This document shows positions 1 through 64,000 of a DNA stretch of 64,000 nt, in pieces. A program made the position numbers and the translations under genes. The notes beneath the pieces are model-generated. The model was not told the origin of the DNA. It ran no database searches and saw nothing but the letters and a program-made list of their open reading frames with translations. This DNA is from Terramyces sp. JEL0728 (Eukaryota; Chytridiomycota; Chytridiomycetes; Rhizophydiales; Terramycetaceae), in assembly GCA_027603945.1 (NCBI GenBank), contig JADIIU010000023.1, positions 62,001 to 126,000 on the forward strand, given 5' to 3'. How positions within the stretch are numbered: position 1 is the stretch's first letter; the number at the start of each line of letters is the position of its first letter.

Positions 1-110
1 GAAACACCACCCATAAGCCTTGAACTTTCGATAGCAACAGGGGTCCACCAATATCTCACGTTATTAACTTGCGTTTAATATAAATTGATGCGAAATATAC
101 GTGAATTTCA

Positions 111-908
111 ATGTCTGCTATATTCGACTATCCTAGCCCCATCCCTTCCCCATTCCTAACTAAATCCTCATTGATCTGGGAGGCTCCTGTAAATGAAATT
201 CACCAAAAATCAAAAAGAAAGAATTCAATACCTCATCGTTCACTTAGTCCGCCATTGGACCACGTCGATAGATCGTTTCAACGCATTGTAAATCTGGATG
301 TTTATGCTGTGTTCAAAGAAAACCCAGCTGTATTGCTGGGAAAGAAGCTTTCTGATTCAGATTCAGAAACAAACCCAAAATCACCACGAGATAGCATCCC
401 AGACCCACCAAAACCAAAATCAACCAGTGCTTGCAAAGTCCTTCCTTCATTTATCGTCAAGAATGAACCAATGGAACTGGATTTGTGTGAATACAAAGAA
501 ACCAAAGGCGCACCTAACGTGTCATGGAAAGGTGAATGATGAATTAACGCTAGCTGGAGCTCAGCCGCTTCCAATTACTAGAGACATGCCTGAATATGAC
601 GATTTAACTGCTGAAGAGGTTCGTACTTGTGCCACATTACGGATCTCTCCCAAGCAATATATCGAAATCAAGAGAACTATGCTCACTGCAGTTCGTTCTT
701 ATGGCCCGTTCAAAAAACGCGAGGCTCAAACATGGTTTAGAATAGATGTAAACAAAGTACATTCAATTTAACGTAGATTTGTATAATTTATGACTGGTTC
801 AAAGCACTTCAATGGATTCCAAGCACTGATGATTGGGTTGCACCAGCCGATTCTGGTAGACGAGGATCTTTTTCCGAACATAGACAAAAGAAGCTCAAGA
901 GAAAATAA
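111..908 (+). CDS. SWIRM-domain protein
   Basis: Three exons, 111-531, 554-756 and 777-908, encode 251 residues. The N-terminal two thirds is low-complexity and rich in Ser, Pro and Lys. The last 80 or so residues carry a SWIRM fold signature: a stretch of the type ARTLRISPxQY..IK, then YGPFKKREAQ, the helix leading into DVNK, and after the second intron YDWFKALQWIP. SWIRM domains occur in chromatin-modifying complexes and bind DNA or nucleosomes, so a nuclear chromatin role is inferred. The introns (532-553, 22 nt; 757-776, 20 nt) are read from frame restoration; the second splice rejoins the conserved SWIRM helix. The start is the first in-frame ATG. Which SWIRM complex it belongs to cannot be told. 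Confidence 0.85.
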
Positions 909-1128
909 GGGGTTTCAAGCAAGATTCCTGTAAATACCGTGTAAATACCTTGAAATATATTTCCTTATTATTTTTCAAACCGCAATTGTCGATACAATTC
1001 AAATAAATTTGTCCGTACTTGGTACTGCTCGCTTTGGTTTTCTAGTTAGGGGTTGGTTACTTGGGTTTAGCATTTCGCGGCATTTACGGTTTTCCTTTGA
1101 GAATCCAGGTGATTTATCTTGCCACCAT

Positions 1129-1660
1129 TTAGATTTTGGCGGTCGTACAGATTCCCAATGTGCTTTCCAGCGCTGTAGTAACAAGTATTTCTATGTCAAG
1201 TTCTAGTACTTCCTAGGTTATTTTCATGTACTTGTGCACGCAAGACCTCTAATTGCTGGGAAATTGGTATTCCTGGCATTAATCCTTCAACGGAATCCGG
1301 AATTACAATCTCCTTTTGGACTTTCTGCATTTGCTTGTAATCGTGTTTAAATCTAGTTTTAATTGTGGTGTTGAGATTGTCAGCTGGTTTCCTGTGCGAT
1401 AGTATTGCTTCTCTCATTTGTAAATCTGTCAAGTGATACTCTAAATCACGTAGATTATTTGATTTTAACGAGGTTTCTAGATGCGCCTGGTATTCCAGTT
1501 CTCTGAACAGTGTCTTGCAGTTCAGATAATCTGCAGTCCCATTTGGGTTATCGTTTGATACAAGTGAAATCTGCGACTCTTCATGCGGTACTGGAGGAGG
1601 TGCTGGCACGTCTTTCCTGCCAAAATTTACACCTCTCACTATCAGGTCAATTTCTTTCAT
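1129..1660 (-). CDS. Small hypothetical protein, helical
   Basis: Two exons on the minus strand, 1660-1232 and 1212-1129, joined across a 19-nt intron (1213-1231), give 170 residues. I do not recognise the family. The protein has a Pro-rich stretch near residue 20 (PAPPPVP), then charged helical sequence rich in Glu, Lys and Gln, consistent with a coiled coil. Another 19-nt GT-AG intron, 1191-1209, would give the same reading frame at the C-terminus, so the splice choice is not certain; I prefer 1213-1231 because its 3' end has the local branch-like consensus (ATAACCTAG). The stop lies 34 nt downstream of the PEX11 stop on the same strand direction, with only 34 bases separating this start from the PEX11 stop. 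Confidence 0.55.
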
Positions 1661-1694
1661 TGTTTAAACAAAATTATCAAACAAATTGTATTTT

Positions 1695-2453
1695 TCAATT
1701 AGTTGCTTTCCATGCAGAGTAGAATTGCAATACTGCGGCAATGGTTCCAAAGAAACCAACTCCAACATCTGGGAAGGAGGAAGTTTCCAATGACCAGTGG
1801 ATTGTCAATGGGAAATACGCAGTGTTGACCAATGCTGAAATCGCCCAGTCTTTTTCTTCTTGCTTTAATTTCTTCAATTCAGTCTTGACAACCTCTTGGT
1901 CCTTCTTTCCACTCTTCAATGCTTTGATCTTTTGATCACGAACGCTGCGTTCCTCCCATAGCTGGCCAAAGTATAGTACGACATATGCAGCCCAGAATCT
2001 GCAGCTCCACATCCCAATCTAGCATTAGGTTAATTTACTTTGTCACGAGTAGCATCAGTCATTGGAATTACCTGGTGAAGCCCAAGCCAATAAGCATGTT
2101 CCAATGGATAATACAATAAATTCATCAGATTTTGCAATCTTCCAAGCAACTGTAAAGTTGGATTAGGATTGGGATTCTTTTCTGAATGTTTGATCCATTG
2201 AATCAACGGCAATAGGCCTAAAATTAACGAAATGAACCATAATATCTTAGCAACAATCTGAAATCTGAAACTGGCCCAGAGAAATTTGCTATCCTGGTTG
2301 CAAGTGGTGATGCAGCGTTTTTACGCTTCAGGTTCCAAATAATCAGTTTGGAAAAGTATTGAACAAACATTAGGGTTTTATCAGTGCCTCTGGGATTAAT
2401 TTGATGTACCTGACAGAGTCAAGGAACCTGCACACTCTATCCAAGTCTACCAT
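1695..2453 (-). CDS. PEX11: Peroxisomal membrane protein PEX11 family
   Basis: Four exons (2453-2410, 2389-2238, 2217-2039, 2018-1695) give 232 residues, the usual size for PEX11. The N-terminus runs RVCRFLDSVRGTDKTLMFVQ, followed by KLIIWNLKRK and a segment with RIANFSGPVSDFRLLLRYYG, which match the PEX11 amphipathic helices. A long Lys/Glu-rich loop sits before the C-terminal hydrophobic segment (GVGFFGTIAAVLQFYSAW). PEX11 proteins tubulate the peroxisomal membrane and promote peroxisome division; the amphipathic helix inserts in the membrane. All three introns are exactly 20 nt (2390-2409, 2218-2237, 2019-2038); one uses a GTTC donor instead of GTA/GTG. The start is the only ATG that opens the conserved N-terminus. 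Confidence 0.9.
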
Positions 2454-2768
2454 TTCTGTGATTGAAAAAAGTGGCCGACAATTCTCAGGTGACGAGTGAT
2501 GGAAATATTGTTGCTACGATGGAGATCTATCCTGTTGCTGTTGGAAATTTATACCTGGTAGAAGCAGAGATATTATTTTAAACAATTGGTTCAAGGTAAA
2601 TACCAGACAGACTTGAAAGATAATAACAGCGGCATAGATCATCGCAAGCAACAGCCATTCTCAATTAATATTGCCAAACACCATTATAGTTTCCGTTTCT
2701 CAGTCTAGGCAACAGAATTGCATTGAAACAAAATCTGATCTTGATTTTTTTTTGCAAGTTAATTTTGA
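2454..2768. promoter_or_regulatory. Divergent intergenic region, PEX11 / neurochondrin
   Basis: A 315-nt region between two divergent start codons, so it must hold both promoters. A T-run with a G (TTTTTTTTGCAAG) lies just upstream of the neurochondrin ATG. No clear TATA box or RNA gene is visible. Confidence 0.4.
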
Positions 2769-4582
2769 ATGGCAGGTGAACAACTGAATTCTTGTTTCAA
2801 AGCACTGGACAATGCAGAAACAGATGAAGATATCCTCGTAGCACTAACAATCCTTCCACGGATCCTGCAACCAGCAGATGCAGATAATGTAAAAAGAGCA
2901 TTCTCGCACATACCTTGGAAGTTCATTCATAGGATGATGATATCGCCGATTACAGACGGATTAATGCAGATCATTGCTATTAGAATATGGACATGTTTTT
3001 GCACAAAGGAATTTGGGAAAAAGAGTAAATTGTTAAAAAGAATCAAACCTGCAAGTAATTTGTTGAACTCCAATATTGAACTGGAGATTAAAGAATTGGT
3101 CTTGAGAGCGTTGATTGATTTGATTCAGGAGGAGGAAGCTGCGGTGTACTATGAACCTGCCGTCTTGGAGAACATTGGACAGATTAGCACAACATTACCA
3201 GAATTATATCTGCATTTTGTTCAATTTTGTATCCCCAAATTTGAGACAGGGCTGTTCATTGCACCTTTATCTCACTTGCTTCAATCCGATCACAAATTCA
3301 AGTTTCAAACCGTTCCTGTACTGATTGCAATTTGGGCAAATCCGAATATTGATATTGATCAAGCATCCAAAGCACTTCCGGAGCTAAAATCGACGATCAA
3401 AGCAATAATGGCAAGTAAATTGACAAAGGATGTATCAGAACAAATTCTTGTTTTACTTGCATTGATAGCAACGCATTTCAAAGAATTCATTTATCCAAAC
3501 ATATTTGGTGAATTGGATCAGAAGATGCAAGAGAGCAAGGTTCTTTCCGATACACAATTGTTGGTAATGGCAACGCATGTAACTGGAGCGGAAATTAGAG
3601 TAACTTTAGATGCCACAACTAGCAATTTACAAATGAATGACTTTGAAGCCCTTCCGTTGTTATATTCATTCTTGGAAACGGTAATAGGTTTCCTTGTGTC
3701 TGACCAATGTACTCTGGATGAATCTAATCTAAAATCAATTCAAAAGGCACTCTTCGAAACGTACATTTCCATTGCAGCATTCTTGAGTGACAGATGGGTA
3801 ACTATTCTTAATTTAGGACATGTTTCAAGAATCCCAAGATATCAATATGTTGGATAATCTAGCAACTGTCTTTTCACTAAAAACCTACTCTCGCTTTACT
3901 AGTGAAGAAAGCTCAGTTTCAACCGAGGAGGCGACTAGGTTAGTTCCTTTGGTAGTGTTCATGTTGCAGCACAGACTATCGTGTATAGATGAAAACCCAA
4001 TTGATTTCATGGATGGAATCTTGAATATGATTACTTCTGATCCAATGATTCTTGAAGAATTCAACTCCTTGAATGGATACATCCCGTTGATTGATTCTTT
4101 TGTCCAAGACAAAGCAAACAAGACGAATTTGGCCGGGCTTTTGATGAATATTATTGTTTCTTCAAATATTAGCATGTTGCAGATGGAACCACTTGTTGGA
4201 CTACAGAAAAAGCTAGAAGCGATTATTAAGCAGGAAAATGACTTGTACTGCTTGTCGGTGAATGTCTTGAATTACTTGTTTATAACAAGGTCGTCCAAAA
4301 AGTTGCAAGAAAGCGCTACTATACCGATAGGTGAGATTGTTGCTTTTGTTTCTAAACGCAATGAATTGCCTGAAGGATCAGGCGAATTATGGTACCTGAA
4401 TGTGTCTGGTAAACTCATATCTAACCTTAGCGCTTTCACAAATGGCCACTGTAGCTGAGTTATCAGAGTACCAGCCCCAGTTGAAGGAGCTGAAAGGTAT
4501 AGTGATAGCTAACGTAGAAACTTTATCCGATAGCGAAGATTTACAAATACTAAACCAATTACTACATAATATAACCATTTAA
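2769..4582 (+). CDS. Neurochondrin-like protein
   Basis: Three exons, 2769-3797, 3817-4408 and 4431-4582, give 590 residues. The whole length is alpha-helical repeat sequence without membrane segments, and the N-terminus (LNSCFKALDNAETDEDILVA followed by LTILPRI) and overall pattern fit the neurochondrin family (PF05536), an armadillo-like fold. In animals the protein binds membranes and receptors and affects signalling; the role in fungi is poorly defined, so no specific function is assigned. Introns are 19 nt (3798-3816) and 22 nt (4409-4430). The stop codon is immediately followed, with no spacer, by the stop codon of the convergent AlkB-like gene. Confidence 0.75.
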
Positions 4583-5564
4583 TTACTGTTTATTTAGAAT
4601 TTCATTTCGCGTTGCTTCGTCTTTCGATAGGAAAACTGAATTGCGTACCAGACACTCATCCCAATGTGTGATGTTTTCCTCGACTTTCTTTCTAGTATCC
4701 AGCAACTTTCGTATCGTCAACGAAACACGGATATAATCCATCCCTCTTTTTACACACTGGCCGTCTGGGGTTCTAACCCATTGGGCTTTAGGAATGCCAT
4801 GCCTATATTTGTACCGCGCATCTTCCTTCATACAAAACAAACTATTTTCCTCCAAGAAAACTTTAGTTTGATCTTCATTGCTGGTTAATGTCAGCCAAAC
4901 TGGCTTTCCAATAGAAATAGTAACTATAGTATCGCCAAAAGCATTTGAATCGTCGAAATGATTGGAAATACCCATAGCACCAGCATACTCATTAACCAGA
5001 ATCTGTGTAACTTCACCCTTTTGAAAAAATCCATCGTTCTCTAATCGAGTAATTATTCCCTGGAATACATCCAAATTGTAGCATTTGAATTCTTCCTCCT
5101 CTGTTGGCTGCAAGTCTTTTAAATCGCAGGTGGTGTGATAATATCTCTGTCCGTAAAACTGCTGCCGTCTGTGAATTAACGTTGAGAATTCTCTTTGATA
5201 GACTGTGTCCCATATGTGCTGGGCTTCTTCTGCTGTAACGTAGTTTGGAATATACTGCATTCCTTTTATAGGCAGTATCGAAGGATCAGTGGTGTAAATT
5301 CTGCTTTGTTCATGGTAGAAGATTGGGAATTCAGGGATGTTGGAAGGGATTTCTTTTGGTTGTTGTGATTCTGCTGCTGGAAGTCCTTTTGCCTGTCGTA
5401 TTCTCATTAACTGCAAGATTTTTTTTCTGTTGAATCACACTGCATCACATGTGGCTGGTCTTGAAGCTGTAGATTATTGAGGGCTGTTGCTGGAGTATCG
5501 TTTCTATATCGTCGCTCCTGCATCAAGCACTGTAATCCAGCTCTGTAATCAAGCACCGTTTCAT
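4583..5564 (-). CDS. AlkB-like 2-oxoglutarate/Fe(II) dioxygenase
   Basis: The main exon (5426-4583) carries a 2OG-Fe(II) oxygenase domain: an HFD iron-binding triad half (ISNHFDDSNAFGDTIVTISI), then RYKYRHGIPKAQW with the distal His, and a C-terminal RVSLTIR with the 2OG-binding Arg. This is the arrangement of the AlkB family, which removes alkyl groups from nucleic acids or proteins; the exact substrate cannot be told. The upstream part is less sure. A 22-nt intron (5427-5448) joins a 69-nt exon (5517-5449), and a further 39-nt intron (5518-5556) would join an 8-nt first exon starting at the ATG at 5564, giving 306 residues. The 39-nt intron is twice the local norm and is built of repeated GTGCTTGAT blocks, so the N-terminus is tentative. 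Confidence 0.8.
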
Positions 5565-6211
5565 CTTGGTATCCAGGTTCGATGCATTTTCCGATAGAGC
5601 TTTGCAAATACCGACGTTAACTCGACCAATTACAGCCTAACCAACTGGAATACTCACATATTTTTACATACCAAACGAGATCCAAAATGGTCGTTTCCGC
5701 ACAGTGCAGGCGCCAAATCTCGGAGTAACTTTCGTATCTTGGTGATGGGCAGTGTTCGCATACAAATCGATAGTGGATTGGAATAAATTTACGAAACAAA
5801 TTGCAATCGGCGCAAGCAAATCCGAAACGCACAACATTGGTTCGAATTTTAAATTATGTGTCTGCACCTCGCTCCTATAGGATTAATCTGAATTATAAGG
5901 CAAAGAGCGGGGTCTGAGTTTCATTGGTCACAAGATAAAAATGGGAGCTCAAAGAAGCCCACGAAAAAAATTAGCTCATTCAACCAGCTGCACTGGACAA
6001 ACACACTCTGGAAAATCAGCGTTTTAATAAAGTAGGTATTACTGCTCACTTTGGCAATATTATCGGCAACTCACTGACCTGTGAATGTTTCTGGCATGTG
6101 TTTGTACCACCCAAAGCTTGTCTTCAAAGAGGTCCGGGGCCTTTCGTTTCTAAATTAGGGACCTGTGTGGCAGAATAAAAGAATTGAGGAGAACACAAAA
6201 CTTCTCATAGA
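5565..6211. other. Intergenic region without a supported gene
   Basis: A 647-nt divergent region between the AlkB-like gene and the giant DUF3712 gene. An open minus-strand stretch (5617-5832) contains two CxxC pairs but has no in-frame ATG and an in-frame stop just upstream, so I do not call it. No RNA gene or clear TATA box is seen. Confidence 0.4.
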
Positions 6212-9200
6212 ATGTCCAAAGACACTTTGGCTAAAGCTGCAGATTCGCAGTATCAATCCCGTCCCCAAGGACTATTTAAAACCGTACAAAGCTGGTACAA
6301 GGTAACTCTTTGTTGATTGCAGCCTGTATATGATTATAAAACCGAAGGCCTTACTCCTGAACAAAGAGCAAGAAACCCAAAATATTTTAATGGACGCATG
6401 AGGCAATGGGAATTCATCCTCTTGCATGTTCTCGTTGTATTCAACACAATTGCGTTGATCATGGTGCCTGTAGCATATTTTTCATTAATTCCGCAATACT
6501 TACAATATCGAATTGATTTGATTGGTACCGATGGAAATGCAGTCAATATTCACAAAGTAGCTGTTGGTAAAATGGACAACACCTCCATTGAATTTGCTGG
6601 TAACTCACCACTTAACTGTAGGTGATTTCAGAGTCGATGCTTTGGCTCCGTTCCCTGTTTATGCCGGATTCAGAGGATTCACTATTAATATGGTCAGTGA
6701 TGGAAATGTCTTGGGCCAAGTCGATGTACCAGAAGTTGGATTCTGGTTGAACAAGGAAGTTGTATTCAATATCAGCGGAACCATTAGATTTGATGCAGAT
6801 AATCAAAAGAACACCAAGGCATTGATCTCCAAATTCTCTAGTGGAGGGATCAATGATTTGGCTCTTAAATTCCAATTTGCACCAACCATTTTGACTTTTG
6901 GCATGCCTGCTTACTGGCACTTGCCATTGCATAGAAACGTTGACATTGGCGATGTTGCTGGTACCGCTGCTGGATTATTAGCAACCGCTCAATACGTAGG
7001 TCAAAATTCAAAGTATGTCAACTTTGTTGCTGAGCCATTCGACAATTACGCTTCATTGAAAGCGTACTTTGACAATGACATGGATAAAATCACGCAACTA
7101 CCACAAACACTAGGTGGGCTTGAATTTGTCTGGGACAAATTCTCTACCAATATCACAGACACAACATTCTCTATCGGATTTGCAGTTGCATCTGTCAATT
7201 ATTCGCCATTTGCTTTAGAATTGATTGATCAAATCGACTACTACCTGGCTGTTCAAGGAACCAAAGTTATGAAAATGTCACTTCGCAGAATTGGATTAAA
7301 TGACAACTTCAACTACCTCAACTTTGCGCTGGACTTTACTTTCATCGACCCATCCCTTGATACCACCGCAACTCAAGCTGCGCTGGAATCTGCATTTGCT
7401 TCCTTTGCAAGCTCATTCAACTTTAACTTTGCACTAGTTGGTCCAGTAAAGATCAGCGGAGCTGGATTCATGGAAAACATGACTTCTGATTTGCAAGTTA
7501 CTGGTTCGCTTAACGACATTATTGCTTTCTTGCCACAATCTATTGCTTCTGCAATCAAGAGCGCTGTTACCAACCCAACATCCTTGCTTACCCCTGAGGT
7601 TGTTCAAGAAGCTAAAGATATCCTCATGGATTCAAAGATTTCGCTGGAAGTGTTGGCCGACAAATTGGAAGGTATCTTTGGCATCAAGCTGGGTGCACTT
7701 GCCTACATTAAGCCACCACAAGAAGTTGATTTCCCTTATGCTTCTACTGTCAGTATCTACGGTAACGACGTCAAAGCCATCCAATCGGACTTGTCTGCCA
7801 TCAGCATTACTCGCGAGTCTGATGGTATGAGAATCAGCACCAATGCCACTGTCACTCCTGTCAACACTGATGAAGCAGCAACCGGACTTGCAGCCGCAAT
7901 CAATCCTATCCTTGCTGCTAACCCAAGCGTTGGAACAGTTGGTATCAAGGATTTTGGTTTCTTTACCCCTGGACAACCAGTTTTCAAATGGTGTAGCGCA
8001 ATTTTCGGACAACGTATTATCCACTTGCAGATTCCTGGAATCAATAAGGAAGCACTGATCAACTTGGTTGCTAGCAACAGCACTGGAAAAATAATGTCTG
8101 CAATGTCAAACTTGATCAGCGTTGGAAATGTCAACCTGGCGCAATTAACTGATAAGCCTGGTTTTGGTGCCAAGGGTAACGTTAAAGTGGCATATCCAGC
8201 TGGGTACCCGCAATTGCTCATTGATATTGGCTACTTTAACCTTGCAACCACTGTTGAAGACACTAGTTTGATGACTGTGCAGCTCCCAACTGGGTTGAAA
8301 TTCTATCCGCAATCTAGTGGAACTGATATTAACGGCCAGGCTGTTATTGGAAGAGACGCTGCAATTAGTTCCAAGGTCCAAAAGTTTGTCAATGCATTAA
8401 CTGCCGACGACAGGACCCAAAACCCTTCATTCGCTGGTGTTACAGGTTTAAGTTTCGGTGCTTCCCCAACCCAAAACTTTGTTACTTTCTCCAAAGTCGT
8501 TGTTGATGTCAGAACCGACACTATTTTGAACGTGGTCTTGCCATCCTCCAACTCTACTGATATTGTCCAAACTGTAGTGAATATGCTTCCTGCAAATCTG
8601 ATCAAAGCTACTGGTCTCGACGCCACTGTTTCTAGTGCAAGTAACGTTGCTTTGTCTGCCAATGCAAACGTAAACAATCCATTCAAAGTGATTGAAGTAT
8701 CCTTAGGTACTACTCAATTGACTGCTTTGTTGGGATCCCAAACTCTGTCTGGAGTCAGTGTCTCTCCATTGGACATTAAAGGAGGAAACAGCTCTCTTAC
8801 TTCTAATGTTGCATTGACTGTTGCGACTGGTGCAAACGGACAGGCAAAGAATGTTGCAGATTTGGTTAATGCTGTTCTTGCAAAAGATACTTCTTCCTCA
8901 TTGAAGGCTGGTGTTACCGGGTTTACTTTGTTGCCTCCTGGCGTTACTAGCGGACCTGCTGTTATCGACCAATTTGCAGGTGTTATTGTTAACGTTGCTA
9001 CTGGAAAATTGATCAGTCTTGGTTTGGAAATTTACAACTACATCTCAAGCTCTCAAGGAAAAGGCCCAATTGACATTTCTGCATTGCTGCCAGACACTAC
9101 TGATCTCAACAAGCTATTGACTGAATTCAATCCATCCATCAAATCTGTCCAATCTGCAACTGCTGAAAACAGAGTTTTGAACGCTGGCACCTCTGCTTCA

Positions 9201-12200
9201 TACACTAACCCCCTTCCACTCTCTGCTAAATTGCCATACGTTGCTGTTGATACTAGCCTCAACGGGGTTTTGTTGGCAACTGTTCAAATGTCAAAGTTTG
9301 AATTGGATAGATCTTCAGGTGAATTTCGTTAATATTAGGAACTTTATCGCCTTCCATTGTCATGAAAGTCAACAAGGCAGATGGTTTACCACAAACTGTT
9401 TCTACTACTGTTTCCGACTTTTTGAATGGACAACTGAACACCAAAATTCAAGTTGGCGGTATTTACTTTGGTACTCCAGATTCTATTAACGACTTGTTTT
9501 CTGCTGTGTCTGTCACTGCCAACCCGTATGTTCAATCATTTGTTGCTCCTGCATCTCAATGGATCAACACTCAATTACAATCTGTTGGTGCAACTGTTAA
9601 TCCGTTACAAAAGCGAGATACTAGCACACTTCTTACCATTCAAGGACCTTTCGGCATTGTTGTCACTGTCAACAGTATCGATCTTACTTTCTTGCCTGCT
9701 TCCCAAGTAAAGGGTTCCATCAACTTGACACTTACTCTTCCAATTGAAACTGATATCAACTTTGGATTCATTTCTATCACAACTGGTATTGATAGCGTAA
9801 CTGCTGCAACCGTGACAACTGGATTTGGATTCAAGGGAACTAACCCAACTTTCGATCTCGCATTCACTGCTGCCGTAAACGACGTTGATGATCTCGCCAA
9901 CAAGGTCGCAGATATCGTATCTGCATTCTTGAAACAACTTGTCATCCCTGGTATTGGCGTTGGAGAAAATGCTCTTATCGGGGTTTCTAACGCTGATTAC
10001 ATTGATGCATTCTCCCAAGTCTCTATTGGGTTGTCTGTCGACAAGCTTGCTGCCCCATTGAAATCTATGTTGAACTTTAATGACATTCTCAACCAAATTG
10101 CACAAAACCCAGATCAAGTCTTGGCCCAAGGACAAAGTTTGGCAGGCAAATTCGGTGTTACTGTTAACGGATTAGGCATTGCTGCACAACCTGGACGTAC
10201 TATGCGAGCCTCTGCAGTTGCTGGTTTCTCCAACACTTTCCCAATTACCATTAGCGGTTTAGATTATATCGGCTCTGCTGCCGGTCTTGACGACACAGTT
10301 ATCACTGCTGTTACCCTTCCTGAATTTAACATTGGTAAAGGACAACAAAGTTTCAATTTGGTTGCAAATGCTCAATTCCCATCTTCACAAGCCATCAAGG
10401 ATAAGGTAAAGGCATTCGGTGATGATATTACCAACAACTTTGGAAACACTGCTGAAAACTTGGTTGTCAGCCAGATTGCTTTCGGTGTTAGCCAAGCAGA
10501 TCACTTCAAGTTCATGAGCAAAGTTGTTATTCCAATTCCTTCCAAGGTATTGTTCAACTCCAACACCCTTGCCTTGGCTACAAAGCTTGCCAAGCCTTTG
10601 ATTAGCGGTCTTGATATCACTAAAATGGTGTCAAACCCATCTGCAGACGTTGAATTTACTCAAGACAAGAAGATTTTGGCCAACCTTGCTGCTGGTCTTG
10701 CTCTCCCACTTTCAGTCGGCGTTGATATTCCTTTCTCACAATTTGGTGCTGATGTAAATGCAACTCCTGGCTTTGAAATCCAAGTGCAAAACCTCAAGCT
10801 TGATGGAAATGCAAATGCTACCCAAAAACTCAACATTGCAACAACCACCGTTGTAGACGATACTCTCACACTTGCCAACAACATTGCTGCTCTAACTAGC
10901 GCGCTTCTTCATGGAAATCCATTGCCTGGCACTATTGGCGGAGGAAGACTAAGCTTTGGTGTAAGTGCAAGCGATTGTGTTGATTCATTCTCTGAATTAG
11001 CAGTTGGTGTCAAACTTTCACCTAATTTCGACTCTCTCGTCAATGATGCAAAGGATTATGCTGCTGGACTAAACTACACCGCCATACTTGGGAAATTGGG
11101 TGTTAAACTTGGAGCTATCAACGTTGCTGCCAAGGCTGGAAAAACTGTATCCTCTACTATTACTGCTGGGTTCACTAACCCATTCGCCCTTACTGTAAAA
11201 GGATTGAACTATGCTGCTACCAATGCTGGTATTGATGCTCTCACCGTTACCACCATCAAATCCTCCCTTTCAAAAACCACCAACAACAACTTGAACCTTG
11301 AAGCTGATTTAACTTTCAATTCCGACCCAGTTGTTATTGATGCAGTTGGCAGCTTTTCTAACGATTTATCCACCAGCTTTGGAAGTACTAATCAATTCTT
11401 GACTGCTAGCGGTGCTACTTTTGGTTTCAGTGAAAGCACAGCATTCAAATTCTTGAGTCAGTCTATTTTAGGATTTAACGCTTCTATTTTGTTGAACCAA
11501 AAGAACCTTGGGTATGCCTTGCAATACATTAAAGAAAGCGGATTGAACACAACTACTGCTCTTGGTCTTGTAAAGCCAAAGGCTTTAGATATCCAGTTCA
11601 ACCCATCCAACGTAATTAATACTGGTATCCAGGCTGACTTGACTGTTCCTTACCAAATTTCTGCCAACATGCCCTATTTCTCCACTGATGGTTTCTTGAA
11701 CGGTCTCACACTGGCCAACCTTGTTGTTAACGGATTCAGCGTTACTGGTCAATCTACAAACACTTTAAATTTGGCTTCCCTTGTTGCTTTGTTTGACTCT
11801 GATGAGATTGAAACTACTATTGCACACTTTGTTGACGCTGCAATCGCTGATTACAAGAACATCCCTGGTAACGTTGGAGGTGGTAATTTATACTTTGGGC
11901 TGGACTCTACGCCTGCAAATGTTATCGACACTTTCTCCAAAGTCAAACTAAGTGTTGACGTCAAAACTATCACAGATATTGTCTTGCCATTGATTCCAGA
12001 TTTGTCAAACTTTGACCCAATCGCCCTTCTCCAATCATTCAACCCTTCATTGCAAAACTTGCAAGCAAAGACGTTGCCTGGAAAGATACTCGGAACTTCG
12101 TTTACTGCTGGATTCAACAGCTCTTTCCCTATTTCGGTCAAAGGACTTGGTTTCATGGGTGCTGCTGCGGGAGTCGATCCGCTTCCAATCATGCAACTTA

Positions 12201-14642
12201 CTGCCAGCGGGTTCTCTGTCAGCCCTGGTGTTAACAGCCTTCAAATGACAAGTCAAATCTTCTTCCCATCTGCCCCACAAATCCCACCGGCTGTTGGTGC
12301 TTTTGTCAACGATGTTATCAAAAATTTCGGAAATACTCAAGAAAATTTTCTGGCTACCGGTATTGCTTTTGGTTTTGATGCAGCCCATAGCTTCAACCTG
12401 CTCAAGAAAACTAATATTAAAATTCCAACGACCTTGATTTTGAACCAAAAGAATTTGGATTTGGTTATGAAATATGTTGGGACAATTGATCCTTCTGTTC
12501 TCTTAAAGAGCGTTTCTCCGTCAAAGGCGCATATCTCTGCTTCTCAGAACGGCGAAATTATCGCAGACATTGCTGGATCAGTTAGCAACGTCAACCTCAC
12601 TGCTCAAGCTCAGATTGGATACGTTGAAACTAGTGCTTTGATTGACGGCAATCAGTAATTATTAATTAACATTTAGATTAGTTGGATTGAAAATTCCTAG
12701 TGGACTAAACATCGCAACCAAGGATAATGCAATTTCTTTGGCATTGGTAAACAACTTGCTGTTCAGTAATGATGCAAAGGTTAAAGGCTCTGTCAATACT
12801 TTGATCAATGGTATATTGAACAACGCTACACTAACTAACACTGTCGGTGCTGGCGGCTTCAAATTTGGTTCAGACAACTCTGCAGCCAACATTATTGATA
12901 CCTTCTCTCAAACTGCAGTTTCGCTTTCAGTTTCCAAGTTCCAGGGCCAAATCAACAGCTTGATTCAATATGTACTTGCCACCGTTCAAAATATCATTAG
13001 TGGAAAGTCTGATCCCAACGGTCCATTTGCAAAGGTTGCTATTGATATTCAGGGAGTTGACATTGATGTATTTGATGAAACCACTCTTGATATCAAGGCA
13101 ACTGCAGGAATCACTGGCTTGCCGTTCGACTTTGCTCTTGATATGCCGTATGTCTTCACATCCGTCAAGTATAACGATGCTGATTTCCTTAATAATACAG
13201 TTTTGGATACCAAATTTACAAACGGGGCATTCTCAACCCATGTCCTACCTAGCATGCCAATCAACAGGGATGCAGCCCAAAAAGTATTGACTATTCTCGG
13301 AAACATCTTGTTGCACAGACACGACCAAATTCTCGACACTATCACAATCGAAAAGCTTGGATTCGGCTTCTCTTCAGCTGTCCATGTTGAAACCTTTGAA
13401 GAATTCTCCTACAAGACTGCAGTCACCAAACCAATTGCCTCCATTGTTGACTACTTTGACCAAAAGAGACCGTTCGAACTGCACAACATCCAAGCGCAGT
13501 TGAACATGGATGGTGTAGATGTTGCTGTCAACTTTACTGTCCCTGCTCTTCCTTTGAACATGCTTGCATCTGCAACTGCTGGTGTTAGTTACATTGACAA
13601 AAACGGCAAGCCAAGTATTCAAGTTTGTAAAGTCCCAATCACTGGTATCAAATTACCTATTGTCAACATCATTCTTGTCCCTGAATTGATTCCTGATGGC
13701 ACTGGCCAAGCTTTCGTTCAAGCTCTCCCTCCTCTTCTTACATGGAACGACTTTTCAGGAAACGCTCAACTGGGCTACACTTCTCTTACTGGTTCTAACG
13801 GAAAGGTGTTTGACAGTCTTTCTCAGGCATGGTTTGAAGCTCCGTCACTCTACTTGTGGTCTCCTCTTGTTATCAACGTTGTTCCAACCTGGCCATGGGA
13901 TCCATCTCACTGGAATGATATTGTCATTCCAATCGAGGTCAAGCTTGCGTTCCTCAACAATGGTCCATTCCACCTTGACGTTGGCCACCTTGTTATCAAC
14001 ATCAATGACAAGATCGCCAACAGAGCCTTGTTGACGCTTGAAACTAAAGACAACCTTGTAATTATCAACAATCTCGAAGGTGGTGATCGTCAGTCTGTAG
14101 CTGGCCCTCCAACCATGGGTATTTTCAGAGCACTGATTCCATTTGCTGACTTTAATCCGATTAACTTTATCAATCTGATTACCCACTTGATTCAAAGCCC
14201 AACAAATACCTTTGGAGTTGACATCTCTCTTTACAGAAACGGCCAAGAGCTTCCATACTTTAAACCAATTCTAAATGAAATTATGGCTAGCGGCGTATTG
14301 GCACAATTAGTTCCATTCATCGGTGTTATCTTGAAGCATGTTCAATTGGCTGTATTGGGAGTTAACTTGAACACACTCCCAGTCATTGGCCCTCTTATAA
14401 ACTCTGCTGAAGACTGGCTTGGCAAGTTCATTGGAAAGATTACTCATCACAAGAGAGACACCATTGGAGCTGGAAACTCTACCGTATCTGGAAACGCTAC
14501 TCAATCTACAAACAGCAGTATCTCATCCTCTGCTGAATCTGCTGCTCTTGCCAAGAACATTTCTGTTGTCCCAATTGCCGGGAGCTTGTCTTCTGGGTCT
14601 ACCGTTTTCACTTCTGAAAACTTGATTATCCAAGGTTTCTAA
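6212..14642 (+). CDS. Giant single-pass protein with DUF3712-type repeats (Tag1-like architecture)
   Basis: Five exons (6212-6301, 6323-6599, 6622-9318, 9339-12654, 12677-14642) encode 2781 residues. A short basic N-terminus is followed by one membrane segment at about residues 60-83, then some 2690 residues of beta-rich, Asn/Thr/Ala-rich sequence with many N-x-S/T sites, consistent with a lumenal or extracellular domain. It is made of repeated units marked by GGGNLYFGLDSTPANVIDTF-like motifs (near 9450, 9950, 10940, 11880 and 12850) alternating with FGNTxENxL...FGFxxxxxFxxL motifs (near 10440, 11370 and 12330). These fit DUF3712 (PF12505), the LEA-like domain of fungal vacuolar membrane proteins such as yeast Tag1, which has the same cytosol-membrane-lumen layout and helps end autophagy. 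The Tag1 role is inference from architecture; a lipid-transport or wall role is also possible. Introns are 21, 22, 20 and 22 nt. AATAAA overlaps the stop. Confidence 0.8.
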
Positions 14643-14730
14643 ATAAAGTTTTTCAATGAATTTGGTTTTTGTCAATCAAGCGATCCTTTAGTATTTGCTG
14701 TGCCGTTTTTTGAACTTGCTCAAAATACGC

Positions 14731-15987
14731 ATGGAATTTCAAAAGTTGCAACGGTACTTGCTGGACACAATCCTAGAGCACCAGCGATATTTAGACCTTA
14801 CCGCGGAACACCTAGATGATTTCACTGAACTGATAACTGATCGATCGCTATTAAGGCGATTCATAAAGAAGCACAAAGATATCCCGACAGTTCAAGACAA
14901 GGTGATTGAGCATTTTGATTGGAGAATCAACCATAATATTGCCGGACTGAATTATACAACTGTTGGAGATTTGGTGCTGCAGTATTTGACTGATGGCATA
15001 TTCAGATTCCACAAGTACGATCTTATCGGAAGACCAGTATGTTATGTCCTGCCTAAATATTTCAAGAAAGAGAAAGGGATCGAAGGGTTAAAGAAAACGG
15101 TTGTCTACGCTTTAGAAATACTACGCAGATGGACGAGTGCGCAAGACAATTTTCAAGTATTAATAGTGATAGATTTGGAAAACTTTGGTCTAACTCAAAT
15201 GGTACATGAACACTAACAAGGATTATGAATCTGTGCCGCATCTATATGAAATTTTCAGGAATCACTACCCGCAGTTGGTTGGACAAGCAATTGTATTGAA
15301 TTATGGATGGATACATGCAGGGATTTGGAATTTCATAAGGACGCTATTATCTGCCGAAGCTAGAAGCAAGTTGAAGTTTATTAGCACTGAGCAATTGGTT
15401 GAATTCATACCAGAAGAAAATATTCCCGCATGTAAATAGTTGCTTATGTAGATTACGGTGGCTCAGATACTTCATACCCAGTACCGCCAGATATCTGTCC
15501 GATAATTCAAACGTATGGTGGATTGTTGAAAGGACAACGGACAGACGATCAGAAAAATATTAGACAACAGCTAGAGAAGAACCTGCATCAAATCCCACAC
15601 AGTCCTTATATATTAGATGGAGACTATTATTATGATGCAGTTGCAAAACCTGTCAAGTCAGCAGCAGACTTGCAGTCGCTCTTACATACACAATCAAAAT
15701 TTACTGGCGGTGGTTTCGGTCGAACTCTAAGTTCTTCGTCGCTAAGTACTCTGAAGAAACGCAAGTCTCTGGTTGGATTATCGAGTATCAGAATGACACC
15801 AACTAGCTCCACAAAATCACACTATGATGTCCCAATTGACGAGGATGAACCAAAGAAACGTAAGCGAGAGATTGTCCTGACGTTTATGCAAAGGTATTCC
15901 AAGAGATGGACCAGCGTCATACTGGTTTGTTTATTTGTATTATTTTTTGGGAGGACATTGTTTAATAAAATACGAGCGATTGCTTAA
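14731..15987 (+). CDS. CRAL-TRIO (Sec14-like) lipid-binding protein with C-terminal membrane anchor
   Basis: Exons 14731-15201, 15221-15431 and 15452-15987 give 405 residues. A CRAL-TRIO N-terminal helix region (LLRRFIKKHK, then RINHNI) is followed by the lipid-binding domain: the segment HKYDLIGRPVCYVLPKYF, the strand QVLIVIDLENFG and, after the first intron, NHYPQLVGQAIVLNYGWIHA, which matches the conserved YPE..... helix of Sec14 proteins. A Ser- and Lys-rich linker leads to a single C-terminal hydrophobic segment (SVILVCLFVLFFGRTLF), so the protein is probably tail-anchored, facing the cytosol. Sec14 proteins move or present phosphatidylinositol and other lipids; here the anchor suggests action at membrane contacts, which is inference. 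Introns are 19 and 20 nt. The stop codon overlaps the stop of the convergent epimerase gene by 3-4 bases. Confidence 0.85.
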
Positions 15988-17029
15988 CGGCTGAATCTGT
16001 ACTTTATTGAATGTGTTTGGCATTGTCCTTTTTTTAGAATAACTTTTGGGCTGTATTCGGGGATGTTTATAGAGTTTGGTGGATAGCTTGGTTCAATGCA
16101 GAATCCTGCGTACGGCTGGTACTGTTTATGAACTGATTTTGCTTTTAGTGAATCATCCAGCCAGTTACCAGTGTAAAATTGGAATCCTGGATAAGATGAG
16201 GTAGCTTCAAGCTGGATCTTTGTCTCTGGGCATTGCACTTGAATACTGCTGCCCAGGTAGTAATGGTCATAGCCTCTAAATTCTGCTATTTTCGGTAATT
16301 TGTCTCCTACGCGCTCATTTTTCAAAAACAGACTAGGTCGCTCTTTTGCAGTCAGCACTTTGCCGGTTGGTATTTGATTTCCATTCAATTCAAGTACCCC
16401 AGTTACATTCATATCGACAACATGGTCCACGACTGTTGGGCTCTTAAAGCCAGAGAGATTAAAGTAAGGATGGATGGTGATATTGGCACAGCTTTCTGGT
16501 CCATCCAACAATTCTGCTTGAGAGACAAACGTCAACTCCATATCATCAAGAGTCCAAGTACAGATGAATTTGACTGTTCCCGGATATTCATCATCTCATG
16601 TTAATATCAGATTACCCAAGTGTTTTGAAGTGTATGAGAATTGAACTTGTGGCGGATCCTGGGATACAATTTGATGATCCCAATATACTCTGGACAGCCC
16701 TTTTAGTCCGCCGTGAAGACTATTTGGCCCGTTGTTAATAGGTAGTTGGTACTCTTTCCCGCCCAGGGTAAACTTGCCATTTTCAGTTCTACATTAGATG
16801 AATCGTACCTGTTGCATAACCTGCCGATCACTTGTCCGAAATATGGTGAGTTCAGTGGTGGGTAATCGAGGGGATCGTCAAATCCAAGACAAATTTCAAC
16901 TCCATCAATCAACAGGCTTGTCATTGATATCCCGTAATTCAAAAACTTGGTTTTAATGTTTCCATGCTCCATTGTAATTTCGGTAATTGTGACAGAGCCA
17001 TTTTTGAATTCCTGCACAGAGATTGCCAT
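15984..17029 (-). CDS. galM: Aldose 1-epimerase (galactose mutarotase)
   Basis: Exons 17029-16809, 16788-16616 and 16594-15984 give 334 residues, the usual length. After splicing, the family signature GRLCNRTENGKFTLGGKEYQ is followed by LPINNGPNSLHGG, with the catalytic-site His. The second conserved His lies in ANITIHPYFNLSG, and the C-terminal AGFCIEPSYPPNSIN carries the catalytic-base Glu. The enzyme interconverts alpha and beta anomers of galactose and glucose, feeding the Leloir pathway in the cytosol. No other galactose-pathway gene is nearby. The 20-nt (16789-16808) and 21-nt (16595-16615) introns are strongly supported, because both splices fall inside conserved motifs. Confidence 0.95.
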
Positions 17030-17143
17030 TTAAAAACTTTAGCCCTTATGTTGCACAAATTCGGAGGAATCAGCTCAGCAATGGTATCAGGCAGGATGCT
17101 TGAACGCGACTTGTAAAATCAGAAATCGCGTTGTTTGCTGGCC

Positions 17144-20095
17144 ATGAGCAAAGTACTAGAGGAAGAGTAATAGCAAATTTAATCATAGCTACGATGAAGA
17201 TTATGAGCCTACTATAGACGGTAGCTTATTCTAACCGCTAGAAATCGAGGAATACGGCCAGTTTTTAGGCATGAACCCAAAATCTGAAAAACACTTGTTG
17301 TGGATAGCTAGAGAATCTTTAAAAGCCAAACTACCACCAGACTGGAAACCTTGGTACTCTATATTAATCTAGTCAAACTGGCGATGGAAATATTTATTAT
17401 TTCAACTTCAAGACGGGAGCAAGCAGTTGGGATCATCCGTGCGATGAATACTACAAGGAACTTTATCATAAAATATTAAAGGAAGGAGATCCAAAAGGTG
17501 AAATTAAAAGAAATGAAGAGCAGAAACGGAAGGCTGCAGCATCAACGAAGCCTTCAAGTGCTTCTCATTCATTTGTACCTAAAATACCAGACACTAAATC
17601 TAGCGATTCGGCAAGTTCAAAATCGCCAGTTAGGCATGATTTCAAAAAGTCTCCCCCTAAAACAATGATCAAGATTAATTCGATTGATGATTTTGAACTA
17701 TCTGATTCGAGCGGTGACAAGAAGATTGTAAAGCCAGTAATGAAACCATTGCCGTTGGAAGCAAAAGCTCTACCTTCACTTAAAATGGCGACTATTCCAA
17801 TTCTGGGTTCTAAACCTGTTCTCGATGATGTTGATGATTTTGATTCTGACGATAATGTCCCTAAAACGACAGTTTCCAAACAAACTGCCATCCCAAATAA
17901 CCTCAAAGAGCCAATACAAAAAACCACTATTCTACCTCCAAAAGATATTTCATCTATTTTGTCAAAAGGTGCTACTGATACTTCAAAAACTCCAATGTTG
18001 GATATCAAGAGCACATCAGAAGAGAAATTATATTCCAAACCGTCATTATTGATGAAACCAGGAGAAAAATCGTTCCCGCATTCATCTGTATTACAGCCAA
18101 AAGCAGATGATATTGATGGTTTTGACTCGTCATCTGAAGAAAGTAAACCTAAAAAAACAATACTCGAGGTCAAACCAATGTTGAAAAAAGAATCGCCTTC
18201 ACTTGCAGAAAAAGGAGCGAAAACAAACGATTTTCCACTAATGCAGAAACAAGAGTTGGGCCAAGCGAAATTACCGGTTAGTCAGGAACTGGAAGCTAAG
18301 AAGAAAGAGCTTGAACAAAAGACACTTGAAGAATTACAAGAATTTGAGAAGGGACAACAGAGAAAGGTCGAACAAAGGAAAGAGGAACTCGCAAATCAGT
18401 ATAACAGAAAGTTTGATCAGCTGCAAGATGAACAAGAATTGAATTTTACAAGAAAACAAAACGAGGTTTTACAAAATTTCAAAATCCAATTCAACAGTTT
18501 CCAAAACAAGTACGCCTTGCTATTTGATTCGGTTATTGAAGAATTGATCCACACTTCAGTCACATTCTCCATGGACAATTGCGATATTGAATTAAAACCG
18601 ATTCAAACAGAATATAAATCTGCAGACAAGATTGCCCACGAGCTTCAAACTGGTTTTGTTACTTTGGTCAAACAGAAATATTCACAGAGTGTTGATAGGT
18701 TAAAGGAAAAGACAAAAAAAGTCCTTGATGATTTTGAAGTTGACCAAGTTCAGAAGTTGGACGCTGTGAGGGCAAAGAAACGCAAGGAAGCGCTTTCTGT
18801 ATTAAGCCAAACGAATGATATGAAAATCTACAAAGTTTTGCAAGCGAGCGATGCTGGGAATGGCTATTTACGTAAAAGTACCAATCGTTAATTCTAGGCG
18901 TTGGAGATTTTATTTTGGCTGAAAGTGACATAGAAGCAGGTACCTTTACGGGTTACAACTTGACAACTCAAAAAGAAGGCAAACTATCCATCAATTCTGT
19001 TGAATTGGCCGATTTAAAACGAGAGGCAAGAGATAAAGCAGAAGAGAAAATTAGACACCAAAAAGTAAATGAAGCGCAAATAGAAGCCCAACTTGAAGAT
19101 CGCAAATTAGAAGAAAAGCGGTACGAAAATTCATTGAAATTTGCTGATCTACAAAGGGAGTATGAGGAGAAATTAAAGCGATACGACCAGGATATACTAG
19201 ATTTACAAAAAGAGCAAGTTGAAAAATACAACTCGACAAAAGCAATGTGGGATAGGAGATTACATGATCTTGAGACTTTGTATGAAGCCAAATTGGAAAC
19301 AATCAAGAAATCGCAAGAGATTGCAAAAGAGCAAATAGAAGCGGCTAGTGAAAGAAAAACTCCAAAGCTAGAAACATTCAGCTTCAAGGATGATAATTCT
19401 CACTCCTACTACAAAGGGAAACCGCTGTTATCATACACTCCGGACGATTTCGATGTAACGAATGACAATCATCTGGAGTTCTCAAGCTCGTCATCGATAT
19501 CCGAGTTTGAAAAATTTAGCACCGCTTTGAAAATGGAAGGAAAGCATATTAGAAAAACAAAAGAGTATCTTTACAAGCAAAAGCAGGATATTGCGGATGT
19601 GCTCGCTGACACAGATTTTGATGAGCGCTACAAAGAACGTCTGGGGTTGGGGGTCAGGAAAGAGTATGACGCTCATCCAAATATTATTAATATACATTCA
19701 CCAATGCCACATCTGCAATCGCCAGGTTTACGATCGGAATATCCTGACATCAATGTCAACCTACACAGCCATGAAATGAACCGCCAGGAAAGAGAAATAA
19801 TGTAATATCTTATTAATCTAGTCCAAAACTGCAAACTGAAATTGACTCGCGCGTTGAAAAGCAAAATAGCTATCTTCAGCAGATAGAGGAAGAATTAAAC
19901 CAGCTGACAAAAGTATTAAAACAGAAAACAGTCTCTGTCGAACCGTCTGCGAGACACAAATCTTACGCAGCCGCTAGTATTAGAAATAGAAGGGGAAATG
20001 AAAACATTTGGAAAAAGGAACAAAAGCGAACCGAAGCAGTGGTGATTGAACATCAAGACTGGCTAAACCAATTACCCAACAAGCTAATCCTATAG
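17144..20095 (+). CDS. CEP164: CEP164-like centriolar distal appendage protein
   Basis: Six exons (17144-17166, 17189-17220, 17242-17353, 17373-18877, 18898-19801, 19822-20095) give 949 residues. Once the first three tiny introns are removed, residues 19-90 read EIEEYGQFLGMNPKSEKHL, then LPPDWKPCQTGDGNIYYFNF and GASSWDHPCDEYY: a WW domain inside the conserved CEP164 N-terminus (the human protein has WKPCQD..GDIYYFN and SxWDHPCDE). An acidic/Ser-rich linker with repeated DDxDxFDSD-like motifs and over 450 residues of coiled coil follow, again as in CEP164. CEP164 sits on distal appendages of the mother centriole and is needed for docking and growth of the cilium, so this gene indicates a flagellated life stage. 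Introns are 22, 21, 19, 20 and 20 nt. Exons 1 and 2 are only 23 and 32 nt. Confidence 0.88.
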
Positions 20096-20098
20096 AAT

Positions 20099-20470
20099 TT
20101 ATTTGTCCGTATTAATTTGCTTTAATATATTTCCTAGCCTTCTTTTCGCATTCTCATATAATTCACTTGTATCCTTCTTTTCCTCCTTCTTTTCTTCTAT
20201 ATTTGCATCCCATTTATAATCGCTCCGACTGCCAATTGTGTCTAGTATCTGATAACTGGCTTCTTCCAGACTGTACAGGTTATCAACGTTGACAGCGCTG
20301 ATTTGTAGTGCAGGATACAATGTTCTTTTTGGGTTTACGATTTTTGTTTCCAGGATAGATGACTGTGAGAGGAATTCCTGGATATCTTGGTTGTCAAGTT
20401 GCTTGCTGGACTGCTGGAACTGAGCTGATTCGTGGAATTTTGAGGTTATATTTTGATTAGAGCTTTTCAT
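20099..20470 (-). CDS. Small hypothetical protein
   Basis: A 123-residue reading frame starting at ATG 20470. I do not recognise the family. The N-terminal half is rich in Gln, Ser and Asn; the centre has a short ordered stretch (ALQISAVNVDNLYSLEEASY); the C-terminal half is Lys/Glu-rich and probably a coiled coil (EEKKEEKKDTSELYENAKRR). There is no signal peptide or membrane segment. The stop codon lies 3 nt from that of the convergent CEP164-like gene. The frame could be extended upstream only through a non-ATG codon, so I use the ATG. Confidence 0.6.
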   Translation of the reverse strand: MKSSNQNITSKFHESAQFQQSSKQLDNQDIQEFLSQSSILETKIVNPKRTLYPALQISAVNVDNLYSLEEASYQILDTIGSRSDYKWDANIEEKKEEKKDTSELYENAKRRLGNILKQINTDK

Positions 20471-20721
20471 TTTGACAGAGATTTTTTGGAGATGACAGAC
20501 ACATGTCAGCACATAGGGTTTAGATTAATTACTCTCATTTGTAATTGTATCCGCAGAGGATTTTTATTATCCTGCAGTTATCGCCGAATTATTGAGTTAT
20601 GTTGCGGTATACTCATCGTCGGCATGCCTCGGTGTACAGGAATAATTCAATGCAAAGGCTCCTGCCGACTTGTCCTAGTAGATCTACTGTTTTTTGGCAG
20701 TTGAATTCTTGGCCAAAAAAT

Positions 20722-21581
20722 ATGAATCCACATGAAGGACTTTATTTAAGTTTCAGGCAATCCATCAGCAATCTGATCGACAGGATAACTACAAACCAGG
20801 ATTACACGCTACAGCTGCAGTCATTTACATTTTGTTTAGAGCAGATACTAACGCATGGCTTCATTGATTCATTTTCGTTCTTGAAAAAGAAGACCTTGTG
20901 GGAATTTATATCGTCGATAAAGGACGAACTCATTGATATTGTTTCACATATGTCTGATGATGATACGGTGCGTGTTCAAATATTCATCAAGATGTGTCTG
21001 ATGCGATCTGTATTGGCAACGCATTTGAATAATTTATACTCGCAGGATAATCTTTCAAATTGGTAACTGGTAATAATATCAGGTATGATGAATCTGCTTT
21101 TATGCGAAATCTAGATATGCGATCAGCTGTTCTTGGACTGTTGGATGGGCTAAACAAACTAGAGTTTAATATATACATCAAGGAGGAACCCAAAAAGTTG
21201 AGACCAATGAAATCAATCACAGATTTTGGTTCTAGTCTATTAAAGAATGGCGATTATTTGGTTAAATCTGGAATTAATGTCGGGATAAACGTGTTTGACA
21301 AAGTCCAGCATCAAGTCAAAGAAACAGGTAATGAGATTCTAAAGCTAGCGCAAGTAGGTGCTAGTTATCTCCATAAAGACAAAGATCCCCAAATAGAAAA
21401 GTTGGAGCAGACCATTCTGGAGCTAATACAAGAAAAAGCAAAAATGACTAAAGAGTATGAAGAACTGCAAAAGCAAAAGATGCAACTGGAAGTAGAAATG
21501 ATTGGACTAAAGATGTCTCGCGATAAAGAAGTGCAAGGTCTTCGAAATGAAATCGCCAAACTGCAAAAACAAAATTCTTAA
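20722..21581 (+). CDS. RUN-domain and coiled-coil protein
   Basis: Exons 20722-21062 and 21083-21581 give 279 residues. Residues 1-150 form a RUN domain: an early SISNLIDRI helix, FCLEQILTHGF (compare LC..LE.IL.HGL in the family), then WEFI, and after the 20-nt intron WYDESAFMRNLDMRSAVLG, the conserved W-Y/RNE end of the domain, whose two halves are joined only when the intron is removed. A C-terminal coiled coil follows (KLEQTILELIQEKAKMTKEY onward). RUN proteins bind Rab, Rap or Arf-like GTPases and link vesicles to motors or to autophagy; RUFY-like proteins share the RUN plus coiled-coil plan. No FYVE domain is present. Partner GTPase is unknown. Confidence 0.85.
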
Positions 21582-21605
21582 TACAATTTTCATGTTAAAT
21601 ATTTA

Positions 21606-23693
21606 TTACAGGTATATTCCGTTTCTGGATGTTTCTTCGTTGTGAGCAGCCTGAACCGCCTGATCGATCGTACGGAAGATGTACTGCTTGGCAAATACAG
21701 CTTGGGTGCCATACTTTTCCAATCGGTCCTGCTCGATAACTCTGCTTGTGCGAGAAACATGGAAATCTGGATTTTCTGCATTTGCAACCACAGGCGTGAT
21801 TTCATGGTTTGGTTTCAATAGGTTGATGAAATACACCAGTATATGTTCGAAATGAGGACGGACATGGGCAAAATAGAATGGCACTCTTCTGCCAGCGTAG
21901 CTCTCCACGTCTTTTCTGATATCAACTAGCGTTTGTAAGCCTGTTGCATCAATGTTGTTTACAGCAGAGAAATCAAACACAACAGCTTCAAGCACTGGTA
22001 ATTCTTTCGAAGAGCTATTGTCCCACACGCCTTCAGTTTCAAGCTTTATAGCTGCATCAACTTTGCACCACAGACGATCAGCTAACCCTGCCTTTCCATT
22101 ATATCTAGTTTGTTTCTGAATTTCGGTATTGACGTAGTTTGTGATGTAGTTGGCGTTTGGATATGTCAAAGCCTCTTCGATTCTGAATACTATAATACCT
22201 GGTGGGGGTGGAACTGCATCTACTTCATCATCATCTTGCTTAATAGTTTCTACACCAGACCATCCCCCTGCACTATCTCTGACAAGGGTATAGGCATTTG
22301 GACGGGCAACGCGATAGAGTACGACCAACAAAGCAAAGGTAACACTGCTGTAAATAGCAGTTTCAATGGAAAAGAATATCGTGATGACAAATGCAATGAG
22401 GAAGGACAAGAAATCATAGAACTCAATGTTCCACAGTTCTACCAATAATGCTGGACGACTGATCAAATCAATGATGGCTGCAATGATCATTGCGGACAGT
22501 GCCGCACTTGGGATGTAATAAAAGGCAGGAGTGATAACATAGATGGCCAAGAGCACAATCAGCGCAGTAATTACTCCAGCAGCAGGTGTTTTAACGCCTG
22601 ATCTAGACTTGATTGACGATCTGGAGAAGGAACCCGTTGCAGCAAAACCACCAAAGAACGGAGCAAGAACATTGGTAACACCAAGAGCAATGATTTCCTG
22701 GTTTGGATCTACACGATAGCCGTTCAATCTGCCAAACGATTTGGTAACTGCAACATGTTCCAAAACACTGACAAGGAAGACAGATACGGCTGTTGATGCG
22801 AGACTTCCAAACTGATTCAAGTTAGGAACGTGAATATAATTCAGACCAGTTGGGACAGTACCTACAATTTTGAACTTTGACTTGGATAGGTTTGCATTGA
22901 CACCGTAGCTAACAAGCGTGAACAAGATGATTGCAACAGCATTTGCAGCCTGTCCAATCCAAATAGCCCACTTATGACCTCTTTGGACCAAAAAGTAAGT
23001 TGCGAGTCTGAAAATGATGATAAGAGCCAGAGTGGACAAACCAATGACAATATCAAAGTTAATGTTGTTGAAGGCAGCACAGGTGTTATACAAGACCAAG
23101 TAAGCAGGATCGTTAGTGTTGATGTTTGGAATCCCGAATAATCCTGCAATTTGGCCAATGATAATTTGGAATGCAGCACCAGAGGTAAATCCGGCAATAA
23201 CTGGAATAGGAATCAAGTCTACAATAATACCCAAACGTAAGAGCCCAACAATCAACTGATAAATTCCAGTAATGACTGCTAGCGAGAGAGAATAACTGAC
23301 AATGTCCATTCCAAGGCCTTTGGCATTTGCAGCTAGCAGTTGGCCAGACAGTTGGGATAATACAGCTGTTGGCCCGATAGTTACATCCTTGGATGTTGCA
23401 AATAGAAAGTAGGTAATGACCCCGACAAACGAAGTATACAATCCGTACTGTACTGGAAGACCAGCTAGCTTGGCGTATGACAGAGACTTGAATTAATAAC
23501 CAAATACCTGAGGGATAACCAACATGCCAACTGTTGTCCCGGCAACCAGATCGTGCAAGAACCAGTCCAAGTTATATCTTCCAATCCAAGTAAGAACAGG
23601 GAACAAGCTAGCAACATAAGTTTTTGCGTTCTGCGGGAGATTCTTCCCAGTCTCTTTGAGTGAAGCCTTTAGTGATTCCGAGGTGATTCTCAT
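21606..23693 (-). CDS. SulP (SLC26-type) sulfate permease, copy 1
   Basis: Two exons, 23693-23508 and 23486-21606, give 688 residues. The splice restores the SulP signature PQSLSYAKLAGLPVQYGLYT. About 12 membrane segments follow, with FGRLNGYRVDPNQEIIALG, FSRSSIKSRSGVKTPAAG and YIPSAALSAMIIAAIIDL typical of the family, then a C-terminal STAS domain (EAVVFDFSAVNNIDATGLQT). SulP proteins carry sulfate or related anions with protons across the plasma membrane. The 21-nt intron (23487-23507) is in the same place as the 20-nt intron of the neighbouring copy, and both first exons are 186 nt, so the intron predates the duplication. Parts of this gene are identical at nucleotide level to the other copy (see findings). 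Confidence 0.95.
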
Positions 23694-24239
23694 TTATTTT
23701 GTCTCTGGGGATTCTTCCCTTTTTATCTTGGAACTGGCAATTTGTCATTTCTGGGAATTCTTGCGCAACTGAATTAAGTTGTCATCCAGTAGAGATGCAA
23801 TGCAAAATTGCGTGATTTACGCTAATATTGCGATTTTAGGAAACATGGAAAACAAAAGAAAATTTGCTACAAAGACAGAAACTTGGTAAGAGTGAGGGAG
23901 GGATATTCAGAAGGATTATCGCTAGACAAGAACGTGTTGCTTTGGGGATTTTTCTGGTATTCCTTGATTTCACTTTGCATGCCACATTGACTAATCACTT
24001 TTTCATCTACAACCAAGGGCTCCCCATCCATGAATAACGCAATTGCTCTGAATTGAACGTAATATGGGTCAATGCATTCACATGGCGATTATGGAATAGG
24101 AGTTATTGAACAGAGAATATCGGTTTGAGAACATATTTTTATGGATTGGTTATTAGCGGTAATAATAGGTCTAAATGCCATTGGAATCAGACACTCCAAC
24201 TGAATATAATGCTAAACAAAGAAATTACTATTCAGTTTA
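23694..24239. other. Intergenic region between tandem SulP genes
   Basis: A 546-nt spacer upstream of SulP copy 1 and downstream of copy 2. A purine-rich stretch like ATAAAAAGGG, read on the minus strand, lies 30 nt or so upstream of the copy 1 start and may be a TATA-like element. No gene or repeat is visible. Confidence 0.35.
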
Positions 24240-26269
24240 TTATAATTCTTTTTCATGTTGTGCAGCTTCAACTGCTTGATCTATGGTTCTCCAAATGAAC
24301 TTCATTGCAAAATTGGTTTGAACATCGCCTTCTTTAATCTGGCTGACAGTCGAATCTCGATGGATTTTAGTAAGTGACGGATTGGAGGCATTTGCGAGAA
24401 TTGGCGCAACATCATGAGTAGGGTCAGTCAAAGTCAGGAAATACACCAAGATATGCTGGAAATGAGGTCTGGCATGAGCGAAATAGAAAGGCACTTTCTT
24501 GCCAGAATGAACCTCGACTTCTTTTCTAATATCAACCAACGTTTGAAGCCCCGTTGAATCAATATTGTTTACAGCAGACAAATCAAAGATAACCGCTTTC
24601 AATTCTGGTAGATCAAAATGCCCTGTCTTCTTATGTGGTGATGCATTCCATTGGTTCTCTACACCTGCATTTCCGTTATATCTGGTCGAGCTTTCAACCT
24701 TGCGGACTACATAATCATTCACGTAGTTGGAGTTGGGATAAGTCAGAGCTTCTTCAATCCTAAACACCAAGATTCCAGGCGGTGGTGGGACAGCATCTAC
24801 TTTATCATCATCTTGCTTCATTGTTTCTACACCAATCCATCCACCAGCATTGTCTCTGACTAGAGTGTAGGCATTTGGACGGGCAACGCGATAGAGTACG
24901 ACCAACAAAGCAAAGGTAACACTGCTGTAAATAGCAGTTTCAATGGAAAAGAATATCGTGATGACAAATGCAATGAGGAAGGACAAGAAATCATAGAACT
25001 CAATGTTCCACAGTTCTACCAATAATGCTGGACGACTGATCAAATCTGTAATCGCAGCAATGATGATTGCTGATAGTGCCGCACTTGGGATGTAATAGAA
25101 CCACGGAGTGATAACATAGATGGCCAACAGCACAATCAGCGCAGTAATGAGTCCAGCAGCCGGTGTTTTAACTCCAGACCTTGATTTGATTGACGATCTG
25201 GAGAACGACCCAGTCGCTGCAAATCCACCAAAGAATGGACCAATGACATTGGTAACACCAAGAGCAACAATTTCTTGATTTGGGTCTGCACGATATCCAT
25301 TCAATCTGCCAAACGATTTGGTCACTGCAACATGTTCCAAGACACTAACTAATAGCACAGACACTGCTGTTGATGCGAGACTTCCAAACTGATTCAAGTT
25401 AGGAACGTGAATATAATTCAGACCAGTTGGGACAGTACCTACAATTTTGAACTTTGACTTGGATAGGTTTGCATTGACACCGTAGCTAACAAGCGTGAAC
25501 AAGATGATTGCAACAGCATTTGCAGCCTGTCCAATCCAAATAGCCCACTTATGACCTCTTTGGACCAAAAAGTAAGTTGCGAGTCTGAAAATGATGATAA
25601 GAGCCAGAGTGGACAAACCAATGACAATATCAAAGTTAATGTTGTTGAAGGCAGCACATGTGTTATACAAGACCAGGTAAGCAGGGTCGTTAGTGTTGAT
25701 GTTTGGAATCCCGAATAATCCTGCAATTTGGCCAATGATAATCTGAATTGCAGCGCCAGAGGTAAATCCGGCAATAACTGGAATAGGAATTAGATCGACA
25801 ACGATCCCCAATCTCAGGAATCCGATCGCCAACTGATATACCCCGGTAATGAATGCCAAGGAAACTGAGTACGACACGATATCAATCCCGAGCCCTTTTG
25901 CATTTGCAGCCAACAATTGTCCAGAAAGTTGAGAAAGTACGGCAGTAGGCCCGATTGTAACATCCTTTGAGGTAGCAAACAAGAAATACATCACCACACC
26001 AACGAATGAAGTATACAGTCCGTATTGTACTGGAAGACCTGCTAATTTTGCATAAGCCAGCGACTTGTATCAAAAACAAATACCTGTGGGATAACGAGCA
26101 TACCAACAGTAATTCCAGCAATCAGATCATGCAGCAGCCAGTTCAAGTTGTAATTACCAATCCACGATACAACTGGAAACAAGCTTTTCAGGTACGCAAC
26201 AGATTGCTTTGGTAAATTTGCGGCAGCTTTATTGAATTCAGAGGATACGAAGGCTCTGGTTATTCTCAT
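24240..26269 (-). CDS. SulP (SLC26-type) sulfate permease, copy 2
   Basis: Exons 26269-26084 and 26063-24240 give 669 residues. The splice forms PQSLAYAKLAGLPVQYGLYT, the same signature as copy 1, and the membrane core and STAS domain (KAVIFDLSAVNNIDSTGLQT) are in the same order. It is a tandem duplicate of copy 1. The N-terminus and the linker before STAS have diverged most. The start was chosen to match the MRIT start of copy 1; an in-frame upstream ATG would add 15 residues. Two long stretches are identical in DNA to copy 1. The intron (26064-26083, 20 nt) has an ATTTGTTTTTGATACAAG tail, with TTGAT as the branch-like motif. The upstream minus-strand sequence has TATAAAAT about 37 nt before the ATG. 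Confidence 0.95.
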
Positions 26270-26775
26270 TTGCAAAAATAAAATTCCACCTCGCGATTTT
26301 ATATCTCGCATCACTCAATTTTGACAGAAAATCGCACAATCCAAATGCTTGGACGGCAAATGAAAACTGGCCTGGGAAATATTAAAAGTATCGTAAAAGT
26401 AGTTACGGCACTCTGTCGATGAATAATTGGGCGAGACTCTGAAAGTTGGTAACAAAGGTAACAAGTTTATTCTTGCAATTTGGATATTTTCAATGTAATG
26501 CGGGACATGGCATTGTCAAACCGCACGGGCCTCGGTGTTAATCTCCAGTTTTGGATCGCACTGACATTGAAGATTTGCGTATAGTGTAGAATCACTCTCA
26601 ACAAGCTCTGTTTCCGGTTTAGGAGCAATTCTCAAGTTGAATACGTATCTAGGGAATCAAAAATTCCGTTGGACAATGAGCACGCCATTATTAGAACGGC
26701 TGATCTGGTGTTCACACAAGAGTGTATAGATCTCTGAAAAGATCACCTGACTATGCGAATTCTTCAAAGCATTTA
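26270..26775. other. Intergenic region, nothing further seen
   Basis: A 506-nt spacer between the start of SulP copy 2 and the stop of the AATF-like gene. Apart from the probable SulP2 promoter next to 26270-26320 I see no ORF, RNA gene or repeat. Confidence 0.35.
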
Positions 26776-28189
26776 TTACATTAACTTAAATCCATCTGCA
26801 AACTGTAATGGAACATCAACATTACCAGACTTGCGTCCCAGCAATCCAGAAAATAATTCTTCAACCATTTCTTCATGCCAAGTGCCTCTTGGTTCTGGCG
26901 CCATGAAATTCTGGATCTTTTCTTGTACATGATACCTGATCTTTCGCCCTTTGGACGCTTTTGTATCGACATTCTTTTTAGATTTCTTGTTTTGCAATTG
27001 CTTTAGTTGTGCATATCTCATTCCTAATAGCACAGGGTCTTCTGTATCCGTCAATCTGCTTTCTATTAGCTCCTTTAGTAATTGCTGGTAGTAGTCGCCG
27101 TCGTCAAAGATTTCTTTGTCGTAATCATTAAGATGCTTGTCGCGAGTTTCTTCTGGCTGTTGCTCCTGTTCGGTCTACCTTAGTTTCAAATACCTTTCCA
27201 ATAACTTTATAATTGCCACGATTGAGCTGTGTTCTTTTGACAAGTCTTTCAGTGTCATTTTCGATAGTTTGCAGCTGACTAACAATGGATTGGTTGATTA
27301 CTTTGAATTTCTTTTGCAAAGTGACGCTATTCGCAACCTGCACTTTGTTGTTCCATTTTTCAATGGTATCGTACTTGTATTTCTTGAAACCGGATTCAAT
27401 TGGTTTCAAAACTTCTTCCCAGGTAGAGTGGAGCCATTCGTCAATATCATCTTCATCTCGCTTTCTCTTGATTGAAACGTCAATCTTTTCGTTGGAATTA
27501 TCCAAGAGGTCCTAATATTAGATTGATGCTACCATTCGCATGTCTACCAAATTATTCAGCAAGCCTTGCAAGGTTGATGTAGTCTTCTGGATATTTTCAT
27601 CTATACTGTCTTCATTTAAGTGGTCATAGTATACATCGTGCTGCGGAAAAGTATTTGCTGCCTCAACCCCTTTTTGAATTCTAACACGCAAATCCAAGAT
27701 TCCATCCCATAGAGACAGCTGGGCTTTGACGTGCTGTCCCTTTTCAATTTCCGTCTTTTGATTTTCAGACATTTTCTTTAACATTGCCTTTTCATCTTGT
27801 TCTTGAAGCTCTAATCTGGACATTACCGTCAATTCATCGTTATCATCAACTTCCTCGTCACCAATTTCACTACCTTCGCTATCACCTTCACTTGAAACAT
27901 TGTTTTCAAAATCCAACTCTTCATCAGACTCAAACTTTAACTCCTCGTCAGAATCAACTTCGTAGCCCTCCAGTTCTACTTGTTTTGATAATTCCTTTCT
28001 TGTGATTTTCTTTCCGTTGTATTTTCCATCCAAAGGTATTTCAAGAGCGTCTCGAAGTTTACTTTTCCCAACCTGGACATAGTGTTCTCTGGCCTGCTGT
28101 TCATCGTTTTCAGAGTCGTCATCACTTTCAGCATCCCAATCTGGGGCTGCAGAAGTTAAATCATCCAAGTCTAATAATTTTTTTTTCAT
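26776..28189 (-). CDS. BFR2: AATF/Bfr2-like ribosome-biogenesis factor (TRAUB domain)
   Basis: Exons 28189-27533, 27511-27179 and 27156-26776 give 456 residues. The N-terminal third is strongly acidic (runs of Asp, Glu and Ser), as in AATF/Che-1 and yeast Bfr2. The AATF core follows with LWDGILDLRVRIQKGVEAAN. The C-terminal TRAUB domain reads IFDDGDYYQQLLKELI, then KIRYHVQEKIQNFMAPEPRG and TWHEEMVEELFSGLLG, an almost diagnostic match. Bfr2 acts in the nucleolus in early 18S rRNA processing within the small-subunit processome. Introns are 21 nt (27512-27532) and 22 nt (27157-27178); the second is unusually purine-rich and ends GCAACAG, yet splicing it is needed to reach TRAUB in frame. The start is the ATG before KKKLLDLDDL; earlier codons in the frame are not ATG. 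Confidence 0.93.
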
Positions 28190-28514
28190 GTTTTTATGGA
28201 AAAAAAGAAAAAAAACACTTGAAAATTTCGAGCTGCCAACTATTAGAAAAGACTTGGCTCTTAGACATGGCCAGTTCAATATTTCCTGAGAGTTCTTGCG
28301 CGGTACGGTTAAAAATTGGGATTTTCAGATGGGACCAAGCTGAAGGTATGAGAAAACAGGAATAACAAATTGCATTTACACCGAGTATTATTGGGTAACT
28401 CGTCTTATTTGAAAATCATTGTAATTATGTTTGATGAGAAATCTCCACGGCATTGTTGCACAATAAGCAAATATATTAAAATTTAGCTGGCATGGATTTC
28501 AGCTCCGTAATCTT
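28190..28514. promoter_or_regulatory. Divergent promoter region, AATF-like / AGC kinase
   Basis: A 325-nt region between divergent start codons. A run of A and T around 28185-28215 lies at the start of the AATF-like gene. AATATATTAAAATT around 28468-28482 is a possible TATA element for the kinase. No other feature is seen. Confidence 0.35.
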
Positions 28515-29682
28515 ATGAGAAACTTTTTCAAACGAAAATCTTCAGTAAAGCCAGTGGAAGCAAAAGACGATGATTTATTCAGTGTGTCGCTGTCAAATCT
28601 GGAGATAGCTGATAAACCGCAAAAACACCTAGAATATGGCATTGATCCAGCAGAGAAATTCGATCAGTTATCAGCTTCATTGTCTGATTACGAAATACTG
28701 CGGTTGGCAGGGAAAGGAGGATTCGCAAAAGTATACCAGATTAGACGCAAGAGTGATGGCAAGATATTTGCTTTAAAAGTAATGAAAAAAGAAGTGCTGA
28801 GAAAGATGAAGCAGGTGCATATTAATTGATCTAGGTTGTACATGTGATGAATGAAAAGCATATCTTGGAAAAATCTGTTGGAGGCGGATTTATAGTGCAG
28901 TTTCTTGGCGGATTTCAAGACTCTCTAAACATCTTTATGATACAAGAATACTTGCCAGGGGGCGATTTGTTCAATTACATCAAATCATACGGGGTATATG
29001 TCGATTGATTTAGTACCTGATAGAGGACCACGCCCGCTTTTACGCAACAGAAATATACATGGGGCTCAATTACTTGCACAGTAAAGGCATAGTATATCGG
29101 GATTTAAAGCCTGAAAATGTTTTGTTTGATGCCCAAGGTCATGCAAAACTTGCCGATTTGGGGTTTGCAAAAGAATTGGATGGTAATACTACAACAACAT
29201 TTTGCGGAACACCGTCATATCTTGCACCGGAAGTATTGAATAGACAGCCTTATGGATTAAAAATAGATTGGTGGACATTTGGCGTGATAATATTCCAATT
29301 ATGTTCCGGTTGCTCTCCGTTCCAAGAATCGATACCACAAAAGACATTTGCAAGGATACTGCAGTGTAATATCAGATGGCCACCAGATCCACAGCAATAT
29401 TTTTCCAATACAGTGTTTGATTTAATAATGAGACTCTTTGAACCAGATCCAGATGAGCGACTAGATGACGAAGAGATAAAACAGCATGTATGGTTTTCCA
29501 AAGTCGATTTTGAAGCAATGGCTAATCGCGAAATACCACCACCTGGCAAAGTACATACACATGTCAAAAACTACAGCGAAGCGATGGAAACTAGCGAAGA
29601 GTTGGGTCCAGAAACGAATATGGAATTAAGCAGAGGGAATCCAATTACCTTTTCCACCGAACAGATGTTTAGAGATTTTTAG
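28515..29682 (+). CDS. AGC-family serine/threonine protein kinase
   Basis: Exons 28515-28814, 28835-28993 and 29014-29682 give 375 residues. Kinase motifs in order: glycine loop GKGGFAKVY, ALKVMKKE with the ATP-binding Lys, after intron 1 VHVMNEKHILE with the C-helix Glu, YLPGGDLFNYI, after intron 2 ARFYATEIYMGLNYLHSKG, catalytic loop YRDLKPEN, LADLGFAKEL, activation segment TTTFCGTPSYLAPEVL, and DWWTFGVIIFQL. A C-terminal AGC tail ends in a hydrophobic motif (EQMFRDF). This is closest to PKA and related AGC kinases; the upstream signal is unknown. The metal-binding DFG motif is DLG here, an uncommon but tolerated change. Introns are both 20 nt. The stop codon sits inside a 10-bp tandem repeat. 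Confidence 0.92.
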
Positions 29683-29722
29683 AGATGTTTAGAGATGTTT
29701 AGAGATGTTTAGAGATGTTTAG
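29663..29722. repeat. 10-bp tandem repeat across the kinase stop codon
   Basis: Six copies in a row of a 10-bp unit (AGATGTTTAG), with one base changed in the second copy. The repeat codes the last residues and stop of the kinase and continues into the 3' flank. Each unit contains TAG, so added units would still end the frame nearby. Confidence 0.9.
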
Positions 29723-29839
29723 ACTAAATATAATGTAATAAAAGAATTCAGTTTATTCGAACCAATTTCATAGACAGATAAACTCATCCGTGGATGAGAA
29801 AATTATTGTAATTGACATACAAAGTGCAAATAACCTGGT

Positions 29840-31384
29840 TTATTTCATTGATTTCCTTAGTTTCAAACCTTTTACAGCATACTTCAAAATTGGGTAAGAG
29901 GCGGCAATCGTAGTAAGCAAGAATGCATAGTATTGGCCATTCAACTGCCACCAGGTCATCCTGGCAGTGATTGGCACTAGATGGTCATACCCAACAGTTG
30001 CAGCCATTTCAAAGAGGTTTGTCAAAGTAACTACATGGGTTTCACTATTCAATTTGGCAACAACTTTCATTTTTTCAACGCTTTTGTGAATAACAGAACT
30101 TGGATCTGCAGATTCTTGCAGCAGTTTTGTGATTTTCGTTTTCAATTGTTCAGGAGTGAATTTGAATTTGTCGTTTGTGTATCCGAGATGAGCTTCTTCT
30201 ACCGATCTCGCATTTGCAAATTGATCAGCAAATATTCCAGTCACGATCATGGGTACACCTGCAAACATTCCTTCGTGAACTGAAGATGCACCCCCATGTG
30301 TAAGAAATAGCTTGACAGCGGAATGTTGCAGTAGAGCGCGCTGATTCACCCATTGTTTGAATATAAATCGACCTTCTAACCCAGGAGGAGATTCAAACTG
30401 TTGATGAGTCCGGACTAATGGCCAAATAACAGCCAACTTTTCATTTTCATTCAATAGTTGCTTGGCAGTTTCATAGATTCGTTCAGCGATGGATCCACTA
30501 ATGTCAGCGGCTGATCCGAATGCAATGTAAACCACAGAAGTTCCATTCCTTTGAAAGTTGTCCAACATTTCCTTCATTTCAGGACCAAGAGGTTTTATGG
30601 TCGGCGGCAAAATTGGCCCAACAGGAATGATATTTGGAGGTAATTCTCTAGCTTTCACAAGTCCAAATACGTTGTGAGCAAAGTATAGATGCTGCTTTGC
30701 TACACTTGCCAAGAACGGAGAATGGATTCCCGCCTGCTTTTTTATCCCACTGAATTCCTTGTACAAGCTATACAACTCTGGCAAAGCAGGGATTGTTTCT
30801 GGGAGTGTTGTCAAAAATCCAAAGTTGCGTGCAAAGAAATTCGCGAGAAGCTGTTCCTGAGAAAGTTTGGTAAAGACATCTGGGACATAATAAGTTTGAC
30901 CAATTCCAAAGAAACCGAGTGGTCCTAAAATAACGAGTCTCTTGTTGTTGGTATGGCCATAATCAATACATCCAAGGTTAAACATGTTGCACACGAGCAA
31001 ATCAATGTGCTGCTCTCGATCAAACTTTTGAATTCCGGTATAAAAATCGAGATAGGTGCTGGTCAACATATTTCCAAGAAAGCAAAGCGATCCAAGCGAC
31101 ATTCCGGTAGAGTTCATCAGCTGTGGAAACCTGGTTTTTACTTTTTCCATCATTAGAGATTCATCTGGATATTCAATTAATCTGGTTGTGATTTTGGGGA
31201 AATTCTTTGCAAAGGGCAATCCGTAATTCGTCGATAGGTAAGTAACTGTGTTTCCCTTGTCAATCATGGGGTGCAGGATTTCAAAGTAAGGCAGTACGTG
31301 ACTAATCGATCCAAAATTTAGTGATACCGCAATATGATATGCTGAGATACAAGACAAGAGCAGAGACAAACAACTGGTTTTCAT
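29840..31384 (-). CDS. UDP-glycosyltransferase, tandem copy 1
   Basis: An intronless 514-residue protein. It has a signal peptide (SLLLSCISAYHIAVSLNFGS), a glycosyltransferase GT1 fold, the UDP-binding signature FKQWVNQRALLQHSAVKLFL followed by THGGASSVHEGMFAGVPM, and a C-terminal membrane segment after a strongly conserved MAATVGYDHLVPITARMTWW. This layout is that of animal-type ER UDP-glucuronosyl/glucosyltransferases: catalytic domain in the lumen, short cytosolic tail. Such enzymes add a sugar from a UDP-sugar to small lipophilic molecules or sterols; the acceptor is not predictable. It is the last member of a four-gene array transcribed leftward. The stop overlaps a TGAAATAAA signal. Confidence 0.9.
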   Translation of the reverse strand: MKTSCLSLLLSCISAYHIAVSLNFGSISHVLPYFEILHPMIDKGNTVTYLSTNYGLPFAKNFPKITTRLIEYPDESLMMEKVKTRFPQLMNSTGMSLGSLCFLGNMLTSTYLDFYTGIQKFDREQHIDLLVCNMFNLGCIDYGHTNNKRLVILGPLGFFGIGQTYYVPDVFTKLSQEQLLANFFARNFGFLTTLPETIPALPELYSLYKEFSGIKKQAGIHSPFLASVAKQHLYFAHNVFGLVKARELPPNIIPVGPILPPTIKPLGPEMKEMLDNFQRNGTSVVYIAFGSAADISGSIAERIYETAKQLLNENEKLAVIWPLVRTHQQFESPPGLEGRFIFKQWVNQRALLQHSAVKLFLTHGGASSVHEGMFAGVPMIVTGIFADQFANARSVEEAHLGYTNDKFKFTPEQLKTKITKLLQESADPSSVIHKSVEKMKVVAKLNSETHVVTLTNLFEMAATVGYDHLVPITARMTWWQLNGQYYAFLLTTIAASYPILKYAVKGLKLRKSMK

Positions 31385-31737
31385 TTTGTTGGTTTTTTAC
31401 GCGAATTTTCATTTATATTTACAGGTACAGTGGCGAAGCGGGGATATGAAATGAATCATCGACTGAAATACTCCGACAATTCCCAAAGCTCACAGCTAAA
31501 TAGATGGTATTTCGCACAGCCAGCCACTATACCTATCGCGATATATCCTATAACTTTTGCTGCTGTTTAGTGAGAATATCTCTGGTGCGAGTCATCGAAA
31601 CGGGCCGCATATACCTTGTTTGTTCCAATCAGCCAGACACAGACCAATGGCTGAATCAATCGCAATATTAAATAGTTTACTCCATTTCGAGGATGGCCAA
31701 GGCTTGAGAACTCAACACTGAGTGCAAATAACCTGGT
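31385..31737. other. Spacer between UGT copies 1 and 2
   Basis: A 353-nt spacer holding the copy 1 promoter and the copy 2 terminator region. The last bases (31722-31737) begin a block shared with the 3' end of copy 1. No gene is seen. Confidence 0.4.
31410..31417 (-). promoter_or_regulatory. TATA-like element of UGT copy 1
   Basis: TATAAATG on the minus strand, about 26 nt before the ATG of the adjacent glycosyltransferase. The spacing matches TATA elements of three other genes here and implies a very short leader. Confidence 0.5.
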
Positions 31738-33267
31738 TTATTTCATTGATTTCCTTAGTTTCAAACCTTTTACGACATACTTCAAAATTGGATAAGCGGC
31801 AGTGAGCGTAGTAAGCAAGAACACATAGTATTGGCCATTCGACTGCCACCAGGTCATCTTGGCAGTGATTGGCACTAGATGGTCGTATCCAACAGTAGCA
31901 GCCATTTCAAACATATTAATAACAGTCTTGACATGCATTTCACTATTCAAACGTGCTATTTTCTTCATCTTCTGAACGCTCTTGTAAACTAGTGAGGTAG
32001 GATCATTTGCATCACTCAAGAGGCTGCCAATCTGTATTTTCAAACCTTCTGCTGTAAATTCCAGCTTTTTGTTTTCATAGCCCAAATGTGCATGTGCTAC
32101 TGCTTTAGCATTTGCGAACTGATCGGCAAAAATACCAGTTACTATCATCGGAATTCCAGCGTAGATACCTTCGTGTATTGACGAAATGCCGCCATGTGTC
32201 AAGAATATTTTAACTGCTGGATGGACAATCAGTGCTCGTTGATTTACCCATTTTTTCAGAATAAATCTGCCTTGCAAGTCAAGTGGTATCTGCAACTGGT
32301 TGCTCTCAGTTTGGACCAAACTCCAGATTACAGCAGTATTTGGAGTATCTTGTAATACCCTTTTGCAAGCATCAAAAATCTTTTCAGAAATAGGGCCAGT
32401 AATGTTTGCTGCTGTGCCAAAGGCGATATATATTACTGATATTCCATGTTTCTCAAAATTGTCTAGTTCTTGCTGGGTATCCTGTTCTAGCGGCTTTATT
32501 GTTTTAGGAAGCAGAGGACCAACAGCCAAAACATTTGGAGGCATTTCGCGAGCACCTACTAGTCCAAAAACATTGTGTGCGATATACAAGTGTTGCTTCA
32601 AGATACGTGGTAAGCCTGGAGTTTCAATCCCCAAGTTCTTTTTGATTTTTGATACCCGTTTGTTGAATCTGTACATTGATGGCTGGAGCTGCAAGCTGTC
32701 GTATTTATACTGCATACGCTTGTACCAGCTATGGACCAATTCCTCTTGAGTAAATTCAGAGAATGCACTGGGAGAATACCAAGTTTGCGCTACCCCCATA
32801 AATCCTAAATGGCCAAGCACAATCATTTTCTTGCCGTGGTAATGCCCATAATCAATGCAAGCATAATTGTATGCGACACATACCAGTAAGTCGATATGAT
32901 GCTGCTTGTCGAATTTGTCGATTCCCACATATGCATCTTGATAACTATCAAGCAAAATTCCCATAAAGTTTCCAACGCCTTTGGAGTCCATTTTAGTATG
33001 ATTGAGAGCGGACTTGAATCGCTTTATTATCGCAGACATGGTATGATTTGGATTGATTTCAATCCCGTGTGTAGCAATATTGGGATACTGCTTTGGATAT
33101 CCCAGCGATTCTTTTGGAGCCAGAAAGGTAACGGTGTTTCCTTGGTCGATCAACGGCTGGACAATTTCAAAGTAAGGTAGTACGTGTGACACCGTCCCAA
33201 GGATAATAGATATTGCTATGTGGTATGATGCGGTAGCCGTGATGAAGATTGTGCACATAAAATTCAT
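31738..33267 (-). CDS. UDP-glycosyltransferase, tandem copy 2
   Basis: An intronless 509-residue paralogue of copy 1: signal peptide (FITATASYHIAISIILGTVS), GT1 fold, signature LKKWVNQRALIVHPAVKIFL then THGGISSIHEGIYAGIPM, the conserved MAATVGYDHLVPITAKMTWW, and a C-terminal membrane segment with tail KGLKLRKSMK identical to copy 1. The last 50 or so coding and flanking bases are nearly identical to those of copy 1, pointing to recent duplication or conversion of the 3' end. The acceptor specificity probably differs, since the N-terminal acceptor-binding half is much more diverged than the C-terminal half. Confidence 0.9.
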   Translation of the reverse strand: MNFMCTIFITATASYHIAISIILGTVSHVLPYFEIVQPLIDQGNTVTFLAPKESLGYPKQYPNIATHGIEINPNHTMSAIIKRFKSALNHTKMDSKGVGNFMGILLDSYQDAYVGIDKFDKQHHIDLLVCVAYNYACIDYGHYHGKKMIVLGHLGFMGVAQTWYSPSAFSEFTQEELVHSWYKRMQYKYDSLQLQPSMYRFNKRVSKIKKNLGIETPGLPRILKQHLYIAHNVFGLVGAREMPPNVLAVGPLLPKTIKPLEQDTQQELDNFEKHGISVIYIAFGTAANITGPISEKIFDACKRVLQDTPNTAVIWSLVQTESNQLQIPLDLQGRFILKKWVNQRALIVHPAVKIFLTHGGISSIHEGIYAGIPMIVTGIFADQFANAKAVAHAHLGYENKKLEFTAEGLKIQIGSLLSDANDPTSLVYKSVQKMKKIARLNSEMHVKTVINMFEMAATVGYDHLVPITAKMTWWQSNGQYYVFLLTTLTAAYPILKYVVKGLKLRKSMK

Positions 33268-33448
33268 TTCTCACGAGCAAAATTCGAAACTTGTGGGCTA
33301 CTTTGATCCAAATTAAATATAATAATCGGCCTATGCTAAAACGGCCGGTATTATAGTGTGAGGAAGGAATTGAGGGGTTATGACGCGTGATAATCTAGCA
33401 TAAACTAAAATTTGCATAAACCCAGATATCCGATTCGAATGGCCGAGA

Positions 33449-34873
33449 TTAGATTTTATTTTCCAAGAAATGTACTATTGAGACAAGCACGATGAATAAT
33501 GTTGCAATTAAAGTGTAAAACTCGCCATGGATTTGCCACCAGGTCATCTTGGCAGTAATTGGGACCAGATGGTTATATCCAACAGTAGCTGCCATTTCAA
33601 AAGTATTCACCAACAGCAATAAATGACTCTGGCTATTTAATCTGGCTATTTTCTTGAATCTCTGTGCACCATTGTATAATTTTGACTCTGGATCTTTAAA
33701 TTGCGCCATCACTTCTTTTATCGTGCTAGTGAAATTGCTAGGTGTTATTCTGTTAATATCAACGGTAACACCTAAATTTACATTTACTAGCTTTTTTGCA
33801 TTATCAAACTGATCGGCAGATATGGGAGTGACAAGCATTGGTACTCCAGCATACATTGATTCCATAATCGACGACAGCCCACCATGGTTAATAAATAGCT
33901 TGGTTGCAGAATTCATTAATAACGCGCGCTGATTAACCCACGATTTGATGATGATTCTATCAATGAGATCATCAGGAACATGATAACTGCGCGGATCAGT
34001 CCCTCCTAATGCAATAATCACCGCCAACTTTGGGTTTTCATTTAGCAACTGCACTATTGATGCAAATATCTTTAGTCCTGTAAAATGTGTAATGTCCAAT
34101 ACAGACCCATAAGAGATATAAATAACAGAGATTCCTTTAATTTCAAAGCTGTATAATTGATCAAGCAATTCTGGTTCTAAAGGATCTATAGTTGAAGGCA
34201 ATACTGGTCCAACTACAAGAACATTAGTGGGCAAGTCTCTTGGCTCGTGAAACCCAAACACGCTATGCGATATAAACAAGTGCTGGCCAATATAATCTTT
34301 TGGAATGGCCTTATCTAATCCAAGTTCCTTTCGAGTTTTCATATAGTTTTCGTATTGATTGATCGATTCAATGTATTCTGGTATCGAAGGTATTTCCGTA
34401 AGCCATTTATATATTCTGGTAAACAGGCTAGAGACTACTTGTTCCTGAGTGAAGGGCGATCCGTAAGGCGGAATGTACCAAGATCTCCCCATCCCCAGAT
34501 ATCCTAACGGTGCCAGGTAAACTATCTTTTTCTTGTGAAAATGCGCATAATCCAAGCAAGCTGGAGTCATGAAATCACACAGAAACAAATCTACCTTTTG
34601 TTTCCCATCAAATGCTTTTATCGTTTTAAAATCCCGAACGTAATCCCTGTCCCATTGTTTTGACCCTGATCCAATTTGTCTCTTTAGAATACCTGGAAAG
34701 TCATCCACATGCTTTAAATATTCTTGCGGAGCGAGGAATGTAATCCTATTTCCTTGTTCCGCGAGAATTTGAAGCGCTGGTAGGAAGGGCATGATGTGGG
34801 AAATCGTACCAAACGACATTACAAGAGCAATTTTATATGTACATACGCTAACAACCAGGAATAGCCAGTTCAT
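33449..34873 (-). CDS. UDP-glycosyltransferase, tandem copy 3
   Basis: An intronless 474-residue paralogue, the shortest and most diverged of the four. Signal peptide (LFLVVSVCTYKIALVMSFGT), GT1 fold, signature IKSWVNQRALLMNSATKLFI then NHGGLSSIMESMYAGVPM. The first Thr of the usual THGG is Asn, and the following HEG is MES, so donor binding may be altered. The conserved MAATVGYNHLVPITAKMTWW leads to a C-terminal membrane segment. The shorter length comes from the acceptor-binding N-terminal half. Confidence 0.88.
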   Translation of the reverse strand: MNWLFLVVSVCTYKIALVMSFGTISHIMPFLPALQILAEQGNRITFLAPQEYLKHVDDFPGILKRQIGSGSKQWDRDYVRDFKTIKAFDGKQKVDLFLCDFMTPACLDYAHFHKKKIVYLAPLGYLGMGRSWYIPPYGSPFTQEQVVSSLFTRIYKWLTEIPSIPEYIESINQYENYMKTRKELGLDKAIPKDYIGQHLFISHSVFGFHEPRDLPTNVLVVGPVLPSTIDPLEPELLDQLYSFEIKGISVIYISYGSVLDITHFTGLKIFASIVQLLNENPKLAVIIALGGTDPRSYHVPDDLIDRIIIKSWVNQRALLMNSATKLFINHGGLSSIMESMYAGVPMLVTPISADQFDNAKKLVNVNLGVTVDINRITPSNFTSTIKEVMAQFKDPESKLYNGAQRFKKIARLNSQSHLLLLVNTFEMAATVGYNHLVPITAKMTWWQIHGEFYTLIATLFIVLVSIVHFLENKI

Positions 34874-35026
34874 GTTCTACAACTTGAAAAAATCAAAAAA
34901 ATCAAAAGTATATGGAATTTCCCTTTGTCGTTAGTTCAAGATGAATTAGTGCTCGCAAAGTCAATTGCAAAACTGGTGCGGCTTCGATAATCTAAGCCTA
35001 AATCAATCTGATGCATGACGGTTTAT

Positions 35027-36544
35027 TTATTTTGATTTGAAAAAGAACCGAACAACAATGAATCCAATGAGCAGCGAGATGATAAGAGAATAAAACTCTC
35101 CATAAATTTGCCACCACGTCAATTTGGATGTGATTGGCACCAAATGCGCATATCCTACAGTAGCAGCCATTTCAAACAAGTTCTTTAGATATAGCTTGTG
35201 CGTTACACTGTTCAACCGGACAATCTTTTTCATCTTTTGGACAGATTCAAAGATTTCAGAATCTGGATCAGCGATTTCCTTGTTCAGAAATACAATTTTC
35301 TCCTTTAAACTGCTTGGGGTAAACTCCATTTTCTTGTTTTCAAGTCCAATTTTAGCTTCTTGAGCAGCGATTGCGTTCAAGAATTGATCTCCAAATATTC
35401 CAGTTACTACAATCGGCACTCCGGCATACATTGATTCATGGATTGATGCTATGCCTCCGTGAGTACAAAATACTTTGGTAGCAGGGTGTGCAAGCAGAGC
35501 ACGTTGATTTACCCACTGTTTGAATAATAAACGATCTCTAAATTCTTCTGGAACTGCTAAACTGCTTGCATCGGACTTTCCAAGTGCCCACACTGCAGCA
35601 AGGTTTGGATTTTCATGCAGTAACAACTTGATTCCTTCAAAAATTCTATCACCAATGAATCCGGTTACGTTTGCGGCCGATCCAAAAGCAATATATACCA
35701 CTGATATGCCATCTTTGTTGAATCTATCAAGCTGTGATTGTAATTCTCCATCCAACTGTCCAACATTATCAGATATCATCGGCCCAATAGGAATCACATT
35801 TGTTGGCAATTCCCTAGCTTTGTAAAATCCAATAACATTATGTGTCAATATCAAATGCTTTTTGACAGTATCTTGCGCAGATGTAAGATCAAGTCCAAAT
35901 TCCTTTTTGTCTTGTTTCAATTTCGCCATATAGCTGCGTAATGTTAAAACTTGATTTAGAGAAGGCAATCCACTGAGCTTGGCCGCCAATCTGGCACGGA
36001 AACTTCTTACTAATTCTTGCTGTGCAATGGGATACATCAGGCTGGGAGTATACCAGCTTTCGCCTACCCCAAGACTCCCAATATTCGTAAGTAGAAAGAT
36101 TAAATTCTTTTTCTCTGCGTTTGCGTATTCCACACAAGCAGTATTGAAAATATCACAAATGAACAAGTCTGGATGGTATTTCTGATCAAACCGTTCTATT
36201 TCCAGATACGAATCTCTGAATAAATCCACAATTCCCTTAAATAGCGGAGTTATGTCTGTCTTTGTAGCGTTCCAATCCTTTTGGCTTGAAAGTGCAATCT
36301 CCCTCACTTGTTCCTGATCCAGATTCATTTCTACTGTCGATATCTTTGGATACTTGGACGAATATCCTAGTGTTACTGAAGGAGCAAAGTAAGTAACTTG
36401 GTTTCCTTCATCTACCAATTCTGATAGTGCTGCAAGGTACGGATTCACATGGGACGCAGTTCCAAATGTCATTGAAATCATAATGTGATACGAATAAGAA
36501 CAGCCAAAGAGCAAGGCCCATTTTAAAAGCTCAAAATTCTTCAT
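35027..36544 (-). CDS. UDP-glycosyltransferase, tandem copy 4
   Basis: An intronless 505-residue paralogue and first gene of the array. Signal peptide (LLFGCSYSYHIMISMTFGTA), GT1 fold, signature FKQWVNQRALLAHPATKVFC then THGGIASIHESMYAGVPI, MAATVGYAHLVPITSKLTWW, and a C-terminal membrane segment ending in FFFKSK, where Lys at -3 could act in ER retrieval (inference). Its ATG is only 12 nt from the ATG of the divergent Mediator subunit gene, so the two must share a promoter or have promoters inside each other's coding sequence. Confidence 0.9.
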   Translation of the reverse strand: MKNFELLKWALLFGCSYSYHIMISMTFGTASHVNPYLAALSELVDEGNQVTYFAPSVTLGYSSKYPKISTVEMNLDQEQVREIALSSQKDWNATKTDITPLFKGIVDLFRDSYLEIERFDQKYHPDLFICDIFNTACVEYANAEKKNLIFLLTNIGSLGVGESWYTPSLMYPIAQQELVRSFRARLAAKLSGLPSLNQVLTLRSYMAKLKQDKKEFGLDLTSAQDTVKKHLILTHNVIGFYKARELPTNVIPIGPMISDNVGQLDGELQSQLDRFNKDGISVVYIAFGSAANVTGFIGDRIFEGIKLLLHENPNLAAVWALGKSDASSLAVPEEFRDRLLFKQWVNQRALLAHPATKVFCTHGGIASIHESMYAGVPIVVTGIFGDQFLNAIAAQEAKIGLENKKMEFTPSSLKEKIVFLNKEIADPDSEIFESVQKMKKIVRLNSVTHKLYLKNLFEMAATVGYAHLVPITSKLTWWQIYGEFYSLIISLLIGFIVVRFFFKSK

Positions 36545-36556
36545 TTTTGAATTTAA

Positions 36557-37189
36557 ATGGAGAGAAATCTAAAGCAAGAGTCACAAGAAATATTCACAGA
36601 ATACAACTCTAGAATCAGGGATTTGTTTGAATCGTTCGAGAATATAACGCTGAATAAAGAGTACACTTCGCCAGCATCAATTACAGATGAAATCATTCGA
36701 GTTGACAAACGCTTGGACGATTTACTCTCCAGAATCAGCGAGCATCAGCAAATTCAATCCAGAATAAACCAGTACAAACAGTCGTTATTCGACGTTACGA
36801 AAACCAATATGAAATTTGCCCAGGATCTCAATTCAAGCTACAATGAGTTGGAATTACTTTTGTTTAAAGCAAAGAGAATTTTATCTACGCAAAATGGTAA
36901 TTGCAAGTTAACTAGTTGGTATTGATTCGCAGGAGTTGTTAGATTATGCGCAGAGGGTTGCCAAGCACACACTGTTGCCATTTGAGCCGCCTATACCCCA
37001 GGAACATCATATGCGCATGTCTTTGCTGTTTCAAGAAAAAGAACAAGTCCAGATTCAAGGTAATTGTTTTTGATTGTAGAAGAAGTTGTGCGCGATGAAC
37101 AAGTGCAGATGGAGATTGATATGACTGGGACGAAACCAGCAACTCCGGAAGCGGCAGATGAAGATTTACTGGATTTGGATTTGTTTTAG
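36557..37189 (+). CDS. MED4: Mediator complex subunit 4
   Basis: Exons 36557-36896, 36916-37069 and 37090-37189 give 197 residues. The first half is a coiled coil with RLDDLLSRISEHQQIQSRIN and ELELLLFKAKRIL, and after the first intron the MED4 hallmark appears: QELLDYAQRVAKHTLLPFEP (compare V..VL.YA.RIS..T.AP in the family), then PPIPQEHHMRMSLLF. The C-terminus is acidic and ends LLDLDLF. MED4 belongs to the Mediator middle module, which links activators to RNA polymerase II. Introns are 19 and 20 nt. The protein is short for the family but fungal MED4 varies. Confidence 0.82.
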
Positions 37190-37700
37190 TTTTAATATAC
37201 GCCCTGATGGTGATTAATCAAATCGCTTTCACATGCAATAGCTTAATAATTTCAACTATAATGGATAGAATAAGGCTTTAATACGCTTGCCACCTTATTA
37301 AATACAAACAGAAACGTAGATCAGTGCTGTTGCTTTATTAAAAATCTCGAATTATGGTTTTTTTAATATACGTTAAATTGGGTGAAAGTTCCCGATTCAT
37401 TTATTTAATATCGTTGAATGTAGAGATTTATCACAGATTACAGTGATGGCAATAATTGTCGTACGAGCATCTCACGGTGGATTTGCTTCCAGTAAGTTAC
37501 CAAGAGAAATCATGGTTGTGCGGCACATGTAATTAACGCTATCCGCTATATATGGTTATTAGCACTGTTTTATCACATCAGTTCTAATCCTACTTTTTTT
37601 ATTTCCACAATTTTTGCACCTTCGACTACAGGGGCATAGTCATTGCCAACAACCCCCTACGCAAAATCTTTTAAAAAGAAACAAGTGTCGACCTCATTAA
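37190..37700. other. Intergenic region, nothing further seen
   Basis: A 511-nt AT-rich spacer. A short plus-strand frame starts at 37446 but is only about 27 codons and has no family features. Poly-T and poly-A tracts (37355, 37595) occur. No RNA gene is recognised. Confidence 0.35.
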
Positions 37701-38150
37701 ATGCAGTTAGAACGCATCTTATTATCAGTGATAATAACCGTTTTAGGAATGCTAGCGCTTTACTTTCATCTACAAATCAAGTACTTGATGGCAAGGTTAC
37801 AACAATTATCTGAAAAATTAACTGTACATAATCCAAAACCAGTCTTGATTTTACCGCAGGAACAGCCGTTACGTAGAGATCAAGGCCAGTATCGGCCAGT
37901 ATCGACGATTTCCGATGATTTCTTCCTCCATTCGCGAACAAATACAAGCAACAGCGATAGGGAATGGCTTAACAGTATCTGGGAAAATAGGCACGTAGAT
38001 CCTGATGCGGAAACTGTGATTATGTCTGAAAGCGAAGTTGAATTTGTTACTTTGGCTGTAGAATACCAGGATTCTACTATATCTATTACCTGTGACGATG
38101 AATTATATGAATACTCTTGTAGGATTATCCCTTCTACCGTAGTTGAATAA
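37701..38150 (+). CDS. Hypothetical protein with N-terminal membrane anchor
   Basis: An intronless 149-residue protein. Residues 5-24 (ILLSVIITVLGMLALYFHL) form one hydrophobic segment, a signal anchor, followed by a Pro/Gln-rich linker and an acidic C-terminal half (SESEVEFVTLAVEYQDSTIS). I do not recognise the family. The basic residues follow the segment (KYLMARLQ), so the bulk is probably cytosolic. Confidence 0.55.
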   Translation: MQLERILLSVIITVLGMLALYFHLQIKYLMARLQQLSEKLTVHNPKPVLILPQEQPLRRDQGQYRPVSTISDDFFLHSRTNTSNSDREWLNSIWENRHVDPDAETVIMSESEVEFVTLAVEYQDSTISITCDDELYEYSCRIIPSTVVE

Positions 38151-38450
38151 TTCAGTCTTGTTGATCTCATATTTATTTAATATATTGTTATTTTAATTGT
38201 AAATCTTGTGTCACTGCGGCATAGTACTATTATGCGCTCTGATTCATTTGGTATTCCCTAGATCTCAGCAGTGCCGGATTCAACACACCATTATGACTGT
38301 GGACGAGCGACATCCGCTTCCATGCAGTCTGAATACCGATAGTCTCGCTTGATAATTCCAAAGAAAAGAGCTCACTGATATTGTTACCAAAACTCGGGAT
38401 TTTTTCCAAGCCTCACGGCCACAAAAGGACAGAGAACGAAAAGCTTTTTG

Positions 38451-39479
38451 ATGAAATTCAACTTTCTGGTACTGGTAGCAGGACTAAACGCTCAATGGCC
38501 AGCCAAGCTATTGGCACCATACACCGACATTACCCTCTTTCCTACGCTTGACATCAACACCGTACAAAAACAAACTGGAATCAATTACTTTACCGTTGGG
38601 CCAATCATTAGTGATGCCAATGGAAACCCAGCCTGGGGAGGCACAACTCCCGCAACTGCTCAACCGCCGTTCTATTTAGATAAAATCACTACACTTAGAA
38701 GTAATGGCGGCGATGTAGTCCTGTACTTTGGCGGCCCTGGAATGGAAATCGCAAGAAATACTTCATCAGTGAACGATTTAGTACAAAAGTATCAGTCAGT
38801 AATCACCGCTTACAGCGCAACTTATATCACTATTGATATTGAAGCCAGTGCTACCCTTGATTCTAATGCAAACGAATTGCGTAACCAAGCACTTGCAGTT
38901 ATTCAAAAGAACAACCCAAAACTAAAGGTTTCACTGACATTGCCAACCTACGTATCTGGTATTGATTATACTGGACTGGACATCTTGAAATCCACCATCA
39001 AGAACAAAGTCGTGTTGTCGTCTGTCAATCTGATTACTGCTGACTATGGAACATCTGGAGCGCCTAACGGTGCAACTGGTATGGGCGGGTATGCTATTAG
39101 CGCTATTGAAGGAACGATTCCGCAATTGGAAAAGATTGGGTTGAAGAACCAAACCCTTGGTGTTGCTCCAATTATCGGCGCGAATAACGTCCAAGGGGAA
39201 GTGTTCAGACTGGAAGATGCGCAACAATTCGCTGCGTATGCCAACAAATCATCTGTCATTGGTGTTATTGCTTACAACAAGCTTAATAGAGATACAAATG
39301 TCAATGGCACGATTGTCCAATCTTCTCAAATTAATCAACTATTATTTGGTTTCGCTAGTATCTTTAAACCTTGGGCTGGTATCAACACCCCTACTGACAC
39401 CACACCATTGCCAACCGGCGGTGCTTTGGGAGCTGTATCACTTGGTCTTGCTGTACTGTGTATGGTATTTGCCTTTTAA
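38451..39479 (+). CDS. Secreted GH18 chitinase-like protein (copy A)
   Basis: An intronless 342-residue protein with an N-terminal signal peptide, a GH18 barrel and a C-terminal hydrophobic tail (GAVSLGLAVLCMVFAF) after a Thr/Pro-rich linker, which suggests a GPI anchor. GH18 features of the bacterial ChiD-like type are visible: APYTDITLFPTLD, TVGPIISDANGNPAWGG, and LRSNGGDVVLYFGGPG. In the active-site strand the usual DxxDxDxE is reduced to TIDIE: the last Asp (129) and the catalytic Glu (131) remain. It may therefore still cut or bind chitin; the wall or a chitinous host could be the substrate. Start is the ATG at 38451. AATAAA overlaps the stop. Confidence 0.82.
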   Translation: MKFNFLVLVAGLNAQWPAKLLAPYTDITLFPTLDINTVQKQTGINYFTVGPIISDANGNPAWGGTTPATAQPPFYLDKITTLRSNGGDVVLYFGGPGMEIARNTSSVNDLVQKYQSVITAYSATYITIDIEASATLDSNANELRNQALAVIQKNNPKLKVSLTLPTYVSGIDYTGLDILKSTIKNKVVLSSVNLITADYGTSGAPNGATGMGGYAISAIEGTIPQLEKIGLKNQTLGVAPIIGANNVQGEVFRLEDAQQFAAYANKSSVIGVIAYNKLNRDTNVNGTIVQSSQINQLLFGFASIFKPWAGINTPTDTTPLPTGGALGAVSLGLAVLCMVFAF

Positions 39480-39555
39480 TAAATTTGCGCCAGTGCTGTT
39501 TTCACATGTCAACCGTTTGAAATGGTAGGAATTTGAATTACAACTTTCCAACTAA

Positions 39556-40557
39556 ATGAAGATTCTATTGGTTGCTTCTGTTGCATGTTCATGGCCATCA
39601 AAGATCCTAGCGCCTTATGTAGACGTTACGATTCATCCGCGGTTTGATATCGATATCGCCCGCAGACAAACTGGAATTCAATACTATACCATCGGGCCTA
39701 TTTACAGTGATAATAGCGGATATCCCGCCTGGCAAGGGAATATTACCGCCAATTCAACAAGCGGATTTTATACAAGCACTGTCAGTAATTTACGTAATAA
39801 TGGTGGTGATGTAATTATTTCGTTTGGAAGTGAAGACGGATTCGAAATTGCTGCAAATGCGAGCAGTACTGATGATTTGGTTGCCAAGTACCAGTCGGTT
39901 ATTACTGCATACAGCGCTTCATACATTACATTCTACACACCGTTTACAGGATACTTGGACGATTTTGAAAAGACTAACAATAGAAGAAGTGAAGCACTTG
40001 CCACTCTGCAAAAGAACAATCCTAATCTCAAGGTTTCGTTTACCTTGCCATCGGATACAACTGGGATCGATATTTATGGGATGCAGGTGCTAAAATCCGC
40101 TGGTTTGTATAATGTTGCGATTTCATCTATAAATGTTGTTGCTGGGGACTATGCGTGCTGCGGATCAAACGGCACTGCTGTCAAATCTGCAATTTCAGCA
40201 ATTGAAGGAACCAAAGGGTATATTTCGCAAACCAAAATGCCAAACGTGGTTTATGGGATTGTACCTGTTATTGGAAAGAATGGCGATGTAGTATTTGGGC
40301 TTGATGATGCAAAGCAACTTGTTGACTATGCAAACCAAGCGCCTTGGATTGGATTATTCTCATACAGGAATATGAATAGAGACACTAATTTGAATGGGAC
40401 TGTGGATCATTCATCGCTGATACAGCAAGACCTGTTTGGGTTTGCTACCATATTCAAATCATGGGCCGGCATTACAAGTGCAACTGATACTTCACCACTG
40501 CCTAGTTCTGCTTGCAAACCATTTTCATGGCTGTTCCTCCTTCTGATCGTGATTTGA
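39556..40557 (+). CDS. GH18-like protein with lost catalytic site (copy B)
   Basis: A 333-residue tandem paralogue of copy A, 76 nt downstream, with a signal peptide, the same barrel landmarks (APYVDVTIHPRFD, YTIGPIYSDNSGYPAWQG, NNGGDVIISFG) and a C-terminal hydrophobic tail (PFSWLFLLLIVI). At the place of the catalytic Asp-x-Glu the strand reads ITFYTP: Asp is Tyr (127) and Glu is Pro (129). It should not hydrolyse chitin and may be a chitin-binding lectin or wall protein, as known for other inactive GH18 proteins (inference). A two-Cys motif (DYACCG) is not in copy A. Confidence 0.82.
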   Translation: MKILLVASVACSWPSKILAPYVDVTIHPRFDIDIARRQTGIQYYTIGPIYSDNSGYPAWQGNITANSTSGFYTSTVSNLRNNGGDVIISFGSEDGFEIAANASSTDDLVAKYQSVITAYSASYITFYTPFTGYLDDFEKTNNRRSEALATLQKNNPNLKVSFTLPSDTTGIDIYGMQVLKSAGLYNVAISSINVVAGDYACCGSNGTAVKSAISAIEGTKGYISQTKMPNVVYGIVPVIGKNGDVVFGLDDAKQLVDYANQAPWIGLFSYRNMNRDTNLNGTVDHSSLIQQDLFGFATIFKSWAGITSATDTSPLPSSACKPFSWLFLLLIVI

Positions 40558-40743
40558 TAATAAAGAGCCTCAACAATTGTAGTTTACCTTTAGCTAAAGT
40601 TTTTGATATTCATTTGGTGCCCAGTAAACACTACTTGAGCTGCAATGACGAAATCTAAACCAGAAATTTCAAAACATTTATACTTTATCATTTTGTCCTC
40701 CAAGAATCACTTGAAATACGAGAAACAGCATGTGTCTAATAAT

Positions 40744-42238
40744 TTATTCTTCAACGATAGTGTCACTTGTTTCAGTCCTATCACTTTGATATTCAATTTC
40801 TACGCATTCAAGTTTTCCGACATGTTCAATATCTACCATATATGTCTCTGGAGTAAAAGCAATCATGACTACCACTGACAATGCCACAGCTACAATCGGA
40901 AACCACACACCAGCATACATATTACCCGTTTTTGCCGTTAAAGAGAATGCAATAAGAGGTGTAAACCCACTTATCACACCAGCAGTATGAAATGGAACAC
41001 TTATGCTTGTATAGCGCACATTTGTAGGAAACAGTTCAACCATAAATGCACCTATCGGACCTGGAATTAAGCAAATATTACCATACGCTATGGCGCAAAG
41101 GGCAATCATAATAAAGACCAAAAATGAAGACAGATATGGGTTGTAGGAAGCCGATGCCACCAATAAAGTGGCATTTGGGTCAACATAAGGGCCAAGCGCG
41201 CGGAGAGCGACGAATATTGGATACCAAGAGACAACACCCAGTGCCAATCCCACCACCATGATCCATTTTCTTCCCACTCTGTCCGATAAGGACGAAAAAT
41301 AGAATCCAATAGGAGTAGCAAGCCCAAGAGCTGCGCACAAAACACCCCAAGCTGTTAAATTATCATAGAGCAAGCTAGTCTGCAGATAATACAACGTGTA
41401 CAGCGAAATAAAGTAGAATGTCACTCCAATACCAACACAACAGCCAAAGAACACATTCAATACCAATTTCAAGTTTTCCCATTTACAAAAGGTGTCTATC
41501 AGAGGTGCTTTTGAACGATAGCCGTCTTCAATTGCTTTTTCAAATACTGGAGACTCATCCAACTTGAATCTAATGTAGAGTGAAGCCGCGACCAGTAGAA
41601 TAGAGATAAAGAATGGAATTCTCCATCCCCAATTGCTAAATTCTTTCTGTCCCATTGCTAAATTACAGATGATGGTAACGAACAAGGAGAGCGCCATTCC
41701 AAAGCAAGGGGTGAGCTGTATAAACCCAGTGTAGTACCCTCTTTTGCCGGCTGGTGCGTGTTCGCCTATAAATACTGCTGCTGCTCCATATTCGCCTCCA
41801 TGAGCCAAACCTTGCAATAACCTCAATACAAATAGCAAGTATCCAGCAGCAGCTCCGATATTGTTGTATGTGGGCAGACAGCCCATCAAAAAGGTAGATA
41901 TCCCCATAATACTTAGTGTACAAATGAAACTGAACTTGCGGCCAAATCTATCTCCTAAATGCCCAAACAATAACGCTCCAAACGGTTTTATCAGATACCC
42001 GACGGCAAATGTACTGAGCCATTTGATAAAAGCCGCATCCTTTGTGTCTGCTGGATAAAACATTGGAGCTAACGTTGTTGCTAGTATCCCATATAGAAAA
42101 AAGTCGTACCTGAGTTAAGAGACCATTGTACCACTCTATTAGTGTTCCTCCCATAGCCGCAACTACTATAAGCTTGAGATCCGGCGACACTTTGGTTATT
42201 TGTCGATTTTGTTCTAATACATAGACACTGGTTTCCAT
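40744..42238 (-). CDS. MFS transporter, metabolite:H+ symporter type
   Basis: Exons 42238-42132 and 42109-40744 give 490 residues with 12 membrane segments. The splice forms GGTLIEWYDFFLYGILATTL, the first-helix signature of the metabolite:proton symporter (ProP/ShiA-like) group. Loop 2-3 has GHLGDRFGRKFSF and the second half has SSLSDRVGRKWIM, the duplicated MFS motif; LLQGLAHGGEYGAAAVFIGE in helix 4-5 is also typical of this group. These carriers import organic acids, osmolytes or similar with protons; the substrate is unknown. The intron is 22 nt (42110-42131). In fungi this group is uncommon compared with bacteria, so a bacterial origin could be tested, though the intron shows it is settled in the genome. 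Confidence 0.88.
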
Positions 42239-42725
42239 TTTTGTTCTAATTTTTCAACAGTGGCGGAAAGATTAAGTCAGTGTTTCGGAAGTTGGTGGAA
42301 CAACTCTCCACCTACAAACAGCGCTATTCGTACAAATATGGATAAATCCGCTTTACAATACGTAAACGATTTCCCATCGTATACCGCAAATTCCCAGATT
42401 TAAATCTTTATAATTTTGAACATCCTGACAGTGAACAGTGATATATCTATACCGGCTCTATCTTTCGTCTTTATCTGGATCTGGCTTTATTCGTAAGAAA
42501 TATCATTCTGCAAGGGTAGGACATCGATGGTCTGCTACCTATCGCAAATAATATGCCGCAGCAGCAGGATTCGAGTTTAGCGTTTTTCACTTTGGAGTGC
42601 AAGTGCATGGATAGGCCTGCAGTTGTTCTGGTTGAATAGCACGTGAACTAGTTTAGGCCTTTAAAATACAAGGAACCCGAAACCGTCCAAGATATAAATA
42701 GTACACGAATTCAATCAAGATAACA
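42239..42725. promoter_or_regulatory. Divergent promoter region, MFS transporter / DUF1254 gene
   Basis: A 487-nt region between divergent ATGs. A clear TATA box lies at its right end (listed separately). No gene is seen. Confidence 0.45.
42693..42700 (+). promoter_or_regulatory. TATA box of DUF1254/DUF1214 gene
   Basis: TATAAATA ending 25 nt before the ATG at 42726. Same spacing as in the phosphoesterase and pseudo-metacaspase genes. Confidence 0.6.
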
Positions 42726-44148
42726 ATGAAAATATATTCTCTGATTGCTTTCCTTTCAATTACTGTCGTCTCCCAAGATGCTGTTTCCGATGCGTTCATC
42801 TATTCCTTGCCGGCAGCTGAATTCGTCAAGACAAAATTGCGATTACTCTACAAATTTTCAACCTCCTACAATTCTTTTGCTATTAATCAGCCGCTAGTTC
42901 CTGATGAAAATTTCTCTGCAGTAGTTGCACCAAACGTTGGTACCAATTTATCTAATCTAGACACGGTATATGCAGTAGGGCTCTTTGATCTAGCTGCTTC
43001 CCCAAGATTGATTACTGTTCCGCCAGTGACTGATGGTCGCTATGTAGTTACAGATTTTCTTGACCCCTATGGAAATTGTCTACTTGGCTTCACTACAATT
43101 GAAAATGCAAGTGGAGGAAACTACATCTTGTATGGCCCATCAACTACTGATGATGAAGCTCAACGACTGGCACGGGCAAAGAACGCCAAGGCGATCAAGT
43201 TCCACACCTCTGATGCGATGGGTTTGATCCGCGCAAGGTATCTATAATTAATATAGACATAACGCAACTGATGCACAACTGGCTGCCAACCTTTTGGCCG
43301 AGTACAAGGCCGAGAGATTGAACTTTGGAGTCGACGAACCAAGGCTTTTAAAATTGGGTGAATTGTTGGGTGAAATCTATTTGCAAGGTTTAAAAATGGA
43401 GGATATCACGATTACACCTACTCAGTACTCTGGATCACCTCAAAACTCCACTATCGCTTGGAAATGGGCATTTTTGGGCTTGAAGCATGTTGAACCAGCA
43501 AGCGCTGAATCTGCTGAATATGTCAAAACTTTCCAATCTGTTGTGGATGAAGCTTCCAGAAATTCTACATATTTGGCTGAAATTGCCAGTCAAGTTCCAT
43601 CTATTGTCAAAACAATTCAGTCAGGTATCTTGGAAACCGGAAAGCGATATGGAAACGGATGGTCGGATACAAGCAATGCTATCATTGGAAACTTTGGTGA
43701 AAATTATTTAGTCAGAGCTGCTGTTGCATTCTCTGTCTATTTAGCTCTTCCACCATCTATTGCAATTTACTATCAAACTTCTCAAGATGTAACCACAGGC
43801 GAGCCATACAATGGATCGAACAGCTATCAACTGACTTTTAAAAACCTGCCACCAGTGAATGGGTTCTGGTCCGCTACGATTTATTACGGCATTGGAGATC
43901 CAAACTATGGGTTTTTGATCAAAAACCCAATTGAACGATTTGCTATCGGCGACCGGACTCCTGGATTGGTCCATAACTCTGATGGTTCATTGACAATTAC
44001 CGTATCAGCAACTCAGCCAACCGATCCGGTTGCAATTGCCAATTGGCTTCCAGTGGGAGCAAACAGAACATTTGAATTGTTCTTGCGTGCATACAGCCCA
44101 AAAAGCACCATATCATCATTTGTCCCTCCACAATTAACTAGACTCTAA
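42726..44148 (+). CDS. Secreted DUF1254/DUF1214 protein
   Basis: Exons 42726-43237 and 43257-44148 give 467 residues with a signal peptide (MKIYSLIAFLSITVVS). The N-terminal half is DUF1254 (NVGTNLSNLDTVYAVGLFDL, then DGRYVVTDFLDPYGN), the C-terminal half DUF1214 (PPVNGFWSATIYYG, then PVAIANWLPVGANRTFELFL). The pair is common in bacteria, and in fungi and algae of several lineages; the biochemical role is not established. The 19-nt intron (43238-43256) lies in the linker between the halves. AATAAA overlaps the stop. Confidence 0.9.
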
Positions 44149-44755
44149 ATAAAGATGTGACTATGATCTCGTTCCTACTTTCGCTCCACAGTAATAAGAG
44201 CTGCATTTTATGAATCTGAATTGTACTTTATTTATCAGTAACAGCAAATTTGCCCTACATCAAACTAGTTTGTGCGACAAACTGCGCTGAAAGATGGTAA
44301 TGCTTAATATCCAGGTATGCAGCTGATCTGAAATCATATAGAAAGGTGCCGTCTGATTGATAAGAACCTAAATGCTTCTGAATCGTTCCAACACCTTCAG
44401 TCTCGCTACCATGCGCTATAGAAAGGCTTTACACGGCCAGTTAAGCAGTTAAATTAACGTGGAGTCTTTTTTAATTTAACTTGTTTTTTTATTCGCACAA
44501 ACCAAAACCTGCACCTTCCCAAAATTAAAAAAATGCATCATTCTCACACCAGCCGGCAGTGGGGTTTCGATCTCTAATTATCGCAACTAACATGGCTCGC
44601 ATGATTGCTTTGCGGCCATTTGAGGTGTGGTTTCGATTCTCTTTCAAACAACAGAGCCCGGATTCGGAAGCCACACGCATCGAAAGACTTGCAGGTTTTA
44701 CGTCACACAAAAACCAGCCCTTAAAAGCGACAACAAAAATAGAAACTTGCAAAAT
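44149..44755. other. Intergenic region, nothing further seen
   Basis: A 607-nt spacer. The open frame at 44559-44755 is in another frame from the next gene and looks random. Two stretches like TGGTTTCGATTCTC resemble a tRNA B box, but no matching acceptor stem or anticodon arm can be drawn. A T-run at 44465 is present. Confidence 0.35.
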
Positions 44756-45586
44756 ATGTCGACAGTCGGCCTGGTAGAAAAACTGGAAATTCAGACAGAT
44801 TTTTCAAAAACGTCGCAATCATCTCTCAAATCTGCTGAATCTGCTTCCAAATGTACAGACTGTGAACTTATCAGAAACAAGAAATCGTATGAAATGGAGT
44901 GGAATCTGGAACAGCTGTTATTTCAAGGAGAGCCTTCAGTTTATGGTAACGGACACTATGGCATCGACTTGCTCTGCGCTTTGTTTGGATTTTACATTTT
45001 CGTTTCATGCTATGTGTGGATTCATGAACTTGCAAACCTCTCTTCAAAATCACTGATTGCGGATGTGTTGTTTCTCGCAATCACTGTCGCTGATCGCACA
45101 ACAGTATTCATATTCATGCTATACGAAATGTTTAGAATTCAAAAACTCAAAAAAACATTTAAAAATTTTAGGAAAGCCTTCAAGTATTTCTGTCTGGTAT
45201 TCTTGTTTGGAGCCAACGTCCACTTTTTGGTTCTGTTTCCGTATCAGGACGAAGCCAAATTGCTACGGAGAATGGTGCTTGAATTTATTACATTTGTATT
45301 TTTCATGGCAAAATTAGCAGTTGCAGCAATGTTTATCTGGAATCTTGAAGAAAATATCATGAATGCCCTCCTTGATTCTATTGCTAAATTCGATATCGCT
45401 ACTATCCTCATGTACGGCCAGTTTGTCGTGGTGGTGATAGTATTGTTCTGCCGCCTGTTTGACTTGGTCATCTACTGGAAAACTGATAGAGAAACGTTCT
45501 TTGGCGAGCTTCGAGAGCACATGAAGAAGCATAAGGAAATCGAAATGTTTGCAGAAGATGAAAAGGAAGAAGATACCATTGTATAA
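44756..45586 (+). CDS. Multi-pass membrane protein, unknown
   Basis: An intronless 276-residue protein with five likely membrane segments: IDLLCALFGFYIFVSCYVWI, ADVLFLAITVADRTTVFIFM, YFCLVFLFGANVHFLVLF, FITFVFFMAKLAVAAMFIW and ILMYGQFVVVVIVLFCRLF. The N-terminal 60 residues are Ser-rich with one CxxC pair, and the C-terminus is charged (EMFAEDEKEEDTIV). I do not recognise the family. The ATG at 44756 was chosen; the open frame reaches further upstream only through non-ATG codons and one ATG in low-quality sequence. Confidence 0.6.
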   Translation: MSTVGLVEKLEIQTDFSKTSQSSLKSAESASKCTDCELIRNKKSYEMEWNLEQLLFQGEPSVYGNGHYGIDLLCALFGFYIFVSCYVWIHELANLSSKSLIADVLFLAITVADRTTVFIFMLYEMFRIQKLKKTFKNFRKAFKYFCLVFLFGANVHFLVLFPYQDEAKLLRRMVLEFITFVFFMAKLAVAAMFIWNLEENIMNALLDSIAKFDIATILMYGQFVVVVIVLFCRLFDLVIYWKTDRETFFGELREHMKKHKEIEMFAEDEKEEDTIV

Positions 45587-45719
45587 TATAATAATAGACT
45601 TGAATTTATATCTATGAGCATTGCTGTTGGGTAATAATGATCGCATAGGAACTGTAAATAACTGAAACATATAATTGAAACTGCGTGATACATCCAGCCC
45701 AATCCAGATGCCAGTGCTG

Positions 45720-46109
45720 CTAGCCCTCCGAACCATATTGCTCCATCCTCTGCAGATACTTTTCAGCTTTGCGCTATGGTGAGTTGCAAGATACCAATAA
45801 TAAACCTGGGTTCGATATTTGCTTGTCGGGCACAATAATAAGCTGATTAAATATCCTTCCAAAAACTGGAGAGTCTAATTCTTCCTTCAAACAAACTAAA
45901 TTTTCGTATTCGTTAATTGACACTGGTATGGGGATATTGTACTTGCTTGAATAACAATACAGGGCATAAATTAGCGTCCTGTTCATTTCCAACTCTTTAT
46001 CCAGCCCACTCAAAAGTTCATTGTAGATATCCTCTATGCGATCGGGAACATCTTGCAACTTGAACCATTCGTACACCTGTTCCAATTCCATTTTGCTCCT
46101 CAATTCCAT
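45720..46109 (-). CDS. Hypothetical protein, possibly with broken 3' end
   Basis: Exon 46109-45795 joined to 45773-45720 by a 21-nt intron (45774-45794) gives 122 residues. I do not recognise it. It contains a helical N-terminus and a conserved-looking centre (YNIPIPVSINEYENL, then ELDSPVFGRIFNQL). In a different frame immediately after, a Gly-rich hydrophobic segment (WFGGLAALASGLGW followed by MYHAVSIICFSYLQFL) looks like genuine membrane protein, but I found no 19-23 nt intron that joins the two. Either the protein ends at 45720, or there is an unrecognised intron or a frameshift. The start could also be ATG 46091. It lies 20 nt from the divergent Atg6 start. Confidence 0.4.
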
Positions 46110-46129
46110 TTTTAACTTTTTGATCTGAA

Positions 46130-47277
46130 ATGAATCGGCTATTTTTCTGTCAGCAATGTGGACAGCAAATTCAACTAGATCCATCCTTATTAACAATGGA
46201 ACCGCAGCCTATTCCGGAAACCACCCGAGGACATCTCAGTCACAGACTCTCAATTGCCAATAAATTGTTTAAACTGATATCAGAGGAAACAGATATTGAT
46301 AACCCAATGTGCGACGAGTGTTCCCAGGAATTTGTTAATATACTAGAGAAAAAGATTCATGACTTGAAAAAAGAGCAAGCGCTGTACGATAATTATTTAA
46401 AGAACCACACCGAAACAAAAGTCGCAAAGAACGATGTTGACCTGGTAGCTATAATTAACTGTAGTTGAAGAAGCGGTATGGAAAAGCAAAGGAAATGCTG
46501 ATTCAGTTGGAATCTGAACGAGAAGCTATTGATGCTGAATACGAAAAATATGAACAGGAACTGCAGGAAGTCGAACTGCAGGAGCAAGAGTAATATCTTA
46601 CTAACAAGGTATTGGAGACAGCTGAATGCGCTGCAGATGGATATACAAGAACATCACGACGACCTGGCAAGCGTGAATAACCAATTTGAGCTCGCAAATA
46701 GCAGATTAGAAGTACTCTCAAAGACCAATGTATTTAATGATACGTTTAGGATATGGCATGATGGGCCGTTTGGAACAATTAACGGGCTTCGATTGGGTAG
46801 ATTGCCTTCTAGAATGGTGGAATGGCCTGAAATCAATGCTGCTATCGGACAGACTGCTTTGCTTTTAGATACCATTGCGCAGCGAATCAATTTTTCTTTT
46901 TCCTCTTATCGCATTGTACCATTAGGGAGCTTTTCAAAGATTGAAAAGCTGGATGGCGATTTATCGGTTTATGAGCTACACGGATCTAGTGATTTTACTG
47001 GCATGCTGTTTTGGAACAGAAGATTTGATTTAGGACTAGTAGCGTTCCTTCAGTGTCTGAAAGAACTGGGCGATCATGCAGAAAGTAAAGATGGAAGGTA
47101 TAAACTGCCGTACAAGTATCCATTTTCTAATGTAGAATAAGTAAAGATCGAATTGGAGATTCGTCCATCAAGCTCCAATTTAATCAAGATGAGAATTGGA
47201 CGCGTGCATTGAAGTATATGCTTATTGATATCAAGTGGATGCTGGCGTTCTGCTGCAGTAGATCAGAGCAGTCCTAA
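46130..47277 (+). CDS. ATG6: Beclin 1/Atg6 autophagy protein
   Basis: Exons 46130-46444, 46465-46589, 46609-47115 and 47136-47277 give 362 residues. An N-terminal CxxC motif (FFCQQCGQQIQLDPSLL) matches the Beclin N-terminus. A coiled coil with the AIDAEYEKYEQELQE stretch follows, then the evolutionarily conserved (BARA) domain: LSKTNVFNDTFRIWHDGPFG, TINGLRLGRLP, VEWPEINAAIGQTALLLDTI, and after the last intron DSSIKLQFNQDENWTRALKY. Atg6 is a subunit of the PI3-kinase complexes with Vps34 that make PI3P for autophagosome and endosome formation. The last intron (47116-47135, 20 nt) has an open reading frame past its donor, which hides the true C-terminus if introns are ignored. No clear BH3 motif is visible. 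Confidence 0.95.
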
Positions 47278-47377
47278 CCGACGCGCTAGAACATCCTTGT
47301 GGATATTCAAATCCGTTTTTATTTTATTCTAATAAACCGAAATCATTTCATGTACTGTTAATTTTCAAAAAATCAAA

Positions 47378-48619
47378 ATGTCATCTCAACCAGCAACGCA
47401 ATGGTTCATTTCAGCACCGGCCAACCCCACAAAACAAGATACCATTGCAAAACTAAAGGAAAGATTGTCAAAACACGATTATGCTGAAATATTCCCATTC
47501 AACATCCCGGAATTCAAAGTATCTTTTCCTAACCAAGGTCGGGACGCTAGATTCTCTCATGCTACTATCAGACGAATTAGCAAAAAACGATACTGTAATT
47601 GAGGCTGTGGTAGTTAAAATCTCTGATAGTTTAAAAACCTTGTTGAACAACGATGTCGAACAATGGAAACAAATGTTGAACGTCGGGGACAGTATCTTTC
47701 ACTAACATAGAAAATGTTGCGCTATATCTGGAAGCGTTTTCTTGGAACACAATGAAGTATCGATCAGACAAGACGCTAAAAGAGTTGGCGGACAGTATTC
47801 TAAATGAAGTCAATTCAGTCGACACTGTAATGAAGGGCAAACTGCAAGCATATGGTATCACCAAGGCCGCATTACAAGGACTTCAAAGGAAGGCCACTGG
47901 AAATTTGCTCGTAAAGAGTTTGAATGACATTGTCAAAAAAGAGCATTTCGTGCTCGATTCAGAATATTTGATTACCCTTGTTGTCGCAGTCCCAAAGTAT
48001 CCTTTTCTTAATTCAGAAATTCAATGAAAGAATGGGTTGATCAATACGAAACTATAACGCAAATGGTTGTTCCACGATCATCACTGAAAATTGCTGAAGA
48101 TGATGAATATGCCTTGTTCACAGTAACTCTATTCCAAAGAATAGTAGACGAATTCACTGCCAAAGCCAGGGAAAAAAAGTTTATTGTTCGTGATTTCAAG
48201 TGGAATCCAGAGCTATTATCAGACGAAAAGAAAAAGTATCAGGAAATGATTGCAACTGAAAAAGAGCAATGGGTACATGGATTTAACGTAGAATTCCCTA
48301 GTTAGATTGTGCAAAGCGAATTTCAGTGAAGCTTTTGCTTCCTGGCACCACTTGAAAGTCCTGAGATTGTTTATCGAGTGTATACTGCGATACGGTCTCC
48401 CACCAGACTTTCAGCCAATGTATATCAGAGTAATTATTTCTTATTTAGTCCAAACCAAAACAAGAGCGCAAAGTCCGTGATTTGTTAAACAAACACTATG
48501 CATATATCGATAAATCCAGTGCAGTAAACGAAGAGGCCATCGATGAAGCATTACAAACCCTGATTGGAGATAAAGACTACTCGCCTGTTGTGTTGTTTGC
48601 TCTTAATCCCATCATCTAA
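47378..48619 (+). CDS. VMA5: V-type proton ATPase subunit C
   Basis: Six exons (47378-47518, 47538-47691, 47711-47996, 48017-48272, 48292-48429, 48449-48619) give 381 residues, the usual length. Family landmarks: FNIPEFKVGTLDSLMLLSDE, YLEAFSWNTMKYRSDKTLKE, VVPRSSLKIAEDDEYALFTV, FIVRDFKWNPELL and FIECILRYGLPPDFQPMYI. Subunit C joins the peripheral stator to the V1 head and controls reversible assembly of the vacuolar pump. Introns are 19, 19, 20, 19 and 19 nt, five in one gene. The next gene starts 30 nt after the stop, and AATAAA overlaps the stop. Confidence 0.95.
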
Positions 48620-48649
48620 TAAAAAGATGTTTTCAAATTTACGCGTTCA

Positions 48650-49103
48650 ATGAGCAAAAAGAGCAGAGAAGGCAAAGAAAAGCAAGTCCAAATAGATTTA
48701 AAAACCGGCTCATTCATTTTCCCAGATGGGTCGAAATACGGTAGTTTCCATTAACACAGATGGAGAGTATCGTGAAGTTGACGGCTCAATTTATCGGCAC
48801 GGACTAGGAGCTTATGAATGTGTACAAACGCAGACCACATACACTGGGCAGTGGGAATTGGACAAGATGTCTGGCAAAGGAAAGATTGAATTCGTTTCTG
48901 GAGATTCTTACGATGGAATGTGGAAAGAAAACCAGTACAACGGTCAGGGAACTTATACATGGTCCACAACTGAAAAACTAGGGGGTGAATGGATAGATAA
49001 CTGTGTACAAGGATTGGGAATATACGATGATGAAGGAAAAATCAAGTGGGCAGGCGAAGTTGCCAAAGGAGTAGCCTCAGTTATGGTGCCAAGATTAGAA
49101 TAG
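48650..49103 (+). CDS. MORN-repeat protein
   Basis: Exons 48650-48740 and 48760-49103 (19-nt intron) give 144 residues. After a Lys-rich start there are about four MORN repeats: FPDGSKYDGEYREVDG, TTYTGQWELDKMSGKG, DSYDGMWKENQYNGQG, EKLGGEWIDNCVQGLG. The size and order are like MORN2/MORN3, small proteins of cilia and acrosomes; MORN repeats bind membranes or act as scaffolds. With the CEP164-like gene this fits a flagellated stage, but MORN repeats also occur outside cilia. Confidence 0.85.
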
Positions 49104-49227
49104 GTAGATTGTGGGGCAGTTTGAATCTGTAATAAATGACTTGGAGTTATCATTGCAATGTCAAGCAGACAAGACCCTTGTTTGGAACCTTGCCATGCCA
49201 GAACAGTGTACGAGATGATTGAAAAAT

Positions 49228-50691
49228 CTAATAGTCGTTTATTGATGGAGTGTGGGCTTTGGTTTGTGAGGAATAGCCAGTGGATGCGTTGATTCTATTT
49301 AAAATAGCACCTGTGTACTTTAAGCAAATGAAAACCAAGATATAGTGACAGCTGATAGATAGCGCTTCAATCATATAGATCGTGTTTTGCATTTGGTCTG
49401 ATCCAAGCTTGTTTGTCAAATTTAATATTCCGTACATGGCACAGTAGGCAAGAAAGTTTAGCAAGTGCACTGATATGTAAAAAGCAAATAATGGATCCTT
49501 GCTGCACAGTATGTAAAAGAATTTGGCAAACGACATGTACTTGTCCCGGACTATTTCTATCTGATAATACTTGTATAAAAAGTAGGCGTTTGGCGAGAGA
49601 TTGAAAATATAGAGGAAGAATATCCACAGATCGGCAAAAGTAAACCAGTTTTGTATGAATACTGGCCAAGTGGTGTTGTAATAAGCCGCAGCGATATAAT
49701 ACGGAAAGTTGAGCAGCACATTTACTGTCGTAATCGCACTGTACACTCCTGCATTCAAATACACGTTGTTCCTGCTTCGAACCGACAACATGAAATTGGC
49801 AGTGTAGAGAACTGAGCCCAGTGTTGACAATCCAAAGAACAAATTCGCTATTTCGGTTTCCCATAGAGTTCCTAGTGCTGTTGGAGAATAAACACTCGCC
49901 AACATATAAAGTATGACATAGAATAGCCATAAGATCTGGATATATACGCGTATGTACGATTTCTTTTTACCGTATATTAATTCCGCAATTATAAATCCAC
50001 ACGATGTCAAGATGGCCAGCGCACTAAATGCAATATACGCCTGGTCTGCTGGGTAATTGTAATCCATTTCCCAATATACTGGCGTAGTCCAATCAATGTA
50101 GCTTCTGTTTTTGATGTAGTATCTGTTTACCGACACAAGTCCAAACTTGGAATCGTTAAAAACCCCATAGCTATCAGCTACTGTTGTCATGCGTCCGCTG
50201 CAGTCCATGGAATCATAGATCAAGAGTGATTTCGAATCACAAACAAATCCCAAGTTGCATACTGAATTACACAGCACGATAATTTCATTGTACCCATCCA
50301 AACTAGATGTATTGCTGGTTACTGATTTATACAAATTATTGGCATATCCTGGTACTGCGGAGATTTTATAATCGGAAGAATAAAATACAGCACTTTCGAC
50401 TCCTTTTACCGGAGAGGGAATGAAACTCGTGTAACAGCACTTACTAGGATCAACGGGCTGGTAAGCAGCACCACAAAAAGTTGTGTTAAATTCGAAATAT
50501 GCGATTGATTCAACAGTTATCGGCGAAGGATTACTGACATTAAATCCAGTCGGCGATTTTAGAATTATATTCGGAGGTCCATGGCAATACTCTAGCGACC
50601 ACTGTAACTGAAAAGAATTCATTTTACAAAGATGACGATCTATTGTTTTGCGAGGACCTGGCAATTGGGTGACATCAGTACAGCTTGGCAT
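49228..50691 (-). CDS. Seven-transmembrane protein with Cys-rich ectodomain
   Basis: An intronless 487-residue protein. The first 215 residues are extracellular in character, with about 14 Cys and several N-x-S/T sites (EYCHGPP, STTFCGAAYQP-like, KCCYTSF, CNSVCNLGFVCDS, MDCSGR). Seven hydrophobic segments follow (IAFSALAILTSCGFIIAEL, ILWLFYVILYMLASVY, LFFGLSTLGSVLYTANFML, AITTVNVLLNFPYYIAAAYY, FADLWIFFLYIFNL, FYISVHLLNFLAYCAMYGIL, EALSISCHYILVFICLKY). No classic GPCR motif is seen, so receptor function is inference. No N-terminal signal peptide is visible; an upstream exon may be missing. Confidence 0.65.
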   Translation of the reverse strand: MPSCTDVTQLPGPRKTIDRHLCKMNSFQLQWSLEYCHGPPNIILKSPTGFNVSNPSPITVESIAYFEFNTTFCGAAYQPVDPSKCCYTSFIPSPVKGVESAVFYSSDYKISAVPGYANNLYKSVTSNTSSLDGYNEIIVLCNSVCNLGFVCDSKSLLIYDSMDCSGRMTTVADSYGVFNDSKFGLVSVNRYYIKNRSYIDWTTPVYWEMDYNYPADQAYIAFSALAILTSCGFIIAELIYGKKKSYIRVYIQILWLFYVILYMLASVYSPTALGTLWETEIANLFFGLSTLGSVLYTANFMLSVRSRNNVYLNAGVYSAITTVNVLLNFPYYIAAAYYNTTWPVFIQNWFTFADLWIFFLYIFNLSPNAYFLYKYYQIEIVRDKYMSFAKFFYILCSKDPLFAFYISVHLLNFLAYCAMYGILNLTNKLGSDQMQNTIYMIEALSISCHYILVFICLKYTGAILNRINASTGYSSQTKAHTPSINDY

Positions 50692-50774
50692 AAATTACCC
50701 AATTCTCAAATAGAACGAATATGCGAGCGGGAAATCAGTAAATAGAAACTGGAGTTTATTGTATTGACGGTTGG

Positions 50775-50949
50775 TTATTTTTTGAAATAGAAAGCCAATG
50801 CTGTCAAACATAATCCAATTTTCAGCAGTTCCACGTACTGCTGATAGGTGTATTCCTTTGCGTTTGCGATTGGAAGGCTTTGATGGTGCAGTGTTTGCAT
50901 TTCCGACAAAGAATGGATTGTTGGGTCCATATTTATTTATGCTTGCCAA
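50775..50949 (-). other. Possible small-protein gene, two competing frames
   Basis: Two overlapping minus-strand frames. One, from ATG 50949 to a stop at 50695, has 84 residues with a basic N-terminus. The other, from ATG 50930 to 50775, has 51 residues ending in a hydrophobic segment (LLKIGLCLTALAFYFKK) preceded by EYTYQQYVE, which looks like a small tail-anchored membrane protein. The second looks more protein-like to me. Neither is recognised. Confidence 0.3.
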
Positions 50950-51196
50950 GGTCCAGTTTCAAAATAAAAAATACATAGTCTGAAGCTTCCTTAATTTTGC
51001 AATTGGATATGGGATAACTTCCAAGACCGCCTTCAGATGCAGCCGGGGTGTGCGGTAAATTAATAATTCAGAGACAATGGCGATTCGTAGTCAGTTTTAA
51101 TATGACTGCTCTTTTAAGTTGCTTCCAGAATCATCCATGCGTGGCAAAAAGTGCGTAACAATTTCAAGATTGTGAATTTCCATTTTCCGCATCTAA

Positions 51197-54100
51197 ATGG
51201 TAAACAAAATCGACGAAGGATTGTATTCCAGACAATTGTAAAAGCAAAATAACTGTAGATATGTATTGGGCCATGAAGCTATGCAGCAAATGAGTCAGTC
51301 TAATGTGCTCTTGGTTGGTCTTGGTGGGCTTGGTGTTGAAATTGGTACCTGCATTACTAATCTCAGCCAAAAATGTAATTCTTGCTGGTGTGAAATCAGT
51401 TACGCTATACGACAGATCAAAGATTGAAATTGCCGATCTGTCATCCCAATTCTTTTTACATGAAAATGATATTGGCCAATCAAAAGATAAAGTTACTCAG
51501 CCAAAATTAGTTGATTTGAACAGCTATGTGCCTGTCCATGTATTTGACGGTGAATTGAACGACAGTACTATTAGTAAATACCAAGTGGTGGTAGTCACTG
51601 ACCGTGATCACTATGAAAAAGTTCAAATCAATGAATTGGCAAGAAAGCATAAAGTCAAGTTTATTGCAGCAGAAACCAGAGGTTTGTTTGGCTTTGCATT
51701 TAATGACTTTGGGTTGGACTTTAAAGTCAGTGATACTACTGGCGAAAATGCACTGTCGGGAATGATATCAGCTGTTTCAAAAGTACGCTTTATTTTAATT
51801 ATAGGATGCCGATGGCGTAGTTGCATGTTTGGAAGATCAGCGTCACGGACTCGAAGACGGCGATTATGTTACATTTACCGAAGTCCAAGGCATGGCTGAA
51901 CTCAATGATATCACACCACGCAAAATTACTGTTACTGGCCCATTCACATTTAAAATCGGCGATACTTTATCATTTGGAGACTACAAGACTGGAGGATACT
52001 TTAAACAAGTAAAAATGCCTAAAGTTTTACAATTCAAAACCCTTGCCGAATCATTTGCAGAACCAGAAGTCATTATTGCTGATTTTGCAAAATACGATCG
52101 TCCAACCCAATTACACGTTGCGTTCCAAGCGATTGGCGAATTTAAAAAGAAGCGCTCTCGTTTGCCAAATCCACGAAACGACGGAGATGCAAACGAATTT
52201 TTTGGAATTGTTAAAGAATTAGGAAGGCATTTGGCATCTCCCCCAGAATTTGATGAAAAGCTAATTAAAGAATTTGCTTACCAAGCTAGAGGTGATCTTC
52301 CACCAATGAATGCAGTATTGGGCGGTCTTGTTGCGCAAGAAGTATTGAAAGCTTGCAGTGGAAAATTCATGCCAAATTTCCAGTACTTTTACTTTGATTC
52401 TCTTGAATCATTGCCAAAATCTACTCCGCTGACCGAAGCTGGATGTAAACCAACTGGAAGCCGCTACGATAACCAAATTGCGGTTTTCGGAAAAGATTTC
52501 CAAAATCAAATTGCCAATACTCGCCAATTCTTGGTAGGTGCTGGTGCGATTGGCTGTGAAATGTTAAAGAACTGGGCTATGATTGGTTTGGGAACAGGTC
52601 CTGAAGGAAAGATTATCATCACAGATATGGACACTATTGAAAAGAGTAACCTGAACAGACAATTCCTGTTTAGACCTTGGGATGTCAGCAAATTAAAGTC
52701 AGAATGTGCAGCAAGTGCAGTTGAAATAATGAACCCAGCAACCAAAGGAAAGATCAAGGCATTTGCTGAAAGAGTAGGACCTGATACAGAAAAGATCTTT
52801 GATAAGGACTTTTGGGCTGGACTGACTGGCGTTACCAACGCGTTGGACAATATTGATGCCCGTAGATATATGGATAGAAGATGTGTATTCTATGGAAAAT
52901 CACTTTTGGAATCTGGTACTTTGGGCACCAAAGGCAACACTCAAGTTGTTATTCCAGGCTTGACAGAGTCATACTCGTCTTCCAACGACCCTCCAGAAAA
53001 GTCAATTCCAAGTTGCACGCTAAAGAATTTCCCTAATGCTATTGAGCATACTATTCAGGTAAATTTTATTAATATTAGTGGGGTAGAGATTTGTTTGAAG
53101 GCTACTTTACAAAGAGCATTGAAAGCGCCAACTTGTACTTGAATGATGCCAACTTTGTTGATTCAATGATGAAGCAAGGTGGGAATAACAAGGAAACCTT
53201 TGACAATATCCTGAGCAATCTTGTAAGCGACAAGGCAGAGAATTTTGAAGATTGTGTTACTTGGGCTCGCTTGCAATTCGAAGAGCAATACCACAACAAG
53301 ATTTTGCAATTGTTGTACAACTTCCCTAAGGATGCTGTTACATCTACCGGGATTCCATTCTGGAGTGGACCGAAACGTGCTCCTGATGCCCTGGACTTTA
53401 ATGCGGATAATGTATCGGAACTCGTTAACGATAGGAACTGCACATGTCCTTTATTGTCGCTGCTGCTAATTTGAGGGCATTCAACTATGGAATTCCACAA
53501 GAAAATGGTGTCGACATGATTAAATCCATTTTGAAGACTGTCCTAGTTCCAGAGTTTTCACCTAGATCAGGTGTTAAAATTGCAGTTTTAGAATCTGAAG
53601 CCAACCAGCAAGCTCAAGTTGATGAAAGTGACTTGGACAGAGTTATTAAGGCTCTCCCAGACCAAGCCAGATTTGGAAGCAAGAGACTTGCCCCTGCAGA
53701 TTTCGAAAAGGATGATGACACAAACTTCCACATTGATTTCATTACTGCTGCATCTAACCTTCGTGCAACCAACTACTCTATCACAGTTGCCGACAGACAC
53801 CAAACCAAGTTTATTGCAGGTAAAATCATCCCCGCTATCGCAACTACAACCGCGCTAGTCACTGGATTAGTTTGTCTTGAATTATACAAGGTAGATACTG
53901 CTTAACACCAGGTTATTGATCAAAGAAGAGTTTTGGAAGACTACAAGAACGCATTTGTAAATTTGGCCTTGCCACTCTATGCTTTCTCTGAGCCAATTGC
54001 AGCTCAAAAATTCAAATACCATGAATCAGAATGGACTTTATGGGACAGATTCGACTTGAAAGGCGACATGTCTCTTTCCCACTTTATCAAGCACTTTAAG

Positions 54101-54334
54101 GACAATCACGAATTGGAAATCACAATGCTTTCGTGCGGTCAAACCATGGTCTACTCATTCTTTATGCCTAAAAAGAAGCTCGACGAGAGAATGAACCTCA
54201 ACTTTGTGCAAATTCTCGAGCTGATTTCAAAGAAACCTGTCCCTGAACATACCAAAGTGTTGATGTTGGAAATGTGTGTCAATGATCGCGAAGGAGAAGA
54301 CGTTGAAGTACCGCCTGTTGTAATTCATCTCTAA
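51197..54334 (+). CDS. UBA1: Ubiquitin-activating enzyme E1
   Basis: Seven exons (51197-51237, 51259-51344, 51367-51782, 51805-53058, 53079-53411, 53435-53890, 53912-54334) give 1002 residues, right for E1. The protein starts [18 protein letters not shown], has the first half-site [20 protein letters not shown], the active adenylation site [20 protein letters not shown] with [20 protein letters not shown], and the catalytic Cys at about residue 585 in [22 protein letters not shown]-terminal ubiquitin-fold domain closes it ([20 protein letters not shown]). E1 activates ubiquitin with ATP and passes it to E2 enzymes in cytosol and nucleus. Six introns (21, 22, 22, 20, 23, 21 nt), all needed for frame, make it the best test gene for the intron model. 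Confidence 0.97.
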
Positions 54335-54928
54335 ATAAACCATTTTTGTAGTGCTTGTTAGGTTGAAGAGGAAGCTAATGACAAGTAATATGGCCACCAA
54401 AGAATCTCGCCGTCAGAAGACTCTTGAGTTACACATATTGTAGGGGATTGCTATTGCTCTCAGTTTTGCTTCCTTTTACCTTTTCGGTTCAAGGCTCAAA
54501 CTTGGCGTAAACTCAATTCCGCTGTGGTCTTGTGACACTATTTCTGGTCGCAAACCCCATGGGGTTGAAGCTAGTTCTACTAGCAGTACCTTCTTGCGCA
54601 CTTGATGAGCCTACCTCTCTTGCGGTGAATTGACTCTGTGTCGCTGAAATCCGACACGTTTTATCAGGAAAAAACGTTTTGCAAAACAAAATGCGATGGA
54701 AAATGCAAATGAGGTGGAAAATAATCTCAACGGGTAAAATATCGAAATGCTGTATCGGTGGTAAGTTTAATGTCGACCAACGCTGCAACTGATAGTTAAT
54801 CAATGAAACGTTTTTCTGGTTGACTGATAACTCGGGATCTGCCTAAATTTGGCCAGAGTGATTGTGCCGTAAAAATCCTGGGGGTACAAATACAACGAAA
54901 GGAAAGCATCTGAAATACATAGAAAGAA
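54335..54928. other. Intergenic region, nothing further seen
   Basis: A 594-nt spacer between the E1 gene and the first phosphoesterase. Open minus-strand frames here start with non-ATG codons and look random. No TATA box is clear before 54929. Confidence 0.35.
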
Positions 54929-55768
54929 ATGCTCACCGCTATATTTTTAGCTTTAACTGCCCTAGCAGCTCCACACCAAAACCCACGCCACCAATTCAAG
55001 AATTACTTTGTTATTGTTTTTGAAAACCAAAACTTTGACACTGTAATGAACAATGCTTATATGGGAAAGGTGCTACCATCTAAAGGACGCTTGTTGACAA
55101 ATTATCACGCCGTAATACATCCTTCCCAGCCAAATTACATTGCCATGACATCTGGGTCACCAAGTGGAGTCATTATGGACTTCCATGCAAATGTCAACAG
55201 GAGGAATCTAGCAGATAATCTTGAAGCAGCAGGTTTGACTTGGAAAACCTATCAGCAAGACTATCCACAAGACCAAGGATGCTATTTAGGCGACAGCGGC
55301 AAATACTATCGAAAACATAATCCATTCGTGTCGTACGTTAACGTCCAAAACAACCCTGACAGATGCGCTAAAATTGTCAATGCGGATTTCTTGAAGGACG
55401 ATATCGCCTACGGCAATATTCCAAATTACATTTTTTACACTCCAAACATTGATAACGATGGCCATAATACTGATGTTTCGTATGCTTCTAACTGGCTACA
55501 GGGATTCTTGGAACCTCTCTTGGAAAACCCTGTTTTTGCTGATACTCTGTTTGTGATTACTTTTGACGAAAGTGCAGCTGCTTTGGGTGTCATTGAATTT
55601 GGTGGAAACCATATCTATACTCTATTGCTTGGCTCAAGTGTTACTCCTGGCTCCCAGGATAATACTTACTACACGCACTATTCCCAGATTGCTACTCTGA
55701 ACCAGCAATGGGGAGTTGACATGTTCAACCTGAAGGATACTGGTGCAGCTGGGTTTGATTTGCAATAA
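54929..55768 (+). CDS. Secreted phosphoesterase/acid phosphatase, tandem copy 1
   Basis: An intronless 279-residue protein with a signal peptide (MLTAIFLALTALAAPH). It belongs to the phosphoesterase family of phospholipase C and fungal acid phosphatases (PF04185): VIVFENQNFDTVM with the metal-binding Glu, KGRLLTNYHAVIHPSQPNYI, MTSGSPSG, and TPNIDNDGHNTD and LFVITFDES with further metal ligands. It probably releases phosphate outside the cell or in the wall. It is the first of three tandem copies and has no intron. AATAAA overlaps the stop. Confidence 0.88.
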   Translation: MLTAIFLALTALAAPHQNPRHQFKNYFVIVFENQNFDTVMNNAYMGKVLPSKGRLLTNYHAVIHPSQPNYIAMTSGSPSGVIMDFHANVNRRNLADNLEAAGLTWKTYQQDYPQDQGCYLGDSGKYYRKHNPFVSYVNVQNNPDRCAKIVNADFLKDDIAYGNIPNYIFYTPNIDNDGHNTDVSYASNWLQGFLEPLLENPVFADTLFVITFDESAAALGVIEFGGNHIYTLLLGSSVTPGSQDNTYYTHYSQIATLNQQWGVDMFNLKDTGAAGFDLQ

Positions 55769-55928
55769 ATTCTCTTATTTCCTTTTGCAACCGGATACTA
55801 CTCTTTCATGGCCGTTTGGTAAATAGGGACCTGCTCATTTTAGGAGTTGCCGGATGGCCAACTGACTTTGAGATCTGTGTGCGACCATGTAGTTGCCCGA
55901 TTTTGGTAAATGGCTGTGGTAGATGAGA

Positions 55929-55936
55929 TATAAAAA
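55929..55936 (+). promoter_or_regulatory. TATA box of phosphoesterase copy 2
   Basis: TATAAAAA ending 24 nt before the ATG at 55961, followed by a purine-rich leader. Confidence 0.6.
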
Positions 55937-55960
55937 GAGAGAGAAACAGACATAATCTAA

Positions 55961-56828
55961 ATGCTTACTACTTTGTTTACTTTGGCTGTCGCGCATGCTC
56001 TCCCTACTACCTCCAACTTTGATCGCATGTTCATTATCATTTTGGAAAATGAAAGCTACAGCACTGTAGTTGCCGATAACTACTTTGGCAAAGTGCTTGC
56101 TCCAAAAGGACGCCTGTTGACCAACTACCACGCAGTTACTCACCCATCCCAAGTACCTTTTGCTAACCTAGCCAAACTATATCGCTCTTACATCTGGATC
56201 TACTGATGGCGTTTCCATGGACAGCATTGCTGATGTTGACAAGACTAATATTGTTGACAAGTTGGAAGCTGCCCAATTGACTTGGAAATCGTACCAACAA
56301 GCCTACCCAATTGCATCTGGATGCTACGCCGGCGACAAAGGCACTTACTACAGAGTAACTATTTATTGATGATAGAAACACAATCCATTCGCATCGTACA
56401 AAAACATCCAGTCCAGCCCTGCAAGATGTGCCAACATTGTTAACGCTAATCAACTGAACTCGGATATCGCTGCCGGCAATGTTCCAAACTACGTCTTTTA
56501 CACTCCAGATATCAACAATGATGGACACGATACTTCAACTTCTTATGCTTCCAACTGGTTGCAAGGATTCATCGAGCCGCTATTGACCAACCAGTTGTTC
56601 CAGAACACTTTGTTTGTCGTTACTTTTGATGAAAGCGCAAACTTTTTGAACATTGATACTGTCCATAACCAAATCTATACTTTGTTGGTTGGTGCTGGCG
56701 TCCCTGCAGGTACCCAGGACAACACCTATTACACTCATTACTCGCTCTTGAAGACTTTGCAAGCCAACTGGGGAATTGGAAGCTTGACTTCTAACGATGC
56801 CGGTGCAACCGGATTCAACTTGCGCTAG
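55961..56828 (+). CDS. Secreted phosphoesterase/acid phosphatase, tandem copy 2
   Basis: Exons 55961-56152, 56172-56354 and 56376-56828 give 275 residues with a signal peptide. Metal-site motifs are ILENESYSTVV, then HPSQPNYIALTSG (made by the first splice), TPDINNDGHDTS and LFVVTFDESAN. The first intron (56153-56171, 19 nt) is shared with copy 3; the second (56355-56375, 21 nt) is found in this copy only, between the Arg and Lys codons of YYRKHNP. Copies 2 and 3 are much closer to each other than to copy 1. Confidence 0.9.
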
Positions 56829-57175
56829 ATTTAGACTAATAAACGTGTCTTTTGCTTTGTTTTTGCATTGTTTTTACAAGGTCAAAACGTGGTCATATTG
56901 GACGCTACAGTACTTGGCCGCTGTTCATAGCGCTCGTGAAAATTCAATTCTTCAACAGTTTGGAAAAATCGCACGAGGTAAGGAAGCCGTAGCGTAAACA
57001 GTCATTGCTAATTACAATCTCATTAGTGACTGGCAGTTTAATTAAAAATTGACTTTTTATGGCCGAAAATCCATGGGATCCCTGGCCACTCATAGGTCCG
57101 TTGGCACGTTTGGTCAAAGCACATCCTTGTGACTCTCGAAAGCACTTAAATGCAGACAAGAGGCTCTGTTCACCA
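56829..57175. other. Spacer between phosphoesterase copies 2 and 3
   Basis: A 347-nt spacer holding the copy 3 promoter. The open frame from 57059 runs into the copy 3 coding frame but lacks a signal peptide, so I use the internal ATG at 57176. Confidence 0.4.
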
Positions 57176-58026
57176 ATGCTCTCCTTCATTCCGTCATTGA
57201 TTGCGCTCAGTGCAGCACTGCCAGCTACATCCAACTTTAACAATATTTTCATTATTGTATTGGAAAATGAAAGTTTTGGCCCTACTTTTAACCAACCTTA
57301 CTTTGGCAAAGTGCTTGCTCCAAAAGGACGCTTGCTGACCAACTACCATGGTGTTACCCATCCATCCCAAGTACTATTTTGCTAACCTAGCCAAACTATA
57401 TCGCAATGACATCTGGATCTACTAATGGTGTTTTCATGGATTTTACTGCTGATGTCGGCAAGACTAATGTTGTAGATAAATTAGAAGCAGCTCAGTTGAC
57501 TTGGAAAACTTACCAAGAGAGCTACCCAGTTGCTTCTGGATGCTTCAAAGGTGACGCTGCCCCATACTATCGCAAGCACAACCCATTTGTCTCTTACAAA
57601 AATGTTCAATCCAATGTAGCTAGATGCAACAATATTGTAAACGCAGATCAATTGCAAGCCGATATCGCATCCGGCCAGCTTGCAAATTACATGTTCTACA
57701 CTCCAAACATTAACAATGATGGACACGACACTGACTTGGATTACGCAGCTAACTGGCTCCAAGGATTCATCGAACCATTGCTCGCAAACCCTGTCTTCTC
57801 AAAGACTTTGTTTGTCGTTACTTTTGATGAAAGTGCCAATGTCTTGGATATTGATACTGTTCACAACCAAATCTACACTGTGTTGTTGGGTGCTGGTATC
57901 CCTGCTGGTACTCAAGACAATACCTACTATAACCACTACTCGCTCTTGAAGACTTTACAAACCAACTGGGGAATTGGAAGCTTGACTTCAAATGATGCCG
58001 GTGCAAATGCATTCAACTTGCGCTAA
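57176..58026 (+). CDS. Secreted phosphoesterase/acid phosphatase, tandem copy 3
   Basis: Exons 57176-57370 and 57391-58026 give 276 residues. The start at 57176 gives a good signal peptide (MLSFIPSLIALSAALPA). Motifs: IVLENESFGPTF, HPSQPNYIAMTSG across the splice, TPNINNDGHDTD and LFVVTFDESAN. The intron (57371-57390, 20 nt) is almost the same in sequence as that of copy 2, differing near the 5' end. Function as for copy 1. Confidence 0.9.
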
Positions 58027-58492
58027 ACTAGAATAAATATAGTTAGAATTATCTGTTTTACACTGGTAACTGCGCAGTTGGTCGCTGATTCTATCCTGTT
58101 ATATTTCGTTTCTCGTTTAGCCTAATTTTGCCAAGGTTTTTGATGTGCATGGATGGATGCATTGACCCTGGTAATAGTTCTTCCACCATCCTGATTGGTT
58201 TAACGGGATAATATATTGGATAACACCTCAGAACCAATTTTGATTCATTTCCATTCAGAAATATTGCCGCAAATCTCAGGATTGTTTTTAGTATTGCCTT
58301 GCGGTTGAATCGGATCTTGATATAGAAGCTGGCCAGATTCCTGCGAAGCCATCTGACATTGTGAGTTTCACTAATCCTTAATGTCTGTTTCAAGGATTCA
58401 TTTTCCTATCCAATGAATTTCAAGTACCACCTCCCAAACCACCGTTTCGCCCCTTTTTTGTGGTTTGATTGCTCTTTCACCGAAATCAGGAA
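58027..58492. other. Intergenic region, nothing further seen
   Basis: A 466-nt spacer before the metacaspase. A 100-codon open frame on the minus strand (58091-58393) begins with TTG and has no recognisable feature. No TATA box is clear. Confidence 0.35.
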
Positions 58493-59608
58493 ATGTTCAG
58501 AGGTTTAGGAAAATTAGTCGACAATTTGGAAAAGGTAGTTGAAAAAATAGACCCAAGCCAAGTTGAAAAGGTACCTTACAAGCTAACGCAGGCGCTGGGT
58601 AAAGTGATTGGAGGAAATGAAACTACCACCGGTAGAAAACCAACTGGTTCAATGTCAACTCATACGGGAGGCAATGGCAAACGCAGAGCATTGTTAATTG
58701 GTATCAATTACGTTGGAACTCAAGCTCAATTATCCGGCTGTGTCAATGATGTAAACAATGTTCACAATTTCATCAAGGACCAGTTTAACGATATTAGAAT
58801 CTTGACTGATGATCAACAAGGACAAAGCAACCCAACCAAAGCCAATATTATCGAGTCATTCAAATGGTTGGTCTCTGGAGCTCAGCCTGGCGATTCATTC
58901 TTCTTGCATTACTCTGGACACGGTTCAACTCAAAAGGACGAAGACGGTGATGAAGTTGATGGGTTGGACAACACCATTTGTCCAGTAGATTACAATTCTG
59001 CCGGTATGATTGTCGATGATGTATATTATTATTAATGGTAGGAAATGAACACAATCCTTGTTCAAGCTTTACCTGAAGGCTCCAGATTGGTAGCTATTTT
59101 CGATTGTTGCCATTCTGGTACCATGCTTGATTTGCCATTCATGTACACAATTGATGGAAACTTGGAAGTAACTTGCAAGAGCAACAAGCAGGCTGCATTG
59201 GAAGGCGGTATCAAAGCACTTAAAGATTTCCAAAAAGGCGACAAGCAAGCTGCGATGAAGGAAGCTTTCAGCGCTCTTTCATTGTTAACAAAACAAGAAC
59301 AAAACACTCCAAACTCTGAGGCAGAAAAGAAGACTTTGGCAACCAAATTTTCTAAAGCCGACGTACTAATGTTCTCTGGATGTAGAGATAACCAAACTAG
59401 TGCTGATGCTAAAATCAACGGCCAAGGATGTGGTGCCATGTCATGGGCTTTATTAGCTGTCCTTAGCAGCTCTAACGGAGCCAAATTGTCATTGAAAGAT
59501 CTGTTGGCCCAATTGAGAGAAAAATTGCAGGGCAAGTATGAACAAATCCCTCAAATGTCTACTTCACATGAGGTAGATGTCAACAACAACCACTTTTCAC
59601 TCGTTTAA
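58493..59608 (+). CDS. Metacaspase (type I), catalytic dyad present
   Basis: Exons 58493-58570, 58592-59020 and 59042-59608 give 357 residues. A short helical N-terminus leads to the p20 domain: [40 protein letters not shown] with the catalytic His (58919-58921), and [18 protein letters not shown] with the catalytic Cys (59108-59110). A p10-like C-terminus ends in [18 protein letters not shown]. Metacaspases are Ca2+-dependent Cys proteases cutting after Arg or Lys, with roles in stress, aggregate clearance and cell death; there is no Pro/Gln-rich prodomain as in yeast Mca1. The first intron is 21 nt and contains no stop, so the unspliced mRNA would add VPYKLTQ in frame. Start is ATG 58493. 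Confidence 0.92.
58571..58591 (+). other. Stop-free 21-nt intron in metacaspase gene
   Basis: GTACC...GCTAACGCAG fits the local intron consensus. It is a multiple of three with no in-frame stop, so ORF finders read through it. The paralogue at 60172 has an intron with stops at the matching position, which supports splicing here. Confidence 0.75.
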
Positions 59609-60171
59609 CCGATGTTCAATAAATGAAGATTTCATTGATTTTCCAATTTACTTTGCGCGAGTTGGAGTTTGACGAAAAATAGCTTTGAGGTCGGATTTTA
59701 GCTAGCAGGTACGCAGTCTCTTTGATACATTGGTTTAAAGACCAAAAGTCTCTTTGGCGAATCTAAAAGTTCGAGAGCACATGGATTTGGACCAACATGA
59801 AGGGTGCTGCTTGTTGGTGATAATATAAAACTTGCACCTTGTAATGCCCAGCTCTAATTAAACAAAATTGACCAAATTTTACTGCTTTTTTGTTACATAT
59901 GAATGTTCCCGCGTCAGCTAGCTAAATAATCCGTTTATTGCGAGAACAGGCCGCCAAACAGAAAAGAAATTCGCCAGTAATAGCTAATATAGCATTCATT
60001 TAGGTATTATATGCCGACCGAACTATAGCCAGTAAAACCAGAGAATGCTACATTTGCAGTCTCGCCACCGCACAGATCGCCACTGGTTCCCAGCTACGAA
60101 ACCAAAAATAGCAGGTAAACTCCAACGATTCATGTTCCGTATAAAAGTAGTTCCCATTACTAAAATAATAA
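59609..60171. other. Spacer between metacaspase paralogues
   Basis: A 563-nt spacer; a TATA box lies near its right end (60140-60147). AATAAA at 59618-59624 is the likely polyadenylation signal of the upstream metacaspase. No gene is seen. Confidence 0.4.
60140..60147 (+). promoter_or_regulatory. TATA box of pseudo-metacaspase gene
   Basis: TATAAAAG ending 24 nt before the ATG at 60172. Confidence 0.6.
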
Positions 60172-61259
60172 ATGAATTGTTTCGCAAGCTGTTTAGGTGA
60201 AGTAGAAAAGGAAGCAAACAAAGTCAAAGATGAAGCAAGAAAAGTTACTCCGCACTCAGTAAGCTACCACTTGACATAGGCAATAACCAAAGCATTTGAC
60301 GTGCAAGAATCAGCTAGTGTAAAACCAACTGCCATGATGACCCATGAAGGCGGATACGGAAAACGAAGAGCTCTGTTAATCGGCATCAACTACTTTGGCT
60401 CGCAAAACCCCTTGTCGAACTGTATTAGCAATGTTCGCAACGTTAACGACCATCTCAAGGATTTGTATTCTGATATTCGCGTTCTAAGTGATGACCAAAG
60501 TGGTGAAAGCCTGCCTACTAGAGCCAATATTATTGCGTCTTTCAAGTGGTTGGTTGAAGGTGCTCAACCTGGTGATTCATTCTTTTTACACTTTTCTGGT
60601 CAATCTGCTGCTGTTAAAGACCAAGATGGAGATGAGCAAAATGGAAAAGATGATGCAATCTGTCCAGTCGACCATGCTACTGCTGGTCTGATCCTTGATG
60701 ATGTAATCAATGCTAAATATAGGAAATGAATACGCTCCTCGTGCAATCGCTACCTGTTGGTTCAAGACTTGCGGCAATCTTTGATTGTGCTCATGCTGGG
60801 ACTATGCTCGACTTGCCTTTCGACTACATCATCGATAATACAGGCCAAGTTGTTTTACAAGACAGCAAGCGCTCTATAGTAGATGGCGGATTCCAAACCT
60901 ACAAGGATATCCAGAGTGGTAATGCCGCAGCTGCAGCCAAAGGTGCCTTTGGCGCATTGTCTACTTTGGCTACCATGAATCAAAAAGATGCAGCAGTAAA
61001 AAAGACTAGAGAGTTGAAATCATCGAATGCTGACGTGATCATGTTCAGTGCTCATAGAGATGCATTTTCGAATGATGCCAATTATGTAGTTTCTAGCGCG
61101 CTCTTGTCTGTGTTGGACAAGGTAGAAAGCGGCTCCAAGCCCACTCTCAGCGACTTGCTGGTTAAGATGAAGGATAGTTTGAAGGACAAGAAACTTGAAC
61201 CGCAAATGTCGACTTCCCATGCAGTAGACGTAAAAACCAACTTTTTCTCCCTTGTTTGA
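60172..61259 (+). CDS. Pseudo-metacaspase: both catalytic residues lost
   Basis: Exons 60172-60259, 60281-60712 and 60733-61259 give 348 residues. The fold is the same as in the upstream metacaspase ([76 protein letters not shown]). The catalytic His is Gln (60601-60603) and the catalytic Cys is Ala (60789-60791), so it cannot be a protease. The reading frame, introns, TATA box and the rest of the domain are intact, so it is not simply a decayed gene. A regulator, decoy or partner of the active copy is inferred. The N-terminus differs from that of the active copy (MNCFASCLGEVEKEANKVKD). Introns are 21 and 20 nt at the same positions as in the active copy. Confidence 0.92.
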
Positions 61260-61348
61260 TTCTATTTTTTTTGAATAAAACCCGATTGCACTCTGTTCCA
61301 AGTTGCTGGAGATATTCCATCTCTGAGGCTTATCAAAATATTTTCGAA

Positions 61349-64000
61349 ATGGAAGGCCAATCTCCAACGCACAATCGTTCATCCCAATATAATAATAATG
61401 AAACAACGAGTACGAATCAGACTCTGGGAATTAATATGGCACGAAACCCTTCAACATTTTCAAGGTTAAGCACCACACAATCGCCAGGATCTTCGGTCCC
61501 CAGTCAAATAATAACGAGAAGGAGAAGCAATGCCATCCCAGCCCGTTCACATTATGCATCGAGAATAGAAGGGAAATATATTTTAATCTAGGTTCACACG
61601 AAACTGCAGCAATTTCAGTTTCAACAGCAGAAATCAGACAAGTAAGTTGAATTAATATCAGCAAACAATGTCATGGACGTTTAGAGAATTAGCAACATAT
61701 GATTCACGCTATTCCCCGATCGGAAAGGATTTCAGCTCAAGTGCTCCAACTAAACGGCCGTTCACACCATCCATTTCAATCAAACTTGATGATGAAGCCT
61801 CTTTTGTATTTGAAAGTGAAAAAGAGAGCGAAGATGAGTATGGCGAAGATGAATATTTGATACCCCCAGTATCTCCAAGTATGGATAATGAAGTGATACC
61901 CCAAGACAAAGACGCGCCGTTCTGTTTTGCATATATTTGGAGTATAGTGAAATTGTCAGTGTATTCACTACCGGCAGTTTGTTTGGCAGTTCTGTTGACA
62001 TTACTGGATGCAGTAACATTTGCTTTATGTTAGATGTCCTATGGAATAATTGTATTTCCGCATTCTGATCCACATATTCCAGCAACTGGCCCTCAAGCAG
62101 GAATTTCAATGTTTTTAGCAAGTACAATTATTTCGCAGATTGTTTATACTGGAGGAGGCTCGGCATTTAAAGGTGCTATTGGAAGCATGATGATTGAAGT
62201 TATGCCTTTCTTGCATATAATGTGCCAAATAATTGAAACTCAAATGGTGGGGCAAAGCGATCACAGTATTCTAGCAACCATTATGGTATCTTATGCGTCC
62301 AGTACTATTGTTACAGGGCTTGTTTTTATACTTCTTGGAGTATTTAAACTGGGGACTGTAATCCATTTTTTCCCTAGACATATTCTAGTTGGATGCATTG
62401 GAGGTATAGGATTATTTTTGATATTGACTGGGATAGAAGTTACTGCTCATGTTCCCCCGGTCATTAATCTGGAATATTTTATGGAAATATTCAAATTATC
62501 CAATTTTATACTTTGGGGGTCAAGGTGAATCTTTATTAATCCAGTTTTGCTGCTGCTCTGGTTCTAAAACTACTCCAGAATTTCGTTGACCATCCAATGC
62601 TGGTGCCCATATTCTACGCAGTTATACCGTTCTTGTTTTATATTGTGGTATTTAGTATTGGCATACCCTTGGATGAATTACGCAAATTGGGCTGGCTGTT
62701 TAACTTTGAATCTGCAAACGATGCTCCATTTTATATTTTCTGGACTTTCTTTGATTTTAAGCAAGTTAAATGGTCAGCGGTCATGGCAACTATCCCAACA
62801 CAACTAGCTTTGACCTTCTTTGGAATTTTACACGTTCCAATCAACGTGCCTGCATTGGCTGTTTCCACCAGACAAGATGTGGATTTATCAAACGAAATTA
62901 TTGGACATGGACTAAGTAATATTCTGTCGGGACTTGCTGGAACTACACAAAACTACCTCGTCTATTCCAATTCATTGCTTTACATTAGGTCGGGAGGGAA
63001 CTCTACAACAAGCGGGGTAATATTGATTTTGATGACGATATTCCTGTGGGTCAAAGGGAGTTTTGTCATCCAATACGTACCTACGATTATAGTTGGAGCG
63101 TAAGCAATAATTAATCCCAGTTTAATCTTCCATTTGGGGGTTGATTTGCTTAAAGAGAGTGTTTATGACACCTGGTCGGTAGGAATGCATCCTTCAGAAT
63201 ATTTTACAATTATTATTATTGTAATGGTGATGGGAGTTGTTGGTTTTACGGAAGGGATCATGGTTGGTATCCTTTTAGCCTGTGTTTTCTTTGTAGTTAT
63301 GTATTCCAGAAGATCCATCATCAGAGAAACCTTTTCTGGTGCGCAGCTTCGTTCCAATGTCCACCGTTTGTTTAGACAGCAACAATTCTTGGATAAAGTT
63401 GGTATTCAGATCCATATAATCAAACTCCAAGGCTTTATGTTTTTTGGAACCGTCAGCCAGCTCGATTCACATATTAAAGGGATTCAACATTGCAATTCCA
63501 AAACGCGTTTCATCATTTTGGATTTCTCCTTGATCAGTGGTGTTGATTATTCCGGATTGGAAACTTTTCTTCGGATCAAAAGACATTTAGAAACTACAAA
63601 AACCCATCTAATATTCTGTGGTTTACAATCTATGGAAAGCGAACTTCGACTCTCTGGAATATTTGATACAGATGATTCCATAGATACAACATTGGTTCAT
63701 ACATTTGAGACACTCAATAACTCTCTGGAATGGTGCGAAAACTATTTACTCTCCACATATTATCGCAAGAGTGTACAAAGCGATCCAAAATCTGGTATTA
63801 TTAGTCTAATCTAGTTCCAAACTCCTCGTGGAATATTGCCAATTTAGGACCAGATATGGCATCAACACCAAGAGGCCAGCAAGTGAGTTTTGCAGCTGAT
63901 TTGATAATCAAAGCACATCCCCATGAAACTCCACTATCCACTACTTTTAACAAGGGGCATGAACCATTTAGATTCTTGATGCAGGCATTATCAGACACAG
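61349..64000 (+). CDS. Vsb1/YGR125W-like SulP vacuolar transporter, 3' end cut by window
   Basis: Exons 61349-61571, 61592-61641, 61662-62012, 62034-62524, 62545-63099, 63121-63794 and 63815 to the window end give at least 843 residues. A Ser/Thr-rich cytosolic N-terminus with RSHYASR precedes a SulP membrane core: LLDAMSYGIIVFP across the splice, TGGGSAFKGAIGSMMIEVMP, FPRHILVGCIGGIGLFLILTG, and PINVPALAVSTRQDVDLSNE. A STAS domain (FIILDFSLISGVDYSGLETF) follows; the sequence after the last intron should lead to the cyclic-nucleotide-binding-like domain seen in this fungal group. The yeast relative is vacuolar and linked to basic amino acid storage; the same role is inferred. Six introns, one with a GG donor. 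If translation starts at ATG 61668 instead, the first two introns are in the leader. Confidence 0.9.
61572..61591 (+). other. Putative 20-nt intron with non-canonical GG donor
   Basis: GGAAATATATTTTAATCTAG has the local length and 3' end but begins GG instead of GT. Removing it keeps the frame from ATG 61349 into the next exon. Confidence 0.5.

Follow-up and report, generated by a model that had tools for sequence, protein, structure and literature searches.

The nuclear genome of Terramyces sp. JEL0728 almost certainly carries, in its coding sequence, almost only U2-type spliceosomal introns of 19-23 nt. These ultrashort introns are identified as the dominant class on the strength of control searches, homologue junctions, paralogue comparisons and a public protein identical to a spliced product. 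In the window, that is, the whole 64-kb stretch of DNA analyzed here, the final gene-finder run (intron length limited to 26 nt) placed 61 GT-AG introns of 19-23 nt across 26 genes (Table 1), with 14 introns of 19 nt, 21 of 20 nt, 17 of 21 nt, 8 of 22 nt and 1 of 23 nt; an earlier note on this DNA had counted 61 in about 24 genes, split 13/24/13/10/1. The same length limit yielded 400 ultrashort introns within 314 kb, and in the coding sequence of the 26 segments sampled the dominant class formed a single narrow length mode below about 25 nt. Introns of 19-23 nt were present in all 26 segments, at 1 to 28 per 10-kb stretch, and the description of the class as genome-wide thus holds as far as a sample of about 2% of the genome reaches. 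The claim that such introns dominate a fungus-like genome is likewise supported and can be sharpened, the organism being a true chytrid whose closest proteins are rhizophydialean; an aphelid or rozellid affinity was considered and found no support. These chytrid genomes are reportedly described by Amses et al. 2022.

Table 1. Ultrashort introns of the window (window coordinates; all rows from the final gene-finder run, limit 26 nt).
Coordinates	Strand	Intron length (nt)	Gene	Supporting comparison
532..553	+	22		
757..776	+	20		
1213..1231	-	19		
2019..2038	-	20		
2218..2237	-	20		
2390..2409	-	20		
3798..3816	+	19		
4409..4430	+	22		
4497..4517	+	21		
6302..6322	+	21		
6600..6621	+	22		
9319..9338	+	20		
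12655..12676	+	22		
15202..15220	+	19		
15432..15451	+	20		
16595..16615	-	21	aldose 1-epimerase	product: 1snz, PF01263
16789..16808	-	20	aldose 1-epimerase	product: 1snz, PF01263
17167..17188	+	22		
17221..17241	+	21		
17354..17372	+	19		
18878..18897	+	20		
19802..19821	+	20		
21063..21082	+	20		
23487..23507	-	21	SulP-like	place shared with paralogue's 20-nt intron
26064..26083	-	20	SulP-like	paralogue comparison
27175..27193	-	19	AATF	product: PF08164, PF13339
27512..27532	-	21	AATF	product: PF08164, PF13339
28815..28834	+	20	protein kinase	product: full PF00069
28994..29013	+	20	protein kinase	product: full PF00069
36897..36915	+	19		
37060..37079	+	20		
41061..41081	-	21		
42110..42131	-	22		
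42940..42960	+	21		
43238..43256	+	19		
45774..45794	-	21	weak gene model (score 7.4)	
46445..46464	+	20	Atg6	product: PF04111, PF17675
46590..46608	+	19	Atg6	product: PF04111, PF17675
47519..47537	+	19	V-ATPase subunit C	junction seamless in relatives
47692..47710	+	19	V-ATPase subunit C	junction seamless in relatives
47997..48016	+	20	V-ATPase subunit C	junction seamless in relatives
48273..48291	+	19	V-ATPase subunit C	junction seamless in relatives
48430..48448	+	19	V-ATPase subunit C	junction seamless in relatives
48741..48759	+	19		
51238..51258	+	21	E1	restores LYSRQ of relatives
51345..51366	+	22	E1	junction seamless in relatives
51783..51804	+	22	E1	junction seamless in relatives
53059..53078	+	20	E1	junction seamless in relatives
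53412..53434	+	23	E1	junction seamless in relatives
53891..53911	+	21	E1	junction seamless in relatives
56153..56171	+	19	tandem gene family member	missing from intronless paralogue
56355..56375	+	21	tandem gene family member	paralogue comparison
57371..57390	+	20	tandem gene family member	paralogue comparison
58571..58591	+	21	caspase-domain	Pfam, paralogue comparison
59021..59041	+	21	caspase-domain	Pfam, paralogue comparison
60259..60279	+	21	paralogue of caspase-domain gene	paralogue comparison
60703..60722	+	20	paralogue of caspase-domain gene	paralogue comparison
62013..62033	+	21		
62525..62544	+	20		
63100..63120	+	21		
63795..63814	+	20		

The gene finder was first run on 264 kb without any splice-site model, allowing introns of 12-120 nt. 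Among the 256 possible dinucleotide pairs, GT..AG was the sole pair to produce a peak at 19-22 nt, with 46 of its 104 calls falling in that range, whereas the other 255 pairs averaged 5.1 and none exceeded 19; AT..AC, the control pair that bears on U12-type introns, gave 4 calls of 19-22 nt. From 27 nt up, GT..AG calls in this model-free run were at control level. A second model, applied to 314 kb, used learned donor, branch-point and acceptor weights and no length term, with introns of 12-200 nt allowed, and placed 343 of its 473 calls at 19-23 nt. Six composition-matched control motifs gave 5-11 calls in that range, and a seventh, in which the GT and AG ends were retained, gave 64. With the same weights, GC..AG, GA..AG, GG..AG and AT..AG gave 17-29 calls at 19-23 nt versus 375 for GT..AG. 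Except in a held-out test, the motif weights were learned from the same data that they scored; in that test, a model trained on the 61 introns of the window made 376 calls in the 25 other segments, 257 of them at 19-23 nt. Between 27 and 200 nt, the 122 calls of the real model stay below the 127-311 of the seven controls, and longer introns are thus not in excess. Within the window, the length-neutral run returned 86 calls; 61 were of 19-23 nt (14/23/15/8/1), and the remaining 25 spanned 31-197 nt. Some of these 25 calls, and of the 122 in the 314 kb, could be real, although their number is at or below control level. A finder that used codons only and was trained on nothing but the window proved too weak.

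Junctions in individual genes were compared with homologous proteins. All 11 junctions of E1 and V-ATPase subunit C are seamless in relatives, ten directly and one after correction of the intron call. The spliced products of E1, V-ATPase subunit C and the aldose 1-epimerase gene galM align to solved structures across the junctions, and seven spliced products match their Pfam families, the comparison covering the first 599 residues of E1, a complete domain in the case of the protein kinase, and the caspase-domain gene. The restoration of diagnostic motifs upon intron removal, which had been proposed from reading the sequence, is thereby borne out against structures for E1, V-ATPase subunit C and galM, and against Pfam for E1, Atg6, galM and AATF. 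Spliced Slu7, from which introns of 20, 20 and 21 nt were removed, matches a public Terramyces sp. JEL0728 protein without a difference over 477 residues, and at least three such introns are therefore present in the public gene models. E1, V-ATPase subunit C and Slu7 could all be read without any longer intron. Paralogues gave further evidence: a tandem paralogue without introns continues uninterrupted through both places where its sister genes have them, and paralogue pairs, the two SulP-like genes among them, carry 20/21-nt introns at one place.

With the intron limit at 60 nt, three window calls exceeded 26 nt. The 36-nt call at 51223-51258 is in truth the 21-nt intron 51238-51258, as judged from the E1 of relatives. 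The 47-nt call at 61545-61591 disappeared at a limit of 26 nt, the gene start moving later, and the 5' end of this gene is uncertain; the 35-nt call at 14175-14209 sits in an antisense open reading frame that scored 1.2. In another segment, four identical 24-nt calls were found to be a repeat.

The 400 introns share a set of signals in an almost invariant arrangement. The donor consensus is AG|GTA(A/T)TT, in which the exon-side AG is retained, while position +5 is G in only 14% of introns and T is favored. The branch-point motif, (C/T)T(A/G)A(T/C), presents its adenine in 399 of 400 introns, at base 14 or 15 and never nearer the donor, and the last base of the YAG acceptor lies 5-6 nt past it. 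This motif is complementary to the intact GUAGUA of the U2 snRNA encoded in the genome, which was located in segment L026 (1501-1693, 140.2 bits). Genes for SF1, the U2AF large subunit, Slu7 and Prp18 were also found, the match for the U2AF large subunit scoring under its curated whole-protein cut-off. Slu7 scored 139 and 104 bits in two exons and, once spliced, 289 bits across the whole profile; for Prp18, two exons scored 109 and 55 bits. The earlier suggestion of a spliceosome adapted to ultrashort introns thus found no support in these four factors, all of which are kept. U1 snRNA was not found with its Rfam model, nor the U1-70K N-terminus by domain search, and the silence of the corresponding controls means that absence cannot be inferred. 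The same holds for U6 snRNA, which was not found with an Rfam model and three patterns to which controls were equally silent; two matches to the Rfam model are coding sequence, and the pattern matches comprise four from one pattern, of which the one inspected is coding.

Several other accounts of the short segments can be weighed against these data. A finder free to skip bases will always come upon some strings that mend a frame, and the control pairs averaged 80 calls in all. That the finder has in this manner cut out fortuitous GT..AG strings or indels of the assembly is nonetheless next to inconceivable, given a 19-22-nt peak unique to GT..AG, the gap between 343 calls and the 5-11 of the six motif controls, the exact junctions and paralogues, and the agreement of the public Slu7 model. 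Very short and uniform gene inserts are also known from systems in which segments are lost otherwise than by splicing, whether through DNA elimination in some life stage or through ribosome bypass. Against such a loss stand the U2-type signals, including a branch-point motif that is complementary to U2 and keeps a constant distance, and the presence in the genome of U2 snRNA, SF1, the U2AF large subunit, Slu7 and Prp18; we regard it as very improbable.

It is unlikely, to a lesser degree, that the genome holds two classes, in which the ultrashort introns are real and ordinary longer introns are also common, whether located in untranslated regions or overlooked within coding sequence. The intron evidence is confined to coding sequence, and the length-neutral model still makes its 122 calls of 27-200 nt. 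These calls show no excess over the seven controls, however, the model-free run is at control level from 27 nt, and E1, V-ATPase subunit C and Slu7 required no longer intron.

Under the preferred reading of spliceosomal introns, the ultrashort segments would be removed by the major spliceosome, which would recognize the entire intron as a single unit. The 13-nt minimum that separates G1 from the branch adenine may correspond to the smallest lariat loop that the spliceosome accepts, and the introns may have shrunk down to it. Because there is so little room in the intron, U1 probably acts on the donor and U2 on the branch point in turn, not side by side. A further possibility, which we consider doubtful, is that this fungus independently evolved a spliceosome that operates at the steric floor and recognizes 5' splice sites in an altered way, where donor choice would depend less on U1 than on U5, U6 and the fixed branch-point distance, since the G at +5 has been largely given up and U1 snRNA, the U1-70K N-terminus and a standard U6 went unrecognized.

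Comparison with known systems places these introns among the shortest known in any organism. Chlorarachniophyte nucleomorph introns, of 18-21 bp (cited in PMC10245619), have a nearly equal and narrow length range and also form a dense, dominant class, but reside in a relict, extremely reduced nucleus, in contrast to the ordinary 15-Mb fungal nuclear genome considered here. The heterotrich ciliate Stentor coeruleus has introns of 15-16 nt (PMC9505925) that resemble those of Terramyces in being ultrashort, in a single mode, bounded by GT..AG and with a branch adenine about 5 nt before the end, with U2 GUAGUA conserved and SF1/U2AF kept. Its branch adenine, however, lies at base 10 or 11 without strong consensus, against base 14 or 15 with strong consensus in Terramyces, and the entries given for SLU7 and PRP18 are N/A; a Stentor-like loss of step-two factors, which does not characterize genomes dominated by ultrashort introns in general, is ruled out here for Slu7 and Prp18, both of which are encoded. 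Mikrocytid introns (16-17 nt; PMC10245619) are likewise ultrashort and narrow in range, but belong to parasites with 224 highly conserved introns and a reduced spliceosome, whereas Terramyces has 400 looser introns in 314 kb and, as far as the four protein factors found can show, no evident loss. Paramecium (around 25 bp; PMC5014332) is similar in its exclusively ultrashort introns and differs in their greater length and in being a ciliate; its 3n introns are rich in in-frame stops, a feature that in Terramyces is a lead only. Ordinary fungal introns, as in Cryptococcus neoformans (mean 63 bp; PMC8476143), are also numerous and U2-type, but those of Terramyces are about one third as long, form one narrow mode and have G at +5 in only 14%.

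Among the literature matches listed, none reported ultrashort introns for a chytrid or other fungus, although an earlier description is possible. Fungi would hold a lineage with nucleomorph-short introns whose nuclear genome is ordinary and retains SF1, the U2AF large subunit, Slu7 and Prp18, and ultrashort introns would then not require the loss of these factors. The spliceosome of Terramyces, as a relative of well-studied ones, could serve for testing the smallest usable lariat loop. Standard surveys would overlook such introns: a pan-eukaryotic survey of minor introns excluded all introns under 30 bp (PMC10639083), a cut-off that would drop nearly all of those seen in Terramyces.

Some further features of individual introns were recorded. 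In-frame stops occur in 84% of 90 21-nt introns versus 52% in other frames, and in 76% versus 53% of the 59 best-scoring ones, both figures coming from a coding-based finder that favors stop-bearing introns. In two near-identical genomic copies, the sole within-gene indels are two 1-nt indels, both inside introns, which adds to the support for their excision. The public V-ATPase subunit C model of Boothiomyces macroporosus omits a 46-residue exon that, in Terramyces sp. JEL0728, sits between two 19-nt introns.

The window lies within one contig of a 15.0-Mb assembly of 231 contigs. Introns were called with a custom gene finder driven by codon-usage scores, in which every intron incurs a fixed cost whatever its length. 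It was applied to a first sample of 264 kb, made up of the window and twenty 10-kb stretches of this genome, and then to a sample enlarged by 5 more stretches (314 kb, ~2% of the genome; 26 segments); 2 of the 10-kb stretches came from the window's own contig. In the absence of any splice-site model, GT..AG yielded 46 calls of 19-22 nt in 264 kb, whereas the 255 other dinucleotide pairs averaged 5.1 and reached at most 19, and this was the sole length class in which GT..AG topped every other pair. The calls of the top control pair in this class, TA..GT, look like the same introns shifted by one base. The excised strings have in common a GTA at the start and, close to the end, a motif resembling CTAAT or TTAAC. 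The finder was next given learned weights for the donor, the branch point and the acceptor, with a length term still absent, and in this form made 473 calls of 12-200 nt in 314 kb, of which 79, 150, 76, 31 and 7 were of 19, 20, 21, 22 and 23 nt, respectively. At 19-23 nt, six composition-matched control motifs returned 5-11 calls each in the same 314 kb, and a seventh control, retaining the GT and AG ends, returned 64. No excess of longer introns was found at 27-200 nt in this sample (122 calls for the real model versus 127-311 for the controls), and longer coding introns are therefore undetectable by this approach. In a held-out test, a model whose training set was only the window's 61 introns placed 257 of its 376 calls in the 25 remaining segments at 19-23 nt.

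In the window, the length-neutral run called 61 introns at 19-23 nt and 25 at 31-197 nt, and the final run, with a 26-nt ceiling on intron length, gave 61 introns in 26 genes, a count that takes in one weak gene model (score 7.4). The earlier note had arrived at the same total; its length split (13, 24, 13, 10 and 1 for 19 to 23 nt) agrees with the final one (14, 21, 17, 8 and 1) in range and in the 23-nt class, the other classes differing slightly. Its description of these introns as genome-wide holds for the sampled fraction, since introns of 17-24 nt were present in all 26 segments, ranging from 1 (stretch L018) to 28 per 10 kb. Extrapolation from 400 introns in 314 kb gives an estimate of ~19,000 for the whole genome.

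Coordinates of features in the window and in sampled stretch L018
Sequence	Position	Strand	Feature
Window	6212-14642		Single predicted gene, 2,782 codons long, interrupted by just four introns
Window	29840-36568	-	Four similar tandem genes, putatively glycosyltransferase-like (by eye), all intronless in an intron-rich genome
Window	45720-46184		Weak gene model
Window	46196-54334		Atg6, V-ATPase subunit C and E1, close neighbours
Window	54929-55768		Intronless copy of a tandem family
L018	8656-9260		One 24-nt string four times, spaced ~190 nt, pointing to a tandemly repeated coding unit

When the E1 and V-ATPase C junctions were compared with relatives, 10 of 11 proved seamless at once, each in at least 3 of them. 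The eleventh, called as a 36-nt intron, was rejected because it lacked the LYSRQ of the relatives, which among four choices tried (17-25 nt) only a 21-nt intron restored; with this one E1 call corrected, all 11 junctions of the two genes are seamless. Solved structures also align across junctions in E1, V-ATPase C and galM. Pfam families were matched by the spliced products of galM, AATF, Atg6 and, over its first 599 residues, E1, four genes in which the earlier note had claimed restored motifs, and by those of a kinase, Slu7 and a caspase-domain gene. Within the tandem family, the intronless copy reads through both intron places of its sister genes; the first place holds introns of 19 and 20 nt in these sisters, the second an intron of 21 nt in one sister. 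A SulP-like pair has introns of 21 and 20 nt at one shared place, and a caspase-like pair has introns of 21/21 and 21/20 nt at matching places. Once its introns of 20, 20 and 21 nt are removed, Slu7 matches a public Terramyces sp. JEL0728 protein without a single difference over 477 residues, and hence the public annotation already removes at least three of these introns. Two sampled stretches, L027 and L028 (contigs C199 and C111), share ~3 kb at 99% identity and represent either uncollapsed haplotypes or a recent duplication. Over the 2,469 bases of gene sequence compared, 142 of them intronic, these copies show 16 exon substitutions and two 1-nt indels. Each of the two indels falls within an intron, so that the corresponding intron lengths are 21 and 20 nt between copies. 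Of the other indels, three are intergenic, and one that was scored as exonic reflects where the stretch ends.

These introns combine a fixed geometry with splice signals and a matching U2. Among 400 introns of 17-24 nt, branch A was located in 399, with a distance from the first G of 13, 14, 15, 16 or 17 nt in 168, 175, 44, 9 and 3 cases, respectively, and never of less than 13 nt, even though the search reached down to 10. The distance from branch A to the intron end is 5 or 6 nt in 364 cases, a gap too small for a polypyrimidine tract. Donors show A at -2 (50%), G at -1 (53%), A at +3 (92%), T at +5 (45%, with G at only 14%) and T at +6 (57%), and GC content is 30% in introns versus 41% in coding sequence. 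Intron-like strings with a score of 10 occur in exons 11 times in sense, 34 in antisense and 84 in reversed orientation, the finder itself removing some of the sense strings. In-frame stops occur in 84% of 90 21-nt introns versus 52% in the other two frames (76% versus 53% for the 59 best-scoring), an excess not seen at 19, 20 or 22 nt and constituting only a lead, because a finder built on coding scores prefers introns that contain stops. The pattern at 21 nt recalls Paramecium introns (PMC5014332).

Judging from the sizes of known complexes, U1 and U2 can hardly fit together on so short an intron. Most likely, the major spliceosome recognises the whole intron as a single unit, the 13 nt from G1 to branch A being the smallest loop that it accepts. 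The U2 snRNA is canonical, and the genome encodes SF1, Slu7, Prp18 and the U2AF large subunit, the match of the last falling below the whole-protein cut-off. A standard U6 snRNA was not found in the whole genome with the Rfam model and three patterns; the assembly may lack it, or its sequence may be diverged or interrupted. The genome search also returned neither U1 RNA nor the U1-70K N-terminus, a miss that does not show absence.

The known kin in length are introns of nucleomorphs (18-21 nt), heterotrichs (15-16 nt) and mikrocytids (16-17 nt) (PMC10245619), and in a 2025 paper 23 nt is still named as one of the shortest introns known (PMC12316389). Branch-to-acceptor spacing is about the same in Stentor, whose branch A lies at base 10 or 11 (PMC9505925), so that the donor-to-branch loop is what mainly differs between the two lineages. 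Among the papers listed, from which most subscription literature was absent, none described introns of this kind from chytrids or from any other fungi, and to our knowledge they are the first in Fungi. The novelty resides in the lineage and the retained factors, ultrashort introns as such being already known.

Terramyces sp. JEL0728 is classified in the Terramycetaceae (Rhizophydiales, Chytridiomycota), and the top V-ATPase C and E1 relatives among the matches listed belong to Boothiomyces and Globomyces; no protein of the strain itself was among the best 120 matches listed for V-ATPase C. The public model of Boothiomyces macroporosus V-ATPase C (P0001) lacks 46 residues that here lie between two introns, and its sequence is also altered where the first junction falls, as would follow from misprediction of ultrashort introns. 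A public protein of Chytridiales sp. JEL 0842 (P0126) fuses domains of E1, V-ATPase C and Atg6, and other chytrid models join E1 with V-ATPase C (P0183) or with Atg6 (P0225); these fusions look like either a conserved neighbourhood or merged gene models.
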